A stretch of DNA of 64,000 bases from positions 248,001 through 312,000 of the forward strand of contig CALMVZ010000012.1 of assembly GCA_937873155.1 (NCBI GenBank), in the 5' to 3' direction. Origin of the DNA: an uncultured Bacteroidota bacterium. Lineage in GTDB: Bacteria > Bacteroidota > Bacteroidia > B-17B0 > Aurantibacillaceae. Shown here piece by piece: positions 1 through 64,000 of this stretch (its first letter is position 1; the number at the start of each line of letters is the position of its first letter). A program made the translations under genes and the position numbers. Under the pieces are notes generated by a model. That model saw only the letters and a program-made list of their open reading frames with translations. It was not told the DNA's origin and did no database searches.

Positions 1-2246
1 CCGCTGATGTTCGCGTTCATCTGGTTTACTTTCACATCGAATGGCATGGTTTTGATACGCCCGTCTTTCATCTCGAAGGAAATATCCATATTAGAGAATT
101 CAAGATTTTTTAATTCCTGGATCTTTAAAGCGTCTCCCAATTTATTGAACGGTTCGTAACCACCAACGCTCACTTTATTCGTTTTTAATTTTCCGGTACA
201 AGTTGCTGTATTCAGATCCGGTTCCATTTTATTATTAAATGCCGTTTTAAAATCATCAATGTGAGCTGAGAAAGTTCCTTTGGCGAATTTACCAATAGGC
301 GCCAGCTTTTGTATGGAATTAAATGTGCTGAATGTGTTTTGAATATCGAAATTCACCACATCTAAATTGAATAAAGCAGTTGGCCTTTGCGGATTTGTAG
401 TTTCATAATGACCGCTGATATCTAATGAACCGCCCATTGTATTCATTTTTAAATGGGTCATGTCAACTTTCCTGTCTTTCACTTCAATATTCCCGCTCAT
501 ACTCTCAAGGATCAAATTGGTATAGATCACTTTACCAAACTTCGCGGTCATAATAAAATCAATATTGGCCGGAACTTCCACAACGCTCGCCGGAGTTGTA
601 GATGTTGCTGCAGCGCTTGGAGTTGCTGCGGCTGTTTCGGTTGATTCAGGTCCCATCAATTGATTTAAGTCGATAGTATTACCTGTAACATTAAACACAC
701 CTTTGATAAGATCATCCTTGAAAACATACTGAAGGAAGTTTTCGATCTTACCATTCGCTTGCAGATCGGTATTGCCCATCTTAACATCAAAACTTGCTAA
801 CTCCACATTCTGTGTAGAGAAATTCAATTTCATCGAATTCAACAATACTTCGTAAGGCAAAGTTGCTGTTTTGTATTTCATATCCATGATCTCAACCGAA
901 CCTGAAGCTTTGAAGTTTTCGTACTGCTGTTTTTCAATAGAACTTAAACGTCCGGCCATCGAAACATCAGCTTTAATAGTTCCGTTCATTTCATCCCCTT
1001 TTTCCATAGGAACAAATTCTTTAACCGATGCTAAAACAATAAGAGCGTTTATCTGCGCTTTAATATCCGGATCAGAAATTGGTGTTTTAACATGAGCAGT
1101 AATATCAACAGGATTGCCACCCATTTCTAAATGGAATTTATTCACATCAATTGTAGTGGCATCTAAAACACCTGTAGGATTTTGAACTTTTACATCGATA
1201 TTCACATTGTTAACCGATTTTGGTAATGAAGGATACTTGAACATCGCGTCGGCAATACTCAGATCAACACCAAATGCCGGGTACGTTTTATCATTGTACT
1301 TTCCTTTCGCATACCCGCTTAATGCTAATTTACCCGCAGTTTTTAACGAAGCAAAGTCTTTTGAATACACCGAAGGCACCAATGATAAGATCGATTTGAA
1401 TTCGGTTTGTTTAGCTTTGAAGGAAATATCCATATCGATATCTTCTTTAGGCATCGCTAACCAGCCGTTCCAGTTCAAAGTAAGATCATTCAGACTGAAT
1501 TCATTTTCTTTAAATGTGAATTTCATATTCGGCATATCCATGTTCAATTCCATGTTTGCTTTTACATGTGTATTGGTCAGATAATTCACGCCGCTCATTT
1601 TAAAGGTGGTTTTTGCGATCTCTAACATGTTCTTCATGTCGAACACATCCTGAGTGAAATCCCCATTCAATTCATAATTGAACCCTTCAAGGTTAGCATA
1701 CATCCCTCCCTGCTGATCATCATAAACGATATGGGCATCGCTGATCTTTAATTGCTTTAACTGTAATGCGAATTTCGTTGGTTCTGAAGGAGCAGCTGCA
1801 GTTGTATCAGCACTTGGCTTTGCAATATCCCAATTTGCTTTCCCGCTATATAATACTTTTCCTAAGATCTGTGCTTTATCGATCACTATCGAATTCACCT
1901 GGTATTTATCTCCGCTCAGAACGCTTTTTAAATTGATATCCAGCTTCAGCATATCGATATAAGCCAAAGTATCATCTTTGAAACTATCGACACCAATAAC
2001 ATTCACTTTACTGATCACAAAACGGAAATCCGGAAATGAACTGATCAAAGTAAGATCGAAATCACCGAAATCAACTTTGGCGTTAAGATTCTTGTTGGCT
2101 TCCTCTTTTACAAGCGCCACAATTTTATCCTTAAAGATAAAAGGTGCTATGATTATCAGGATCAAAAGAACCAGGATAGTAAGTCCGGTCCATTTAAAGA
2201 TTCGTCTGATCAAACTTTTCTTTTTCTTAGGTGTAGCGTCGCTCAT
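1..2246 (-). CDS. AsmA family protein, partial (C-terminus off the window)
   Basis: The frame opens at ATG 2246 and stays open to the window edge, giving about 748 N-terminal residues; the end lies outside. A short basic N-terminus (MSDATPKKKKSLIRR) is followed by one membrane helix at about residues 19-38. Next comes the AsmA-like entry (NLNAKVDFGDFDLTLISSF) and long beta-rich repeats that continue to the edge. AsmA-like proteins are anchored in the inner membrane and span the periplasm; the family is linked to lipid transport and outer-membrane homeostasis. That role is inferred from the family. It is the last gene before the polysaccharide operon and is separated from it by 125 bp, so it may be transcribed separately. 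Confidence 0.8.
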   Translation of the reverse strand, partial: MSDATPKKKKSLIRRIFKWTGLTILVLLILIIIAPFIFKDKIVALVKEEANKNLNAKVDFGDFDLTLISSFPDFRFVISKVNVIGVDSFKDDTLAYIDMLKLDINLKSVLSGDKYQVNSIVIDKAQILGKVLYSGKANWDIAKPSADTTAAAPSEPTKFALQLKQLKISDAHIVYDDQQGGMYANLEGFNYELNGDFTQDVFDMKNMLEIAKTTFKMSGVNYLTNTHVKANMELNMDMPNMKFTFKENEFSLNDLTLNWNGWLAMPKEDIDMDISFKAKQTEFKSILSLVPSVYSKDFASLKTAGKLALSGYAKGKYNDKTYPAFGVDLSIADAMFKYPSLPKSVNNVNIDVKVQNPTGVLDATTIDVNKFHLEMGGNPVDITAHVKTPISDPDIKAQINALIVLASVKEFVPMEKGDEMNGTIKADVSMAGRLSSIEKQQYENFKASGSVEIMDMKYKTATLPYEVLLNSMKLNFSTQNVELASFDVKMGNTDLQANGKIENFLQYVFKDDLIKGVFNVTGNTIDLNQLMGPESTETAAATPSAAATSTTPASVVEVPANIDFIMTAKFGKVIYTNLILESMSGNIEVKDRKVDMTHLKMNTMGGSLDISGHYETTNPQRPTALFNLDVVNFDIQNTFSTFNSIQKLAPIGKFAKGTFSAHIDDFKTAFNNKMEPDLNTATCTGKLKTNKVSVGGYEPFNKLGDALKIQELKNLEFSNMDISFEMKDGRIKTMPFDVKVNQMNANIS

Positions 2247-2283
2247 AACTGTAGTGTTTAAGTCCTAAAAATACTAAAAATTA

Positions 2284-2378
2284 GTTATAAGTTAGAGGTT
2301 ATTAGTTATTGGGTTATTGCTTTTCTGAATGTAAAAAAACACTTTTTAGCTTGTAACAGATAACCAATAACTTATAAC
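2284..2378. repeat. AT-rich inverted repeat between asmA-like gene and fucosyltransferase
   Basis: GTTATAAGTT at 2284-2293 and the following GTTATT-type repeats face ATAACCAATAACTTATAAC at 2360-2378, whose reverse complement repeats the same words. The right arm overlaps the stop codon of the upstream fucosyltransferase gene. It could fold in the transcript and end or protect the operon mRNA, but there is no clear T-tract. Confidence 0.4.
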
Positions 2379-3250
2379 CGGATCCAATTCTGAGGGTAAA
2401 TATCAGGAGTTACGTGACTAATGTCTGCAAACCATTGTTTTGGGGCAATTACCGTTTTATCGGGGTTTTTATTGAGCCAGGCGCCCCACCAGCTGAAACT
2501 GCTGTTGGCAATGATGTTATGTTTACACAATCCCATCAAATGTATGTCTATATGCCCCGGATTATTAAGATCCACAAAGTAGACGGGGTTATCAGTTTTT
2601 AAATTCTCTTTTGCCCAAAGCACATCATCAGAAAAAATAAACAAATTAAATTCTTTCTCTTTTTTCTTTAAATACTCAATTGCTTCCCGGTAATACTCTA
2701 AAGAACAAGTTCCATGAAAAGCATTAGCTTCTTTAAGATGCACATAATCGCCACGACGAATATGCAAACTAACAGAATTGTAAGTTACAATTCTGTTACT
2801 TAATTCTGCATTACTTCCTGTAAGTGTTTCTTGAATGGTAAATTCTTTTCTTATAATATCCATAACAGGCTCAAAATAATGTTCCGACTGCCAGAAACCA
2901 TTCAGGTAAACATCTTTTGGGAAAGAATAGAATTCTTTCATGAATTTATACCCGCTTTCGTTAGCCACCACTTTACCGAATAATATAGGAAGCTTCCGCA
3001 TTAAAGTATTCGTTATTTTACCTCTGTCTAAAGGAAGAAAAGATTTTATATCATTTTCATTAGCGAATTCAGCATTTATACCGAATGCATCGAGTTTATA
3101 ATCCCGCTTTGTGTACTTATTCTGAGGATCAGCGTTCAAATACGATAGATCCAGTTTTAATTCTGTTTTATGCAAATGAGAAAGGCAACGCCCTGCAGCG
3201 TATTGAAACATCTGGTTACCCAGTCCACCCATTAATTTTACTATAATCAT
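2372..3250 (-). CDS. Alpha-1,2-fucosyltransferase-like glycosyltransferase (GT11)
   Basis: This 292-residue protein has the GT11 hallmarks: the N-terminal nucleotide-sugar region LMGGLGNQMFQYAAGR (residues 6-21), the HxRRxD motif HIRRGDYV (163-170) and SSFSWWGAWLN (250-260). GT11 enzymes usually move fucose from GDP-fucose to a beta-galactoside in the alpha-1,2 linkage; the acceptor here is not known. It is the last gene of the polysaccharide operon, one base after the upstream GT2 gene, so it probably adds a terminal or branching fucose. No GDP-fucose synthesis genes (gmd, fcl) are seen in the window. Confidence 0.9.
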   Translation of the reverse strand: MIIVKLMGGLGNQMFQYAAGRCLSHLHKTELKLDLSYLNADPQNKYTKRDYKLDAFGINAEFANENDIKSFLPLDRGKITNTLMRKLPILFGKVVANESGYKFMKEFYSFPKDVYLNGFWQSEHYFEPVMDIIRKEFTIQETLTGSNAELSNRIVTYNSVSLHIRRGDYVHLKEANAFHGTCSLEYYREAIEYLKKKEKEFNLFIFSDDVLWAKENLKTDNPVYFVDLNNPGHIDIHLMGLCKHNIIANSSFSWWGAWLNKNPDKTVIAPKQWFADISHVTPDIYPQNWIRL

Positions 3251-3251
3251 T

Positions 3252-4178
3252 TTAAAACTGTTCTGAATTAAAAAAGTTCAACCTGCTATTGTATAACCTG
3301 CGTTTCAAATTCTTTAGCCCGATATTTTTATTCTTATCCGAAAATACATCAGTGAAAAATTCTTTTACATGAGCACTAACCGGCACCAATTTCTCTAATT
3401 CCGACAAAGAATTCACATTATGATCCCTGAACAAATAGCCAAAGAATGACATCCAAACACTTTTATCTTTGATGGCATTTGCAAGTTTAGAAAAAACAAG
3501 TACATGCTCTTTTACCTGCACAGTTCTGTCATTTTGTACAGATTGGGTAACTTGTCCCGGTGTTTCGTGAGCGGTACAGATCAATATTTCATTTATATAA
3601 GTAAAAGATGACTTTCTCAAATAACTAATATAAAAATCAACATCAACCAACCATTTCAGATCCTCGTCGAACACTAAATTATTCCTCAGGAACAAAGTAG
3701 CAGAGGGAGCTCCGATCTTATTCCTGAAAAATAAGAATGTGGGGTCTTTCTTGATCCGTTCTAACTGTATAGCATTCAAACTTGAAACTCTCCGGGAATT
3801 ATCCGACGTATACCAGACTTCCGTATTACAAAACACAAAACCACTACTGTTTTTTTCTGCGGCATCAATAAATTTCAGTAAGCTATCCGGCTTTAAGAAG
3901 TAATCATCGTGATGCATTACTTTAATATACTTTCCTTTTGCTTTTGAAATAGCGACATTCCAGTTTCCGGGACTTCCTAATGAAGGTTCGTTTTTAAAGT
4001 ACTGCAGGTGTTGAATTTTGTATTGCGAAACAAACTTTTTTACTGTATCATCAGGTGTATCATCTGTAATGATAACTTCAAAATCTTTGAAAGATTGAGC
4101 TAAAACCGAATCGAGACAAAGTTTTAAATACTTTGTTTGCTTGTAACAAGGGATGCATATCGAAACTTTCGGTTCCAT
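3252..4178 (-). CDS. Glycosyltransferase family 2
   Basis: GT-A fold glycosyltransferase of 308 residues. The N-terminus has the GT2 nucleotide-binding strand (VSICIPCYKQTKYLKLCLDSV), an acidic pair at residues 39-40 and the metal-binding HDDYF at 90-94. I chose ATG 4178 rather than the in-frame GTG at 4196, because ATG 4178 forms a TAATG overlap with the stop of the upstream gene, the junction used repeatedly in this operon. The C-terminal ~100 residues are not a recognised domain. The donor sugar cannot be told from the sequence. Confidence 0.88.
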   Translation of the reverse strand: MEPKVSICIPCYKQTKYLKLCLDSVLAQSFKDFEVIITDDTPDDTVKKFVSQYKIQHLQYFKNEPSLGSPGNWNVAISKAKGKYIKVMHHDDYFLKPDSLLKFIDAAEKNSSGFVFCNTEVWYTSDNSRRVSSLNAIQLERIKKDPTFLFFRNKIGAPSATLFLRNNLVFDEDLKWLVDVDFYISYLRKSSFTYINEILICTAHETPGQVTQSVQNDRTVQVKEHVLVFSKLANAIKDKSVWMSFFGYLFRDHNVNSLSELEKLVPVSAHVKEFFTDVFSDKNKNIGLKNLKRRLYNSRLNFFNSEQF

Positions 4179-4942
4179 TAATTTTTTTCGGTCCACATAG
4201 TGGAACCTTTACTTACATGACTAATATAATATTTATCTTCTTCCGTCTGATTTGCCGAATCTTCGTACCAAGGTAAATGATGGAAATCATATTTACCCGA
4301 CAAACGGTAAGCTTTGCAATCTTCTGCCCTTCCCCATGCTAAAGGCCTGTACAAAGCGAATGTGCTATCTACAGGCGCATCATAAACAGTATCGGAAACC
4401 TTATGTTCCCAATGCTTCTTCTCATCAGCAATAACAGCCTCTTTATTTTTATAATAAGAAGGGAGATCATCAATTTTTAAAGCCGCGCCGCATTTTTCTA
4501 TTGAGAAATTGCTTTTTAATACTTTGTATAATTGAAAGACAAGGTCTTTTGGACAATTATCATTAGGCACCACATCAGGGTCTGTGTAAACGTAATAATC
4601 ATTCTTAAAAAGGTCGAAGATATTCGTTCTCCAAAGTGCAAGGTAACCTACATTCTTTTTCAAAAAGATAATATGATGAGGTGAATTTTTATAATACTCT
4701 AATAAAGGCGGATAGGTAGAATCATTATCGAGGATATAAATATTCTTATACCCATTCTTTTCAAGCCAAGTGATCAAGCGCAACATATGAGTTAAACGGT
4801 TACGGTTATTGATAATGATAGGCACAGAATAACTTCTCTCTTCCGTTAAACCTTTATTAACAAAAGGGCGACGGATCCTCTTTTGCCAGATATCAAGTAG
4901 GGCGATCAAACGCTTTTTTAGTTGGAATAAAAACTCTTTCAT
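4178..4942 (-). CDS. Putative GT-A fold glycosyltransferase
   Basis: This 254-residue protein lies inside the polysaccharide operon. After a basic N-terminus it has a GT2-like nucleotide-binding region (VPIIINNRNRLTHMLRLITWL), a second strand YILDNDSTYPP, and a DxD-type motif YTDPDVVP at about residue 118. This supports a GT-A enzyme, though it is shorter and more divergent than the neighbouring GT2 proteins, and the acceptor half is small. It overlaps the upstream gene by ATGA and the downstream one by TAATG, which suggests translational coupling. Family assignment below GT-A level is uncertain. Confidence 0.72.
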   Translation of the reverse strand: MKEFLFQLKKRLIALLDIWQKRIRRPFVNKGLTEERSYSVPIIINNRNRLTHMLRLITWLEKNGYKNIYILDNDSTYPPLLEYYKNSPHHIIFLKKNVGYLALWRTNIFDLFKNDYYVYTDPDVVPNDNCPKDLVFQLYKVLKSNFSIEKCGAALKIDDLPSYYKNKEAVIADEKKHWEHKVSDTVYDAPVDSTFALYRPLAWGRAEDCKAYRLSGKYDFHHLPWYEDSANQTEEDKYYISHVSKGSTMWTEKN

Positions 4943-5700
4943 TTCTTACCAAATAGCTTTTTTATTTTTTTTCCCAGGGCATATTCTCCTGACCGCAACA
5001 ACCTTGTATGTTCTTCAAACGAAGCAACAACTGCGGGGGAAAAATTAACTAACCAGCTTTTCTTGCGTTCTTCACTTTGCAATTTATCGTTCTCAGGGTT
5101 ATTACTTATTCCTTTGAGATCAAACACACAAACCGGGAGAGGAATATGTTTATAGGAAACATTATTCTTTAAGATAGCCCTTATAAAAAATTCATAATCC
5201 GCTGTGATCTTAAATGCCTCATTATAATTTCCATAACGTTCGAATACAGACCTATGAATAAAAGAAACCGGATGCCATAAGGTTGAGATCATGAAATGAT
5301 AAACATCGAGTACATTAGGAGAACTTTCCTCTTTTCTTACGCCTTTAGCGTCTTCTGTGATCAGATCTCCGTAAACTATATCAGTTTTACTGAGATAAGA
5401 AGATACATTTTTTAAAGTTTCCTTATCGGCCAGCGTATCTCCAGAATTTAGGAACAATAAATAATCGCCGGTTGATTTTGCGATCCCTTTATTTTGCGCG
5501 TGGTAGATGCCATTATCTTTTTCGCTCACCCAATAATGGATCCCGTCGCTTTCTTTAATTATTTCAACACTGTTATCTGTTGAGTTTCCGTCAATAATAA
5601 TAAATTCAATATCTCTGAAAGACTGTTTCAAAACACTCTCAATTGTCTTTTTCAACCCTTGCGCGTTGTTATAATTAATAGTTATGACAGAAATTTTCAT
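4939..5700 (-). CDS. Glycosyltransferase family 2 (WcaA-like)
   Basis: A compact 253-residue GT2 enzyme. The N-terminal KISVITINYNNAQGLKKTI strand is followed by DGNSTD (residues 37-42) for nucleotide binding and LNSGDTL (84-90), which holds the metal-binding position as in WcaA-type transferases. The region around residues 135-165 (HPVSFIHRSVFERYG, then ITADYEF) matches the acceptor side of the same subfamily. The start ATG 5700 overlaps the upstream stop (TAATG) and the stop overlaps the next ATG (ATGA). Likely role: sugar addition to the exported glycan on the cytoplasmic face of the membrane. Confidence 0.9.
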   Translation of the reverse strand: MKISVITINYNNAQGLKKTIESVLKQSFRDIEFIIIDGNSTDNSVEIIKESDGIHYWVSEKDNGIYHAQNKGIAKSTGDYLLFLNSGDTLADKETLKNVSSYLSKTDIVYGDLITEDAKGVRKEESSPNVLDVYHFMISTLWHPVSFIHRSVFERYGNYNEAFKITADYEFFIRAILKNNVSYKHIPLPVCVFDLKGISNNPENDKLQSEERKKSWLVNFSPAVVASFEEHTRLLRSGEYALGKKIKKLFGKK

Positions 5701-6902
5701 TATCGGATAAAACTCTCGTATAAGTTTATATGGTCTGCAATTATTTTTTCGCAGGTATACCTTTTCTCGGCATCCTTCTTTATACTTTCCCTTCTAAACT
5801 TATCTTTTACATTCAAAAATACATTTATAGCCTCTACCCAATCCTCTGCTTTATTACTCTCAACAAGTATACCGTTGTCATTACTGATCTGTTCATTTAT
5901 TCCGCCCACGGCTGATGCTATTACAGGTGTTCCGCACAGTAATGATTCTACAATTGTATTTGGGAAATTCTCAGCTAACGACGGTAACATAAAAGCATCA
6001 GCAACTAAAAATATTTCCGCGATCTTACCAGGATCATTAATAAAACCAAAGTTAAAGCAATTTATTCCATCCACACTGATCGGATCTCCTCCAATTGTGA
6101 TCAATTTCAAATTTTCTTTCTTATCAATATTTCTTAGTGCTTCCAACAATGTTCTTAAACCTTTACGGGGATTTGAAACACCATGGGCCACAAATAAAAG
6201 AACAGTTTGACCATCCTCAATCTCCATCTTCCTTCGGCTTTCAATACGATCAAGTTCTTTTGAATCAACCTGGACAAGATTTGGGATCACAGAATGCTCA
6301 AATCTTCCTAAAAGTTTGCTCTGCTTCGATAAATTTCCAAGCCACTGCGAAGGCGTCACAATTTTAAGGGAGTCACTACTAATTTGCTTTAACGCTTCGA
6401 ATTTATGATCTAAGATCTTGTGTGACATATATTCATCAACAGTACCTTCTAATTGAGGACAATAATTGCAATGAGTTTGAAATTTTAAACAACCGTCACT
6501 GTGATGACAACCTCCTGTGAAAGGATTCATATCGTGAAGGGTCCATACAAACTTTTTGTTTTTTAAGGAGAAAACATCTTTAGGATCAATGAAGCTATCC
6601 GATACCCAATGTAAATGGACTATATCCGCTGAATTAATTGCGTCCACCGAACCGGATCTTAATGATGAAAAAGGAAAACTAAAATATTCAAATCCGGGTT
6701 TCCGGCCCTTCAAATAATAATTCCTGAGATCAGTTCCTTCTGAAGAATCGCCGGTCGCTACATGAGCTGGGGTATCCTCACCTAACTTCACTTTCGTTAC
6801 AAATGTCGAATCTTTGCCTTTAGTCAATAAAGCTTTATGTAATTGCTTTGCTGCAATTCCAGCACCACCCATATCACTTGTTGCTACCTGCACAATTTTC
6901 AT
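5700..6902 (-). CDS. Glycosyltransferase family 4 (WcaC-like)
   Basis: GT-B fold retaining glycosyltransferase of 400 residues. The N-terminal glycine-rich loop is DMGGAGIAAKQLHKAL (10-25). The C-terminal donor site is PSLAENFPNTIVESLLCGTP (307-326), with the two glutamates typical of GT4. A cysteine-rich insertion, HDMNPFTGGCHHSDGC continuing to CNYC (residues 123-148), marks the colanic-acid WcaC-like subfamily. TAATG overlaps join it to both neighbours. It probably extends the repeating unit; the sugar is unknown. Confidence 0.9.
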   Translation of the reverse strand: MKIVQVATSDMGGAGIAAKQLHKALLTKGKDSTFVTKVKLGEDTPAHVATGDSSEGTDLRNYYLKGRKPGFEYFSFPFSSLRSGSVDAINSADIVHLHWVSDSFIDPKDVFSLKNKKFVWTLHDMNPFTGGCHHSDGCLKFQTHCNYCPQLEGTVDEYMSHKILDHKFEALKQISSDSLKIVTPSQWLGNLSKQSKLLGRFEHSVIPNLVQVDSKELDRIESRRKMEIEDGQTVLLFVAHGVSNPRKGLRTLLEALRNIDKKENLKLITIGGDPISVDGINCFNFGFINDPGKIAEIFLVADAFMLPSLAENFPNTIVESLLCGTPVIASAVGGINEQISNDNGILVESNKAEDWVEAINVFLNVKDKFRRESIKKDAEKRYTCEKIIADHINLYESFIR

Positions 6903-7864
6903 TACAATATTTCCTTCATTTTTTGAATCAACAAATCAGGAGCATCATTCCTTACCACAAATCTTGGAAAGGAGAACAGATCGCTTCCTTTTGTCACATA
7001 CCCTACATAATTTGCGCTCACACTTTTTAATCCAAGTTCTTTACAGATCCGGATTGTCTTTTCATCATAATTGATCTTCTCTCCGTACGGAAAAGAGAAA
7101 TGTTCTATTTTAGAACCTAACACCGACAGAGCTTTAACAGAGTTCTCGATCTCCTCTTTTTTACTTATATCATTGATATGTGCTAAAGACAGGTGATTTA
7201 CTGTATGCGCCCCAATTACCACTTGTTTAGAAGAAGCTAATTTTTTCAATTCTTCCCCTGTCAGCATTTTGTGATCCTTTATATCTTCAGCCGCTAAACT
7301 TGCAATATTTCTTATCTCAGCAAGCAAAGCATTCCTATCATCCAGTGATGCTGCAGTTTTACATTTTGCTAAATAATATTTGTACAATGATTTGGTGTCA
7401 GCAACATTGTGCTTTTTAACCAACGCTGAAATATCTGTATTCTCACTTTTTATTTTCTTAAAGATCAGGTCCAGTTCATCCCACCACATTAAGTTATCTG
7501 TACCAATTCCTGCAGTAGAAACATAAAATACAGCCGGTAAATTCAAGGATCCCAGAACCGGGAGCGCATTATTATAATTATCAGCGTACCCGTCATCAAA
7601 ACTAATGAGCAAAGCATTCTTCGGGAACTTCTTATTGTTTTGCAGCAGATGTGTGAACTCATGAATATCCAGAAAAACATTACTTTGCTTTAAAACTTCC
7701 AGTTGCTTTGCGAATTGATCTACACCTACACAAAGTTGTTGAGGATCGTACTTGAGATCAATGACCCGGTGATACAACAAAACAGTGCAATGTCCGTTCT
7801 TGCTGCGCTGCAAATAACGTTTGTATTTTTCTTTTTGGCGGTATAGCCTGGTCTTTAAGTTCAT
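6902..7864 (-). CDS. Polysaccharide deacetylase family protein (NodB domain, CE4)
   Basis: The NodB-type motifs are present in order: FDDGY (89-93, catalytic base and metal aspartates), HTVNH (220-224, metal histidines) and FSFPYG (256-261). Between the first two motifs there is a longer insertion than in minimal CE4 enzymes, as is usual in gene-cluster deacetylases. There is no clear signal peptide, only a basic N-terminus. In this operon it probably removes acetyl groups from an N-acetylated sugar of the glycan or its precursor. It is coupled to its neighbours by TAATG and ATGA junctions. Confidence 0.88.
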   Translation of the reverse strand: MNLKTRLYRQKEKYKRYLQRSKNGHCTVLLYHRVIDLKYDPQQLCVGVDQFAKQLEVLKQSNVFLDIHEFTHLLQNNKKFPKNALLISFDDGYADNYNNALPVLGSLNLPAVFYVSTAGIGTDNLMWWDELDLIFKKIKSENTDISALVKKHNVADTKSLYKYYLAKCKTAASLDDRNALLAEIRNIASLAAEDIKDHKMLTGEELKKLASSKQVVIGAHTVNHLSLAHINDISKKEEIENSVKALSVLGSKIEHFSFPYGEKINYDEKTIRICKELGLKSVSANYVGYVTKGSDLFSFPRFVVRNDAPDLLIQKMKEIL

Positions 7865-8517
7865 TTAACTGCCTTTATACCTATTATTAAAGGAAACAAC
7901 TCGTTGTTTATATTCAGATCTACGTCCCCATTCAGATCTTCTAGCGCATAACCTTTCATGAATAAAGATGCGGCTGCTGAATTACCCAATGGAACAATTT
8001 CAATTTTTGCTCTATCAAATACTTCCGAAAAAGCTTTCAAGGCCGATTGAGGTGTAAAACGCCAGTAATCACCCCAACGGTCAGCATCGTATTTTGAGAT
8101 CGGCGACATACAAGCGACCGTTGCTAACAGAACCCCATCTTTTCGCAATAAAAAATGACTTCCCTGAATTGCTTTTTTGAAATCGTAGATAAAATTAAAC
8201 GTCTGGGTACAGATAAAACAATCCATACTGTTTTCCTGTAGTGTTCCGGGATCACAAAGGTCTCCAATGATGGTTGCTTTCGGATCTGTTTTATCGTTAT
8301 GCAGAATATGGGACTGGAATTTTCCGGAATTAAATTTTACAGTATAAGTATTCTCGGCGATCTCAAGAACATCACCTTTTATATGCTTTGAATTATCTTT
8401 TAAAAATTTTTCAATATAAAACCTGTCGATAGGCGTTCCCCTGTCGAACCCGAATTTATCAGAAACCGGGGCGGCATTCAAAATACTCTTTAATTTTATC
8501 TTCGGGAACAGCCCCAT
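7861..8517 (-). CDS. Class I SAM-dependent methyltransferase
   Basis: A 218-residue protein with a Rossmann-type methyltransferase pattern: motif I is a degenerate GDVLEIAEN (48-56), motif II follows as ATIIGDLCDP (81-90), then the DCFICTQTFNFIYD strand (99-112) and FLLRKDGVLLATV (122-134). The usual GxGxG loop is reduced, which is common in Methyltransf_11-like cluster enzymes. It may methylate a sugar, perhaps as a chain-capping step read by the C-terminal domain of the exporter ATPase, but this is inference. It overlaps the deacetylase gene by ATGA. Confidence 0.8.
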   Translation of the reverse strand: MGLFPKIKLKSILNAAPVSDKFGFDRGTPIDRFYIEKFLKDNSKHIKGDVLEIAENTYTVKFNSGKFQSHILHNDKTDPKATIIGDLCDPGTLQENSMDCFICTQTFNFIYDFKKAIQGSHFLLRKDGVLLATVACMSPISKYDADRWGDYWRFTPQSALKAFSEVFDRAKIEIVPLGNSAAASLFMKGYALEDLNGDVDLNINNELFPLIIGIKAVK

Positions 8518-8518
8518 A

Positions 8519-9667
8519 TTATAAATAGTTTACTATAAAATTAGCAAATTCGTCCATTCTTTTCTTGTAAGAATAATCATTTAATGTTCTTTTTTGTCCC
8601 TGTAAAGCAATTTTCTTCCTCAAACTTTCATCCTTAAGGAGCATTTTTATCTTATCAGCAGCTTCATCGACTGATCTGTAGGTTACAACTTCTTCATCAG
8701 GAATGAACAGATCCTTTAAATTCTCTTTATGATCAGTTAGCAATAAAGAACCTACACCTGTTGCTTCAGTCATACGCATATTGGCCGCCGTTTTAATGGA
8801 ATTATCGCCATGTGTATTGAAGACGATCTTAGAATTATACAGCACATTGAACATATCCAACCCAAAAACCCCGCCCTTATTTTTCATGCCAACCCTTTGC
8901 AGATCGAAAGCAAAACGCCAGTTTCCTGTTTTAATAGTATTCATTAACCGGTAGCGGTGCAGAAACCCCCAGTTATCAGGCAATGAACTCGCAAAAATAC
9001 TCAGATCAACTTTTCGGCTGAGATCTGCAACCAGCTTCAAACGGTTCATGTGATAATTTTCACTCAGGATCAAAGAACCTGCAAAACTGGCCTCGTATTG
9101 ATTAGGAAATTTAGTGAGTTTATCAAGGACTGTAGTTTCAAAACCAAATTTATGATAATAAACCTTTTTACCTGCCGCTTTATAAAAATCGACTGTTTCA
9201 GGAACACAAGTAAGAATAATATCGGTATTTGAAAATGTTTCCGCTTTATGCCATAGAATTCCATCCCATCCTAAGATCAGTTTAATTCCGGGAACCAGTT
9301 TTTTAATTTTACCTGCCATCGAATTATCACCATACTGATCCACTAAAAAAAGAATATCAGGTTTAAACTGCCTGATCTGTTCGGTTAGTATCTCTTCCTT
9401 CCAGTTACTCTCTGTGAATCTAATCTTATTTTCATCAGCCCACTTTTTTTGCAGGAATTCAGCATTCTCAATTATCTCACAGCATTCGAATTTACCCGAA
9501 GCTTCCAGGTTTATTTTCCAGAAATCAGCCCATGAATTACAATCCGAAAAATAAAGATCCAAAGCGTCATTGTACGACATACTCTTTGCTTCAGGGTGTT
9601 TTTTTACAAATCCTTCAATATAATTTGGATAATTAGATGTTGCTTTTAAAAATCTGATCTTCGGCAT
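8519..9667 (-). CDS. CgeB-like glycosyltransferase
   Basis: This 382-residue protein has the architecture of CgeB-type GT-B transferases. The N-terminal half includes FKPDILFLVDQYGDNSMAGK and LILGWDGILWH. The C-terminal domain has FNTHGDNSIKTAANMRMTEA followed by GSLLLTDHKENLKDLF and a helical end with YSYKKRMDEF. The C-terminal MRMTEATGVGSLLL stretch is the donor-binding part. It lies one base from the methyltransferase gene. The sugar and the linkage are unknown. Confidence 0.83.
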   Translation of the reverse strand: MPKIRFLKATSNYPNYIEGFVKKHPEAKSMSYNDALDLYFSDCNSWADFWKINLEASGKFECCEIIENAEFLQKKWADENKIRFTESNWKEEILTEQIRQFKPDILFLVDQYGDNSMAGKIKKLVPGIKLILGWDGILWHKAETFSNTDIILTCVPETVDFYKAAGKKVYYHKFGFETTVLDKLTKFPNQYEASFAGSLILSENYHMNRLKLVADLSRKVDLSIFASSLPDNWGFLHRYRLMNTIKTGNWRFAFDLQRVGMKNKGGVFGLDMFNVLYNSKIVFNTHGDNSIKTAANMRMTEATGVGSLLLTDHKENLKDLFIPDEEVVTYRSVDEAADKIKMLLKDESLRKKIALQGQKRTLNDYSYKKRMDEFANFIVNYL

Positions 9668-9671
9668 GGAA

Positions 9672-11375
9672 TTATATCCGTTTATAAATTAAAGTTTCTT
9701 CCCCGGTGCTTAGGAACTTATAACTAAATACTTTTTTGAAATTATCATTCAAACGGATCCCGTTCCGACTGAACATATCCTGAAAAGCTGAGCTCTCTGA
9801 TACTTTTACCGACATAACTAACAGGTCACAATCGTTTGGCTGACCATACCTGGTGAAAAGATAATCGTTAATATACATCAGGTTCTCATTATCGGTGATC
9901 TGAGGTTCAGGAAATATTTTACAACCATTAAGATAATGTATCCCGAAATGACTGAAAAACTCTATAACTTTTTTATCCGAAGTATTCAGTTGTTTCAAAG
10001 CTTCATTCAATACCGTGTAGTCGATCATTCTCTCACGGCTTTCCATAACACCTTTGATCTCTTCAGAAAAAAGAAGAGGATAAGTTTTATTGGCCAGATC
10101 ATTTTGACGGTACGGTGCTTTTACAGCACCATTATAGAGTACAATACAAATAAAGACAGACATGAAAAGACCGTTGAGTGATAAAAAGAGCTGATCGCTT
10201 TTCGTCGCTAATAAATGCAAAAGCATTCCTCCAAAAGCAAAGATCATCAGTTGGGATGAAGTATAATAGAATTCGTTATTTGTACCTAACATCAGGCCAA
10301 AGGGCAATAACATTAAACAAGACCACAGGATGAGATCCTTATTCTTTTGCTGCGAACCAAAAAAATAAACATAAAGTCCGAAGTTGATCAGGATCAAAGA
10401 GCCTGCCACGAAATCATTGGATAATTCGGCACCATTACCTTTCCTGAAAAAAAACAAAGCCAAACAATTAATGGCAATTATCATATAGAAAAAAAGAGTT
10501 TTAAAAGAAGAATTGATCCTTTTGAAAAGTACCGCTAATAGTATTATTGCTCCTTCAAACAATAAATAGTTCTTCTGCCAGCACATCACAATAAAACTTT
10601 TCACCTGATCAGTATACGGATGCACAGGAGCGTGCTCCACTCCGAATAAGGTTATCCAATAATTATTGATGATCCCCTTTAAATTTGCATAACTATGTAA
10701 AAGAATAATAAAAGCAACTACTGCTCCGCTTAATAAACCAATGGCTTTAATGAAAAATTCCTGTTTAGAATTAGGGAAGTTGGAGATAATGTAAACTAAA
10801 AATAAGATCACTGCATTAGGGAATTTAGCGAGAAACAAAGCGAAACTGGTCGCTCCGAATAAAAAAGAACATATAAAAAGATCCCTCGGTTGATTTTTTG
10901 TTTTCTCATAGAAAACGACAGCCATTCCTAGCAAAGCAAGAATGAGAGACCATGAATTATATGATAATGTCATTGGCAGATAATCGTAATTTATATACGA
11001 TGCTAACAGAAGAATACTTAAACATAAAAATTTCTGGGTAGTTCCTATTTTTATATCTTTAAATTTTAAATACCTGAGAAGGCTGTATCCGAAAATAATT
11101 ACTGCCAGGGTCTGGTAAATAAATTTCGCTATTCTTAAGTTTATCAAAGTGGGATGACCGAAACAAAAGAATTTATTCAGAACACCGAAAGCACTTGTTA
11201 AATAAATGTCCGGGTCAAAATTATTTGAGAAATACAGGTAATAAGTTTCATCACTCAGTTCATATCCGCGGTTAGAAAAATAAAATGCGCCCCAGGTAAT
11301 TAAACCAAGAGCCGACAAGCATACAGAAACTGAAATAAAACTGAATATGGTTGTATAGTTTATTTTAGCTCCCAT
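9672..11375 (-). CDS. Polytopic membrane protein of the polysaccharide operon (GT-C-like?)
   Basis: A 567-residue protein with about a dozen hydrophobic helices from residue 12 to about 415 and a soluble C-terminal region of about 150 residues. An acidic stretch (SDETYYLYFSNNFDPD) follows the first helix, where GT-C mannosyltransferase-like enzymes carry their catalytic aspartate. This suggests a lipid-linked-sugar glycosyltransferase, but no family motif is conclusive, and the C-terminal domain is unrecognised. It overlaps the exporter ATPase gene by 16 bp. Confidence 0.65.
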   Translation of the reverse strand: MGAKINYTTIFSFISVSVCLSALGLITWGAFYFSNRGYELSDETYYLYFSNNFDPDIYLTSAFGVLNKFFCFGHPTLINLRIAKFIYQTLAVIIFGYSLLRYLKFKDIKIGTTQKFLCLSILLLASYINYDYLPMTLSYNSWSLILALLGMAVVFYEKTKNQPRDLFICSFLFGATSFALFLAKFPNAVILFLVYIISNFPNSKQEFFIKAIGLLSGAVVAFIILLHSYANLKGIINNYWITLFGVEHAPVHPYTDQVKSFIVMCWQKNYLLFEGAIILLAVLFKRINSSFKTLFFYMIIAINCLALFFFRKGNGAELSNDFVAGSLILINFGLYVYFFGSQQKNKDLILWSCLMLLPFGLMLGTNNEFYYTSSQLMIFAFGGMLLHLLATKSDQLFLSLNGLFMSVFICIVLYNGAVKAPYRQNDLANKTYPLLFSEEIKGVMESRERMIDYTVLNEALKQLNTSDKKVIEFFSHFGIHYLNGCKIFPEPQITDNENLMYINDYLFTRYGQPNDCDLLVMSVKVSESSAFQDMFSRNGIRLNDNFKKVFSYKFLSTGEETLIYKRI

Positions 11376-12610
11376 TGGTTGTTAACTAGAAAACAAGCCT
11401 GGTTGGTAGTAATAGCTTTTCCGGTCCCATAAAAATCTCCCTGCTCAACCTCCAGGTGAAAAGCTTCAAGAACATAGTCCTCAATAACACTGTCTTTATA
11501 AGCAATGATGTTACACAAATAACTGCCATTATTCAGCGGGAATTGTTTTATATGACATTGGATTACATTCTTCCTGTTCACGTTATTGAAAGGCTGATCT
11601 GTGATATGATTGGCAAGCGTGAACATTTCTCGTCCTTCATCTGAATAAATCGTAATAGCTAAAGCTAAATTGGTGATATTATCTTTTGCCAGGTCAAATT
11701 CTATCTCAAGTGTAAGATCAGCGCCGGTTTGCGCAGCATTTATCACATATCCTGCCTTGTCTTTAAGAACAATATTCCGGAACCTGAAATTACCTTCTCC
11801 TTTTCTGTCGGTACGTGAAGAAATTTCAGTTTTGGCTTGCGTCACTACATCTTTAAGGTAATGTTTCAGGCAAGCATCCGTATCTGATAAAGGAAAATCA
11901 ACCTGCCCGTTTTTAAGTACAATAGCTTTGTTACATAAACTCTGGATAGAGGCCATGTGATGGCTTACAAATAAAATAGTCCGGCCGCTATTAGAAACGT
12001 CCTTCATTTTACCGATGCATTTTTTCTGGAAAGCAGCATCGCCTACAGCGAGAACTTCATCCACGATTAAGATCTCCGGCTCAAGATGAGCGGCAACAGC
12101 AAAAGCAAGGCGCACATACATTCCGCTGCTGTAACGTTTAACGGGTGTGTCAAGAAAATTTTCTACTTCGCTAAAGGCAACGATTTCATCGAATTTTTTA
12201 TCGATCTCCTGTTTACTCATTCCTAATATCGAACCGTTGAGATAAATGTTTTCCCTGCCGCTAAGATCGCCGTGAAAACCTGTTCCTACTTCCAGTAACG
12301 ATGCAACTCTTCCTGTGATCTCGATCCTTCCTTTTGTTGGAGGCGTGATGCGTGACAAAACTTTCAGCAAAGTGGATTTACCCGCCCCGTTCCTTCCAAT
12401 GATCCCTACTCTGTCGCCCTGTTCGATCTCGAATGAAACATTTTGCAGCGCCCAGAAATCGATCATTTCTTTTTTTGAGGCAATATCCTTTAGGTTCCTT
12501 ATACCTGACATCACATTACCGAACAGCGTGTCGCTTTTAGGCGCGTTGTTCTTATTCAGCAAATATTGTTTGCTCAACCCTTCAACTTTTATGATGGTGT
12601 TATTCCCCAT
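11360..12610 (-). CDS. Polysaccharide ABC exporter ATPase (Wzt/TagH-like, with C-terminal domain)
   Basis: A full ABC ATPase: Walker A GRNGAGKS (72-79), signature SSGM (161-164), Walker B LIVDE (181-185) and the switch histidine in FVSHHMA. The ~160 residues after the ATPase are a beta-rich domain like the Wzt C-terminal carbohydrate-binding domain, which in O-antigen exporters recognises a capped chain end. With the adjacent permease it should export a finished glycan from the cytoplasm. TAATG coupling to the permease gene supports a complex. The cap-recognition role is inferred from Wzt. Confidence 0.92.
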   Translation of the reverse strand: MGNNTIIKVEGLSKQYLLNKNNAPKSDTLFGNVMSGIRNLKDIASKKEMIDFWALQNVSFEIEQGDRVGIIGRNGAGKSTLLKVLSRITPPTKGRIEITGRVASLLEVGTGFHGDLSGRENIYLNGSILGMSKQEIDKKFDEIVAFSEVENFLDTPVKRYSSGMYVRLAFAVAAHLEPEILIVDEVLAVGDAAFQKKCIGKMKDVSNSGRTILFVSHHMASIQSLCNKAIVLKNGQVDFPLSDTDACLKHYLKDVVTQAKTEISSRTDRKGEGNFRFRNIVLKDKAGYVINAAQTGADLTLEIEFDLAKDNITNLALAITIYSDEGREMFTLANHITDQPFNNVNRKNVIQCHIKQFPLNNGSYLCNIIAYKDSVIEDYVLEAFHLEVEQGDFYGTGKAITTNQACFLVNNQWELK

Positions 12611-13443
12611 TAAATGTAATCCACAAAATTACGTTCGAACTTGTAGAAATATTTTATACCGATAATTAAGAATAGAACTGAAACGCAAATTGAAACAATA
12701 AAATAATTCATATTGTAGATCACATCCCCGCCGAATAAACAATATTTGAACCCGTCGATCGCACCAACCATTGGGTTCATACAATAGATCCAACGTGCCC
12801 ATGTTGGCAAGCGCTCTAAGTAATATGAAGTGGAAAATATCACCGGAGTCAGGTACATGCCGAACTGGATCATCACAGGCACAATGAATTTCACATCTCG
12901 GAATTTCACATTTATAGTTGCAAAATACAATCCTATTCCAAAACCATTGATGATAGTTAATAAAATAAATAGTGGTGCTAAAACAATTTGCCAATGAACT
13001 GGTTGTCCTGCTATAATAAACAAAACGATAAGAATGGTGAGGGAAATACAAAAATCAACCAGGCAAACTAAGATCGTGCTTAATGGAATTATTATTTTCG
13101 GGAAAAATACTTTTGAGAACAGATTGGCATTACCGATTATCGAATTGCTCACATCAGTAAAAACACTTGCAAACAATTGCCATAACAGCATAGCAGAAGC
13201 CACATTTAAAAAGCTTGAAGTAGCATTAGCACTTCCGGTTATCTTCATGGAAATATAACCAAACACTAAAATATTGATCAAAGGTTTGATCAGCGCCCAT
13301 AGGATTCCGGCGAAGGCTTGTTTGTAACGGATCAGGAAATCACGGCGCGCCAGGTTCCTGAGTAAACTCTTATAATGCAGGATCTCCTTTACCGAAAAAA
13401 AGGAAGAAGAATTTGCATCAATTATTATCTTTTCGTGGTTCAA
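12610..13443 (-). CDS. Polysaccharide ABC exporter permease (Wzm/TagG-like)
   Basis: An ABC-2 permease with six or more hydrophobic helices and the family entry SVKEILHYKSLLRNLARRDFLIRYKQ (given in part: RRDFLIRYKQ), followed by LWALIKPL. No ATG exists in the N-terminal region. The frame can start at TTG 13500 or TTG 13443; I choose 13443 (277 residues), because the protein then begins like other family members and a promoter-like TATATTTG lies at 13486-13479, inside the longer alternative. It is the first gene of the operon. Its stop overlaps the ATPase start (TAATG). Confidence 0.88.
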   Translation of the reverse strand: MNHEKIIIDANSSSFFSVKEILHYKSLLRNLARRDFLIRYKQAFAGILWALIKPLINILVFGYISMKITGSANATSSFLNVASAMLLWQLFASVFTDVSNSIIGNANLFSKVFFPKIIIPLSTILVCLVDFCISLTILIVLFIIAGQPVHWQIVLAPLFILLTIINGFGIGLYFATINVKFRDVKFIVPVMIQFGMYLTPVIFSTSYYLERLPTWARWIYCMNPMVGAIDGFKYCLFGGDVIYNMNYFIVSICVSVLFLIIGIKYFYKFERNFVDYI

Positions 13444-13478
13444 TTTTGGGGGCGTCGTGATTTTAGTGTAATAAATAA

Positions 13479-13486
13479 CAAATATA
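13479..13486 (-). promoter_or_regulatory. Candidate -7 promoter element of the polysaccharide operon
   Basis: TATATTTG on the minus strand matches the Bacteroidota -7 consensus TAnnTTTG exactly. Transcription would start about 30 bases before TTG 13443. No convincing TTTG -33 box stands at the usual 19-21 base distance. Confidence 0.35.
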
Positions 13487-13546
13487 GAGGTAAAATACAA
13501 AAATTTCTTCCTTCAAAAATCAAAGTTATTAAACCTCAAAAGGGGA

Positions 13547-13554
13547 TAAATTTG
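13547..13554 (+). promoter_or_regulatory. Candidate -7 promoter element of the divergent hypothetical gene
   Basis: TAAATTTG matches TAnnTTTG exactly and lies 41 bases before ATG 13596. A second exact match (TAGCTTTG, 13585-13592) is too close to the start codon to serve it. No good -33 box was seen. Confidence 0.35.
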
Positions 13555-13595
13555 CAAGAGAAAATGACCTATTTATAGCTATTTTAGCTTTGAAA

Positions 13596-14162
13596 ATGCA
13601 CAGCATAGAGCCGTTTTATAACTGGAGGCACCTCTATATAGCGTCGGAAGACGAGAATTCACCCTTTTATGGCCGGGAGTATAGTGAATTGGAGTACTCG
13701 AATACTATTTACAATTACTATATACATCCGCAATGGGACGATATTGGCAGCGAAACCCTGTACATAAAAGTGCTGTTCACTGATTACGAAGAACATTATG
13801 CTATCATTGAACTAATAGGTGAATGGAATGACGCTATCAACAACGATATCATGCTGTTAAAGCGTGACATCATTGACGAATTGATCTACTGCGGCATTAA
13901 TAAATTCATCTTAATCGGCGAGAACGTACTGAACTTTCATGAGAGCGATGACTCGTACTATGAAGAATGGTTTGAGGATGTAGAAGACGGCTGGATCGTT
14001 TGCCTTAACTTCAGGGAACATGTTTTGAAGGAATTCAAACGTGCCCGGGTGGATTACTACTTTATTACCGGCGGCGAACTGGACGATTTCCACTGGCGCA
14101 AATTCTCACCCGGACAAGTGTTCGGAAATATTTTGAAGGTTATTGAGAAGAGGTTGGCTTAA
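13596..14162 (+). CDS. Conserved-looking hypothetical protein, acidic
   Basis: A 188-residue soluble protein rich in acidic and aromatic residues (for example YEEWFEDVEDGW and NTIYNYYIHPQWDDIG). It has no signal peptide, membrane helix or recognised motif. I use ATG 13596; an in-frame TTG lies two codons upstream. It is transcribed away from the polysaccharide operon, and its TAA overlaps the stop codon of the convergent TonB-like gene. Function not recognised. Confidence 0.75.
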   Translation: MHSIEPFYNWRHLYIASEDENSPFYGREYSELEYSNTIYNYYIHPQWDDIGSETLYIKVLFTDYEEHYAIIELIGEWNDAINNDIMLLKRDIIDELIYCGINKFILIGENVLNFHESDDSYYEEWFEDVEDGWIVCLNFREHVLKEFKRARVDYYFITGGELDDFHWRKFSPGQVFGNILKVIEKRLA

Positions 14163-14887
14163 CAACCGCCTTTAGAGTAAGCACCACCACGAATTCCATA
14201 TTTAAATTCCTGCTTTACTTTTTCGCCTTTTGAGTTTAGTGCAGGTTTCCATTTGGGCATTTTGCTTAACCCTTCTAATAAAAGTTTATCCACTTCGGGA
14301 TCCGCCGGAAATTTATTCAAGATCTTTACACCACTCACCTCCCCGTTCTCATCAATAGTAAAAACAGCTGTTGCGCCGGGAATGACAGGCCTTTCTTTAG
14401 TTGCTTTCGGAAGTTTACTTGCAATGTTATTTTCTAAATACTCTTTTAATTCTCTCGCTCCTCCCGGATACTGGGCTTCTGTTACAGGAACTACTGCTAA
14501 TTTGAATTCATTCATTTTTATTACGCTTCCGTTATCAGCCCTGGCAGAATTCGCATCTTTCCATTTGAATTCAATTTGAATACTAATGTCAGTACCCACA
14601 TCTGCAAGATTTAAAACATCATACTGGTCACGCGTTATTTTTTCAGTTTTACTTTCAGCCAGCCTTGCTTCACCTTCACAAACTGCAAGAATCTTTACTG
14701 ATACTATATCAATGATCTCGTTCCAATGTTTAGGACAATCAGGAATGACATCAGATAACATGCGTGCATTTTTCAATGATTCATTACTAACCGGCGGTAT
14801 ATATCTTCCGGCAAATACATCTCTCGGATTTTGAGAGATCCCCTGAATCAGGATCATCGATAATATTAAAGTAAAGATCGTTTTCAT
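14159..14887 (-). CDS. Secreted protein with TonB C-terminal-like domain
   Basis: From ATG 14887 the protein begins with a signal peptide (MKTIFTLILSMILIQGISQ); the in-frame extension to 14914 would hide it. About 100 C-terminal residues resemble the TonB C-terminal domain common in Bacteroidota: YPGGARELKEYLENNI, then TAVFTIDENGEVSGVKIL and MPKWKPALNSKGEKV. Unlike true TonB it lacks a membrane anchor and a proline-rich spacer, so it is probably a periplasmic protein that borrows the fold. The middle region (residues ~45-125) is unassigned. Its stop overlaps that of the convergent gene. Confidence 0.78.
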   Translation of the reverse strand: MKTIFTLILSMILIQGISQNPRDVFAGRYIPPVSNESLKNARMLSDVIPDCPKHWNEIIDIVSVKILAVCEGEARLAESKTEKITRDQYDVLNLADVGTDISIQIEFKWKDANSARADNGSVIKMNEFKLAVVPVTEAQYPGGARELKEYLENNIASKLPKATKERPVIPGATAVFTIDENGEVSGVKILNKFPADPEVDKLLLEGLSKMPKWKPALNSKGEKVKQEFKYGIRGGAYSKGGC

Positions 14888-14914
14888 CTGATAATTTTTA
14901 TTAAAGATACACAA

Positions 14915-15592
14915 TTAACAACCATTATTCTCCCGTTTCGTTTTCAGGCTTTTCAGAAGATCGCTTTTTGTATCCATCTTATCGCCGTTCCACATACCGC
15001 CAAACCAAAGATCAGTGATCTTATTATTGTTGTGTTTAAAAATAAGAATGTTAGCTCCCGGCGACCATGGATCTCCGCCAGACATATAAGACATTAAAGC
15101 AATGTCTTTGCCTATTCCGAAATAAACTAATTGTTTGTTTGGAAGAATCGCGCCGTCATGTGATAGCATAGGTACTGAATCTTTTTTAGTTGCATCCCAA
15201 ACTTTTTTAAAGATCACATGACCGAAATTTGTAATTCCTTCTTTATACTCTTCACCGGGACTAACAATATCAAATTTCTTATCTAAAGAGATACTGTCCA
15301 GAAATCGCCAGATAAACTGAGGCACTTCCTGAACGGTCCTTTTTTGTTCTAATTTTTGGTTTTCTAGGTCAGCGATCAGTTTTGCTTTACCCAGATCGTT
15401 GCGGATAAATGCTGTATCCACTCTGTATTTTCCATTCACCAGATAAACACTGCTGGTCCTTTTTGAAATATAATTTATAACCGTTTTATCTTCAACATGA
15501 GCTTTTAGCTGACTATAAGCTATAAAACTCACTATCACTACTCCAATTATAAGAAGAGGATTTTTTGAAATTGATCTTACAAATACTTTCAT
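14915..15592 (-). CDS. Membrane-anchored hypothetical protein
   Basis: A 225-residue protein with a basic N-terminus and one hydrophobic helix (residues ~12-28), then a soluble, probably periplasmic domain. That domain has no motif I can name; it contains SGGDPWSPGANILIFKHN and DLWFGGMWNGDKMDTKSDLL. It lies 27 bases upstream of the TonB-like gene and 15 bases after the cytochrome lipoprotein gene, so the three are probably co-transcribed. Function unknown. Confidence 0.7.
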   Translation of the reverse strand: MKVFVRSISKNPLLIIGVVIVSFIAYSQLKAHVEDKTVINYISKRTSSVYLVNGKYRVDTAFIRNDLGKAKLIADLENQKLEQKRTVQEVPQFIWRFLDSISLDKKFDIVSPGEEYKEGITNFGHVIFKKVWDATKKDSVPMLSHDGAILPNKQLVYFGIGKDIALMSYMSGGDPWSPGANILIFKHNNNKITDLWFGGMWNGDKMDTKSDLLKSLKTKRENNGC

Positions 15593-15607
15593 GTTCTTTG
15601 TTTTAAA

Positions 15608-16066
15608 TTACTTTTTAAAAGGGTCAGCTGCTTTTATAGCGTAAACATATTTTGTGACGGCATCTTTTTGTGCTGCAGTTAATTTAGCTTCATAGGACAT
15701 AGATTGAAGGATCGCTGGCCACTTTTCATTCGGAAAAGCGTAAATATTCACCGGGGCATGACAACTTATACAAGCACTTTTAGCATAAAGTGTATAACCT
15801 TCTTTTAATTGTTCAATTGTCGCGTCTTTATATTCCGGCTTTATGGCAGTCAGCTCTTCTTCTCCCGGTTCATAAACCCCATCAAAAGCTTTCCGCACTC
15901 TGGCCGTCTCAAGTACTGCTGTAGTTACGCTTGAAGTTGTAGCTACAGTTGTAATTGTAGTCGCAGTTTTAGGTATTTCCGCTGTTGAAGTCGTTGTTTT
16001 TTTTGAAGTATGACAAGCTAAAACAGCGAGTCCGATAAGCGTAAAAAGTGCCAATTTGGTTCTCAT
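15608..16066 (-). CDS. c-type cytochrome lipoprotein (single haem)
   Basis: The N-terminus is a lipoprotein signal ending in LAVLAC (Cys18). A threonine/valine/serine-rich linker of about 35 residues follows, then a small cytochrome c fold with the haem motif CISCH (99-103) and a probable distal methionine in LQSMSYE (about residue 123). It is likely an envelope electron carrier attached by lipid. The linker is low-complexity and may act as a flexible tether. It is first in a three-gene minus-strand set; its electron partners are not in the window. Confidence 0.83.
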   Translation of the reverse strand: MRTKLALFTLIGLAVLACHTSKKTTTSTAEIPKTATTITTVATTSSVTTAVLETARVRKAFDGVYEPGEEELTAIKPEYKDATIEQLKEGYTLYAKSACISCHAPVNIYAFPNEKWPAILQSMSYEAKLTAAQKDAVTKYVYAIKAADPFKK

Positions 16067-16152
16067 TAAAATGGGTTTTGATTGTTAAATGCAGGAAATT
16101 TCATTTCGGAACAAAACGGGGTGAATTTTAACATATTTAACGTCCCGCTAAT

Positions 16153-16202
16153 GACCTCTCTGGTTCGCTTAAAAGCGAACCGCCTCTCCTCAAGGAGAGT
16201 GG
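16153..16202 (+). repeat. Double-hairpin intergenic element, copy A
   Basis: GACCTC is followed by the stem-loop GGTTCGCTTAAAAGCGAACC, then the palindrome CTCTCCTCAAGGAGAG. The same layout occurs at 58616-58661 (inverted), 58708-58755 and 61547-61593. Confidence 0.7.
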
Positions 16203-16310
16203 TATTTGCTTTACTAAATGAATTTTGCAAATGGAATTATTCTCTCTTCAAGGAGAGCGATATTGGCTTTACTAAATGAATTTTGCAAATGGAATTATTA
16301 TCTCCTCAAA
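16184..16310. repeat. 58-bp tandem duplication
   Basis: 16184-16241 and 16242-16299 are near-identical: each has a CTCTC(C/T)TCAAGGAGAG palindrome and then the shared GCTTTACTAAATGAATTTTG segment. A third copy begins at 16300 and breaks off. The palindrome is the second hairpin of copy A, so part of the element has been amplified. Confidence 0.75.
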
Positions 16311-16354
16311 ATGTTAAATGACTAACGGTGTTTATACGATAACTATGGCAGTAT

Positions 16355-16577
16355 GCTACTGCACATTGTTAAAACACTACTGCACATTGTAAAACGCTGC
16401 TGCACATCGTAATTTTCTTACTGAACATTGTTAAAACTTTACTCCACATTGTTAAAACGCTACTGCACATCGCAACTTTCTTACCGCACATTGTTAAAAC
16501 GCTGCTGAACATTGTTAAAACACTGCTGTACATTGCAACTTTCTTACTACACTACGTTAAAACACTACTGAACTATC
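16355..16577. repeat. 11-copy 21/22-bp tandem repeat
   Basis: Imperfect copies of GCTACTGCACATTGTTAAAAC follow one another without spacers. Roughly every third unit ends in AACTTTC or ATTTTC instead of TTAAAAC, giving a higher-order period of about 64 bp. No reading frame runs through it convincingly. Confidence 0.8.
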
Positions 16578-17005
16578 GTTTGGTTAAATTTATACCTGCA
16601 AGTTTTATAAAACAATCCCGTCGATACTGTCTACCGACCGTTAGTTTAAAGTAAAGCAAATAACTTTCCTAAATCTACTGCATTAAATATCTACTGATGC
16701 GTTATAACGTTCCTGGGGCGTGGCCGTTTTTGTCTGCATAATCCCGGAAATTTGTTTAAGTGAAGATAGTAAATTATTTAGCAGCGTCTAAATATGAGGC
16801 TAGCGTTTAAAAGTCTGCTTGCAGGCAAATAGTCTAACGCGATGCCGAACAAGGCGCAGGCAAAAATGGACGTCCAACGAGAAGATTGAAGAAAACGAAA
16901 CGTTAGTGTCAAAAGAGAAATTGTTTACGCAGAAGAATCGCCCGCAGCCCTGTGTTAACTTTAGTTGCCGCCACACAGATGCGTTTCAATAATGTGTCCG
17001 CCAAT

Positions 17006-17479
17006 TTATTTGTCAAACGGAGGTCCTTTGAATTGTATTTTCTCTAACTCAAAGTCCTTGAGTTTAGTATTATATTTATACTTGATTGTGTAATTGTATT
17101 GTTGGTCAAAGCCATTTGAAAAAACAAAAAACCTGAACTCGGCTTTTTCTTTGTCAACCCAACCGATCATATTTATATAAATGCGAGACTTACGCTCTTT
17201 CTGTTTAATTTCTCCGACTTCAGGTGAAATAAGTCTTATATGAGTGTTTTCTATTGTCTCAGGCAAGTCTATGTCCGGAAAGTCGTCCGGCTGTCCGTGC
17301 TTCCGCTTTCCGAAGTATAAAGTGTCGAAACTTTTTTGATTCTTTTTATTGGCTTCTAATATGAAGTCCTTAATTGCTTGAGAATAGATTTTAGTCAAGT
17401 CAGTCTTCGTAGGAAATTCAGGAGGTTGTCCGCATGCGAACAAAGGAAGGGATAAGATGAAAATTAAAAGTCTGCTCAT
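17006..17479 (-). CDS. Hypothetical lipoprotein
   Basis: 157 residues beginning with a lipoprotein signal (MSRLLIFILSLPLFAC, lipid-bearing Cys16). The rest is a soluble domain that I do not recognise, with a charged middle and an aromatic C-terminal half (IYINMIGWVDKEKAEFRFF). It lies between the repeat-rich gene-free stretch and the Omp85-like gene, 43 bases downstream of the latter on the same strand. Like that gene it often uses GAC for aspartate, in contrast to flanking genes, so the two may have arrived together. Confidence 0.7.
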   Translation of the reverse strand: MSRLLIFILSLPLFACGQPPEFPTKTDLTKIYSQAIKDFILEANKKNQKSFDTLYFGKRKHGQPDDFPDIDLPETIENTHIRLISPEVGEIKQKERKSRIYINMIGWVDKEKAEFRFFVFSNGFDQQYNYTIKYKYNTKLKDFELEKIQFKGPPFDK

Positions 17480-17522
17480 TTTGCCAGTGTGTGACCTTTA
17501 ATGTCACTCGATAAATTGTCGC

Positions 17523-18917
17523 TTAAAATATTTGTCCAATGCCAAAGAAGAACAATTTGTCTTCGTTTGAAATACCATAGTCAAAAGATAAAACTGTAGA
17601 CTGATTCCACGCAATTCTAAACGCACCGCCGTATGAAGTCTTAACGTTATTAAAGTTCAGGTCTTGCCACTTGTCGCGAACTGTTCCTGCGTCGAAGAAC
17701 GGCACTAAAGTAAATGAAAAACGTTGCTTACGAATTTTTGTTTCGGCAAGTCTTACACGAAGTTCAAAATTACTGAACCATAGCGACCGAGATAAAAACC
17801 TGTTCGCCCGATAACCCCTTAGCGATTGTCGGCCACCCATAGCGTTAATACTTCCGTCGGGACTCCATTGGTCCTGATACTCAAAGAACGGCGCTTTAGA
17901 ACCAAAGATATTACCTGCTCCAAATCGGGCTGTAAAAACTGTTCGAGGTCCGACAGGTATTTTTTGGTAGTAACGTCCTTGAACAAATATTTTATTGAAG
18001 TCGAACTGCGAGCCGATAATTGGATTTGAGAACTCATTTGCAAGTTCAAAGTAAAGTCCGCGAGATGGATCAGGCTCAAAGTCTCTTGTGTCATAAATTA
18101 AAGCCGTTTGAATTATGGAGATCCAGCCACCATCAAGTCCGTGTATCAGGCCTTGTTCATAATCGCGTCTTAGCAGCGAAGTCCCGTTTGGTGCCGTTGT
18201 TATTTTGCCTGTCGAATCAATGGCTTCGGCGTTGAATCCCTCAAAGGTCTTGTAACTTAAATGTTGTATTTCGTAACCGCACATTATGCGCCACTTTCCT
18301 TTACCAAGAGCATAGTCCGCTTTAAGGTTTAGCATATATTCTGTTTCCCGGAAGCGATTTGAGAGCGCGTCAGTAACGAATGAGTATTCGGTGGAGTCGC
18401 CTGGTCTTAATTTTTTTCTTGCTTTATCATACTCGCTGAAAGTACGGTATGTTTGTCCGCCGGTCGGTGTTGAAGGCAAGCGAAGTTCACCAAGTGTTCG
18501 CTCACTTGAACCGAAATACAAATTAGAAGGATTTTGTTGCGCTTTAAAGTCAACTCTGAAACGCCAGCGAGAACCTTTGTAGTAAGGAACATCAAGCGAT
18601 AAGATGAGTTCGCGCGCATTGGTCGTGTAATATGCGGCGTTTGCTTTTAGCTTAGCGAGATAAGGAGTGTAGGCAAAGAGAGGATTTGTCCGAGTACCAT
18701 TCCAGTAAACATTACTTCGCAAACCAAAGCCAAAGCCTGTCACCGGGTCGGATGAAATGTCTGGAATGCCTGTCCAAAAAGTACCCTCCTTCTTTTTAGC
18801 AAGGTCGGTGTCGGACATTTTTTTTGATTTAATGAATGAAAGAGTGTCTTTGTCTTGTGACTTAAGAAAAAAGGAACTTAAGAGAAGTAAAGTCAGAGTT
18901 AATATGAGTCGGGTCAT
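17523..18917 (-). CDS. Omp85/BamA-like outer-membrane barrel protein without POTRA domains
   Basis: 464 residues with a signal peptide (MTRLILTLTLLLLSSFFLKSQ) and then a beta-barrel of the surface-antigen type. Markers are the strand pair QTALIYDTRDFEPDPSRGLYF, here cut to IYDTRDFEPDPSRGLYF, the lid-loop-like GGRQSLRGYRANRF, and a terminal phenylalanine (FGIGQIF). Normal BamA and TamA carry N-terminal POTRA domains; here only ~40 residues separate the signal from the barrel. It may be a patatin-like-associated or stand-alone Omp85 pore; substrate unknown. Base usage differs from neighbouring genes. Confidence 0.82.
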   Translation of the reverse strand: MTRLILTLTLLLLSSFFLKSQDKDTLSFIKSKKMSDTDLAKKKEGTFWTGIPDISSDPVTGFGFGLRSNVYWNGTRTNPLFAYTPYLAKLKANAAYYTTNARELILSLDVPYYKGSRWRFRVDFKAQQNPSNLYFGSSERTLGELRLPSTPTGGQTYRTFSEYDKARKKLRPGDSTEYSFVTDALSNRFRETEYMLNLKADYALGKGKWRIMCGYEIQHLSYKTFEGFNAEAIDSTGKITTAPNGTSLLRRDYEQGLIHGLDGGWISIIQTALIYDTRDFEPDPSRGLYFELANEFSNPIIGSQFDFNKIFVQGRYYQKIPVGPRTVFTARFGAGNIFGSKAPFFEYQDQWSPDGSINAMGGRQSLRGYRANRFLSRSLWFSNFELRVRLAETKIRKQRFSFTLVPFFDAGTVRDKWQDLNFNNVKTSYGGAFRIAWNQSTVLSFDYGISNEDKLFFFGIGQIF

Positions 18918-19077
18918 AAGTCAAAGATACCTTGAAATTCTATTTTAATTCTGTCGTCAATTTATTGTAATTACGGTTGTCCGCCGCATTAGATATAATT
19001 TGTTTATACCCGCCATAAAGTTCGGGTATACAACACCGCTGGCAGGATTACCGAACCTTACCGTCACTTATTTTTCT

Positions 19078-20265
19078 CTACTCCCACTCCCTATAACTAG
19101 TCGTCTCACGGAAAATAGTTTCTAAGATCTTCTTTTCTTCAGCTTCTAAAACTTTATGGCGGCGTTCGTAAACGCGTTGGGTGGTCTCGTACATTTTTTC
19201 TAAACGGTAAGTGTCAAATCCTTCTGCCCCGCCCCAAACAAAGCTGGGTATATGCGTCGGAGGAAATCCTCCTCCAAAAATGTTTGCACCAACTCCTACA
19301 ACAGTCCCGGTATTGAACATGGTATTTATGCCGCATTTACTGTGATCACCCATTATCAAACCGCAAAATTGTAACCCGGTATTTTTATAACCGTTAGTTT
19401 CGTATGAGAATACTTTTACATCACCGTAATTATTCTTCAAATTACTGTTATTGGTATCCGCGCCTAAATTACACCACTCACCTACTACACTATTCCCTAA
19501 AAACCCGTCATGCGCTTTGTTACTGTAACCAAAGATCACTGAGTTGTTCACCTCGCCGCCCACTTTGCAATGCGGACCAATAGTTGTTGGCCCGTAAATT
19601 TTAGCAGCTAATTTCAAAGTGCTGTCATCGCATAAAGCAAATGGTCCGCGTACTAAACTACCTTCCATCACTTCTGCGTTCTTTCCTATGTAAATAGGGC
19701 CGTTACTTGTATTAAAAGTGGCAGACTCTGCTTTCGCGCCTTTTTCTAAGAAGACTAAATTCTTTTTTCCGACAACGGTATTGTTTTTGCTTAAGGCGGC
19801 ACTTTTTCTTCCTTTCGTTAACAGATCAAAATCTGCTTTCAGCGCATCTCCGTTCTTTGTAAAAATATCCCACACATTCTCAATACTGAGAATATCACCT
19901 GTGTATTCCGTACAAGCATTTAAAAGATCAGCTGTAAAAAAAGTTTGGACTCCATAATAAGCAATAAAAGCACCATTTTTCTTTAAACCATGGCCACTTT
20001 TTAATTTTTTAATGGAGACTACTAATTTCGCGTCCGGCATAACATTGGAGGCAACGAATAGGTTCGCTTTACCGGCCTTGAAAGCCACAGGAAATTTTTC
20101 TCTTAAATGATCTTTACAACTATAACTTGCTTTTGTTTTCAAATGCTTCTCCCATTTTTCTTTAATGGTGAGGATCCCGAGACGTACTTCAGATACAGGC
20201 CTGGTGTACGTTAGCGGCAATAAACATTTCCAGGTTCTTTCGTTGTCAATTAAAATCAGGTTCAT
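19078..20265 (-). CDS. Bacteroidota-type GlmU analogue (GlcNAc-1-P uridylyltransferase / GlcN-1-P acetyltransferase)
   Basis: 395 residues matching the alternative GlmU family of Bacteroidota. The N-terminal nucleotidyltransferase-like half starts MNLILIDNERTWKCLLPLTY and continues with RPVSEVRLGILTIKEKWE. The C-terminal half is a left-handed beta-helix with hexapeptide turns (for example ATIYGPTTIGPHCKVGG-like region at about residues 235-250, VVGEWCNLGADTNNSNL and MGDHSKCGINTMFNTGTVVG). It should make UDP-GlcNAc for peptidoglycan and LPS. It starts three bases after the Cys/His repeat gene, probably as the end of a long transcript. Confidence 0.87.
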   Translation of the reverse strand: MNLILIDNERTWKCLLPLTYTRPVSEVRLGILTIKEKWEKHLKTKASYSCKDHLREKFPVAFKAGKANLFVASNVMPDAKLVVSIKKLKSGHGLKKNGAFIAYYGVQTFFTADLLNACTEYTGDILSIENVWDIFTKNGDALKADFDLLTKGRKSAALSKNNTVVGKKNLVFLEKGAKAESATFNTSNGPIYIGKNAEVMEGSLVRGPFALCDDSTLKLAAKIYGPTTIGPHCKVGGEVNNSVIFGYSNKAHDGFLGNSVVGEWCNLGADTNNSNLKNNYGDVKVFSYETNGYKNTGLQFCGLIMGDHSKCGINTMFNTGTVVGVGANIFGGGFPPTHIPSFVWGGAEGFDTYRLEKMYETTQRVYERRHKVLEAEEKKILETIFRETTSYREWE

Positions 20266-20268
20266 AAA

Positions 20269-23200
20269 TTATCTTGGCTTCAATTTTTTCGGCTCTTCTG
20301 TTGTTTTTGGTTCTTCAGTTGTTTTAGGCTGTTCTGTGGTGTTATTTGTTCTTCCCGGCACTTTGGTTCCGTCATTTTGACTTTCCTTTCCTTTGTCGTT
20401 ACCACCATCTCCACCTTTACCGTTGCCGCCTTTTCCATTTCCTTTTCCGTTACCACCTTCTTCACACGCACCTTTAGTATCACCGTGCGCGGCATGAGCA
20501 GGCCATGCACTCTCAGCGATCTCTATCGTTTGAGGATTGTTTGGATTTCCCGGAGGAATATGACAGATAGTTATTTTTTTCTCCCCCGGCGCACAAGGTT
20601 GTTTAGAATCACCATGTGCTTCGTGAGCAGGCCATGCGCTCTCAGGAATCTCAATGGTTTGAGGATTCTGATTATTTCCCGGAGGAATATGACAGATCTG
20701 GATCTTACCACTACCGCTCGGAGGCGTAACAGTTGGTGTTGTAGCAGGAGGACAAACGCCCTTAGTATCACCATGTGCCTGATGTGCAGGCCATGCACTT
20801 TCATTGATCTCAATAGTTTGAGGATTCTGATTATTTCCCGGAGGAATATGACAGATCGTTATTTTCTTGTCTTCCGGTACAACTGTCGGTGTAGGACATG
20901 CACCTTTAGTATCACCATGTGCCTGATGTGCAGGCCATGCACTTTCATTGATCTCAATAGTTTGAGGATTCTGATTATTTCCCGGAGGAATATGACAGAT
21001 CGTTATTTTCTTGTCTTCCGGTACAACTGTCGGTGTAGGACATGCACCTTTAGTATCACCATGTGCCTGATGTGCAGGCCATGCACTTTCATTGATCTCA
21101 ATAGTTTGCGGATTCTGATTATTTCCCGGAGGAATATGACAGATCGTTATCTTCTTATCTTCAGCCGGACAGGCGCCCATTACATCGCCATGCGCCCTGT
21201 GACTTGCATAAGCTGACGAAAGGATTATCATTGTTGTTTTTGTTCCGTCACCATTATTATGACAGATCTGGATAGTATTAGTTGGTGTTGAAGTGTTAGT
21301 ATTCGCCGCTATGCAATCACCGGCGTAATCACCGTGTGCCTGGTGCGCTGACCATTGCGAAGTTTTTATAGTCATCTTAACTAATGAACCATCATTGTTC
21401 TTGTGACAGATCACCATATCAGGATCTACTAATTCCACATTACTTCCTTTCGGACAAGTTCCTTTCACATCTCCATGTGCCTGATGTTGCGGCCAGGTAC
21501 TTTCTTTAATGGTAATTGTCTGTTTCGATCCATCCGCGTTCATGTGACAAATAGTAATGTCATTATCAAGCGGCGTCACAACATTCGATTTAGGACAAAT
21601 TCCTTTCACGTCACCATGTGCCTGGTGTTGTGGCCATGTACTTTCTTTAATGGTAATAGTTTGTTTTGAACCATCTGCATTCATATGGCAAATAGTAATG
21701 TCATTATCAACCGGTGTTACAATATTTGATTTCGGACAAGTGCCTTTCACGTCACCATGCGCCTGGTGTTGCGGCCATGTGCTTTCTTTAATGGTGATCG
21801 TTTGTTTTGAACCATCTGCATTCATATGGCAAATAGTAATGTCGTTATCCAGAGGAGTTACCACATTTGACTTCGGACAAGAACCCATTACGTCACCATG
21901 AGCCTGGTGTTGCGCCCACTGACTTTGAGGAATTGAAATAGTTTGTTTTGAACCATCCGCATTCGAGTGACAAATTGTAATTACCGGATCCGGTTGCGGC
22001 TCTTCAGCCTTTTGACAAGGCCCTTCGAAATCACCATGCGCCTGGTGTGTTGCCCAGTCAGTTTCAAGGATCGTCATCGTTTGCATAGTAGCGCGATCAA
22101 CTCGGTGACAAATCACTTTTGTTTTGGGTTGTTCCTGTTTTACAATTGCAGAAGCATTTGCAGTTCCATATTGGTTTGTAGCTTTTACTTCAAAGATGTT
22201 ATTTGAATTCAAGATTAAATTAGAATTGTAATCGATAAAGCCCGTTGTCATATCGAAAGAATAATTCGTAACAACAGCGCCATTGAATTTCACTTCTAAC
22301 TGAGTCTTATCTGTAATGAAAGTTGTTTGTGCTTTGAACGGATAAGTGTTTCCTGTTGTTGTATAAGGTGAAGGATTCGGATTGATAATTACAACCGAAG
22401 GAGGGGTTACTTTTTTAGGTGCCTCATAAGTGATAACAGTAGATTTTGAATCACCCTGGCGGCCGTTCTTAGCACTCACCTGGATCAAATTTGTCCCTGC
22501 GCTTAACGACACGTTGAAATCAACATTACCTGCTGCATAAGTGAAAGGCACAACGTTTGAGTTAACAGTAACTGTAACCTGGCTCTGTGAATTAACTCCT
22601 GTTACAACTGATTTCACTTTATAAGTTGTAGTAGTTGATTTATATGGATTAACAGGAGGGTCAGTAATAACAACTGTTACAGGTTTTGCTGCAACAACGG
22701 TCGGGTTAAGAACTGCTGCCGGCTTGTAAATGATCAATTGTGTTTTCAGATCTTGCCCGAAATCATTTGTCGCTTTAATATCAACAGTATTGGTTCCTGT
22801 ATTCAAAGCTGCACTCATACTGAATACTTTTGAATTCGGGTCAAAAGCAAAGTTACTGAATGCTTGTCCGTTATAGGTAACATTAATTTGTCCGGCGTTA
22901 CTTACATTCTGAATGGTAGCATAAACATCCTGGTTACTTGCAGTGCTTGTGTATTTATTTGAACCCGGTGTTGTAATTGTAATCTGAGGCGGGATGCCTG
23001 AATAATTTACAACTGCCGATTTTGAATCACTGCCCGCTGTATTTGTTGCTGTAACTGAAACAACGTTATTTCCTACATTAAGAGGCCCGTTAAATTTAAT
23101 TGTTTTGTTGTTCCATGAATAATTTGTGATCTGCGTCCCGTTTAAAGTAACATAAAGCTGCGTCCGTTGTGTTACATTAAATACATCAGCAGTAAAAGGA

Positions 23201-24282
23201 AAATTCTTATTCACCGTTTCATTATATGGAGAAGTTGGCGGGTTAGTAATGTTTACAATCGGTTTTACAGGAACCTGTGTAACAACCTCAGCAGTTGGAG
23301 TTGTCACAACTGAATTCGTTGTTACAACTGTGTTTGTATTTGCATTGGTATAATTATTTACGTTAGTACTCGATTGTGAGCGCCCGCTTTTCCCTCCTAA
23401 ACGGATCGTCATGATCAATCCTGTATAATGGTAATAATCTTTGTTACACCCGATCCAATCATTATTATGTTTCTCAAAACCGTCGAGATAATCAGAATAG
23501 GTTCCTTGCGGGAAGGTTAATTTATATTCCCAGATCAAAGAGATGTGATCATTAAAACGGTAACCTAATCCTGCTCCACAGGAAGGCGACCATGTTAACA
23601 CATTTCCATTCTGGCTATTATTGGCATTTGATTCGTAACTATCATCTAATAAGAACCTATGCGCGGATAAAACATTGCCGCTACTTCCGGTCCCAGCTGA
23701 GTCAACCTTTAAATAATTGTATTCTTTACCATTCTTGTCCAATAAATTCAATTTTGTACGGTAACTGGTGAAACCAATCCCCCCCCAAAGATTTAATAAT
23801 ATGTTAGTACGTTCACGTAAACTATTGAACTGGATCTGCAATTCAAGAGCTCCTTCCGCGATCTTTGTTTTGTAATTATTATAAATAAAAGAAGCGCCGC
23901 CATTCGCTGCCACCGAATCATAATTCACATTTGTATTATATTTTCCATTAAGCGCCGGGTCGTTCAGGATATTGTAGTTCCTTCCGTAATCTAAACCATA
24001 AGTATTACCCCATAATCCACGGCCTTTAATGGCCAGACTAAAAAAATTGGTTTTATTCTCGAATAATCCTTTTTCTAAAGTAAACCCAACCCCGGCTCCG
24101 GTAGTAGCTCTTCTTACATCAGAAGTTTGCCACATACCGCCTGCATTTAAACCAAGACGCCATGCGTTATAATATCGGTCGGTATGTTTTTGTTTTTTTG
24201 TTGTGCTTTGTGCGTTCGTTCTTATTGAAGAAAACAAACCAACACAAATCAGTAGCAGGATGTAATTGTAATTTTTTTTCAT
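20269..24282 (-). CDS. Large envelope protein: barrel-like N-terminus, four Ig-like repeats, twelve Cys/His repeats
   Basis: From ATG 24282 (an in-frame GTG at 24312 gives a longer, less likely N-terminus) the protein has 1337 residues. Order: signal peptide (1-25); an outer-membrane-protein-like domain (about 35-300, ending LIMTIRLGGKSG); four repeats of ~90 residues with I(T)NPP..NPY starts and N(V)VSVTATN-type ends (about 340-718), probably Ig-like; twelve repeats of 40-54 residues with ICH...TI.I...W..HQAHGD..G.C (about 720-1276); and a Gly/Lys-rich then Pro/Thr/Glu-rich tail. Each Cys/His unit keeps two Cys, three His and one Asp, so metal binding is plausible but untested. Function unknown; the CHIPPGN/AHGD motif recurs in many bacterial surface proteins. 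It follows the OmpA/PorE-like gene by 101 bases. Confidence 0.85.
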   Translation of the reverse strand: MKKNYNYILLLICVGLFSSIRTNAQSTTKKQKHTDRYYNAWRLGLNAGGMWQTSDVRRATTGAGVGFTLEKGLFENKTNFFSLAIKGRGLWGNTYGLDYGRNYNILNDPALNGKYNTNVNYDSVAANGGASFIYNNYKTKIAEGALELQIQFNSLRERTNILLNLWGGIGFTSYRTKLNLLDKNGKEYNYLKVDSAGTGSSGNVLSAHRFLLDDSYESNANNSQNGNVLTWSPSCGAGLGYRFNDHISLIWEYKLTFPQGTYSDYLDGFEKHNNDWIGCNKDYYHYTGLIMTIRLGGKSGRSQSSTNVNNYTNANTNTVVTTNSVVTTPTAEVVTQVPVKPIVNITNPPTSPYNETVNKNFPFTADVFNVTQRTQLYVTLNGTQITNYSWNNKTIKFNGPLNVGNNVVSVTATNTAGSDSKSAVVNYSGIPPQITITTPGSNKYTSTASNQDVYATIQNVSNAGQINVTYNGQAFSNFAFDPNSKVFSMSAALNTGTNTVDIKATNDFGQDLKTQLIIYKPAAVLNPTVVAAKPVTVVITDPPVNPYKSTTTTYKVKSVVTGVNSQSQVTVTVNSNVVPFTYAAGNVDFNVSLSAGTNLIQVSAKNGRQGDSKSTVITYEAPKKVTPPSVVIINPNPSPYTTTGNTYPFKAQTTFITDKTQLEVKFNGAVVTNYSFDMTTGFIDYNSNLILNSNNIFEVKATNQYGTANASAIVKQEQPKTKVICHRVDRATMQTMTILETDWATHQAHGDFEGPCQKAEEPQPDPVITICHSNADGSKQTISIPQSQWAQHQAHGDVMGSCPKSNVVTPLDNDITICHMNADGSKQTITIKESTWPQHQAHGDVKGTCPKSNIVTPVDNDITICHMNADGSKQTITIKESTWPQHQAHGDVKGICPKSNVVTPLDNDITICHMNADGSKQTITIKESTWPQHQAHGDVKGTCPKGSNVELVDPDMVICHKNNDGSLVKMTIKTSQWSAHQAHGDYAGDCIAANTNTSTPTNTIQICHNNGDGTKTTMIILSSAYASHRAHGDVMGACPAEDKKITICHIPPGNNQNPQTIEINESAWPAHQAHGDTKGACPTPTVVPEDKKITICHIPPGNNQNPQTIEINESAWPAHQAHGDTKGACPTPTVVPEDKKITICHIPPGNNQNPQTIEINESAWPAHQAHGDTKGVCPPATTPTVTPPSGSGKIQICHIPPGNNQNPQTIEIPESAWPAHEAHGDSKQPCAPGEKKITICHIPPGNPNNPQTIEIAESAWPAHAAHGDTKGACEEGGNGKGNGKGGNGKGGDGGNDKGKESQNDGTKVPGRTNNTTEQPKTTEEPKTTEEPKKLKPR
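20455..22125 (-). repeat. Coding tandem repeats: twelve Cys/His units in two sequence classes
   Basis: Units 1-7 carry an NADGSKQTI-type middle (47 residues, 141 bp each where most regular), while units 8-12 carry IPPGNNQNPQTIEI (48 residues, 144 bp). Units 3-5 and units 8-10 are nearly identical to one another in DNA as well as protein, a sign of recent local duplication or homogenisation within each class. Confidence 0.85.
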
Positions 24283-24383
24283 AGTACGGTTTTTAAATGA
24301 AACAAAAAACACAGAATTGATCTGTGTCCTTTGTTACTAAAAGCTTGCCACAAACTATGGGGCTTTGTTAAAATTAGTTAAGG

Positions 24384-27062
24384 TTAAACTTTTGGTTTTT
24401 CTACAATTTTAAATTCTGTACGGCGGTTCTTCGCGTGTTCGTCGTCAGTACACTCTACCCCATCCTTACATTTATTCAGTAACCTGGTTTCACCATAACC
24501 AACAGCTTTTAACCTGGTCTTACTAATTCCTTTTGCGATCATGTAATCAACCGCGGTCTTAGCACGTTTCAATGAAAGTGTATTATTGAACTGGTCAGAA
24601 CTTTTAGAATCGGTATGAGAACTTAACTCCACCATTAAATTAGGATTCGAATTCATTACAGCAACTACTTTGTCTAATACGTTCTGTCCGGCTTTATCAA
24701 ATTTATGGTCTCCGAATGCATAATAGATATTTTCCACGATTGTCAAACTATCTTTTTTGGCTTTATCGGCTTTATTCTTTAATTCCAAAACCTGTAACCA
24801 TGGATCGTCTACGGTAAAATCACCCATGGCCACTTTATCCGCAGCTAATACTTTGAACTGGAATTTACCTTTTAAGGTACGGATCAATTCTTTATAGATA
24901 CGGCCTTTGGTATCTGCCACATATAGTTTTTTCAATGCACTGATTCGCGGATCATTCTCATCGATATCAAATAAATAATCCAGGTTCGCTTTTAAGTTCT
25001 TGAAAGCAAAACGTCCCTTTTCGTCAGTAGTAATAGTTTGGTTCAACTGATTATCCTGGGTGAATAAGAACAATTTTGCATTATTGAACGGTTTTTTATC
25101 CTGGTCGTACACGTAACCATATAACTGCATGATAAGGTCATTGTCTTCCACATCAAGGTCTTTCAACATGATCTTATCTGACGAAAGCATATTGAATTTG
25201 AATTTACCTTTCATCTGGGTATAGAAACTCTTGATCTCTTTACCGCTTTTGTTAGTTAAAATGATCTTTGTGTTCTCCGGAATATCCAATTCACTTTCTT
25301 CAATACTAACAATATAGTTTTGATCAGCCGGTAAATTACGGAACGCGAACGCACCGAATTCGTTGGTGGTCGTTGTTTCAACAACATCACCATACTGGTT
25401 AGTGATCTTAATTTTTGTGTTCTTAATTGGTTTACTCGGGTTCTCACCGAACAATAAGTTACCTGCCATCGTCAGATCATCACTCGTATAAAGATCGGGT
25501 AATCCATTCGGATCCATTGGTAAATTACGGAAAGCGAATTTCTTGTTCTCATAATTATTTGTAACACGTGATATAACTCCATTTGAATTTGCTAAATAGT
25601 AACGTGCCTTGCCTGCTAACTGGGGATCGTCAGAATCAACTTCTGCCATATATTTTTTGTCTGCATCCAAGTTCTCGAACTTAAAGAACCCTTTCTTGTC
25701 TGTTTTTGTTGAGTCGATAGCTTTTCCATCTGCACCATATAAACGTACTTTTACATTCATTGCAGGGTCGTTGATATTCTCAGTTAATAACACTGTCCCT
25801 GTAACATTAATATATTTGTTCGTGTATTTGAACCAATAGATATCATCTTTTCCTTTTCCGCCTTCACGGTTAGATGAGAAATAACCTGTCGAATCTGTTA
25901 AGAAACAAATTGAGAAATCATCTGCAGCACTGTTCAAATGCATACTCTCGTTACGGCTTAAGATCCACTTACCTTCTTTTTCCCTTGCCGAGAAAATATC
26001 TAATCCTCCAATTCCTGCTAAACCGTTTGAAGCAAAGAACAGAACGCCATCTTTACGTAAATTCGGGAACATTTCATCACCGCTGGTATTGATATCAACA
26101 CCAAGATTCACAGGTTTCTCCCAACTGTCACCGCTCTTTTTACAAACCCAGATATCTTTTCCGCCTTGTCCGCCCGGCATATCTGATGCAAAGAATAAGA
26201 AATTACCATCCGGACTAATTGAAGGATGCGCAACTGAATAATCGTCGCTGTTATAGGGGAATGGTTTAATATCACTCCATTTTGTATCATGACCACTTGC
26301 GAAATAGATCTTGGCACGGTTCACGAAATTCACATCTTTCTTTGCTTTGTAATCTACACGTGTGAACATTAATGTTTTTCCGTCACTCGTGAAACTAACC
26401 GGGCCATCATGATATTCACCATTGATCTTTCCTGATAAGGATTTAGATCCTGAAGCTTTTTCGATATTGATCTTAGAAACGAATACATTCATATACGGCT
26501 GCCCGTTGGTTTCATCTATTGTATACTCAAAGAAATCACTTTGCTTTTCTGCAACGTAAACTAATTTATTATTTAGGACAGCAGGACAAAATTCGGAACG
26601 TGATGTATTAAGACCTTCCACATTCTTTATCTCATATTCGATGGCTTTGGTTTGCCAGTATTTAATTTGCTGACAAGAACGAATAGCATTCTTCGCTTTA
26701 CTTTCAGAAGGTTTATCAGCCAAGTAAGAATTGAACTGGTTCAATGCTTCTTCATAGTGATTATTAGTTTTCAGAACATAACCGTAATTATATTTTACTT
26801 CAGGGGATACTTTACCATTCATGGCAAGGGCTTTTTTATAGCTGTCCTCTGCCTTCTTATATTCATTTAAAATGCGGTAACAATCTCCTAAGCGGATAAG
26901 GCTTTCCTGCTGGCCATCACCACTCCTTTGTGAAGCTTTCGAATACAAAGGAATTGCTTTGGCGTAATGCCCTTTGGCAAAATGTTTATCGGCCTTTTTC
27001 TTTTGGGAGAAGGCCGGGTTAAAAACTAAGAGTACAGATAAAATAACTAAGAACTTTTTCAT
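24384..27062 (-). CDS. OmpA-family envelope protein with TPR and PD40 repeats (PorE-like)
   Basis: 892 residues. A signal peptide is followed by TPR helices (about 20-130, e.g. GHYAKAIPLYSKASQRSGD), a PD40/TolB-like propeller (about 155-410, with AHPSISPDGNFLFFASDMPG and SSNREGGKGKDDIYW), several carboxypeptidase-regulatory-like beta domains (about 415-720) and a C-terminal OmpA domain (777-892, ENIYYAFGDHKFDKAG, SSHTDS, NTLSLKRAKTAVDYM). The OmpA part should bind peptidoglycan. This order is that of PorE of T9SS and its paralogues, usually encoded beside PorP/SprF, as here (41 bases downstream). It probably links a surface complex to the cell wall. Confidence 0.9.
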   Translation of the reverse strand: MKKFLVILSVLLVFNPAFSQKKKADKHFAKGHYAKAIPLYSKASQRSGDGQQESLIRLGDCYRILNEYKKAEDSYKKALAMNGKVSPEVKYNYGYVLKTNNHYEEALNQFNSYLADKPSESKAKNAIRSCQQIKYWQTKAIEYEIKNVEGLNTSRSEFCPAVLNNKLVYVAEKQSDFFEYTIDETNGQPYMNVFVSKINIEKASGSKSLSGKINGEYHDGPVSFTSDGKTLMFTRVDYKAKKDVNFVNRAKIYFASGHDTKWSDIKPFPYNSDDYSVAHPSISPDGNFLFFASDMPGGQGGKDIWVCKKSGDSWEKPVNLGVDINTSGDEMFPNLRKDGVLFFASNGLAGIGGLDIFSAREKEGKWILSRNESMHLNSAADDFSICFLTDSTGYFSSNREGGKGKDDIYWFKYTNKYINVTGTVLLTENINDPAMNVKVRLYGADGKAIDSTKTDKKGFFKFENLDADKKYMAEVDSDDPQLAGKARYYLANSNGVISRVTNNYENKKFAFRNLPMDPNGLPDLYTSDDLTMAGNLLFGENPSKPIKNTKIKITNQYGDVVETTTTNEFGAFAFRNLPADQNYIVSIEESELDIPENTKIILTNKSGKEIKSFYTQMKGKFKFNMLSSDKIMLKDLDVEDNDLIMQLYGYVYDQDKKPFNNAKLFLFTQDNQLNQTITTDEKGRFAFKNLKANLDYLFDIDENDPRISALKKLYVADTKGRIYKELIRTLKGKFQFKVLAADKVAMGDFTVDDPWLQVLELKNKADKAKKDSLTIVENIYYAFGDHKFDKAGQNVLDKVVAVMNSNPNLMVELSSHTDSKSSDQFNNTLSLKRAKTAVDYMIAKGISKTRLKAVGYGETRLLNKCKDGVECTDDEHAKNRRTEFKIVEKPKV

Positions 27063-27103
27063 TTTAAGTTTGTGATTAATTGGGATGAATCTTTTTCAGT
27101 TTA

Positions 27104-28063
27104 TTATAAAAATCTTGGTGACGTCATTTTCGATTTACTTTTCTTGATATCGAAACCTAACATGATCTCATGTGAGCTTCCTAAATTCTTTCTTGGGCCG
27201 GTAGCAATATCGTACGAATATCCTACACGGAACTGGTTGGTAACATAAACCTGGCACAAACCGCCAAAACCAAAGCCCTGGCGAACAAATACACCAAACC
27301 AGATACGTTTGGCAGCAAAGAAATTAATATTAAGATCCACTGTTGTTTTTTGCATCACACGCTTCACCATAAGAGATGGGGCAAATAAGAAATTCTCGCT
27401 GATCACGAACGATTTTCCCATAGTTATGAAGAGATGCGGCTTCAGGATATAAGATACACTGTAATCTTTTGCAACACCATTTGTATCTCTCACCTGGAAA
27501 TTACCATTGTAAACTTTTCCGTTATTTAAGTGAGTTGCGCTTAAACCCATGTAGAAAGTATTCGTTCTTAAATAAAGACCTGCGTCAACGTCTAAAGTCC
27601 CTTTGTTTGCAGTTGCAAGATCTGCCACAGCTGCATCGTCGGTATCTTTATACTTTACATCTTTAAAGTTGAATTTATAAGCGCTATAACCGGCCCTTGC
27701 ACCAAACGCTAATTTGGTTTTATTATTCACTTTCAGGATATACGAGAAGTTCGCATAACCCGCAGAGACTGTTTTAGAACCGATCTTATCGTTCAAGACT
27801 GTTAAGCCAATACCAACTTTATTGTTAGCGATCGGGCTATGCACACTGAAAACGGCTGTTGTTGGTGCGCCGGGAAATGACACCCACTGTTTTCTTACAT
27901 CAGCCACAATAGCTATGGCATCACGTGCGCCTGCATAGGCTGGGTTGATCACCATCTGGTTGTACTGGTAAAGATTGTACTGGGGATCTTGCTGCGCAAA
28001 ACCTTTAGTAGCACTTAGTGCAACAGCTAAAATAATCGCTTTTTTCATTATCGTTGTTTTCAT
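27104..28063 (-). CDS. PorP/SprF-family T9SS outer-membrane protein
   Basis: 319 residues with signal peptide and the family signature right after cleavage: QQDPQYNLYQYNQMVINPAY, then AGARDAI. The rest is a barrel with FSVHSPIANNKVGIGL and a C-terminal FRVGYSYDIAT...SHEIMLGFD region. An alternative start (ATG 28048) shortens the signal by five residues. PorP/SprF proteins help secretion or anchoring of T9SS cargo with CHU_C (type B) C-terminal domains; one such gene ends one base upstream. With the PorE-like gene it forms the usual cargo, PorP, PorE order. Confidence 0.93.
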   Translation of the reverse strand: MKTTIMKKAIILAVALSATKGFAQQDPQYNLYQYNQMVINPAYAGARDAIAIVADVRKQWVSFPGAPTTAVFSVHSPIANNKVGIGLTVLNDKIGSKTVSAGYANFSYILKVNNKTKLAFGARAGYSAYKFNFKDVKYKDTDDAAVADLATANKGTLDVDAGLYLRTNTFYMGLSATHLNNGKVYNGNFQVRDTNGVAKDYSVSYILKPHLFITMGKSFVISENFLFAPSLMVKRVMQKTTVDLNINFFAAKRIWFGVFVRQGFGFGGLCQVYVTNQFRVGYSYDIATGPRKNLGSSHEIMLGFDIKKSKSKMTSPRFL

Positions 28064-28064
28064 C

Positions 28065-30860
28065 TTAATTCAAACTTTTTTTAGTTAACTCTATCCAACC
28101 CTTTAACAGATCACTTCCGTTCCCGAGGTCAATTATATAATAATAAGTTCCCGACGGAACATCTGCATTTGTTTCTTCATCAGCACCTGACCAGAAACGG
28201 CTCTTGTTATCGTAATTATCAATATTAGCGAGGCGTTGTCCCCAACGGTTATAGATAGTTACTTTATTTCGGGGATATTGTTCAATGTTCTCTAAAAAGA
28301 AAATATCGTTTTTACCGTCGCCATTTGGTGTAACACCATTCCAAACAATTAAACCGCACTTGTCGCTGATATCTAAACTGACTGTTTGTGTGGATTTACA
28401 ACCCAATGCATCAACTCCAACAACGGTATAAGATAATTGTGCAGCACTTGCAGGGGTTTCTAATAGGAACGACATTGTATTACCGTTATTCCATGTATAT
28501 GTAGTTGCGCCAAAGGCTGTAATAGTTGCTTGCTTGCCAATACACAATTCAGAAGAAGTAATACTTAAAGTAGGATTACTATTTACTCCTACTGCAATAC
28601 TTGTATAGTTATAACATCCGTTAGCGCTTATACCTAATACACTATAAGTAGTTGGTGCGGTAGGATTATCGAATACAACATTTCCGAACTGAAGCGGCGG
28701 AAACCAGGTATAGGATGTTGCGCCAAATGCCTGAAGTGTTACCTGATTGCCAATACAAACAGATGAAAGATTTGAATTTGCTGTAACGACAGGCCGGTTA
28801 AAACCTGTCAAAGAATAAATAGCCGTTGCTTTACAACCGTTATCTCCGCTAACTGTATAATTTGAATTAGAGAAAACCAGAACAGAGACTGAGGAAGTAT
28901 TAGCGCCTGTGCTCCATGTATAAGAAGGAGCGCCACTGGCTATTAAAGTAACAGTATCCGGATAACAGATCACTGTTTTTGACGGAACCACACTTAATAA
29001 AGGAATAGTATTTACCGTAATATTAACAAAATCGGTATCCTTACAGCCAAAGGCATCAGTCCCTACCAGAGAATAACCTGTTGTATTAATTGGCTTCACA
29101 TATATACTTCCTGAAGTGGAAGAACCCGGTAACCATAAATAGTTAGCTGCTCCGTTTCCGGTGAGTAAAAGAGAATCGCCTGTACAAATGCTAGAAGATG
29201 GTGCCGAAATAGTAACTGTCGGGCCTGGCGAAACATTAACGGTATATGTTTCTAAACCCGGGCAACCGTTATCAAGGAATAGAGAATAAGTTGTTGTTGC
29301 AGTTGGAGAAACAACAATTGAGGAAGTAGTTTGACCCGTGCTCCATGTAAAGGTTGTATAAACCGGGATTGATGCTTCTAAAGGAACATTTGTACCCGGA
29401 CAATTCACAGCAGAAACAGTTGCTGTGACAGGTGCAGATGGTGTTACCTGTGTGTTAATGTAAACAGTATTAGTAGTTAAAACACATTGTCCTAATCCCG
29501 GAGGAAGGGTGAATGAAAAAGCACAATCTACCCCACCCGGCGTAGTAGTACTATAACTTGTTGTTGCAGATGGTCCCGGATTCCAGTTATAATTTCCCGG
29601 ATAGGTCGGATGAGAATTCGTTACAGTGAAACTAACTGGCGTTGAACCGCAAATAGCAGTGTTAGTGCTTACAATTGAATTCTCAAGATGGAACGAAAAA
29701 TTCCGTGTATTCAATAAGTATGGAAAATCACCGCTTCCTACAAACACAAAGTCAGGGATATTATTAGAATCAAAATTCTCTACAAGGAAACGATACGATT
29801 CACCAACCGTAAAAACTGTGTTATACCAGAAAGGATAACCTTTTGAGGTCGTTCCCCTGAAAACATTGAATGTTCCGCCGTAATCAACAATAATAAGGTC
29901 CGGATAAGTATCTGAATCCACATCTTTTATTTCAAAACGGTTTCCAAATATAAACGAATCAGAATAGAGAACAGAAAAAGTCAATGATCCTGTATTCTTA
30001 ATGATACTGAATCCACCGGCGGCGGCTATAGCAATATCCGGTTTTGTATCTCCATCATAATCCTTCGCTGTTAATTGGCACACCGGTGTGTTAAAAGGCT
30101 CACGATAGATGATCGGTGTCGCGAATCCAATATTAGTAGCACCTGTGTTGGGATAGATCTCTAATGTATCCATCATGTCGTTGGTACCAACAACGAAATC
30201 ATTATATCCGTCACCATCAAAATCAGCAACGCTAAGAGGTATCTCCGGTGTATTGTTTTGAATTGTGTGCCAGGTAAAAATGGTAAAGATGTTTATGCTT
30301 CCGAATGTAAAGAAACTTGTATTCTCAAAAGTGAAAGCTACCATGTTCATAGCTGAAAGGTCTTTTCCAGTACCAATGATATCTATTTTCCCGTCATTAT
30401 TCAGCTCACCGGATTCTAATCTTATCAATTCAAAATTGGGGTTGGTTGAGTTTATAAATAAAGCGGCTAAGGAAATTCCTGTCCCTGTATTATTCTTGAA
30501 AATATTCAGATCGCCCTGGGCATCCATGGTAGCAATATCAACATAAGTATCATTATCAAAATCACCGACACAAAGATCCCATCCTGAATTACCGATCGAG
30601 ATCCTTAACGGCGGGATCACATTAAAATTTGCATTTCCATCATTGAAGAAGACCTGTAAAGAATCATTTCCTTTATCTATAACCGCGAAATCCATTTTCC
30701 CGTCCTTATTATAATCTAAAGCACGTGGTCTCGACCAGGCAGTGAACAATTGTACACTGTCCATTTTGCCAAAGCACAGATTGTCGAAATTAAAGAATTC
30801 CTGTGCCTCAAGCGGAACGCTCAGAATGAATAGAAAAAATATGAGTATGATTTTTTTCAT
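28065..30860 (-). CDS. T9SS cargo: FG-GAP/VCBS propeller, Ig-like repeats and CHU_C C-terminal domain
   Basis: 931 residues with a signal peptide (MKKIILIFFLFILSVPLEAQ). Residues ~40-400 form a propeller with calcium-loop motifs such as DYNKDGKMD, DFDNDTYVD and DFDGDGYND. Residues ~400-840 are repeated Ig-like units of the form ..ICTGDSLLLTGNGAANYLW. The end (about 845-931) is the gliding-motility-associated CHU_C domain: NGVTPNGDGKNDIFFLENI, IYNRWGQRL, GTYYYIIDLG, KGWIEL. CHU_C domains direct export by T9SS. It should be displayed on the surface, with the adjacent PorP/SprF as probable partner. Confidence 0.92.
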   Translation of the reverse strand: MKKIILIFFLFILSVPLEAQEFFNFDNLCFGKMDSVQLFTAWSRPRALDYNKDGKMDFAVIDKGNDSLQVFFNDGNANFNVIPPLRISIGNSGWDLCVGDFDNDTYVDIATMDAQGDLNIFKNNTGTGISLAALFINSTNPNFELIRLESGELNNDGKIDIIGTGKDLSAMNMVAFTFENTSFFTFGSINIFTIFTWHTIQNNTPEIPLSVADFDGDGYNDFVVGTNDMMDTLEIYPNTGATNIGFATPIIYREPFNTPVCQLTAKDYDGDTKPDIAIAAAGGFSIIKNTGSLTFSVLYSDSFIFGNRFEIKDVDSDTYPDLIIVDYGGTFNVFRGTTSKGYPFWYNTVFTVGESYRFLVENFDSNNIPDFVFVGSGDFPYLLNTRNFSFHLENSIVSTNTAICGSTPVSFTVTNSHPTYPGNYNWNPGPSATTSYSTTTPGGVDCAFSFTLPPGLGQCVLTTNTVYINTQVTPSAPVTATVSAVNCPGTNVPLEASIPVYTTFTWSTGQTTSSIVVSPTATTTYSLFLDNGCPGLETYTVNVSPGPTVTISAPSSSICTGDSLLLTGNGAANYLWLPGSSTSGSIYVKPINTTGYSLVGTDAFGCKDTDFVNITVNTIPLLSVVPSKTVICYPDTVTLIASGAPSYTWSTGANTSSVSVLVFSNSNYTVSGDNGCKATAIYSLTGFNRPVVTANSNLSSVCIGNQVTLQAFGATSYTWFPPLQFGNVVFDNPTAPTTYSVLGISANGCYNYTSIAVGVNSNPTLSITSSELCIGKQATITAFGATTYTWNNGNTMSFLLETPASAAQLSYTVVGVDALGCKSTQTVSLDISDKCGLIVWNGVTPNGDGKNDIFFLENIEQYPRNKVTIYNRWGQRLANIDNYDNKSRFWSGADEETNADVPSGTYYYIIDLGNGSDLLKGWIELTKKSLN

Positions 30861-30880
30861 TTAATGTATTTACAATTATT

Positions 30881-31690
30881 TTATTCGTGTAATAATTCTA
30901 TCCAGCCTTTTATTGGTTTGCCATTGCCGCCTCCAAGACTGATCACATAGAAATAAGTGCCCGTTGGCGCCAAGGCATCTGAATTACCGAGAGTACCATT
31001 CCATTTTTTATCAATGTTATTATATCCGGTTGCATGATATAAATGTTGTCCCCAACGGTTATAGATATCAACTTCAGCATTTGGATACTGATCAATATTC
31101 TCAATAAATAAGAAATCATTTTTTCCGTCACCATTCGGTGTCATACCATTAAATACGTTGATCAAACACGGGGCTGTATTATCATTGATCACAATATTCT
31201 CGATTTTAACAGAATCAGAAGGTACCGTCAATGTTCCGTTATTTGTAACTACTAATACAGAATACGTACCCGGTACAAGATCTCTTACTGTTGCACAATC
31301 GTTGGTCGGACATACTGTTGAAGGATACCAGTAATACATATAAGTAACCTGTCCCTGAGCGGCAGTTGAAATACCGGTCAAGGTATTAGTAATAGAAATA
31401 AAGCCATCTGTTTTACCAAGACAGCTTACATCATTATTAGCTGCCTGGCTCATTAAACCAAATTTACCTAACAAACAAGGTTGAAGAAACCCTTGCGTTA
31501 CGAAAGTAGATCCTCCCACTGTAGTTGCAATAACAGTTTCGCCAATGTTGTAATAGGCGTCATAACCTGTAGCGCCAACAGCGCCACCGCCACCCGATGA
31601 ATTTATAACCTGGATAGGAATATCCTGCGCTCTCGAGATGAAAGTGATCCCAAGAATTAAAGCGACGATAAAATTAATTTTCTTCTTCAT
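30881..31690 (-). CDS. Short T9SS cargo with CHU_C C-terminal domain
   Basis: 269 residues from ATG 31690; an in-frame TTG at 31699 would add three residues. A signal peptide (KKKINFIVALILGITFISRAQ) precedes a domain with GETVIATTVGGSTFVTQGFL followed by QPCLL, common at the start of Bacteroidota surface proteins. One short Ig-like unit follows, then the CHU_C domain (GMTPNGDGKNDFLFIENI, IYNRWGQHLYHATGY, GTYFYVISLGGG, KGWIELL). It begins one base after the upstream adhesin stop and lies 20 bases before the larger CHU_C gene. It is probably a second cargo of the same PorP/SprF system. Confidence 0.9.
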   Translation of the reverse strand: MKKKINFIVALILGITFISRAQDIPIQVINSSGGGGAVGATGYDAYYNIGETVIATTVGGSTFVTQGFLQPCLLGKFGLMSQAANNDVSCLGKTDGFISITNTLTGISTAAQGQVTYMYYWYPSTVCPTNDCATVRDLVPGTYSVLVVTNNGTLTVPSDSVKIENIVINDNTAPCLINVFNGMTPNGDGKNDFLFIENIDQYPNAEVDIYNRWGQHLYHATGYNNIDKKWNGTLGNSDALAPTGTYFYVISLGGGNGKPIKGWIELLHE

Positions 31691-31691
31691 A

Positions 31692-33770
31692 TTATTCAAT
31701 AACTATATAATTAAAATCAAATTGGTGACCGCTGTTAATAGGAATTCCGGCAGCACTCTGGTTACGTACATAAAGCCTGAATCCGAGATTAGCGGGCAAA
31801 ATGGTGGTATGATAACTTAGTCCAAAAACTTCATTAGCAGGAGATACAACAACGGTTGGAGCGCTTGCATACGGTTTATTAAATACAACTGTAAAAACCA
31901 TTTCATCAGAGGTAGCAGAATACGAACCAAACACAAAAGAAAATGTACTTACTGCGCGCAAATATCCTTTAGTATCATTACTGGATGCCCCTACCGTACT
32001 TGACGTGAATGGAAAGGCGGTGAGACCTGTACCTGTTGCCGTGAAAGTAACAGCCGGCGCAATGCCTACTGCCTTTATGTGGCCATTATTGAAAATAATT
32101 CTTCCTGTTGCGGAAGCATTGATCCCAATATCAGAACTGGTTGTAGCTCCGCCTGAAATATTAACTAATCCTGCAGTTGTACCATTATTACCTATATAAA
32201 ATTCTCCGTTACTTGTAAAAGTGTGATAAAAAGTATTTAAAAGCGGATTGCCAATATGGAGGTGGTCGATTGCACCCTGTTTATCATAAGCTAACGACAC
32301 TCCGTTTGATGCATCGTCTCCCAAGAAAAGTCCTGCCGGGTTATTGGATGAAGAGCCTGCTGTATTTATTAACCGTAGTATCGGCCTTGGGGTAGAGCTG
32401 AAAATAGAGTCGTAAATACTCATTGCACTCAAGGTTGAAGGTGAATTTGGAATCTTTCCGAAGAAGAATTTTTGATTTGCACCATCCATGAAAAAGACAC
32501 GTTTACCAAACAAACGGTAGGTTAAAGAGTTTGATGTGTTATCGAATGCTAAAAATGCTTTACTGATGTTCGAAGATTCACCAAACACTAAACCAACATT
32601 GTTTGAGCTTATACTTGTGGATAGATTTATATACGCATCATTTGTTATGCTGTGTACGTGCAATTTTTCGTTTGCACCAACACCTGTAGGTAATCCGATC
32701 CCGACAACATCAGAATTGTTTATGAGATGTACGTTTTGATCAGGACCGATCATGGTTCTTCCCCATGGACCACCTCCCGCCGGTAACCAATGTGTTCTTC
32801 CATTTAAACCTCGTGTAAGAACATCTCCCAAACCACCAGGTGTGCCAACTATAATACTATCGTTTATTAAAACTTTTCCTTTATCAAATATCGCTGAGTA
32901 GTTATTGAACTGAACCGGCCCGAATGATGATGCATACAAACCGATCGACTTTCCGGTTGCAGTACTGCTTGATGAACCTAAAGCTATCATGCCGATAGCA
33001 TCGCCTCCCGGTGAAGAACCTTGTGCAACAGAACCAACTGCAGTACCATTATTATTAACATTAAATCCGATAAAATGTCCGCCCACAATAGGGTTGATCG
33101 TTAAGCTCCCCGAGTTGACTGCGTTTCCTGAAATAAAACCCCTGATCGCCGCCTGGTTCGCTACAGCGTTTGTATGGTACACAAAAAGTGCCGCACTATC
33201 AAGACTGCTATAAGTTGAGACTTTCATTTTATTATTCCCGTTTATTACACTTTCACCAATCACAACTTGTTTTCCGTCATTAAGCACATTATCATGCACT
33301 ATCCATGTATTCGACGGATCGTCCCAATATAAAGTTTGGCCCGTTAAGGTACCGGTTGGTAATGCAGTACTGTTCCCTGATTTCTCGGCGTATAATGCAT
33401 AGGGTACGGATAATAACTTGCTTGTGCTTACGGTTGAGAAACTATTTCCGCCGGTGGGATCCACTCCTACTCGTATAAAATACGGGCCTGTTGCCCAATC
33501 TATAGCAGAAAAAGTTCCGCTATTCACAGCGCCATTACCAATAGCAGCTGTAAAAATACCTGCAGAACTTGGCATGGAAGTAGTCTCTTCATCGTACACC
33601 ACAAAACCGGTTGCGCTGCCCTGAATTATTTCAAACCGCAAACCAACTAAAGTTGTAACAAGGTTTCCGGAAGCATCGCGAGCGATACCCTGGTAATTTA
33701 AAAATTGCGGAGCTTGTGCTTTAAACAATAAGCTAATAAATAAAAATACTATAACTGAACATTTTTTCAT
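31692..33770 (-). CDS. Fibre-like adhesin 3 (LNYQGIARDASG family)
   Basis: 692 residues from ATG 33770, chosen because it restores a normal signal peptide (MKKCSVIVFLFISLLFKAQ); the frame extends to 33815 but that part overlaps the upstream gene. After cleavage comes APQFLNYQGIARDASGN and a ~115-residue module ending LLSVPYALYAEKSGN, shared with the next two adhesins at lower identity. The middle is repetitive beta-strand sequence. The last ~90 residues (DTKGYLRAV... VVFNKPYASAPTVVVSP ... FNYIVIE) match the end of adhesin 2. It looks like a phage-tail-fibre type surface protein; no T9SS sorting domain is seen. Confidence 0.82.
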   Translation of the reverse strand: MKKCSVIVFLFISLLFKAQAPQFLNYQGIARDASGNLVTTLVGLRFEIIQGSATGFVVYDEETTSMPSSAGIFTAAIGNGAVNSGTFSAIDWATGPYFIRVGVDPTGGNSFSTVSTSKLLSVPYALYAEKSGNSTALPTGTLTGQTLYWDDPSNTWIVHDNVLNDGKQVVIGESVINGNNKMKVSTYSSLDSAALFVYHTNAVANQAAIRGFISGNAVNSGSLTINPIVGGHFIGFNVNNNGTAVGSVAQGSSPGGDAIGMIALGSSSSTATGKSIGLYASSFGPVQFNNYSAIFDKGKVLINDSIIVGTPGGLGDVLTRGLNGRTHWLPAGGGPWGRTMIGPDQNVHLINNSDVVGIGLPTGVGANEKLHVHSITNDAYINLSTSISSNNVGLVFGESSNISKAFLAFDNTSNSLTYRLFGKRVFFMDGANQKFFFGKIPNSPSTLSAMSIYDSIFSSTPRPILRLINTAGSSSNNPAGLFLGDDASNGVSLAYDKQGAIDHLHIGNPLLNTFYHTFTSNGEFYIGNNGTTAGLVNISGGATTSSDIGINASATGRIIFNNGHIKAVGIAPAVTFTATGTGLTAFPFTSSTVGASSNDTKGYLRAVSTFSFVFGSYSATSDEMVFTVVFNKPYASAPTVVVSPANEVFGLSYHTTILPANLGFRLYVRNQSAAGIPINSGHQFDFNYIVIE

Positions 33771-33771
33771 A

Positions 33772-36700
33772 CTACTCAATAATAAAATAATTAAAACTAA
33801 AAGTTGTGGCTCCAAGTGTTGTAGGGAACGGCGCTCCGTTTGTACGGTAAACCCTCACAATAAAGTTTGCAGGGGAAGCTGTAAGCACCATAAAACTCAG
33901 ACCTCTAAGATCAGTTATTGGGGTTATTAAAACCGTAGGTGCTACTGCATATGATTTTTGAAAGTTATATTGAACGTCTATAAAAGCTGTACCTGCAAAA
34001 CCTGTAGCACTGGTTGAGAATGAAATAACGCCCTTTACATCAGTTCCTACACAAGTCGGGGCAAATCCCGGCATTGTAAATCCACCGGCAACAGCGACAC
34101 TAAATTGAGTTGGCGATGCGGGTGATGTTGATTTTAAATGCCCGTTCTCTAACCAAACCGCAGCATTAGAACTTCCTGCAACTGTTGGTCCGTTTATAGC
34201 ATGTATAGCGGCGCCCTGACCGTTAGTTTGTGCGATAACAGCATCTGCTCCGTTTGTTGTTGAACCTATATCAAATCTTCCTGCAGGACCTGTTCCTGCA
34301 ATTTTATTTCCATAAACTCCCGGACCAGCACCATTATTTTCACCACGCACACCTGAAGCTGTTGGATTCGAGTTATTACTTAAACCATATACACCATGTG
34401 CATTTGCAGATGAAGCTGCAGTAGTTTGAGAAGCGAAAATTGCAGCTGTGGTATTTGAACCTTCGATAACATGTAATCTTACGGTAGGATTTGCAACACC
34501 AACTCCCACATTCCCGTCATCCCTCACGTTAAATAAATTAGTACTGCCAATGTTGGTAACAACTAATGGGAATGTTCCTGCCCCTGTTGTTTTTCCCATA
34601 ACGTCAAGACCACCAATAATGAATGCAGCGCGATTCATAACAGCAGAACTGTTTTGTGCGGTCATTGCATAATTATTACCGCTATTATTAAACAGAACCG
34701 TAGGATTTACTGAACTTGTATTGTTAGCCTGGATAGATTTTCCGGAACCTGTATTCAATGCAAAAATAGTTTCTGAGTTAGAGTTATTTGTAGCTACAAC
34801 AGAACGTGCAGTTCCTGTATTATTGAATTGGGCAACGTCAAAACTGGCGTTATTCGTTGCATAAAGCACAGGGCCGGCCCCTAAGTTCGCCATATACACG
34901 GTTTCATTATTACCATTATTTGTGATCTGCATGGCGCGTCCATTACTTGTATTACTGATCATAGCAGTTTCGAAAGAACTTGTATTTGTTGCGAATAACG
35001 CTCTTCCGTTCCCGGTATGGTAAGCACCGAACGCATCACCTGAGCCTGCATTCTGCACAGTTAATGCCTGTGAAGGATTAGAAGTATTTGTAGAATTGAA
35101 ATAACCTGCACTACCGCTAGTTCCGCCATGATTAATATTCACACCAACTCCGGTTCCTATTTTACTCAAGAAAAATCCATTTCCTGAACCGCCTGCAAAA
35201 ATATTTATTGCATCCGCTGAACTCAATGAGTTGGTCATTGTTCCGTAGATCAAACCACCAAGTCCCGAATGATTTAAATTCAAAAGTCTGGCGTTGCTCG
35301 ATGTATTGTTATTTGAGAAATACCCTGCATAACCAATACCATTATGGTTCACTTGCAATGCGGTACTACCGTTAGAGGTTCCGTTTACATTGAGTTGAAT
35401 TCCATCTCCGTTCGGACCATTGTTATCAATAGTAACTGCCGCAGTTGATGCACCATTGTTCTCAACCCGGAAAACAGGACTTGTTAAAGCTGTGTTCTGA
35501 TTCAATACCTGAACAACAGGATTTAAAGTATTATTACCTGCAGGAGTAAGCATTACTTCTAACATAGCGTTACCACTGGATTGACCTACTGCAACTTTGT
35601 TAGTGCTGGGATTTGCAGCAGGGTGTATAATACCTGATGTTACTGTCCATGGTCCACCGCCAAGAGTTGCTGTACTAACTGATGTACCTTGTGTAACGGT
35701 AAGCGTGTTACCTGTAGCAGAAATAGAAGCTGCCGGAACACCAACTACATAATTGGGATGCGAACCGCTAACGGTAGCCACCCCTGCTCCTGCTAAAGTT
35801 GTAGGCTGAACGTTTATTGAATAGTTATTCAGAGCTAATGGTGTTATTGTGTTTGGTGCATTGATCTGTAGTGTAGGTGTTGCTGCACTAATTGTATAAG
35901 AAGGTGCAGACCCGCTCACAACCACGTTTGAACCACCGGAGGTCACACTTGTTTGTGCTGCACTTGTAATGGTATAGTTAGGATAAGAACCTGACACTCC
36001 TGCTCCTGTAATGTTTGTTGGGGCAATATTTATCGAATAGTTACTTGCGCTTAAAGTGCTGGCTGTATGCGGTGGATTTATCTGAAGGTTAGTTGCTGCT
36101 ACTGTTGATGCAGCCGGAGAGGTAACCACAAAGTTCGGGTATGTTCCGGATATTGTTGTTGGTCCGGCACTGGTAAATGTTGGTGATTGAACACTAATGG
36201 TAAAACTGCTTCCTGCACCAACCGGTGAAACACTTGCAATGCCTTGTGAGAACATTGCTACAGTATTACTTCCTGCACCAACCAAAGTGGTGGTTGCAAC
36301 AGCAGTACCCTGAGTTAAAGTTAAAACATTTGTTCCGGTATTGTAGTTCAATGCAGGAGGAGGAACATCGATCGTAAATGACGGATGAGTTCCGGTGACG
36401 GATGTAATACCAGATGGAATTAACGTTGGGTTGGGCGCCGTATTTGTGATAGTCCCTCCTGTTATTGAAATTCCTGTACTCGCAGTTAAAGCGGCAGGTG
36501 TGATCGTATAATCAGGATAAGCGCCAATTACATTCGGACCTGTAATATTTACTGTTTGATTTGGTGCAGTATTTGTGATCGTTCCACCTGTTATTGAAAT
36601 CCCTGTACTCGCAGTTAATGCTCCCGGAGGGTTTATTGTAAAGTTCGGATAAGTTCCGGTTACGTTCGGACCTGTGATATTTACAGTTTGAGTATTTCCT

Positions 36701-37083
36701 GCTTTCTCTGCATACAATGCATACGGAACAGATAATAACTGGCTCGTTCCAACTGTTGAATAGGAAGTTCCGCCTGTTGGGTCAATACTTACCCGAATAC
36801 TATAAGGACCCGTAGCCCAATTAATAGAAGAAAATACGCCGACCTGGTTGATACCATTTCCAATCGCCGCTGTAAAAACTCCCGCAGCTGAAGGTGTAAC
36901 AGATTGCTCTTCTGTATAAACTGGAGTAGACCCCTGAAGGATCTCAAACTTAATACCAATATTGGAAGTAACTACCGAACCGCTTGCATCACGGGCAATA
37001 CCCTGGTAATTTAAAAATTGCGGGGCTTGTGCGTAGATGGCAGAACCACCCAATAAACAAATTAATACTAGTAATTTTTTCAT
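33772..37083 (-). CDS. Fibre-like adhesin 2 (LNYQGIARDASG family)
   Basis: 1103 residues with a signal peptide (MKKLLVLICLLGGSAIYAQ). Residues 19-216 appear identical in DNA and protein to adhesin 1. Then come repeated strand motifs (TGPNV.G.YP.(F/Y)TI), a long region of short Gly/Asn/Ser-rich units of a beta-helix type, a VGVGVANPTVRLHVIEGSN segment typical of tail-fibre proteins, and a C-terminal domain (DVKGVISFSTSATGF ... APTVLITPITDLRGLSFM ... FNYFIIE) shared with adhesin 3. No recognised T9SS domain. One base separates its stop from adhesin 3. Function inferred: surface fibre or adhesin. Confidence 0.83.
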   Translation of the reverse strand: MKKLLVLICLLGGSAIYAQAPQFLNYQGIARDASGSVVTSNIGIKFEILQGSTPVYTEEQSVTPSAAGVFTAAIGNGINQVGVFSSINWATGPYSIRVSIDPTGGTSYSTVGTSQLLSVPYALYAEKAGNTQTVNITGPNVTGTYPNFTINPPGALTASTGISITGGTITNTAPNQTVNITGPNVIGAYPDYTITPAALTASTGISITGGTITNTAPNPTLIPSGITSVTGTHPSFTIDVPPPALNYNTGTNVLTLTQGTAVATTTLVGAGSNTVAMFSQGIASVSPVGAGSSFTISVQSPTFTSAGPTTISGTYPNFVVTSPAASTVAATNLQINPPHTASTLSASNYSINIAPTNITGAGVSGSYPNYTITSAAQTSVTSGGSNVVVSGSAPSYTISAATPTLQINAPNTITPLALNNYSINVQPTTLAGAGVATVSGSHPNYVVGVPAASISATGNTLTVTQGTSVSTATLGGGPWTVTSGIIHPAANPSTNKVAVGQSSGNAMLEVMLTPAGNNTLNPVVQVLNQNTALTSPVFRVENNGASTAAVTIDNNGPNGDGIQLNVNGTSNGSTALQVNHNGIGYAGYFSNNNTSSNARLLNLNHSGLGGLIYGTMTNSLSSADAINIFAGGSGNGFFLSKIGTGVGVNINHGGTSGSAGYFNSTNTSNPSQALTVQNAGSGDAFGAYHTGNGRALFATNTSSFETAMISNTSNGRAMQITNNGNNETVYMANLGAGPVLYATNNASFDVAQFNNTGTARSVVATNNSNSETIFALNTGSGKSIQANNTSSVNPTVLFNNSGNNYAMTAQNSSAVMNRAAFIIGGLDVMGKTTGAGTFPLVVTNIGSTNLFNVRDDGNVGVGVANPTVRLHVIEGSNTTAAIFASQTTAASSANAHGVYGLSNNSNPTASGVRGENNGAGPGVYGNKIAGTGPAGRFDIGSTTNGADAVIAQTNGQGAAIHAINGPTVAGSSNAAVWLENGHLKSTSPASPTQFSVAVAGGFTMPGFAPTCVGTDVKGVISFSTSATGFAGTAFIDVQYNFQKSYAVAPTVLITPITDLRGLSFMVLTASPANFIVRVYRTNGAPFPTTLGATTFSFNYFIIE
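36436..37029 (-). repeat. 594-bp direct repeat, copy in adhesin 2
   Basis: By line-by-line reading this tract looks identical to 39496-40089 (constant offset 3060). It covers residues 19-216, i.e. it starts at the signal-peptide junction. Confidence 0.9.
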
Positions 37084-37086
37084 TTT

Positions 37087-40000
37087 TTATCTTATTAAAA
37101 ACCCACTGAATGAATTCATCTTATCAGTTCCGGGGAATGCATTTGATATAGTACCTGAGGTAGCTGTTGAACCTGTTACTCTTAAGACGATAATGTCATT
37201 TTTATTGAGAGGATAAGGTGTTGCGCAATGCAAGACTGTATTCATAGTATTCCCGGTATCAGGATTAGATTGCATACACCTGTCGAGTACTGTTGCAGTA
37301 GTTGAGTTATATATCTCTAGAACACAATAATTATTTCCTGTTGCCGAAGGATTAATTGCAACCATAACACTTGCTTCCAGAAAATAAACTCCGTTCTCAG
37401 GTACCTGGTATCGTGCACCGGAAGCAGCAAAAGAAAATCCTCCGCCGTTATTGTAAATTGTACTGCTTGTATAGCCACCTAATGTATTTCCAACGTTACT
37501 CAATGTAGTTGTGCTGATGGTAACCGGAGTACTCGGCACAAATGCTCCTTTGAATCCGATATTAGGCGCCCATTTTGCATTTCCTGCTGCATCACGGGAA
37601 ACCAACACCGACCCAACATTCAAAGTACCCGGTCCGGATATCCTGATACTATCGGTATGTGTTTGTCCTTCTACATCCAACGGAGTTATAGGGTTAGTAT
37701 TCCGGATTCCAACAAAGGCATTGCTTTGCTTTAAGAATATTTGGTTCAAATGTCCATTGGGATAAGTACCGAGAATAAGATCGTATGGGGTACCAGGAAC
37801 TGCATCAGTATATAAACGCATTGCAGTTCCAATATTATCCTGCACAAGCATTTTTGTTAAATCAGAAGAATTCGGACGGAAAATGCTTAATCCTCCTGAA
37901 ACATCCAGTTTACCTTGTGGGTTATTGGTACCTATGCCAACGTTTCCTGTCGGACCATCAATAACAAATCTTTCCTGACCGGAAGTTGCATCATAGAAAC
38001 TAATTCTATCAGATCCTGCAGCATAATTAATAATATTCCATTCCCTGTTTGGATTCTTAAACATAATTCCGTTTGGCACTGTGGAAGAAGTGCTTTCTAC
38101 TTTTATATAAGTAGAAGTACTTGACGCGACATGTAATTGATTAAGCGGCCCGTTGGTTCCTATACCAACAAAACCACTACCGTTTTTAATGATCATTCCA
38201 TCACGCGAATTTCCTCCTGCCGCAAATGGCGGGTTCGGTGCAGCCAACGATTCAAATACAGCAAATTTCAGGTCACCCCCTTGTTCATAGATTCCTGTGT
38301 ATCCGCTGTTAATTCCGCCTACTCCGCCTAAAAACAAACGGCTTCCTTGCAAACGTAAACTTCCGTTGACATCTAATTCGGAAACGGTGAAGTTGTTTCC
38401 GATCGCAACGCGACCTGAAGGATCAATAAATATTCTATCGGAAACGCTACTGGTTCCAAAACTCATTGTACCGTTAAGGTTATCGTATTTGATAGATCCG
38501 GCAAAATGATTTCCCGCATTACCAAAAAACAAGCTTGAATTTGTACCTGATAAAATGGATACTGCGGTATTGCTTCCTGTCTCAACTTGCAATAATTCAG
38601 TCGCTATACCAACGTTTCCGATACCTAAATTTCCGGTAGCGTTGAACAAGCGCATACGCTGACTATTACTTGTTCTGAAAACAAGATCCTGCGCATCCGT
38701 TGTGCCTAAAAAGTTAACGCCAGGGTTTGTTCCGGTATTTCCTAATGTACTCCATGGTGCAGAAGTTCCTGTCATTACTGTTCCAAGCGTATAGTTCGGA
38801 GCGGTTCCTGCAAGTGTCAATCCGTTGCCTGCGGTATAATGAGGAATGGTTATTGAATTACTTCCCGCCGAGATCACATTACTGTTAGTTCCCGAAATAG
38901 TTAAAGTTGGTTGTGGTAAAGAGACAGAGGTATTACTGATACCGTTAGTTAGAACACCGGTTGAACTATTTGAAAAGTTCAGGGAATAAGTCGGAGATAC
39001 AACTGTATAACTCGGTGCTGATCCGTTCACCACCATATTTGTGCCGGCTGTTACTGATGTTTGTGCAGGTGCAGACGGGAGCGCTACTGAGTTACCGCCC
39101 GTGATACTGATACTTCCTGAACCAATTGATAAACTTGGAGTAGCGTTAATAGTAAAGTTAGGATAAGCGCTATTTACGGTCACATTAGTTCCGTTAGAAA
39201 TAACAACTGTTTGATCCATAGCAGTATTTGTAACTACTGTTCCTGAAGTAAATGCGATACCTGCTCCACTGGTATATGTAGTTCCTGTAGGTAGAGTCAC
39301 TGTATTTCCATCAGTGATACTTAATTGATTTCCAACAATGGTTAAAGATGGTTGTGGTACTATCGTGAAACCAGGACCCGTACCACTAACAAGAATACTT
39401 GATCCTGTTGCCGTTATACTTGTTGCCGGCGTTGGTGTAATGGTAAAGTTCGGATATGTTCCGATTGCACCGGTGATAGTTACCGTTTGATCCATCGCCG
39501 TATTTGTGATAGTCCCTCCTGTTATTGAAATTCCTGTACTCGCAGTTAAAGCGGCAGGTGTGATCGTATAATCAGGATAAGCGCCAATTACATTCGGACC
39601 TGTAATATTTACTGTTTGATTTGGTGCAGTATTTGTGATCGTTCCACCTGTTATTGAAATCCCTGTACTCGCAGTTAATGCTCCCGGAGGGTTTATTGTA
39701 AAGTTCGGATAAGTTCCGGTTACGTTCGGACCTGTGATATTTACAGTTTGAGTATTTCCTGCTTTCTCTGCATACAATGCATACGGAACAGATAATAACT
39801 GGCTCGTTCCAACTGTTGAATAGGAAGTTCCGCCTGTTGGGTCAATACTTACCCGAATACTATAAGGACCCGTAGCCCAATTAATAGAAGAAAATACGCC
39901 GACCTGGTTGATACCATTTCCAATCGCCGCTGTAAAAACTCCCGCAGCTGAAGGTGTAACAGATTGCTCTTCTGTATAAACTGGAGTAGACCCCTGAAGG

Positions 40001-40143
40001 ATCTCAAACTTAATACCAATATTGGAAGTAACTACCGAACCGCTTGCATCACGGGCAATACCCTGGTAATTTAAAAATTGCGGGGCTTGCGAAAACGAAA
40101 TGGCGCTAATAAAAAGCAGAATGAAAAATAGAAGTTTCCTCAT
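37087..40143 (-). CDS. Fibre-like adhesin 1 with C1q/TNF-like C-terminal domain
   Basis: 1018 residues; signal peptide MRKLLFFILLFISAISFSQ. Residues 19-216 appear identical to adhesin 2. The middle has TGP/ITGG-type beta repeats, then tail-fibre segments (NLGIGNVGIATELLQVETGS, GNVGIGTNNPQGKLDVSGGL). The last ~135 residues differ from adhesins 2 and 3 and look like a C1q/TNF-type jelly roll: GGYTSSTIYNNGGGFSFAAS, YQVPENGVYFLEASVMVAIN, SFSGFLIR. Such a domain is usually trimeric. It is the first gene after a good promoter match (40159-40190) and lies three bases before adhesin 2. Role as a trimeric surface fibre is inference. Confidence 0.83.
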   Translation of the reverse strand: MRKLLFFILLFISAISFSQAPQFLNYQGIARDASGSVVTSNIGIKFEILQGSTPVYTEEQSVTPSAAGVFTAAIGNGINQVGVFSSINWATGPYSIRVSIDPTGGTSYSTVGTSQLLSVPYALYAEKAGNTQTVNITGPNVTGTYPNFTINPPGALTASTGISITGGTITNTAPNQTVNITGPNVIGAYPDYTITPAALTASTGISITGGTITNTAMDQTVTITGAIGTYPNFTITPTPATSITATGSSILVSGTGPGFTIVPQPSLTIVGNQLSITDGNTVTLPTGTTYTSGAGIAFTSGTVVTNTAMDQTVVISNGTNVTVNSAYPNFTINATPSLSIGSGSISITGGNSVALPSAPAQTSVTAGTNMVVNGSAPSYTVVSPTYSLNFSNSSTGVLTNGISNTSVSLPQPTLTISGTNSNVISAGSNSITIPHYTAGNGLTLAGTAPNYTLGTVMTGTSAPWSTLGNTGTNPGVNFLGTTDAQDLVFRTSNSQRMRLFNATGNLGIGNVGIATELLQVETGSNTAVSILSGTNSSLFFGNAGNHFAGSIKYDNLNGTMSFGTSSVSDRIFIDPSGRVAIGNNFTVSELDVNGSLRLQGSRLFLGGVGGINSGYTGIYEQGGDLKFAVFESLAAPNPPFAAGGNSRDGMIIKNGSGFVGIGTNGPLNQLHVASSTSTYIKVESTSSTVPNGIMFKNPNREWNIINYAAGSDRISFYDATSGQERFVIDGPTGNVGIGTNNPQGKLDVSGGLSIFRPNSSDLTKMLVQDNIGTAMRLYTDAVPGTPYDLILGTYPNGHLNQIFLKQSNAFVGIRNTNPITPLDVEGQTHTDSIRISGPGTLNVGSVLVSRDAAGNAKWAPNIGFKGAFVPSTPVTISTTTLSNVGNTLGGYTSSTIYNNGGGFSFAASGARYQVPENGVYFLEASVMVAINPSATGNNYCVLEIYNSTTATVLDRCMQSNPDTGNTMNTVLHCATPYPLNKNDIIVLRVTGSTATSGTISNAFPGTDKMNSFSGFLIR
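39496..40089 (-). repeat. 594-bp direct repeat, copy in adhesin 1
   Basis: Same tract as 36436-37029, same orientation, with no difference seen on reading all lines, including third codon positions. The flanks differ on both sides, so the edges are sharp. Confidence 0.9.
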
Positions 40144-40158
40144 TTTTTAAAAATTTAC

Positions 40159-40190
40159 TAAAGTTAATGAATTAAATCTTAAAGACAAAA
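40159..40190 (-). promoter_or_regulatory. Promoter of the adhesin/T9SS locus
   Basis: On the minus strand TTTTG (40190-40186) is followed after exactly 19 bases by TAACTTTA (40166-40159), close to the Bacteroidota pattern TTTG-N19-21-TAnnTTTG. Transcription would start about 11 bases before ATG 40143. Confidence 0.55.
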
Positions 40191-40291
40191 GCCTTATAAT
40201 ATTGACAATCAATAATATAAAATAAACATTTTATTAAGATTAACAGATTTTAGCTTTAAAGAAAATGAGCTAAAAACAGGGAAATGCAGGT

Positions 40292-40687
40292 TTATTTTTG
40301 ATCTAAAACCGACCTGATATTTGGTTTAAAGTATAAGGTGCTTTTTAATATCTTTCCGTCTTCGCGATAAATGGGTTGCCCCTTTTCATCCAGCTTACTC
40401 ATATTGCTTCGATGGATCTCATCATACACTTCTTCTATTTTGTGCTGCAGTCCGTGTTTTAAAATTGTCCCGAATAAAATATACAACTGATCGCCTAAGG
40501 CGTCAGCTATTTCAACGATGTCACCATTTTTACAGGCTTCAAGATATTCTTCATTCTCTTCTTTAATTAAGTTATAACGAAGCGTATAATCCCTTTCATT
40601 TATCAGTGTAATTTCAGCGGCATTTCCAATTTTAAAGATCTCATGAAACTCTTCAACTGATCTTATTTTTTCGTATAATCTCGACAT
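40292..40687 (-). CDS. MazG/PRA-PH-like nucleotide pyrophosphohydrolase
   Basis: 131 residues of all-alpha NTP-pyrophosphatase type. The acidic metal motifs are EENEEYLEA (43-51) and EIADALGD (59-66), matching the ExxE...ExxD pattern of MazG and HisE-like enzymes. The C-terminal ~45 residues (MSKLDEKGQPIYREDGKILK) are typical of the stand-alone Bacteroidota branch. The protein should hydrolyse a nucleoside triphosphate or related compound; the substrate is unknown. It is five bases after the Skp-like gene, so they share a transcript. Confidence 0.8.
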   Translation of the reverse strand: MSRLYEKIRSVEEFHEIFKIGNAAEITLINERDYTLRYNLIKEENEEYLEACKNGDIVEIADALGDQLYILFGTILKHGLQHKIEEVYDEIHRSNMSKLDEKGQPIYREDGKILKSTLYFKPNIRSVLDQK

Positions 40688-40692
40688 GGCAA

Positions 40693-41343
40693 TTATTTTT
40701 TTGAAGATTTATTGTTCGTGTAAGCGGTATTCAATGCGTCCAATACCTGGTAGGTAATTTCTAATTTAGGATTTGCTAACAAAATAGTAGGGACTGCTGC
40801 GGTGTAGGCCATGATATAATCGTATTTCCCGTCGTAATTCTGTACCAGGAAATTTTTTACATCTCTTTGCAACTGATCATTTTTTTCCTGCATATCCATT
40901 GCTAATTTATCCATCTGGATCTGTTTATTCTCTAATTCACGCTGCTGCCTTTCCAGATCGCGTTTCTTATTTTCCATTTCCGCCGGAGGTAACAATCCCG
41001 CTTGCGCTGATTGTTGTGCAGCTTCATAATCTTCCTGAAACTTCTGACTCATCACCTGCATTTGCGATTCCAAAGCAATACGTTTATTCTTTAAAACTTT
41101 CACGTAATCAGAAATAAAAAGGTATTTCTCATTCAATGTATCAATATTTATATAGGCGATCTTTGCATTGGGCAACGGATCGCTTGCTGAATTAATGATC
41201 ACCGGTTTTTTCACTTCTTTATCTTTATCGGAACCAGTTTGAGTAGCAGCACCTCCTCCATTTTTAAGAGAATTTACCTGGTAAAATAAAATTCCTACAC
41301 AAATTGCGAGTGCCGCGATTATAGCGTATAAAACATTTTTCAT
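40693..41343 (-). CDS. OmpH/Skp-like periplasmic chaperone
   Basis: 216 residues. An N-terminal hydrophobic segment (about 4-22) may be a signal peptide or an anchor. A Ser/Lys-rich linker follows, then the OmpH domain: KIAYINIDTLNEKYLF, a long helical hairpin with many Gln, Glu and Lys (about 75-170), and the returning strand NPKLEITYQVLDALN. Skp-type chaperones hold unfolded outer-membrane proteins in the periplasm. The poorly cleavable N-terminus suggests it could stay membrane-bound. Grouped with the pyrophosphohydrolase gene. Confidence 0.82.
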   Translation of the reverse strand: MKNVLYAIIAALAICVGILFYQVNSLKNGGGAATQTGSDKDKEVKKPVIINSASDPLPNAKIAYINIDTLNEKYLFISDYVKVLKNKRIALESQMQVMSQKFQEDYEAAQQSAQAGLLPPAEMENKKRDLERQQRELENKQIQMDKLAMDMQEKNDQLQRDVKNFLVQNYDGKYDYIMAYTAAVPTILLANPKLEITYQVLDALNTAYTNNKSSKK

Positions 41344-41379
41344 AATACTTGAAATTAATTTTGAGGCAAATATACCAAG

Positions 41380-42531
41380 CTATTGAGCTTTCTCAAACAA
41401 ATTCAGCTTTTCGATATAAACAAGTTTTACATCTTCATTAGTAGAATTACTGATAACTTTGATATGTTCGAATACCCTCTTAAAAATACGTTTTTCAGGA
41501 TACAATGGCGTTTTTAGCTCGGTCAGGCACCATTCTTTAGGATACACAACATATTGCCCGCCTTCGTAATAAGTAAAATGCCTTACGTAATAAGGCAACC
41601 TGTTGTAGGCCTCATCACTTAAGATCATTTTTGCGTTATGATTATTTCCGGAGTATAATGAGAAAGAAAGATAAGTTTCCCATTTTCCGGCGAGGTTAAA
41701 TACCGGCAGGATCCAAAACAAAAGCATTACCAGGTAAAAGACAGGCAGTTTGAATAAATGTGATACCGAAAAAAAACGCTCATTGGTCTTACCGGAAAAT
41801 AACAACAATGCTAATATGATCATAATGATATTCCATGGCCAAACTACAGCGTTATAATTATTTCCGAGCGGCCCCATCAATAATAAAATGATAACATGGA
41901 GCAAGATCACCAATGGGATCGCTATGAAGCGCACAGGCTTTATCAGCAAACCAAATCCAATGAAAAGTTCAATAAAAGGAATGACGTATCCCGTTTTATT
42001 AAGGGTTATCATTTGCCTGTCACTTACAAAAGCGGCAATTGGTTTTATGAACCATGGATAGGTTTCATTAACGAAACCCGGGTTGAATTTCTGTAAGCCA
42101 CTATAAACGTACACCGCACAAAAACATAACTGAAGAATGATGAAGAAAGAATTATAATTATTCACATTATCGATACGCCAGTTATAAAAGAACAATACCA
42201 ATAAAAAACTATTGTAAATAAAGAACCAGGGCTGTAACCTGTTCTGATCTAATAATACGAAAGCAAGATTCAATACCAACAAGAGAAAAATAAGCAATCT
42301 CGTTTTATCTGCAACCATCAATAAAAGAATAAGAATTATCTCTGCTGCAAATAAAATATAATCATAAGGCGGAGCAATATACCAATTACTGAAAACTGGA
42401 CAAACCGGATACCAGCGTTGTCCGGCCCACAAATTATACGAACACAACATCGAGAACAATAACCCAAGGGCAACAACGATCTTAATTAATTTTAAACGGT
42501 GAAAGATATTGAGCTGTAAACCTGTTGCCAT
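41380..42531 (-). CDS. Polytopic membrane protein (HTTM/DoxX-like)
   Basis: 383 residues with about nine hydrophobic helices and a soluble C-terminal ~100 residues. The pattern around VYVYSGLQKFNPGFV and YVIPFIELFIGFGLLIKPVR is seen in HTTM and DoxX-related membrane proteins of Bacteroidota. No catalytic motif is clear. It begins immediately after the stop of the NlpC/P60 gene (TAA then ATG), so both are co-transcribed, but no functional link can be stated. Confidence 0.68.
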   Translation of the reverse strand: MATGLQLNIFHRLKLIKIVVALGLLFSMLCSYNLWAGQRWYPVCPVFSNWYIAPPYDYILFAAEIILILLLMVADKTRLLIFLLLVLNLAFVLLDQNRLQPWFFIYNSFLLVLFFYNWRIDNVNNYNSFFIILQLCFCAVYVYSGLQKFNPGFVNETYPWFIKPIAAFVSDRQMITLNKTGYVIPFIELFIGFGLLIKPVRFIAIPLVILLHVIILLLMGPLGNNYNAVVWPWNIIMIILALLLFSGKTNERFFSVSHLFKLPVFYLVMLLFWILPVFNLAGKWETYLSFSLYSGNNHNAKMILSDEAYNRLPYYVRHFTYYEGGQYVVYPKEWCLTELKTPLYPEKRIFKRVFEHIKVISNSTNEDVKLVYIEKLNLFEKAQ

Positions 42532-43074
42532 TTAGTTCATGCGGCCATAACAATAAAAATATTTTTTATAGTAGGCATCGTTAAGATCACTTATCAGAAC
42601 GCCCTTGCTTGTGGAAGCATGAACGAATTTATTATTTTTCAATATCACACCAACATGACTCACTTGCTTACTGTTGATCTTAAAAAAGACCATATCACCT
42701 TCATCAGCTTTTCGTTCACTTACTTTATCGCAGGCTTTTGCCATATCATCTGCACTGCGCGGCAATTGTTTTTTATATACCGAAGAATATAAATTAATGG
42801 TTAAGCACGAACAATCAGTTCCGCTTTTACTGCAACCGCCGTATTTGTACGGAACTCCATACCAATCGGTAACGAACTCATACAGTTTTTCGCCACGTAT
42901 TTCTTTTTCACTCACACCCAAAATGGTGGCTACGTTCTTTATTTTAACATCAGAAACTTTTGCAGAATCATTTTTAACCGAAGTAGCAACTTCTTTATGA
43001 CTATGACACGATACAATAAAACCGATCACGATCAGGGCGGCTGAAAGGGTGATTATATGCGATTTTTGCGGCAT
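42532..43074 (-). CDS. NlpC/P60 family cell-wall hydrolase lipoprotein
   Basis: 180 residues with a lipoprotein signal ending IVSC (Cys23). The NlpC/P60 domain (about 60-180) has the catalytic cysteine in TDCSC (Cys88), the catalytic histidine in SHVGV (His140) and the third polar residue in FVHAS (His152). YKYGGCSKSGTDCS is the family entry. Such enzymes cleave peptide bonds in peptidoglycan, usually gamma-D-Glu to diaminopimelate. Lipid attachment implies a role at the inner face of the outer membrane or on the periplasmic side. Confidence 0.9.
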   Translation of the reverse strand: MPQKSHIITLSAALIVIGFIVSCHSHKEVATSVKNDSAKVSDVKIKNVATILGVSEKEIRGEKLYEFVTDWYGVPYKYGGCSKSGTDCSCLTINLYSSVYKKQLPRSADDMAKACDKVSERKADEGDMVFFKINSKQVSHVGVILKNNKFVHASTSKGVLISDLNDAYYKKYFYCYGRMN

Positions 43075-43236
43075 CCCTTAAAGTTATTTCAGATTATAAC
43101 AGACTCCTTGTTAAAAAGAGTCAGGTTGTCTACATTCCATTGTTGAAAAAGGCGGAGATAAAAGCACTTTTATTTAAGTTTCCCGTAACATTACCACCCT
43201 AAAAATTGCTATATTTATCCACTTGTAACCGTCCCC

Positions 43237-45327
43237 ATGGCAACACTAACAGATACAACAAAAGTGAAAACTAAGATCCCCGTTGATTCGTTAAAAAAAG
43301 CATACAGACTCATGTGTACTGCAAAGAGTTTAACTGAGTTATATGAAGCTAATAAAGAAATTACCGCTAAATACGTTCACGCGACTTCACGCGGACATGA
43401 AGCTGTTCAGATAGCACTCGGGTTACAGTTGTTGCCCCAGGATTTTTTAAGTGCTTATTACCGTGACGACAGTATTTTGTTAGCAATGGGATTAGAGCCT
43501 TACGAGTTAATGTTACAGTTATTAGCAAAGCGCGACGATCCTTTTTCAGGAGGAAGAACTTATTATTCCCATCCGAGTTTAAGGCGAGATGATATGCCGA
43601 AGATCCCGCATCAGTCGAGTGCCACAGGTATGCAGGCTATTCCTACAACAGGAATTGCAATGGGCTTGCAGTATCTCGAAAAAAATAAAATGGTAAAAGA
43701 ATACGACGGACTGAATCCTTTAGCCGTGTGTTCTTTAGGTGATGCCAGTTGTACTGAAGGTGAGATTTCAGAAGCATTTCAAATGGCTGTACTGAAAAAA
43801 TTACCTATACTTTATTTTATCCAGGATAACGAATGGGATATTTCTGCTAATGCAAAAGAGATCCGCGCGCAGGATATCACAGAATATGCAAAAGGTTTTA
43901 AAGGTTTAGAGACCAGAACTATTGACGGAACTGATTTCATTGCTTCTTTCAATACGGTAAAAGAATGCCTGGAGATCATCCGTAAAGAACGCCGCCCCAT
44001 GTTAATTCACGCGAAAGTTCCTTTGTTGAATCACCACACTTCAGGTGTTCGCAAAGAATGGTACCGTGATGATCTTGAGGAAGCGGCTAAGAAAGATCCG
44101 TTGCCAAAATTGAGAAACCAGTTATTGGTTGCAGATGTTACAGAGAAAGAATTAAAACAGATTGAGGACGAAACACGGGTTTTAGTTGAAGCTGATTATC
44201 AAAGAGCATTGTTAGCTGAAGATCCAAGGCCTGAAGACCTAATGACGCACGAATTTGCCCCTACTCTGATTACAGAGGAGAAAGGAACGCGTGAGCCTGT
44301 GGGTAAGGAAAAGACAGTTATGGTGGACAGCGCTTTATTTGCTATCCGCGAATTAATGGCGAAACATCCGGAATGTTTATTATACGGACAAGACGTTGGC
44401 GCGCGTTTAGGAGGTGTTTTCAGGGAGGCTGCAACACTAGCCCAGCAATTCGGAGATCACAGAGTATTCAATACACCAATACAAGAAGCTTTTATAGTTG
44501 GATCAACTGTTGGGATGAGTGCGGCCGGATTAAAACCAATTGTTGAAGTTCAGTTCGCCGATTACATTTGGCCGGGCCTGAATCAGTTATTTACTGAAGT
44601 ATCACGGTCTTGTTATTTAACCAATGGAAAATGGCCTGTAAGCATGATCTTACGTGTTCCTATTGGCGCTTATGGCAGTGGCGGTCCTTATCACTCAAGT
44701 TCAGTCGAAAGTGTATTAGCGAACATCCGAGGAATAAAAATTGCTTACCCAAGTACTGGAGCAGACTTAAAAGGATTAATGAAAGCAGCTTATTACGATC
44801 CTAATCCGGTGGTGATGCTTGAACATAAAGGTTTATACTGGAGTAAGATCAAAGGTACTGAAGACGCAAAAACAATTGAACCGGATGAAGATTATATCAT
44901 TCCATTCGGTAAAGCGCGTTTGGTTCAAGGTGCAGATGAATCAGAAGTCAAAAAAGGAAATACGCTGACCGTTATTACTTACGGTATGGGTGTTTATTGG
45001 GCGAAGAATGCTGCTAAGAAATTTGCAGGAAAAATTGAGATCGTTGACCTCCGCACAATAATGCCTTTAGATGAACAAATGATATTTGAAAGTGTAAAGA
45101 AACACGGCAAGTGTATTGTGTTAACTGAAGAACCCGTATTCAACGGATTCGCGCAGGGAATTGCTTCACGGATCTCACAAAACTGTTTTGAATATTTAGA
45201 CGCGCCTGTAAAAGTTGTAGGTGCTGAGAACTTACCTGCCATCCCACTCAACTCCACTTTAGAAAGAACAATGCTGCCAAACGCCGATAAAGTTGAAGCA
45301 GCAATTAGCCAACTGTTAGCTTATTAA
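43237..45327 (+). CDS. Fused alpha/beta E1 component of a 2-oxo acid dehydrogenase
   Basis: 696 residues joining both E1 subunits. The alpha half (about 15-330) has the phosphate/TPP region CSLGDASCTEGEISEAF (165-181) ending in QDNEWDIS. The beta half (about 350-696) starts KTVMVDSALFAIRELM, with YGQDVGARLGGVFREA, TPIQEAFIVGSTVGM and the C-terminal VLTEEPVFNGFAQGIASRI. This fusion is usual in Bacteroidota for the pyruvate or branched-chain oxo acid complex; which substrate is used cannot be read off. It would decarboxylate the oxo acid and pass the acyl group to E2. A TATATTTA box (43210-43217) may be its -7 element. Confidence 0.92.
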   Translation: MATLTDTTKVKTKIPVDSLKKAYRLMCTAKSLTELYEANKEITAKYVHATSRGHEAVQIALGLQLLPQDFLSAYYRDDSILLAMGLEPYELMLQLLAKRDDPFSGGRTYYSHPSLRRDDMPKIPHQSSATGMQAIPTTGIAMGLQYLEKNKMVKEYDGLNPLAVCSLGDASCTEGEISEAFQMAVLKKLPILYFIQDNEWDISANAKEIRAQDITEYAKGFKGLETRTIDGTDFIASFNTVKECLEIIRKERRPMLIHAKVPLLNHHTSGVRKEWYRDDLEEAAKKDPLPKLRNQLLVADVTEKELKQIEDETRVLVEADYQRALLAEDPRPEDLMTHEFAPTLITEEKGTREPVGKEKTVMVDSALFAIRELMAKHPECLLYGQDVGARLGGVFREAATLAQQFGDHRVFNTPIQEAFIVGSTVGMSAAGLKPIVEVQFADYIWPGLNQLFTEVSRSCYLTNGKWPVSMILRVPIGAYGSGGPYHSSSVESVLANIRGIKIAYPSTGADLKGLMKAAYYDPNPVVMLEHKGLYWSKIKGTEDAKTIEPDEDYIIPFGKARLVQGADESEVKKGNTLTVITYGMGVYWAKNAAKKFAGKIEIVDLRTIMPLDEQMIFESVKKHGKCIVLTEEPVFNGFAQGIASRISQNCFEYLDAPVKVVGAENLPAIPLNSTLERTMLPNADKVEAAISQLLAY

Positions 45328-46784
45328 TGAAGGAATGGGCCAAACATATAGCAGTAATAGTTCTCCTGTTACCGCTTTTGTTCTTCAATATAAAAAACAC
45401 CCACGACTGGGGAGATGATTTTGCACAATATCTTCTTGAGGCAAAAAATATCACAGAAGGCAAGCCGGTTTCACAATCTGATTTTGTCGAGAATCCCAAT
45501 TATGTCCTTGGCCCTAATTGCTATCCCCCGGGATTTCCCATTCTTATTGCATTAACATCTTTCGAGGTCGGGAAACTAAATGTATTGTTATCATTTTTTT
45601 TACTATGTATAGGTTATTTTTCATTCCTGCTTTTCAATAAATGGTTCCATTTTCCGGCGGCACTGGCTATGTCGTTAGTGATCGCCTACAATCCTCTTTG
45701 CCTGCAATTTAAAAATGATATCGTTAGCGACCTTCCTTTTGCAGCGTTCTCACTTTTATTTTTTGTATTGTATCTCTCCGGCAATAAAAAGACCTGGATG
45801 CTTATACTCTGTGGTTTTGTGCTTGCCTTTGCTATTGAGATACGTGTTGTCGGCTGGGTCCTATTCATCGCTGTGATCGCTGAAACAGGTTACAAAATGG
45901 CTGTGAAATATTTCAAACACAAACAACATAAAATAGATTGGAATTACATTAAGCACGAGATCTGGATCGTAAGTTCCGCCCTGGTATTCTATGGTATCTT
46001 TTATCTGCTGTTTCCTGTGAAGGTCACTTACTATCCGAACCCCATCAAACAAACCTTATTTGAAACTATATCCATTAATGCTAATTACAATTACGCCACC
46101 TTAAAATATTTTTTTTCCTGTTTTGACGAAGGATTCCTTAATTTCCTTGTATCCTACGGAATAGTATTCACCGCGCTTATCGGTATGCTGATCTTTATCT
46201 TTAAACCCGATCAGCTTAAACCTACCATATTCCTTTTCTTTTTCATAGGGTATCTTAGCTCTGTTCTGATACACGATTACAGCAATTACGGTTTCCGTTT
46301 ACTTTTACCTGTGATTCCGCTTATATTATTTTTTGCGGCTTATGCTTTATTCATTATGCTCGCGATCGTCCCGTATAAACAATATATAGTTTTTTGTCTT
46401 AGTTTATTAGTGTTGTTCTGCTATAAGCAACATGCTATGCACGTTCTTAAATCGGGAAAAGATATTATCCCCGGTCCTTATACATTTGAAGCCAAGGCAG
46501 CACTTCTTTACATTCAAAATAATGTTCCGAAAGAAGCCGGGATCATGTTCGCTAAACCAAGAGCTTTGACCTATTTCACCGGTCATAAGACTTATGTTAA
46601 TACGGAGATGGCAACACAAAAAGTAATTAAAAGCGATATTGAAAAATATAAGCCGGATTACTTCCTTGTGGCATTCGACGCAACGGATGATTCTACAAAA
46701 AAATACTTCTCACAAAACCCTCCCGAATGGAAAATACAATATGCAACCGAGAAGTATGTGTTGTTGAAGCATGAGAGAAATTGA
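45327..46784 (+). CDS. GT39/PMT-like membrane glycosyltransferase
   Basis: 485 residues with about ten membrane helices. After the first helix comes DWGDDFAQYLLEAKNI, which fits the acidic catalytic loop of GT-C enzymes of the ArnT/PMT type, and then NCYPPGFPILIALTS. A soluble C-terminal ~90 residues includes GIMFAKPRALTYFTGHKTYV. It probably transfers a sugar from a polyprenyl carrier on the periplasmic side; substrate unknown. It starts with a TAATG overlap on the E1 gene, an odd partner for it. The palindrome array begins 20 bases after its stop. Confidence 0.8.
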   Translation: MKEWAKHIAVIVLLLPLLFFNIKNTHDWGDDFAQYLLEAKNITEGKPVSQSDFVENPNYVLGPNCYPPGFPILIALTSFEVGKLNVLLSFFLLCIGYFSFLLFNKWFHFPAALAMSLVIAYNPLCLQFKNDIVSDLPFAAFSLLFFVLYLSGNKKTWMLILCGFVLAFAIEIRVVGWVLFIAVIAETGYKMAVKYFKHKQHKIDWNYIKHEIWIVSSALVFYGIFYLLFPVKVTYYPNPIKQTLFETISINANYNYATLKYFFSCFDEGFLNFLVSYGIVFTALIGMLIFIFKPDQLKPTIFLFFFIGYLSSVLIHDYSNYGFRLLLPVIPLILFFAAYALFIMLAIVPYKQYIVFCLSLLVLFCYKQHAMHVLKSGKDIIPGPYTFEAKAALLYIQNNVPKEAGIMFAKPRALTYFTGHKTYVNTEMATQKVIKSDIEKYKPDYFLVAFDATDDSTKKYFSQNPPEWKIQYATEKYVLLKHERN

Positions 46785-46804
46785 TCATACAGCTTCAATC
46801 GGTT

Positions 46805-47474
46805 GAATCCCGATGGGATTCTTACTCTTTTATTTTGTTTTATTACCGATATTAAATCCCTACGGGATTTTAAATCTTTTTGTTAGCTTTTTACCGATGT
46901 TAAATCCCAATGGGATTTTTTTGTCTGTTGTTGTTTCTGTTACCTGCATTAAATCCCTACGGGATTTTAAATCTTTTTGTTCGCTTTTTACCGATGTTTA
47001 ATCCCTACGGGATTTTTGTCTGTTGTTTTCTGATACCAACATAATTCCTATGGGATTTGTCTGTTACTGTTTTCTGTTACCTACATTAAACCCCTACGGG
47101 ATTTTAAATCTTTTTTGTTCGCTTTTACCGATATAAAATCCCTATGGGATTTGTCTGTTATTGTTTTGATACCAACATAATTCCTATGGGATTTGTCTGT
47201 TACTGTTTTCTGTTACCGATATTAAATCCATACGGGATTTTTTTGTCTGTTGTATTTTTATTTTACCGATATTAAATCCTTACGGGATATTTGTCTATTA
47301 TTATTTTCTGATACCAACATAATTCCTATGGGATTTTAAATCTTTTTTGTTCGCTTTTTACCGATGCTTAATCCCTACGGGATTTAGAAACATTATGCTG
47401 CATTTTATCCCGTAGGGATTTAATATCGGTAACTGACCCCTATCGCTAAATACCTTAAAATCCCGTAGGGATTT
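46805..47474. repeat. Array of 15 ATCCC-TACGGGAT palindromes
   Basis: Fifteen copies of an AAATCCCTACGGGATTT-type palindrome are spaced about 35-65 bases apart. Spacers are not unique but come in two classes: TTACCGATATT before and TTAAATCTTTTTTGTTCGC after, or GATACCAACATA before and GTCTGTTA after. The last two copies (from about 47409) are inverted, with TAATATCGGTAAC on the other side. It fills nearly all of the 782-base gap between the GT39-like gene and fumC; no gene is seen there. Confidence 0.9.
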
Positions 47475-47566
47475 AACCAGTTGAGCGAAAGGACAGCCTC
47501 TATTTCACTAAGATAAAATACCAACAATAATCTCACAAACGCAATTATTTTGCTACATTTATCCCT

Positions 47567-48985
47567 ATGAACGCAACAACTTTAAATATGGACTACAGAA
47601 TAGAAAAAGACACTATGGGCGAGGTAAAAGTACCCGCTAACGTGTATTGGGGTGCACAAACAGAACGCAGCCGTAACAATTTTAAAATTGGTCCTGAGGC
47701 CAGCATGCCGAAGGAAGTCATTTACGCTTTTGGTTATTTGAAAAAAGCTGCCGCTTTAGCCAATCATGAATTAGGTGTATTAACTAAAGAGAAATGCGAC
47801 CTGATCTGCAAAGCCTGTGATGAGATCATCGCGCATAAATTGGATGACCAATTCCCATTGGTGATCTGGCAAACCGGTTCAGGAACACAAAGTAATATGA
47901 ATGCGAATGAAGTTATCGCTTACCGCGCTCATGTGATGAATGGCGGGAAATTAGCAGATGAACCAAAAGTCCTGCATCCGAATGACGATGTGAATAAATC
48001 ACAATCCAGTAACGATACTTATCCGACTGCCATGCATATCGCAGCTTACAAACAAGTTGTTGAGATCACTATTCCGGGAATGGAAAAGCTGCGTGACAGT
48101 TTACAAAAGAAAGTAAAACAGTTTGAAAATATAATTAAAACAGGACGTACGCATTTCATGGATGCTACTCCGCTTTCATTAGGACAAGAATTCAGCGGAT
48201 ACGTTCAGCAGATCAACATGAGTATCCGCGCGTTGAAAAATGCATTGGAAGCTGTGAAAGAGTTAGCATTAGGCGGAACTGCAGTTGGTACAGGATTGAA
48301 TACACCGAAAGGTTATGATGTTCTTGTAGCAAAGAAAATTGCTGAGTTAACTAAATTACCTTTTGTTACTGCACCAAATAAATTTGAAGCGCTTGCTGCA
48401 CACGATGCAATGGTTGAATTGAGCGGCGCTTTAAAACGCAGTGCTGTTGCTTTAATGAAGATCGCGAATGATATCCGTATGTTATCATCAGGACCACGTT
48501 GTGGAATTGGAGAAATTATTATTCCGGATAACGAACCTGGTTCTTCAATTATGCCGGGTAAAGTAAATCCTACACAACCCGAAGCATTGACAATGGTTTG
48601 CGCACAGGTTATCGGTAACGATGTTGCTGTAAGTGTTGGCGGCAGTATGGGACATTTTGAATTGAATGTGTTTAAACCATTGATCGCGGCTAACGTTTTA
48701 CAAAGCGCTCGTTTGATCGGTGATGCCTGCGTAAGCTTCACTGAAAAATGTGCTGATGGTATTGAAGCTAATTTACCTGAACTGAAAAAACATTTAGAGA
48801 ACTCTTTAATGTTAGTTACAGCATTGAATACACATATCGGTTATGAGAAAGCTGCTAAAATCGCAAAGACCGCACACAAAGGCAATAAAACCCTACGTGA
48901 AGCAGCTATTGAATTAGGTTACGTTACCAACGAGCAATTTGATCAGTGGGTACGGCCTGAGGATATGATAGGCAGCCTTAAATAA
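47567..48985 (+). CDS. fumC: Class II fumarate hydratase
   Basis: 472 residues with all class II fumarase motifs: GSGTQSNMN (104-112), [14 protein letters not shown] (137-150), [11 protein letters not shown] (192-202) and the signature [11 protein letters not shown] (325-335). It catalyses reversible hydration of fumarate to malate in the citric acid cycle and needs no iron-sulfur cluster. Start: ATG 47567 is used here, but a TACATTTA box at 47554-47561 would place the transcript start next to it, so ATG 47588 ([13 protein letters not shown]) may be the true start. A strong hairpin terminator follows the gene. Confidence 0.96.
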
Positions 48986-48998
48986 AATTTAAGGCGGT

Positions 48999-49037
48999 GT
49001 CATTGCAAGTCCTGAACTTGACGAAGGGCGTGGCAAT
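48999..49037. repeat. Short intergenic repeat-like element
   Basis: GTCATTGC...GGCAAT forms imperfect inverted ends around the hairpin CAAGTCCTGAACTTG. It resembles short dispersed elements of the CATTGC type, but no second copy was found in the window. Confidence 0.3.
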
Positions 49038-49056
49038 TTTATAGAAATAAAATTAA

Positions 49057-49082
49057 AGGGAGGCTGAAGCCTCCCTTTTTTT
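49057..49082 (+). terminator. Rho-independent terminator after fumC
   Basis: AGGGAGGCT pairs with AGCCTCCCT over nine bases, with a two-base loop, followed directly by a run of T. Placed 71 bases after the fumC stop. Confidence 0.9.
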
Positions 49083-49105
49083 ATGCGTGCTCCGAAATTG
49101 CCTGC

Positions 49106-49190
49106 AGGTATAAATACTCAGATTTATAGGTATAATCCAACTTTTAAAGGATCAGGATAAATTTATTTATCAACCTAGGTATTTATACCT
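49106..49190. promoter_or_regulatory. AGGTATAAATAC inverted repeats upstream of the outer-membrane-type gene
   Basis: AGGTATAAATAC (49106-49117) has an exact reverse complement at 49179-49190. The second copy lies in the palindrome AGGTATTTATACCT (49177-49190), and AGGTATAA recurs once between them. They lie 55-139 bases before ATG 49245 and may be an operator, though no regulator is encoded nearby. Confidence 0.3.
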
Positions 49191-49244
49191 ACGTGTATTA
49201 ATTTCTTTTTACATATAATTGACAAAACATTAAACCCCTTTCGT

Positions 49245-50618
49245 ATGAAAAAAGGAATATTATACCTTATTGCAATTCTTTTCACTGCACATTACATTTT
49301 TTCACAAGACACTATTCGTGTTGTTCCCGGAACTTCAACAATAAAATATCTTCAGAGAACACCAACAGGGCCAACTATCGAAAACCGGGAAATTCATATA
49401 AAACTTATGTACTGGAAAGGTAAAGATCCGGATTCAGTCAGGACAAACATAACGCCAACTTTCGTTATTACTAATTACGGAACTGTAGTTACGGCAACAA
49501 ACGTTACTAACCCAATTACAATCAATAAAAATGACGTAAGGGCAAAACATGATACACTGGAACTTACTATGTATTTTTCGATCAATGCAGTTACAAACCT
49601 GGATATGCCTGAATTTTTTGACATTAGACTTGCGGGAGCCGGCACTAATGTACATCGCGTAACAATTCAAAAAGACACCTCACGTTACAGAACAATTATT
49701 GTAACCGCTCCCCCGGTAAAAAAATACGTTGATACAAGTGATTGTATTACTTATCTTAATGGAGTAAATTTTGATTTTGACAAAAAAACGAATTCAAATT
49801 ATGTTGGCATTTTTAATGTGTTTTGTCCGGAATTAAAAAGCTGGCCTGGAGAAAGCAGAAAATTCAGATATGGATGGGGGTTCAATGTAGGTTTAATGAA
49901 AACCAATTATGCAAAGGCAGGCGACAGTATAAATAATACGAGTTATTTCTCTGAAAACACACTTCTGAATCCTTTAGATAGTGTAAAAAACGGAAAAAAA
50001 TATTTAAGACAATATAACAGACTGGACGGTGTTACAAAAAACACAACCTTCAGTGTTTTTGGCCAGCCAATGACGGGAGTATTTCTAGAAAATAAATTCA
50101 AATTACTTGTTCACGGCCACTTTGAATTTCTTGTCAGCAAATGGGTAACAACAAGTACAATAACAAATTTACAACAGGATACCGCGATTTTTAATGGTTC
50201 TGAAGATAAACCCACGGCTGTAAACAGGTTTGCAAAATCAACCTCTGACCCATTAATAACCGGCTCCACTATAACCTATTTAAGCTTGTACACGGGCTGG
50301 GGATTAACTTGTGTGATCAGCCCATGGAAAGGATCAACGGTCTTTGCACAATACAGTACCGGTAAGGTTGTGGATTTCGGTCAGTCAAAACCTTCAAATC
50401 AATCCATACCTGAAGATACAGAAAAAAATAAAGAATATGGCTTTTTCTTAACAAGGGCATCTATTAAACAAAGCCTGACAAGCAAGGTTGATGTTATTCT
50501 TGGGACTGAGATACGAGGCCTTTTTTCATTAAAGAACGGATATAGCAATGGTCCGGTTTATGCCTGCTACGCAGGTGTACTGATACAAACCGATGCCTTA
50601 AAAGACATTTTCAAGTAG
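49245..50618 (+). CDS. Secreted/outer-membrane-type hypothetical protein
   Basis: 457 residues with a signal peptide (MKKGILYLIAILFTAHYIFSQ). The N-terminal ~150 residues are beta-rich with DTIRVVPGTSTIKYL and TFVITNYGTVVTATN. The C-terminal ~300 residues show alternating aromatic/polar strands (YGWGFNVGLM, TYLSLYTGWGLTCVI, EYGFFLTRASIKQSL) expected of an outer-membrane barrel. No family was recognised. It is monocistronic: a hairpin terminator follows 29 bases after the stop, and palindromic sites lie upstream. Confidence 0.75.
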   Translation: MKKGILYLIAILFTAHYIFSQDTIRVVPGTSTIKYLQRTPTGPTIENREIHIKLMYWKGKDPDSVRTNITPTFVITNYGTVVTATNVTNPITINKNDVRAKHDTLELTMYFSINAVTNLDMPEFFDIRLAGAGTNVHRVTIQKDTSRYRTIIVTAPPVKKYVDTSDCITYLNGVNFDFDKKTNSNYVGIFNVFCPELKSWPGESRKFRYGWGFNVGLMKTNYAKAGDSINNTSYFSENTLLNPLDSVKNGKKYLRQYNRLDGVTKNTTFSVFGQPMTGVFLENKFKLLVHGHFEFLVSKWVTTSTITNLQQDTAIFNGSEDKPTAVNRFAKSTSDPLITGSTITYLSLYTGWGLTCVISPWKGSTVFAQYSTGKVVDFGQSKPSNQSIPEDTEKNKEYGFFLTRASIKQSLTSKVDVILGTEIRGLFSLKNGYSNGPVYACYAGVLIQTDALKDIFK

Positions 50619-50647
50619 GTTACTGATACTAATTTCAATTGCGATAC

Positions 50648-50675
50648 AAAAAAGGAAGTAAATGCTTCCTTTTTT
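50648..50675 (+). terminator. Rho-independent terminator
   Basis: AAAAAAGGAAG and CTTCCTTTTTT pair around a six-base loop. The A-tract/T-tract form could work in both directions, but only the plus-strand gene ends here. Confidence 0.8.
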
Positions 50676-50723
50676 GTAAGAAAAATATAACTTCAGCTGT
50701 ATTCCGTTTCTTACTTTTCCTTA

Positions 50724-51203
50724 ATGAAACGTCCTGAACAAGCTTTAGCGAATCTTTTAAAAGAGAAAGAACTTACCATTGCATTTGCCGAGAGTATGAC
50801 CTGCGGATTGCTTACTCACAAATTAGGGACTATCGCAGGAACTTCTGATGTTTTGACGGGAAGCGTTATTTGTTACCAATCGAAAGTAAAGACCGATGTT
50901 CTGCGAGTAAAAAAGACCATTATCAAAAAACATACACCTGAATCGCAGATCGTGACAGATCAGTTAGCGAAAGGTTTGAAAAAACTAATTAAAGCTGATG
51001 TCCACGCAGCTATTACAGGTTTAGCAGCCGAAGGAGCATCAGAAACAAAAACAAAACCGGTTGGAACTGTTTTCTATGCTTTTCTTTATAAAAAGAAATT
51101 GTACCGATCAAAAAAACGTTTTACAGGAAGCCCAATGCAAATCAAAGAAAAAGCTTGTGCGGAGTTTTTTAGGTTTCTATTGAAGGAAATTAAAATTTCT
51201 TGA
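50724..51203 (+). CDS. CinA C-terminal domain protein (nicotinamide-nucleotide amidase-like)
   Basis: 159 residues forming a single CinA/PncC domain: the nucleophile region FAESMTCGLLTHKLG (21-35), TGSVICYQSKVK, and a degenerate AAITGLAAEGAS in place of the usual ITG(V/I)AGP. This family removes the amide from nicotinamide mononucleotide and recycles NAD. The lost AGP stretch could weaken activity or change the substrate. No N-terminal CinA domain is fused. It is flanked by a terminator upstream and a 96-base gap downstream. Confidence 0.82.
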   Translation: MKRPEQALANLLKEKELTIAFAESMTCGLLTHKLGTIAGTSDVLTGSVICYQSKVKTDVLRVKKTIIKKHTPESQIVTDQLAKGLKKLIKADVHAAITGLAAEGASETKTKPVGTVFYAFLYKKKLYRSKKRFTGSPMQIKEKACAEFFRFLLKEIKIS

Positions 51204-51299
51204 ATTTTTATACCCAGATTGCAACCAATTATCTAAGATAAAGCCCCACTTATGCGTTTGAAGGTCAAGCATCGTTTTTTAGTCGTATTTTTATAAAAG

Positions 51300-53306
51300 A
51301 TGTTACTTAAAAAAATACTGCTTCTTTTTCTACTGCAACTTGGCTATTTAAATTTTTCTCAAACCTATTTTCAGAAATTCTTGCACAATACTGGAATGAT
51401 AGGGCAAATCTATGAAACCCCAGATAAAGGATATTTTTTAACAGGTTCATTAAGTCCATATCCAGACGGTTATATTTCTAAGGTAGATAGCAACTTCAAT
51501 ATTATATGGAGTAAATATTTTCAAGGGCGCGGATTAGGCGGTATATTGAAAGTTAAAAACGGAAGTTATTTCGCTACATTAGGTACTCAACTTGTTAAAT
51601 TTAATGATTCGGGTGTTTTCTCTATTGTTAAAACATATGATATAAAAACTTTTATGGGAGGATATTATATCAATATCGTTCAGACAGGCCCTAATAAATT
51701 AATTCTTGGTGGAAATGTTTTCGGAAATGGAAGTCCAAATGATTGGATGGTTACTGTAATAGATACCCTTGGTAATATTAATTGGGTAAAGCACTATGGC
51801 GGTTTCTCTGCTGACGACGGTGGATTTGTTGATGCTTTACCTAACGGAGAGATTTTAGTTTCGGGCGAACCTGAAAGCAATAATGATGGAACTTCTAATC
51901 AAAATTATGGTTTAATTAAATTAGACTCACTGGGGAATTATATTTGGGGGAAGGATTTTGGATCTGGAATGGGTGAATTCGGAATGAAAGCCAAATTAAC
52001 TTCAGACAGCAATATAACTTATATGGGATTCGGGTTAGATAGTTTTTCGATAAAACAATATGTTTTGGTTGCTAAGTTTAAACTTAACGGAAATATAGTA
52101 TGGATAAAAAAATACATATTTAAAACAGATGCCATGGCTCGCGACTTTGATGAAGATAGAAATGGTAATTTAATATTCACAGGCTCAATTAATGACGTTA
52201 CAAATAAATGTTTTGCTTTTTCAATTGACAAGAACGGGTTACCTCTCTGGGCCAAAACATATGGAGATACTGCATTAGGAGGTGCTGGATTAAGCATTAA
52301 ATTTGATAGCCGGAAAAATATTCTAATTGGAGGCATAAAGTCTTATCAAACTACATCTCAATATGGTTGCTTAATCAAGGCAGATGAAAACGGCAATACC
52401 TATTGTGCTGAAAAAAATTACACCTTTGTTGGCAATAACCCAAACTTCTTTTATGAAGTATTCGATTCATTAAAGCCAGTAACTGTTCTTACAATCGCAT
52501 CAACACTTACTTACAATCCTGTCAGTTTAGTTTTTTCCGATTATTGCTTACCACCAACAATTTCTTCTACTATAAATAGCCCAACCATTTGCATAGGTAG
52601 CTGTGCAGTTTTAAGCTCAAGCTTAAGTGGTGGAGTTTTTCCATTTTCTTATTCTTGGACACCTAACATCGGAGCGGGCCCAGGCCCGCACACTGTTTGC
52701 CCTAGTTCAAGCAGTCAATATACACTAACTATTTCCGATAAATTAAATCAAACATTTAGCTCTGTATCTACAATATCTGTTACTTCTATTACTGCTAGTT
52801 TAAATGTTAGCCCGTTAAGTGGAATAGCGCCCTTGCAAATAAATTTGAGTAATCAATCTATCAATGCTTCCAGTTATAGTTTAAATTTTGGTGATTCTAA
52901 TTCTTCTTCTTTTGTTCCAAACTACATTTATAATGATCCAGGAACTTATACTTTAAGTTTTATTGTATCAAATGCCTTTAATTGCTCTGATACATTAGAT
53001 TTTCTTATTACAGTAAAACGAAAATGTGATCTTACAAAAGACATTCCAAATGTTTTTACTCCCAATAATGATGGAATCAATGATATACTGAAATTCGATA
53101 CTTGTGAAGCTGAAAAGATTGATTGCAAGATATTTGACCGCTGGGGTTTATTGATCGCTGAAATTGATAAACCAAAAGGCTTTTGGGATGGACGTACAAT
53201 TAGCGGTCAAGAATGTAGCGAAGGAACTTACTTTTATGTTTTAAAAATCACTTTACCACAAGACGAAAATCATATTGTAAAAAGTTTTGTTCAATTGTTC
53301 AGATAA
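51300..53306 (+). CDS. T9SS cargo with propeller-like repeats, PKD domain and CHU_C domain
   Basis: 668 residues with a signal peptide ending NFSQ. Residues ~30-390 contain repeats with GNINWVKHYGGFSADDGGF and GEILVSG-type strands, probably a propeller. Two Ig/PKD-like units follow (SPTICIGSCAVLSSSLSGG; SPLSGIAPLQINLSNQSI, then DPGTYTLSFIVSNAFNC). The C-terminal ~85 residues are a CHU_C domain: VFTPNNDGINDILKF, IFDRWGLLIAEID, CSEGTYFYVLKI, FVQLFR. It should be exported by T9SS. Unlike the cargo at 28-31 kb, no PorP/SprF gene is beside it. It is AT-richer than adjacent genes. Confidence 0.88.
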   Translation: MLLKKILLLFLLQLGYLNFSQTYFQKFLHNTGMIGQIYETPDKGYFLTGSLSPYPDGYISKVDSNFNIIWSKYFQGRGLGGILKVKNGSYFATLGTQLVKFNDSGVFSIVKTYDIKTFMGGYYINIVQTGPNKLILGGNVFGNGSPNDWMVTVIDTLGNINWVKHYGGFSADDGGFVDALPNGEILVSGEPESNNDGTSNQNYGLIKLDSLGNYIWGKDFGSGMGEFGMKAKLTSDSNITYMGFGLDSFSIKQYVLVAKFKLNGNIVWIKKYIFKTDAMARDFDEDRNGNLIFTGSINDVTNKCFAFSIDKNGLPLWAKTYGDTALGGAGLSIKFDSRKNILIGGIKSYQTTSQYGCLIKADENGNTYCAEKNYTFVGNNPNFFYEVFDSLKPVTVLTIASTLTYNPVSLVFSDYCLPPTISSTINSPTICIGSCAVLSSSLSGGVFPFSYSWTPNIGAGPGPHTVCPSSSSQYTLTISDKLNQTFSSVSTISVTSITASLNVSPLSGIAPLQINLSNQSINASSYSLNFGDSNSSSFVPNYIYNDPGTYTLSFIVSNAFNCSDTLDFLITVKRKCDLTKDIPNVFTPNNDGINDILKFDTCEAEKIDCKIFDRWGLLIAEIDKPKGFWDGRTISGQECSEGTYFYVLKITLPQDENHIVKSFVQLFR

Positions 53307-53311
53307 TCCAT

Positions 53312-54559
53312 CTACTTCTTCCTCCTGCCAAATATCCCCGAAAGATACTTCTCATTAGGCATTAAAGAAGTCTGGATGCGTTTAGCGTAGCGGATACTAT
53401 CGAGAATATCCTTTTGCTTCTCCTCTACCAGTTGTTTTTCGTGGGCTAATTCTTTAGTACGTTCCTGCACTTTTGCTTCCAATACCTCGAGGGCTTTTTC
53501 CTGTGCTTCGGCTTTTTCTCTGGTGAGTACATTTATTTTATCTCCTAAAGCGAACGATAAGAAAGCATAGAATGAAATGAATCCTAAATTATCAGAGCGG
53601 AACACTGAAATATTGAACCGGAGATCAACTATATTCAATCCGTTCAATAAAACAATAGAAACACCGATGGTTAAAAATATACTGCCGATAACTAAAAAAC
53701 GGGAAGGTTTAAAACCTTTTCTCCAACTATATATACTAACGTAAAGCGAATATGCATACGCAATAATGAAGAGCGGGAAATAGATCAGGGGGGAATTAGG
53801 CACTACCAAACAAGGAACGCTGATCACTAGAGCCCAGATCAAAATAGTATTGTACTTATTTAATTTAGGGTGCCGTTCTTTCAGATTAATGAACCCTTTA
53901 ATAAATAATAAATGAAAAATAATAACCATGGAGGCTAAAGGATGAGAAACGCTTTTCCTGACCGGAAAGTATTTCAGCCATACAAATATCTCTTTGGAGA
54001 AAAAACCAAAATCAGAAATGATGATGCTATGCAGTTGAATAAGGAAAAATATGGAAAGCGAATAATATAAATAAGTGACATCCCTGATAGAAAAGAACAT
54101 CATCAGGTTATACATAAAGAACACCAATAAAATGCCGAGATACATTCCCCAGAAATAAGTGGGGGTTTCTTTTGCTTTTTCCGCTTTGTCGTTATTCAGT
54201 TTATCCCTGAATTTGTTTATAAAGAACGGCCAACGCGGATCAGCATGCAAACTTTCAAGATCCGAATCTGTCTCTGTTAAACCAAAATCAAGCCAATTGT
54301 ATTTTACGCATGAATCAAGGTTTCTGAAAGCTTCATCTTTATTTCCGGCAAGCGCATATGAACAGGCATTGTTATAGAATAACTCACCATCCAATATACC
54401 TGAAGCGATCACCCTTTCATATTGGCGCGACGAAAGCTCGTATTGTTTATCCTGGTATAACTTAAATGCGTAAGGAATAACCGAATCCACAAAGTTGTTT
54501 TGCGCCTTTATAAAAAAGGAACAGAATAACATGAAAATAAACAGTCTTTTGAATTTCAT
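53312..54559 (-). CDS. 7TM sensor-type membrane protein ending before an output domain
   Basis: From ATG 54559 (chosen for the signal sequence MKFKRLFIFMLFCSFFIKAQ) the protein has 415 residues. A short TPR-like periplasmic part with LFYNNACSYALAGNKDEAF is followed by about seven membrane helices (about 135-345) like the 7TMR-DISM sensor module, then a coiled coil with QERTKELAHEKQLVEEKQKD and DSIRYAKRIQTSLMPNEKYL. In relatives the last motif leads into a SpoIIE/PP2C phosphatase domain, as in the gene at 61618-63834. Here the chain stops after GIFGRRKK. It may act through a partner or be a decayed sensor. Confidence 0.78.
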   Translation of the reverse strand: MKFKRLFIFMLFCSFFIKAQNNFVDSVIPYAFKLYQDKQYELSSRQYERVIASGILDGELFYNNACSYALAGNKDEAFRNLDSCVKYNWLDFGLTETDSDLESLHADPRWPFFINKFRDKLNNDKAEKAKETPTYFWGMYLGILLVFFMYNLMMFFSIRDVTYLYYSLSIFFLIQLHSIIISDFGFFSKEIFVWLKYFPVRKSVSHPLASMVIIFHLLFIKGFINLKERHPKLNKYNTILIWALVISVPCLVVPNSPLIYFPLFIIAYAYSLYVSIYSWRKGFKPSRFLVIGSIFLTIGVSIVLLNGLNIVDLRFNISVFRSDNLGFISFYAFLSFALGDKINVLTREKAEAQEKALEVLEAKVQERTKELAHEKQLVEEKQKDILDSIRYAKRIQTSLMPNEKYLSGIFGRRKK

Positions 54560-54590
54560 CAGCTTGCTATGTAAATATAGCAATTTGAAC

Positions 54591-55208
54591 CTAATCCTCT
54601 ATCCTGATCTTCTCGATCTGCAGGTGTTTTTTGAATTTCTTTACTACCTCTTCCATCTCTTTGTCGCGAGCTTCAAGATCAGCCATGTCTAAATTAGAAG
54701 CTTCTACAATTGGCTTTAATTTGGCAATATTTCCTTCCATTTGTGCAATAGCAGTTTCAGTACTTTTTTTAGCCTCGTTATCAGGTAAAACTTCTGTTTT
54801 CTGACGAAGACCCGCAACAATTTTCTCTACATATTGTATCATGTCCCACGGGTTGTTCGGGGCATTCCACACAAACTCAATATTGCAAGTACGACATTTG
54901 TATTTATTACTAACCCACCCTTCAGGTGACTTATCAGTACCAATTAATTTCATTTTTTCTGCAGAGAAACATTTCGGACATTGGGCATTGTCTTTTATAA
55001 GATTTTCCAATTGTTCGCGTTCTGATAAAATGGTTTCACGTGTTTTTGCATGGAGATTGATCTGTTCAACCAGTTTATCGGAAGTAGCGATAAGTTCTTT
55101 GTATTCGTCGGGAAGTTTACCTTCTTCTAAAAGTTGCACAGCACGTTTCTTGAAAAAACCTACCAGTTTAATGACTTCTCTTTCTTCAGGTTTTAAATTA
55201 TTCTCCAT
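54591..55208 (-). CDS. Hypothetical protein with zinc ribbon between coiled coils
   Basis: 205 residues, soluble. The centre has a four-cysteine zinc ribbon, CPKC (77-80) and CRTC (105-108), separated by 24 residues. Helical, charge-rich segments lie before (about 1-72) and after (about 125-200, e.g. DLEARDKEMEEVVKKFKKHL) and probably form coiled coils. The layout suggests a nucleic-acid or protein-binding adaptor, but no family is recognised. It lies 31 bases upstream of the 7TM gene on the same strand. Confidence 0.72.
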   Translation of the reverse strand: MENNLKPEEREVIKLVGFFKKRAVQLLEEGKLPDEYKELIATSDKLVEQINLHAKTRETILSEREQLENLIKDNAQCPKCFSAEKMKLIGTDKSPEGWVSNKYKCRTCNIEFVWNAPNNPWDMIQYVEKIVAGLRQKTEVLPDNEAKKSTETAIAQMEGNIAKLKPIVEASNLDMADLEARDKEMEEVVKKFKKHLQIEKIRIED

Positions 55209-55239
55209 GAATCAAAGATAAAAAAACAGGATCGTATTA

Positions 55240-55270
55240 CAAAGAAAGGTGTTGTAAGATTCGCACCTTT
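55240..55270 (-). terminator. Weak candidate terminator
   Basis: AAAGGTG and CACCTTT pair over seven bases with a 12-base loop, between the small membrane protein gene and the zinc-ribbon gene. On the minus strand it is followed only by TTTCTTTG-like sequence. Confidence 0.3.
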
Positions 55271-55332
55271 TCCCGAAAGAGCCATTATATGGAGCGAACA
55301 CTCTCGCCGGATTCCACTTTTTATTGAGACGA

Positions 55333-55662
55333 TTACTCATCCCTCCGTTTTCTGAAGGCATATAAACCAAAACTAAAGCCTATAAATGTCAGAAAAGCGA
55401 AATTATAGACCCTGTCTGTAAGCCTATCCGCCTTTAACTGCAATAATTTTACATCGCGGGTATGGCGGATCTTCTCTAATTCTAATTTCACCCTGGTGTC
55501 GAATAATTCAGCCCGTTCCTTATTCAATTCACTCATACATTTTTCGATCCTTTTTTTTTGGATCTGCGCTTCGATAGATTCTTCTATCCTGACCATATCA
55601 TCTTTTGAGAAAGAAAGGACCGGAAGAAAAAACATTGCTAATATCATTAAAACGGTCTTCAT
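55333..55662 (-). CDS. Small exported coiled-coil protein with C-terminal membrane helix
   Basis: 109 residues. A signal peptide (MKTVLMILAMFFLPVLSFS) is followed by a highly charged helix (about 25-82, SELNKERAELFDTRVKLELE), a hydrophobic segment (FAFLTFIGFSFGLYAF) and a basic end (RKRRDE). It would sit in the membrane with the coiled coil in the periplasm. No family recognised. It is eight bases downstream of the DHFR-like gene and may be co-transcribed. Confidence 0.65.
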   Translation of the reverse strand: MKTVLMILAMFFLPVLSFSKDDMVRIEESIEAQIQKKRIEKCMSELNKERAELFDTRVKLELEKIRHTRDVKLLQLKADRLTDRVYNFAFLTFIGFSFGLYAFRKRRDE

Positions 55663-55670
55663 GGCTATTT

Positions 55671-56231
55671 TTATTTTGGTTGATATCTGAGGAGGACAAT
55701 TCCGCTTTTAAATGTTTTGCCGGAGATCAATTTAAGATCAACAGGCTTCTTTATATCAATGAATAAAGGTGTTCCCAAAGGAATAGCAATTGGGTCGATC
55801 ATTATTTTAAATTCATCCACTAAACCATACTCGGCCAATTGGGCTAAAACATTTCCGCTTCCTAAAATGGTCATGTTCTTTTGCGCTTCCTGTTTTAATT
55901 TTTTCACTTCTGCAATCAGGTCACCACTTATAACTTTTGTATTCTCCCATTCTGCATGTTTCAGTGTTCTTGAGAAAACAATTTTATCAGCCCTACTTAT
56001 ACGTTCAGCTATTTCCGGCATTTGCTTTTTTGCTTCCTCACTTGACCACCAATCCACCATCATTTCGTAAGTACGGCGGCCGAACAACAAAATATTATCC
56101 GATTTCACAGAGTCATTGGCGAACTTATCCTCTTCATCACCCTGAATTTGTTTATGCCAGCTGATATCTTCGTCCGGCCCTTTGTAAAAACCATTCAGGG
56201 TAATAAAAGTAAAAGAGTTTAATTTTCTCAT
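55671..56231 (-). CDS. Dihydrofolate reductase / RibD C-terminal-like protein
   Basis: 186 residues of the RibD_C/DHFR-like fold: an N-terminal FTFITLNGFYKGPDED strand-loop, LLFGRRTYEMMVDWW (NADPH-side motif), KIVFSRTLKHAEWENTKVIS, a glycine loop TILGSGNVLAQLAEYGLVDE and a C-terminal SGIVLLRYQPK. Members reduce pteridine-like or other substrates with NADPH, but most stand-alone Bacteroidota copies have no proven substrate. The start is ATG 56231. Confidence 0.85.
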   Translation of the reverse strand: MRKLNSFTFITLNGFYKGPDEDISWHKQIQGDEEDKFANDSVKSDNILLFGRRTYEMMVDWWSSEEAKKQMPEIAERISRADKIVFSRTLKHAEWENTKVISGDLIAEVKKLKQEAQKNMTILGSGNVLAQLAEYGLVDEFKIMIDPIAIPLGTPLFIDIKKPVDLKLISGKTFKSGIVLLRYQPK

Positions 56232-56343
56232 AATGTATTGTTGGAATTAACAATAAATTTAAAACTGTCTTTCAGCGCCTCTGATTAAAATAGTTAAACA
56301 ACGGTTTTGAATAGCTGAAAAGGCGAAAAACCTGAATATGGGC

Positions 56344-56374
56344 TTGGATAATACTTAAAATAGAAATATATTCG
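56344..56374 (+). promoter_or_regulatory. Candidate promoter of the 56400 gene
   Basis: TTG (56344-56346), a 20-base spacer and TATATTCG (56367-56374) fit the Bacteroidota pattern with one mismatch in the -7 box. The predicted leader is about 20 bases. Confidence 0.42.
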
Positions 56375-56399
56375 TTTTCATAAATCTATTCTAAGAACT

Positions 56400-57914
56400 A
56401 TGAAAAACTTATACCTTTTATTGATCCTTATTTCTACTTCGCTTTTATCTCAAAACTCGGAGATGGGACCCGAAATAAAATATTCCGATGAGAAATTCTT
56501 TGACAAAGCTGTTGGTTATGATAAGACGGGATTTTATTGCTTAAGGTTTAATACTGAGGGAAAAGGGAGGAATTATTTTTTAATGTGCTACAACCGTGCT
56601 ACACTCGAACAAACAAAAAGTATTCCCCTTGGCATGCGCTTTACGCAATATGACAGGGACAATTATAGCATCAAACCGGGAATACCGGCCAAACTGATAC
56701 TTACATCCTTTGTTAAGGATGGGAAATATATAGAATATTCTCAGGTTTTCTACGAAGAGAAAGGTCTATTGCAATTGGTGTTAAATGTATATAATACTAC
56801 TTCCGGCGAACAAACCCAAACAGACAAAATACTTGGAGAAACCTCATGCAGTGTGGCAGGGATGTACATAGATAAATTCGTGGTAGTTCCCAATTATGAT
56901 TCAACAAAAGTATTACTGGTTCTGCAAACGCTAGAAAACACCAACCCGGTAGCTAATTGCCAATTGATCAATCTTGAAAATTCTTCGAAGATATGGGAGA
57001 AAAAAATTACAGGTATAGGCGCATCCGGTATAGTGAGCACCTGTCATCAGGTTGATGAGAATGAGAATCTTTACTATTTTTTCTTACAAAGAAATGACAG
57101 CAAGGTTATTACAAATACTGGAATAGCAACTATTCTGAAGAACGAATCACAGCCTAAAGTTCTTGCTGAGAAACTTGCAACCAGCGGAAGTGTTTATTGT
57201 CCATCAATGACTTATATTAAAGAAGATAATGCTGTATATTGTTTTTACAATACTTCTAACGAATTAAAAGCCGGTTTCTATTACGCCAAAATAAAGAATG
57301 GTAAGCTTGAATTTTCAGATAACTACTCCTTCCCCGACAAAGTGATGGGTAAACTATTTTGTCCTACTTCGGGAAACCAAAAAGAGCGGAATAGTTTCAC
57401 TCCTGTAAAATTTTTTAAAATAAACGGCTCTTATTTTCTGACCAGCCATATTGAATTATATTATACTATTGAAGGAAGACGTAGCCGTTGGGCAGAAAAT
57501 ATTAATGTGTGTAAATTAAGCACGAGCGGAACTATAGAATGGCACTCTGTTCTGCCTTATGACGGATCCCACAACCTTGTGCCTAATATTGATCATAATG
57601 ATATAACTGATATTTCTATATTTAAACGGGATGATAAACTAAGTTTTGTTTTTATTGATCATCCAAAAAACGGTAAAGCTAATCCTGACCCGAACAACTT
57701 TGATGTATGCAAAATAAAAGGAATAGGGACCTATGCGAATACGAACGTACTTATGCTAAGTGTTGATAATACAGGATTGATCTATAGCAAGAATTTATTT
57801 TTGAATGAAGACACTTGGTTGATACCTGGTTCGCCTGCTTTAAAGAATAGTGATGATAATTTAATTATACGCGGCAAGAAAGGTAAAACTGAATTCTTTA
57901 AGGTGGTAAAATAA
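56400..57914 (+). CDS. Secreted hypothetical protein, beta-propeller-like
   Basis: 504 residues with a signal peptide (MKNLYLLLILISTSLLSQ). The remainder is regular beta-strand sequence (for example KVLLVLQTLENTNPVANC, YCFYNTSNELKAGFYYAKI, SFVFIDHPKNGKANPDPN) that could form a propeller, but no repeat signature is clear and no T9SS sorting domain is seen. It is five bases upstream of rsmE, so the two are probably co-transcribed without obvious functional link. Confidence 0.7.
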   Translation: MKNLYLLLILISTSLLSQNSEMGPEIKYSDEKFFDKAVGYDKTGFYCLRFNTEGKGRNYFLMCYNRATLEQTKSIPLGMRFTQYDRDNYSIKPGIPAKLILTSFVKDGKYIEYSQVFYEEKGLLQLVLNVYNTTSGEQTQTDKILGETSCSVAGMYIDKFVVVPNYDSTKVLLVLQTLENTNPVANCQLINLENSSKIWEKKITGIGASGIVSTCHQVDENENLYYFFLQRNDSKVITNTGIATILKNESQPKVLAEKLATSGSVYCPSMTYIKEDNAVYCFYNTSNELKAGFYYAKIKNGKLEFSDNYSFPDKVMGKLFCPTSGNQKERNSFTPVKFFKINGSYFLTSHIELYYTIEGRRSRWAENINVCKLSTSGTIEWHSVLPYDGSHNLVPNIDHNDITDISIFKRDDKLSFVFIDHPKNGKANPDPNNFDVCKIKGIGTYANTNVLMLSVDNTGLIYSKNLFLNEDTWLIPGSPALKNSDDNLIIRGKKGKTEFFKVVK

Positions 57915-57919
57915 TTTAT

Positions 57920-58609
57920 ATGAACATTTTCATTGCCACCATTAACCATACTATTGCCGAACTTACCCCGGAAGAATCGTGGCATTGTACAAAAGTGTTA
58001 CGCTTTAAGACAGGAGATGAGATCGGACTGATAGATGGTAAAGGCAATTTTTACGAGGGACAATTAAGCGTTGTGAATGAAAAGAAATGTGTGGCTAATA
58101 TCACCTTCGGTCCGCGAGTACAAAACAAACACCCCTATTATTTACATTTAGCAATTGCTCCTACCAAAAACATCGACCGTATGGAGTGGCTTATTGAGAA
58201 AGCAGTTGAAATTGGTGTGGATGAAGTGACTTTTGTACGCTGTAAAAATTCAGAAAGAACTGTTATAAAAGAAGACCGCCTGATCAAAATTGCAGAGAGT
58301 GCCGTGAAACAAAGTTTGCAGGCGTTCATTCCAAAAATAAATCCGCTTACCAACTTCGCTGATATTTTAAAAATAAAAGCTGATAATAAATTCATAGCTC
58401 ATTGCGAAGAAGAAACCAAACAGCACTTAAAAAGTTTTGATCTTAAAAATAAAAACTCATTGGTTCTTATTGGTCCGGAAGGTGATTTTAGTACTGATGA
58501 GATCAGGCTAGCGGAAACTTCCGGCTTTACCGGAATTTCCCTCGGAGAAAACCGTCTTCGCACGGAAACCGCAGGAATTTATGCCTGCAATGTCTTTTCG
58601 TTAGCATGA
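57920..58609 (+). CDS. rsmE: 16S rRNA (uracil-1498-N3)-methyltransferase RsmE
   Basis: 229 residues with RsmE layout: a PUA-like N-terminal domain (about 1-70, SWHCTKVLRFKTGDEIGLID) and a SPOUT knotted methyltransferase domain with PTKNIDRMEWLIEKAVEIGV, AVKQSLQAFIPKI, the SAM-binding LIGPEGDFSTDEI and the knot sequence SLGENRLRTETA. It methylates U1498 of 16S rRNA in the small subunit. The length matches the family. Confidence 0.95.
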   Translation: MNIFIATINHTIAELTPEESWHCTKVLRFKTGDEIGLIDGKGNFYEGQLSVVNEKKCVANITFGPRVQNKHPYYLHLAIAPTKNIDRMEWLIEKAVEIGVDEVTFVRCKNSERTVIKEDRLIKIAESAVKQSLQAFIPKINPLTNFADILKIKADNKFIAHCEEETKQHLKSFDLKNKNSLVLIGPEGDFSTDEIRLAETSGFTGISLGENRLRTETAGIYACNVFSLA

Positions 58610-58615
58610 TTATCA

Positions 58616-58755
58616 TTCTCCTTAAGGAGAAGATGTCACGCAACGCGTGACAAAAGAGGTCAGGCGTAAAAAGGACGTCTGATCATAACAACATTTCATT
58701 CAGTAAAGACCTCACCGTCCCGGCAGGCCGGGACTTGCTCTCCTTAAGGAGAGGG
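58616..58755. repeat. Inverted pair of double-hairpin elements (copies B1 and B2)
   Basis: B1 (58616-58661, minus orientation) reads GACCTC, stem-loop GTCACGC/GCGTGAC, then a CTCCTTAAGGAG palindrome. B2 (58708-58755, plus orientation) reads GACCTC, stem-loop GTCCCGGC/GCCGGGAC, then CTCTCCTTAAGGAGAG. The two face each other across a 46-base spacer, as REP doublets do. Confidence 0.8.
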
Positions 58756-58761
58756 TTATTC

Positions 58762-58790
58762 TTGGATACTAAGAAATTTTCTTATCTTTA
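58762..58790 (+). promoter_or_regulatory. Candidate promoter of the Kelch/T9SS gene
   Basis: TTG (58762-58764), an 18-base spacer and TATCTTTA (58783-58790) resemble the Bacteroidota promoter; the predicted leader is about 16 bases. It begins directly after element B2. Confidence 0.42.
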
Positions 58791-58809
58791 ATACACTAAA
58801 TCATCAGGC

Positions 58810-60693
58810 ATGAGGAAAAATATACTTTTCTTTTTTATTGTAATATCATTTACAATTAACGCGCAGGATTGGACCTGGGTGCGTGGCAATAGTACAGGAA
58901 GCGTTGTTGCAAATTATGGTACAATGGGAGTTTCTGCTCCTACAAATGATCCCGGCGGACGCCATGGTGCGGCTTGCTGGACCGATGCTGCAGGGAATTT
59001 ATGGCAATTCGGCGGAGAAGGTTACGCATCCTCTTCAACAATGGGCTGGCTGAATGATCTTTGGAAATATGATCCGATCACAAACGAATGGACATGGGTA
59101 CGCGGGAATAATATTATTGATCAGAATGGCAAATATGGTTCACTAGGAGTTTCATCTCCAACTAATGAACCGGGCGCGCGTGAATTTCCAACATGGTGGA
59201 AAGATAACAATGGCGACTTCTGGTTGTTTGGCGGGGACGGCTTTGATGGTGTGGGAAATTTTGGCCGTTTAAATGATCTGTGGAAGTACTCTATCGCAAC
59301 AAATGAATGGACCTGGATGAGCGGGGCATCTATTGCTAACTTAAACGGGAACTATGGAAGCCTAACGGTCTTCAGTCCTGCTAATATGCCAGGTGCACGA
59401 CGTGGTGGTGTTGCCTGGGTGGATGCAAGTAATAATTTCTGGGTGTTCGGGGGTATAGGTTTTCCTGCGGCCGGTGGCGATGGCCATTTAAATGATCTTT
59501 GGAAATATGATCCTGTACTTACTCAATGGGCATGGATGAAAGGAAGTAATTTGATCGCCCAGAATGGAACTTACGGCCCGAAAGGGGTGGCACTCCCTTC
59601 TAACTGTCCTGGTGGAAGGGAATTTTCTGCCGTATGGAAAGATCCTGCAGGCGCTGTGTGGATATTCGGTGGCGGCGGTTATGCTGCTGCAGGCGGTCCG
59701 GGACATTTAAATGATCTATGGAGATACAATTCAGTTTCTAATAATTGGATCTATCAAAGCGGAACAAACCTGGTAAATCAATTTGGCTCAAACGGAACAA
59801 TGGGTGTGCCTTCATCAACAAATATTCCGGGCGGAAGATACAGCCCTGTTTCTGTTTTTGATAATTGGGGAAATCTGTGGATGTTCGGAGGAATTGGTTA
59901 TGCAGGAGTTCCCGGAATCGGCAGATTAAATGAAGCCTGGAGATATACGCCATCAACAGATGAATGGACATGGATGAAAGGTTTTAATGGCATTAATCAG
60001 AACGGAACTTATGGCACGATGGGAGTTAGCGCTCCTGTAAATACCCCGGGGGGACGTTATTATAATATCGGCTGGAAAGATCTGAATGGTGACATGTGGG
60101 TTTTCGGAAGCTTCGGATATCCTGCAACGGGCCCGATCAATAATCTGAATGATCTCTGGAAGTTTAAAGTTACTTGTGCGCCATATGATGTGACAGATGC
60201 TTTCGGGACAAATATTTGTACTGGTGATTCTTCGGTTTTGAGTGTTGCAACGGTGAGTTCAAGTATTGTTACATGGTACAACTCCCCTACTTCAACGGTT
60301 GTTTTAGGAACCGGAAATTCGTTTACAACGACAGCCCTCACAACAGGAAATTATACTTTTTATGCAGAAGGAACGCCTTGTAGTATGAGAGTTCCGATAA
60401 CGGTTTCAGTTAGTCCTTGTACGAATGTAAATCAGTTCGGAGTTGGTATCCCGATAGCTATCGGGACGGAGTTAGTAGTATATCCCAATCCAAATAGCGG
60501 ATCGTTTATTATAAGATCAAATTTGAATGAAGCTGATCTCGTTTTGTATAATACTTTGGGACAAGAAGTTTATAGAAAAGAAATTTCAGAAGGGAAAAAT
60601 AGTTTGGAAGTTGATGTTACTAAAGGCATCTACTATTATTTTATTTCTAAGGACAAGGTGAAAGTACAGAGCGGGAAAATGGTTGTGGAGTGA
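58810..60693 (+). CDS. Kelch-type propeller protein with T9SS type A sorting domain
   Basis: 627 residues with a signal peptide ending INAQ. At least six repeats of ~65 residues (about 20-455) share GGRxxxxxWxDxxGNLWxFGG, LNDLWKYDP and NEWTWM; they are Kelch-like and should form a propeller. A short Ig-like unit follows (about 460-545). The end (about 555-627) is a type A T9SS sorting domain: VYPNPNSGSFIIRS, LVLYNTLGQEVYRKE, KGIYYYFISKD, QSGKMVVE. It should be secreted and cleaved or anchored by the T9SS. Ligand unknown. Confidence 0.92.
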   Translation: MRKNILFFFIVISFTINAQDWTWVRGNSTGSVVANYGTMGVSAPTNDPGGRHGAACWTDAAGNLWQFGGEGYASSSTMGWLNDLWKYDPITNEWTWVRGNNIIDQNGKYGSLGVSSPTNEPGAREFPTWWKDNNGDFWLFGGDGFDGVGNFGRLNDLWKYSIATNEWTWMSGASIANLNGNYGSLTVFSPANMPGARRGGVAWVDASNNFWVFGGIGFPAAGGDGHLNDLWKYDPVLTQWAWMKGSNLIAQNGTYGPKGVALPSNCPGGREFSAVWKDPAGAVWIFGGGGYAAAGGPGHLNDLWRYNSVSNNWIYQSGTNLVNQFGSNGTMGVPSSTNIPGGRYSPVSVFDNWGNLWMFGGIGYAGVPGIGRLNEAWRYTPSTDEWTWMKGFNGINQNGTYGTMGVSAPVNTPGGRYYNIGWKDLNGDMWVFGSFGYPATGPINNLNDLWKFKVTCAPYDVTDAFGTNICTGDSSVLSVATVSSSIVTWYNSPTSTVVLGTGNSFTTTALTTGNYTFYAEGTPCSMRVPITVSVSPCTNVNQFGVGIPIAIGTELVVYPNPNSGSFIIRSNLNEADLVLYNTLGQEVYRKEISEGKNSLEVDVTKGIYYYFISKDKVKVQSGKMVVE

Positions 60694-60700
60694 GATATCT

Positions 60701-60782
60701 CCCCACCTTCGCGCCTTTGGCGACCCTTCTCGTTAAATTTGCTAAGGCAAAATTTTGACCGTCTCCCCTGTCAGGGGAGAAA
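60701..60782. repeat. Divergent double-hairpin element (copy D)
   Basis: CACC, a TCGCGCC/GGCGA hairpin, an AAATTTGC/GCAAAATTT hairpin, and the palindrome TCTCCCCTGTCAGGGGAGA. The order resembles copies A-C, but the sequence is different, so membership of the same family is uncertain. It lies between the convergent Kelch and cmk genes. Confidence 0.45.
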
Positions 60783-60802
60783 AATTCCGTTTTTAAAAAA
60801 AA

Positions 60803-61510
60803 TTATTCCACAGTATCCTTTGTCAATTGCATATCTGCAATTAATTTGAGAACGAATTCTAATTGTTGTTCAGGGGTCAGATCAGTGTTATCTAAAACGA
60901 TCGCGTCTTTTGCTTTTGTGAGTGGATTTTCTTTCCGGTGAGAATCGGCGTAATCTCTTTTTTGTAAATTATGTTTTACTTCTTCTAAAGTGAAATATTG
61001 CCCGTGCGCTGTGTATTCATCCATTCTTCTTCTTGCGCGGATATCATCATCAGCGGTCATGAATATTTTTAATTCAGCTTTTGGGAAAACATTTGTTCCA
61101 ATATCACGTCCATCTAAAATAACTGCGCCATTCTTTCCCATTTCACGTTGAAGGGCTACCATTTTTTCACGTACCTCATGGATAGCACTTACTTTACTTA
61201 CGGTATTTGAGACTTCCATGCTGCGGATCTCGTGCTCAACATTTTCACCATTCAGGAACGTTTCAGAGGTTCTCTTTTGAGCATTGAATATAAAATCAAC
61301 ATTTATCAAAGGAAGAACCGTTATCAATTTTCTTTCTTCGATATTCTGTTTGTTATCAATAAAACCATGACGGAGCGCGTATAAAGTTACACAACGGTAC
61401 ATGGCGCCTGTATCAATATAACTGTAGTGTAATTTTTGGGCAAGAGCTTTAGCAAGGGTACTTTTCCCACAACTTGAGAAACCGTCGATAGCTATAGTGA
61501 TATTTGACAC
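60803..61510 (-). CDS. cmk: Cytidylate kinase
   Basis: 235 residues starting at GTG 61510; an ATG at 61512 is out of frame. The P-loop GFSSCGKST (10-18) is followed by YIDTGAMYRCVTLYALRHG, the CMP-site LDGRDIGTNVFP, and RRRMDEY with the LID-type RDYADSHRKENPL. The enzyme phosphorylates CMP and dCMP to the diphosphates with ATP. Length and motifs are normal. It lies downstream of the SpoIIE phosphatase gene, separated by a double-hairpin element. Confidence 0.95.
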   Translation of the reverse strand: MSNITIAIDGFSSCGKSTLAKALAQKLHYSYIDTGAMYRCVTLYALRHGFIDNKQNIEERKLITVLPLINVDFIFNAQKRTSETFLNGENVEHEIRSMEVSNTVSKVSAIHEVREKMVALQREMGKNGAVILDGRDIGTNVFPKAELKIFMTADDDIRARRRMDEYTAHGQYFTLEEVKHNLQKRDYADSHRKENPLTKAKDAIVLDNTDLTPEQQLEFVLKLIADMQLTKDTVE

Positions 61511-61546
61511 ATAGTAAATTTAGTGAGATTTTTGGAGAAACAAAAC

Positions 61547-61593
61547 AACCTCACCGGTTCGCACGAGCGAACCTTCTCTCCTATGAGGAGAGG
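61547..61593 (+). repeat. Double-hairpin intergenic element, copy C
   Basis: AACCTC, stem-loop GGTTCG-CACGAG-CGAACC, then the palindrome CTCTCCTATGAGGAGAG. Same order and spacing as copies A, B1 and B2. Confidence 0.75.
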
Positions 61594-61617
61594 AAATTCC
61601 TCCTCTGAATGAAGGCC

Positions 61618-63834
61618 TTAGATACGTACGCCGATTATACAAACATCGTCAACTTGTTCCAGATCTCCTCTCCAGGCGTTGAAGCGTTGTTCTAATAATG
61701 ACCTTTGCTCATCTAAAGGAAGTTTAGATGTTTCTATCAATAATTCTTTTAAGGGTTTATACTTGAATTTTTTCTTCTTCTCACCACCGAACTGATCCGC
61801 ATACCCATCCGTAAATAAATAGATCATATCACCTTTGTTCAATTCTAAAGTATGAGTTACAAAAGGCTTTGGATTTTCAGTTTTTCCGATCGGCTGTTTA
61901 GTTGCATCTATTTCTTTCAATTCACCGTTATGAATATACCAGAATGGATTATTCGCCCCAGCCCATTGCACGTTATATTTCTTTGATGCTTCAACTACAT
62001 CTGCCAATGATTGTCCTTTTGGTATCACTAACCTGCCCTTTTGCAATTTATTTCCGGGATTGGAATTTATCAACTGCACTTTAACGAAACTTATATCCAT
62101 TCCGTCTTTTACATCCTGGCTGCTTTTGGTAAATGTTTCCAAAACCAGATCTCGTGTGCTATCAAGGATTTTCCCTGGCTCTGTTAAGCGTAATTCTTTT
62201 ACACAACGGTTCAATGCATTTGAACAAACAACACTTACGAGAGCTCCGGGTACACCATGACCTGTACAATCGGCTGCTGCAATGAAAAGGGAGTTTTCTT
62301 CAGTTGGGGATGTTTCGAAATAATAAAAATCACCTGCAACAATATCCTTAGGTTTATAAAAGACAAAACTTTCAGGGAGATGTTTTTTTATGGAATCAAT
62401 TGATGGTAAGATCGCCTCTTGTAACCGTTTGGCATAAGTTATAGAATCTAAGATCTCTTTGTTCTTCTCTTCTACTAAATGTTTCTGGATCTCGATCGTT
62501 TTTTTCTGCCGTTGTGTTATTTTAAAACGGCTGAACATAAAAATACCGAACACGATCAGCAACAATAACCCACCGAATAAAGCGTAGCGTTGTGTTGCAG
62601 CTCTTTTTAATTGTTCATCACGCGCCAGAACTTTCGCAGCATTCGTTTTTCTTTCTTCTGCATTCTTAATACTATCCTGTGCTACTTTTTTCGCATACTC
62701 GAATTCGATCTCTTTCCGCGACAGGTCGCGCTGATTTTGCTGTGCGATCAACGTGTCATGATAAGAAACAAAATCATTGTAATATTCATAAGCCTTCTTA
62801 TAATCCTTTTTAAAATAATAAACAGATGCCAGGCCTTTATAAGTTTCCTTCTTTAAGGAAACAGTTCCAATGCTATCCACATAAGCTTTAGCGAGTTTAT
62901 AGTATTTTTCTGACTGCACCAGATCTTTCAGTTCATAATAAACACCTGCAATAAAATTCAAAGAGATAGCTTTATCCCGTTTTGAACCGCCCTCCTCTTT
63001 GATCTTTAATGCTATCTGAAAACGTTCAAGGGCCTTTTTGTAATCTTTTGCAGCAACATAAATATTACCAATGTTCTCCAGCGTATTTGCCTGTAACTCC
63101 TTAAAACCGTTTTTATCAGCCAACTCTAAAGCTTTATCATAATAATCCAACGCATTAGCATTATCTTTTTTCTCAGAATAGATCAAACCAATATTCCCGT
63201 AAGTATTTGCCTGTAATTGCACATAGCCGGTTTGTTCAGCAAGTTTCAGTGCTTTGAAATAATACTCTAACGATTTATCAAACTTTTTTAATTCGTAATA
63301 AACTATACCTATATTCCCTAAATGTCTCGCGATCCCACTGTTGTTCTTTAATTTCTCATCGATCTTTAAAGCATCAAGGTAAAAATCAAGTGCCTTTAAT
63401 AAATTTCCCTGATTTGAATAAACAAGTCCCATATAGCCCATGGTCTTTGCTTTGAGTGCCAGTACTTCTTCATCATTTTGCCGCTTTTCTAATTTCTGAC
63501 AGATGTATAATGCTTTGTTATAGAAAACCAATGCTGTTTTATAATCGCCTTTTAAATAATTGAAAAGTCCGACGTTATGCAGTGAATGTGCGCGGCCTTT
63601 GTCCCAGTTTATTTTTTCTGAGATGTCAAGCGCTTGTTTGCTAATTGTGATTGACGTATCCGTATCATAATACTTCAGCTCCCAGGCAAGGGAATTCAGA
63701 TTTTTAACGGTTGCTGTATCTTGTTTTGGATGTTGTAAAACTTTGAAAAGAGAATCAGTGAGGGATTGGGAAAAAAGAGTTCCTGATCCGCTTAGCAGAA
63801 AACATAAGGTGATCTGAAAAAATATTTTTTTCAA
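61618..63834 (-). CDS. TPR-repeat SpoIIE/PP2C-type serine phosphatase
   Basis: 738 residues; the start is TTG 63834 since no ATG precedes the signal peptide (KKIFFQITLCFLLSGSG). Periplasmic TPR repeats (about 60-350) include KTALVFYNKALYICQKLEKR and repeated GNIGIVYYELK/GNIGLIYSEKK units. One membrane helix (about 405-425, ALFGGLLLLIVFGIFMF), a coiled coil with DSITYAKRLQEAILPS, and the SpoIIE-type phosphatase (about 490-738: FYKPKDIVAGDFYYF, AADCTGHGVPGALVS, FTDGYADQFGG) follow. It probably senses an envelope signal and dephosphorylates a cytoplasmic target. This order is common in Bacteroidota. Confidence 0.92.
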   Translation of the reverse strand: MKKIFFQITLCFLLSGSGTLFSQSLTDSLFKVLQHPKQDTATVKNLNSLAWELKYYDTDTSITISKQALDISEKINWDKGRAHSLHNVGLFNYLKGDYKTALVFYNKALYICQKLEKRQNDEEVLALKAKTMGYMGLVYSNQGNLLKALDFYLDALKIDEKLKNNSGIARHLGNIGIVYYELKKFDKSLEYYFKALKLAEQTGYVQLQANTYGNIGLIYSEKKDNANALDYYDKALELADKNGFKELQANTLENIGNIYVAAKDYKKALERFQIALKIKEEGGSKRDKAISLNFIAGVYYELKDLVQSEKYYKLAKAYVDSIGTVSLKKETYKGLASVYYFKKDYKKAYEYYNDFVSYHDTLIAQQNQRDLSRKEIEFEYAKKVAQDSIKNAEERKTNAAKVLARDEQLKRAATQRYALFGGLLLLIVFGIFMFSRFKITQRQKKTIEIQKHLVEEKNKEILDSITYAKRLQEAILPSIDSIKKHLPESFVFYKPKDIVAGDFYYFETSPTEENSLFIAAADCTGHGVPGALVSVVCSNALNRCVKELRLTEPGKILDSTRDLVLETFTKSSQDVKDGMDISFVKVQLINSNPGNKLQKGRLVIPKGQSLADVVEASKKYNVQWAGANNPFWYIHNGELKEIDATKQPIGKTENPKPFVTHTLELNKGDMIYLFTDGYADQFGGEKKKKFKYKPLKELLIETSKLPLDEQRSLLEQRFNAWRGDLEQVDDVCIIGVRI

Positions 63835-63861
63835 TGTATACTAAATTTACGATTTTCCTGT

Positions 63862-63891
63862 AAATAAAAAAACCGCCCTTTTGAGGCGGTT
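63862..63891 (-). terminator. Rho-independent terminator of the gene at the window edge
   Basis: On the minus strand AACCGCC pairs with GGCGGTT around a seven-base loop, and a T-run follows. It lies 19 bases after the stop of the partial gene at 63911-64000. Confidence 0.85.
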
Positions 63892-63910
63892 CCTTATATA
63901 AGAGGTTCTA

Positions 63911-64000
63911 TTACTCTTCAGTTTTTGTTTCAGCAGTTGTATCAGTACCTTCTGCTTTCTTTTTACCTGCACGGCTACGACGAGTTGTTTTAGTTTTCTC
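63911..64000 (-). CDS. C-terminal tail of an unidentified protein (partial)
   Basis: Only the last 29 residues are in the window: a basic stretch (KTKTTRRSRAGKKK) and an acidic/threonine tail (TDTTAETKTEE) before TAA. Such charged extensions occur on several Bacteroidota ribosomal and nucleic-acid-binding proteins, but the identity cannot be given from this piece. A terminator follows at once, so it ends its own transcript. Confidence 0.6.
   Translation of the reverse strand, partial: EKTKTTRRSRAGKKKAEGTDTTAETKTEE

Follow-up and report, generated by a model that had tools for sequence, protein, structure and literature searches.

According to the available text of two reports, T9SS cargo proteins with a type A sorting domain (CTD) use PorV, and those with a type B CTD use their cognate PorP/SprF protein (PMC9143113, PMC12618676). 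Secretion of type B cargo requires the cognate PorP/SprF, and a PorE homologue has been proposed to provide static anchoring (PMC12618676). A precedent is provided by the PorE-PorP-PG1035 complex of Porphyromonas gingivalis, the PorE-like protein of which binds peptidoglycan (PMC9143113). Like the locus described here, this complex and the Fjoh_3952-3951-3950 proteins of Flavobacterium johnsoniae bring together a cargo with a type B CTD, its cognate PorP/SprF and a PorE-like protein, and static anchoring has been proposed for them. In contrast, it is the cargo in both systems that is presumed to act as surface protein or adhesin, and the accessible parts of the sources describe neither a CTD-less fibre nor the QGF domain considered below (PMC9143113, PMC12618676). 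The SprB-SprF pair of F. johnsoniae also couples a type B CTD with a PorP/SprF shuttle, but SprB is, as far as the same sources go, a single giant adhesin that is mobile, bears a CTD of its own and has no adjacent PorE-like gene (PMC9143113, PMC12618676). No CTD-less T9SS cargo was found in the available part of PMC10994853.

Fibres of another kind have been described in Bdellovibrio bacteriovorus, whose mosaic adhesive trimer (MAT) fibres carry a conserved domain of ~130 aa directly after the signal peptide (Caulton et al., PMC10769870). The surface element bound by this N-domain awaits identification according to the authors, and neither a T9SS nor a QGF partner is mentioned in the accessible text (PMC10769870). 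The fibres of the present locus resemble them in their conserved, β-rich N-domain immediately behind the signal peptide, their long shaft and their exchangeable tips. The fibre genes lie in a 64,000-nt stretch of DNA from an uncultured Bacteroidota bacterium, called the window, and are followed by that of a small T9SS cargo protein with a QGF domain. As judged from sequence, such QGF cargoes are frequent neighbors of these fibres across Bacteroidota. No description of the pairing was found among titles and the beginnings of abstracts in the open-access literature, which does not prove its absence in print; in its available part, a report on tandem genes for colony spreading deals with a different pair, pep25 and lbp26 (PMC9950754).

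Organization of the Locus

Between positions 40143 and 20269, eight consecutive minus-strand ORFs follow one another with intergenic gaps of 3, 1, 1, 20, 1, 41, and 101 nt, as an earlier note on this DNA had stated; these figures use the ATG starts at 33770, 31690, and 24282, which lie downstream of TTG or GTG starts in three of the ORFs. The family names given there for two CHU_C proteins, a PorP/SprF protein and a TPR-PD40-CarboxypepD_reg-OmpA protein were borne out by domain searches. The locus comprises the following features.

40159..40190, minus strand: promoter-like site, TTTG-N19-TAACTTTA
37087..40143, minus strand: F1, fibre protein with signal peptide, LNYQG N-domain of ~110 aa, repetitive shaft and own tip, without T9SS signal
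33772..37083, minus strand: F2, fibre protein sharing its anchor and first shaft repeats with F1
31692..33770, minus strand: F3, fibre protein; the listed ORF starts at TTG 33815, the likely start is ATG 33770
30881..31690, minus strand: C1, small T9SS cargo with signal peptide, QGF domain, central part and CHU_C type B CTD; proposed adaptor
31475..31627, minus strand: QGF domain of C1, covering residues 25-75 of its listed ORF (G000:C12:279475-279627) and matched with E 2.9e-18 by a profile of which C1 itself is a row
28065..30860, minus strand: C2, FG-GAP/CHU_C type B cargo
27104..28063, minus strand: PorP/SprF-family outer-membrane barrel (TIGR03519), expected cognate shuttle or anchor of type B CTDs
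24384..27062, minus strand: PorE-like TPR-PD40-CarboxypepD_reg-OmpA protein (NF052230), expected peptidoglycan link
20269..24282, minus strand: Cys/His protein with, by eye, a barrel-like N-terminal part and Ig-like repeats, and with 12 Cys/His repeats (ICH...AHxAHGD)
19078..20265, minus strand: sugar nucleotidyltransferase gene, 3 nt downstream of the Cys/His gene

C1 and C2 are T9SS type B cargoes by their scores against PF13585 (93.1 and 80.9 bits, cut-off 27) and TIGR04131 (53.9 and 50.8 bits, cut-off 35), and the PorP/SprF gene product scores 226.3 bits against TIGR03519 (cut-off 90.55). As the TPR-PD40-CarboxypepD_reg-OmpA order is present and the NF052230 score of 405.8 bits stays under the curated cut-off of 600, the corresponding protein is called PorE-like. 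The host genome has SprA (G000:C11, 2410 bits, TIGR04189 cut-off 200).

Fibre Proteins with a MAT-like N-domain

In F1-F3, the LNYQG domain begins at the apparent end of the signal peptide, and profile matches indicate that it is homologous to the Bdello_MAT_N domain (NF053851) of the Bdellovibrio MAT fibres. The model matches F1 (E 6.5e-10) and F3 (E 2.2e-9), as well as 18 of 18 diverse LNYQG N-domains (set A3; E up to 0.01, best E 5.4e-12), while no match is listed at E 0.1 for F2, though the DNA of its N-domain is identical to that of F1 from nt 60. Since the scores shown (39.0 bits for F1, 37.3 for F3, and 38.1) lie under the curated cut-off of 60 bits, with about half of the model covered, the fibres are called MAT-like and are not filed as members. 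At the DNA level, F1 and F2 are identical over about nt 60-600, i.e., over the anchor and first shaft repeats, and similar only at chance level beyond; they are mosaics of one anchor with two different shafts and tips. The N-domain of a related fibre, from locus L078, is all-β in an AlphaFold2 model. The genome of the window has three LNYQG matches in total, all at this locus. No match to PHROGs was found for F1-F3 or the Cys/His protein, and a prophage origin thus finds no support from that collection.

No T9SS sorting domain was matched in F1-F3 at E up to 0.1, and our own profiles detected a T9SS CTD in none of 174 LNYQG ORFs, some of which are cut by contig ends or come from duplicate records. 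The fibres therefore lack a T9SS signal, as the earlier note had remarked.

The QGF Domain and Its Pairing with Fibres

The QGF domain is about 50 aa long, has no Pfam match, and is combined in C1 with a type B signal. In relatives, LNYQG genes often adjoin a gene whose product is small and secreted, shows the pattern V-x-S-x-GG...Y-x-IGE...TQGF-x-QP and has a T9SS CTD; in the window, this product is C1. When applied to 41 related genomes, which contain 106 LNYQG matches, a QGF profile built from 24 rows detected 61 places, distributed over 34 of these genomes. Fifty-two of the 61 lie within 3.5 kb of an LNYQG match and two more within 10 kb, all 54 on the same strand. The other seven have no LNYQG on their contig. 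From a reading of the DNA around each of them, two lie where a contig ends (G018, G037), one (G016, locus L182) belongs to a QGF-CHU_C-PorP set behind an S74 fibre and a collagen-like protein, and four are real orphan cargoes (G010, G027, G033, G040). In the reverse direction, a QGF lies within 10 kb of 71 of the 106 LNYQG genes and further off from one, and it is missing from the contigs of the other 34.

Among 77 named loci, at least two of which (L074, L082) repeat genomes among the 41, 43 have a directly adjacent pair, one (L117) has a single gene in between, and 33 have no QGF in the stretch analyzed, a few of these (e.g., L090 and L099) being truncated within a type A cargo where the contig ends. 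By record title, the loci with adjacent pairs include Flavobacteriales, Bacteroidales, and Chitinophagales. At L119, a small type A cargo resembles, by eye, a diverged QGF protein.

In a sample of 296 genomes of the phylum, LNYQG was found in 83, QGF in 35, and SprA in 229 (one of them weakly). LNYQG is also present in 34 of the 35 QGF genomes, and at least 43 of 49 QGF places are within 5 kb, on the same strand, of the 54 LNYQG matches listed. All 83 LNYQG genomes and all 35 QGF genomes are among those with SprA (Fisher P 1.5e-11 and 1.3e-4, respectively, uncorrected for relatedness). None of the 67 genomes without SprA has an LNYQG match, although these genomes may come largely from one family (17 of the 20 listed are from f33).

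Conservation of the Operon and Limits of the Transcript

Within the family of the window's genome (25 genomes, G000-G024), a type B QGF-CHU_C cargo gene followed by that of PorP is present in 14 (G000, G001, G002, G006, G007, G008, G009, G012, G014, G015, G016, G018, G020, and G023); in 12 of them, the gene immediately upstream encodes an LNYQG protein. In G003, G004, and G005, the same upstream genes are followed by a run of LNYQG genes that is cut off by the end of the contig. A second CHU_C gene (C2 in the window) and the Cys/His protein occur in only part of the relatives; in several members of the family, a relative of the latter is encoded behind the OmpA protein. Outside the family, the order fibre, QGF-CHU_C, PorP recurs in G030, G039 (where a single gene separates fibre and cargo), and G077 (L169), as well as in two named loci, L087 and L088. 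A search of related genomes for conserved order, which the earlier note had proposed, has thus found it both inside and outside the family, which excludes that LNYQG genes never adjoin PorP/CHU_C genes.

The Bacteroidota promoter consensus is TTTG-N19-TAnnTTTG. The promoter match announced ahead of F1, at 40159-40190, is present and one base off this consensus. By eye, it is conserved in six aligned genomes of the same genus, the window's included (G001 and G003 were left out of the alignment), and lies where their intergenic regions are most conserved; it is not conserved in two genomes of other genera, and it is absent from the list of a sigma-70 scan. Within 20269-40143, which the earlier note read as a single ~20-kb unit following this site, no minus-strand terminator-like site was found inside any of the gaps. 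Terminator-like sites are not in excess over shuffled sequences (12 vs 9.1 ± 3.2 and 10 vs 9.7 ± 2.7), and sigma-70-like matches inside the unit are about as frequent as by chance (29 against 31.3 and 36 against 37.0, counting both strands). Some of the latter lie on the minus strand just ahead of C1 (31720-31691) and C2 (30924-30875), and internal promoters may therefore exist. The ends proposed for the unit call for two corrections. It is not closed at 20269, because the sugar nucleotidyltransferase gene begins 3 nt downstream and is probably a continuation of the transcript; in L038 and L044, such a gene lies 2 and 16 nt behind the last gene of the unit, respectively. The head is not certain either, as co-directional genes for OmpH/Skp-like and PRA-PH proteins are found upstream of F1, together with a strict-consensus promoter (41397-41367).

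CTD Type, PorP, and Gene Order

By our own profiles, 73 of 94 distinct QGF cargoes have a type A CTD and 21 a type B CTD. PorP is encoded within the three downstream same-strand genes in none of the 73 type A cases and in 18 of the 21 type B cases, or 20 of 21 if two genes just beyond this limit are counted (L038, which continues L037, and L087, where PorP is the fourth gene); the third exception, G010, has no PorP. Similarly, in short stretches (about 3 kb) of L152-L180, PorP follows three of three type B and none of 22 type A cargoes. An OmpA protein in the next three genes was likewise found for none of the 73 type A cargoes. This split fits the reported use of PorV by type A CTDs and of a cognate PorP/SprF by type B CTDs.

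An LNYQG gene is directly adjacent to 64 of the 73 type A and 15 of the 21 type B cargo genes; among these 79 pairs are two records that are duplicates, and some cargoes flanked by fibres on both sides appear twice. The fibre gene precedes the cargo gene in all 15 type B pairs, and the cargo gene comes first in 56 of the 64 type A pairs; at L067, a type B cargo gene is followed by that of PorP and then by an LNYQG gene. Eight fibre-QGF-PorP loci have no second CHU_C gene between cargo and PorP (L044, L049, L053, L057, L058, L064, L088, and L185). The PorP/PorE platform suggested in the earlier note is not a general partner of the fibres. The small QGF cargo is more general in this role, and PorP appears where this cargo is of type B.

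Co-variation of Cargo and Fibre

Shared ancestry and linkage affect the distances of the QGF domain and of the CTD alike, which makes the CTD of the same protein a control. In distance matrices of 68 type A pairs, the correlation with the fibre N-domain was 0.79 for QGF vs 0.61 for the CTD (bootstrap difference 0.18, 0.09-0.26), with a partial correlation of 0.68 (0 of 2000 permutations). For 18 held-out pairs, whose domains were called with profiles from the first set, the values were 0.81 vs 0.72 (difference 0.09, 0.003-0.20) and 0.58 (0 of 2000). These comparisons, from which shared ancestry is not fully removed, indicate that co-variation with the fibre N-domain is stronger for QGF than for the CTD of the same cargo.

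A residue rule, in which Glu in the QGF motif goes with Asn, Lys, or Gln before YQ in the fibre, and Gln with Ser or Thr, fits 75 of 79 pairs of the data in which it was noticed, 6 of 85 pairs with other letters having been dropped beforehand. In five genomes with both classes, 12 of 12 partners fit; with a sixth, G025 (one of two), the product of the within-genome probabilities is 0.014. On held-out loci, 13 of 17 pairs fit (Fisher P 0.10), with four of 21 dropped, at least two of them for letters misread by the pattern. As the rule falls short of the usual level there, no contact is claimed.

Structure Predictions

A single chain was modelled with AlphaFold2, obtained by reading through an in-frame type A pair that belongs to the named relative L078, not to the window. 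The fibre domain and the CTD are well folded, in blocks with pLDDT values mostly of 82-97, but QGF has pLDDT values of 29-58 (pTM 0.48), or 33-55 (pTM 0.51) with a deeper QGF alignment; neither of the two models gives a confident sign of docking of QGF on the fibre domain. In searches with the first model (Foldseek, VIA-align, and BFVD), its CTD matched those of T9SS cargo in the translocon complexes 8glk, 8gl6, and 8gl8 and that of mirolase (8qb1). Outside the CTD, generic Ig-like tandems were found and no lead to QGF. A sequence search of the PDB gave no match for F1, F2, or C1.

Proposed Mechanism and Alternatives

The QGF cargo is, in our judgment, rather probably a T9SS-delivered adaptor that anchors and perhaps exports the fibres, in the case of this locus on the PorP/PorE-like proteins. 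The fibres, of the MAT kind and devoid of a T9SS signal, would reach the periplasm by Sec, and their N-domain would be recognized by the QGF domain of C1. Through its type B CTD, C1 would enter the T9SS and be passed on to the PorP/SprF barrel encoded alongside, and the PorE-like OmpA protein would tie this barrel to the cell wall, as reported for homologues. The fibres would thereby be held on the outer membrane and might be brought through it. The same QGF-fibre pair occurs elsewhere in the phylum with a type A CTD and no neighboring PorP, and it would therefore be the CTD of the adaptor, not the fibre, that chooses the platform. The binding of QGF to the N-domain, the order of events, the surface location, and the assembly or export of fibres on the platform are what we infer from regularities read in sequence, namely the pairing, the CTD-less fibres, the CTD-type/PorP rule, the co-variation, and the restriction to SprA genomes in the sample. 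Such regularities point to a conserved fibre-adaptor module tied to the T9SS, in which the CTD of the adaptor goes with the platform.

Several results count against an adaptor and fit, in part, a reading that we consider somewhat unlikely, according to which fibres and QGF cargo are separate adhesins, merely co-regulated as neighbors, the fibres reaching the surface by a T9SS-independent route as they must in Bdellovibrio. No QGF is in view at 33 of the 77 named fibre loci or on the contigs of 34 of the 106 fibre genes, four QGF cargoes are orphans, and the models show no confident docking. Bdellovibrio fibres, moreover, have a homologous N-domain. The T9SS is not known from Bdellovibrio, which displays MAT fibres nonetheless, so that a MAT-type N-domain can work without it. 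Mere co-regulation, however, accounts poorly for the fact that QGF is seldom apart from fibres (54 of 61 places within 10 kb), that both gene orders occur, and that QGF tracks the fibre domain beyond the CTD of the same protein. The lack of LNYQG in the 67 SprA-less genomes also speaks against it, though these are possibly largely one family.

That the QGF cargo trimerizes or caps the fibre base, as a chaperone-like subunit and not as a membrane anchor, appears quite improbable. The short, Gly-rich QGF, which is not confidently folded in the models, would suit such a role, and the slot is open to other fibres with S74 or collagen repeats, as in G016, which also counts against the adaptor reading; the CTD/PorP rule, in contrast, is best explained if the destination of the cargo matters, i.e., by anchoring. 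We regard it as very improbable indeed that QGF is irrelevant and that the fibres attach directly to C2, PorP, or the PorE-like protein. All three are encoded together in the window, but the eight fibre-QGF-PorP loci do without a second CHU_C gene between cargo and PorP, and type A pairs without PorP or an OmpA protein in the next three genes.

Adaptor function is thus the best-supported reading, and export of the fibres by the T9SS the bolder one. In the latter, which is possible though doubtful, the T9SS would move CTD-less cargo: folded or trimerizing fibres would ride through the SprA pore, or assemble at its exit, bound to a small adaptor with QGF and CTD. The adaptor domain would have been shuffled between type A and type B signals, placing the same fibre family by the PorV route or on PorP/PorE. 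QGF would, in that case, be the missing anchor of MAT-type fibres.

Implications

In the work cited here, T9SS cargo is identified by its CTD, and a CTD-less class displayed via an adaptor would escape such lists. The QGF-fibre pair is, in addition, a small and testable candidate for the anchor of MAT-type fibres, an open question according to the available text of PMC10769870. The split between type A and type B CTDs offers a natural experiment on the roles of both CTD classes with one payload.

The set built around QGF cargo with a type B (CHU_C) C-terminal domain occurs in other arrangements in the relatives. At one locus (L182, G016:C13, 7094-12876), a fibre with an S74 chaperone and a collagen-repeat protein occupy the fibre slot, replacing the LNYQG fibres, and the QGF-CHU_C, PorP and OmpA genes come after this slot. 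Genome G023 has, besides the usual operon (L069) and a type A pair (L068), a second, rearranged type B set (L067, contig C84, 16908-19428), in which the order is QGF-CHU_C, PorP, LNYQG fibre.

At L070 (G025:C65, ~1700-10300), an LNYQG gene lies close to genes that resemble a contractile-tail or injection-system cluster, among them a 542-aa protein that looks tail-sheath-like. A QGF-LNYQG pair (L042, G005:C14) is immediately followed by a gene (10834-11463) whose product is presumably phage tail-collar-like, and a large protein of 1404 aa (L129, 4935-9149, minus strand), encoded opposite an LNYQG gene, is Cas9-like in appearance.

In the window, the protein encoded at 20269-24282 carries Cys/His repeats of the form ICH...AHxAHGDxxGxC (12 counted by eye), a candidate metal-binding repeat. 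Pfam returned PgaPase_1 alone, marginally (24.9 versus 24.4 bits), with no individual stretch passing. The DNA repeat of this gene also produces a long plus-strand shadow ORF (20377-21216).

A script scan of positions 20000-43500 yielded a sole match to TTTG-N17-21-TAnnTTTG, on the minus strand at 41367-41397, ahead of an OmpH/Skp-like gene; transcription from this site may also cover the fibre genes.
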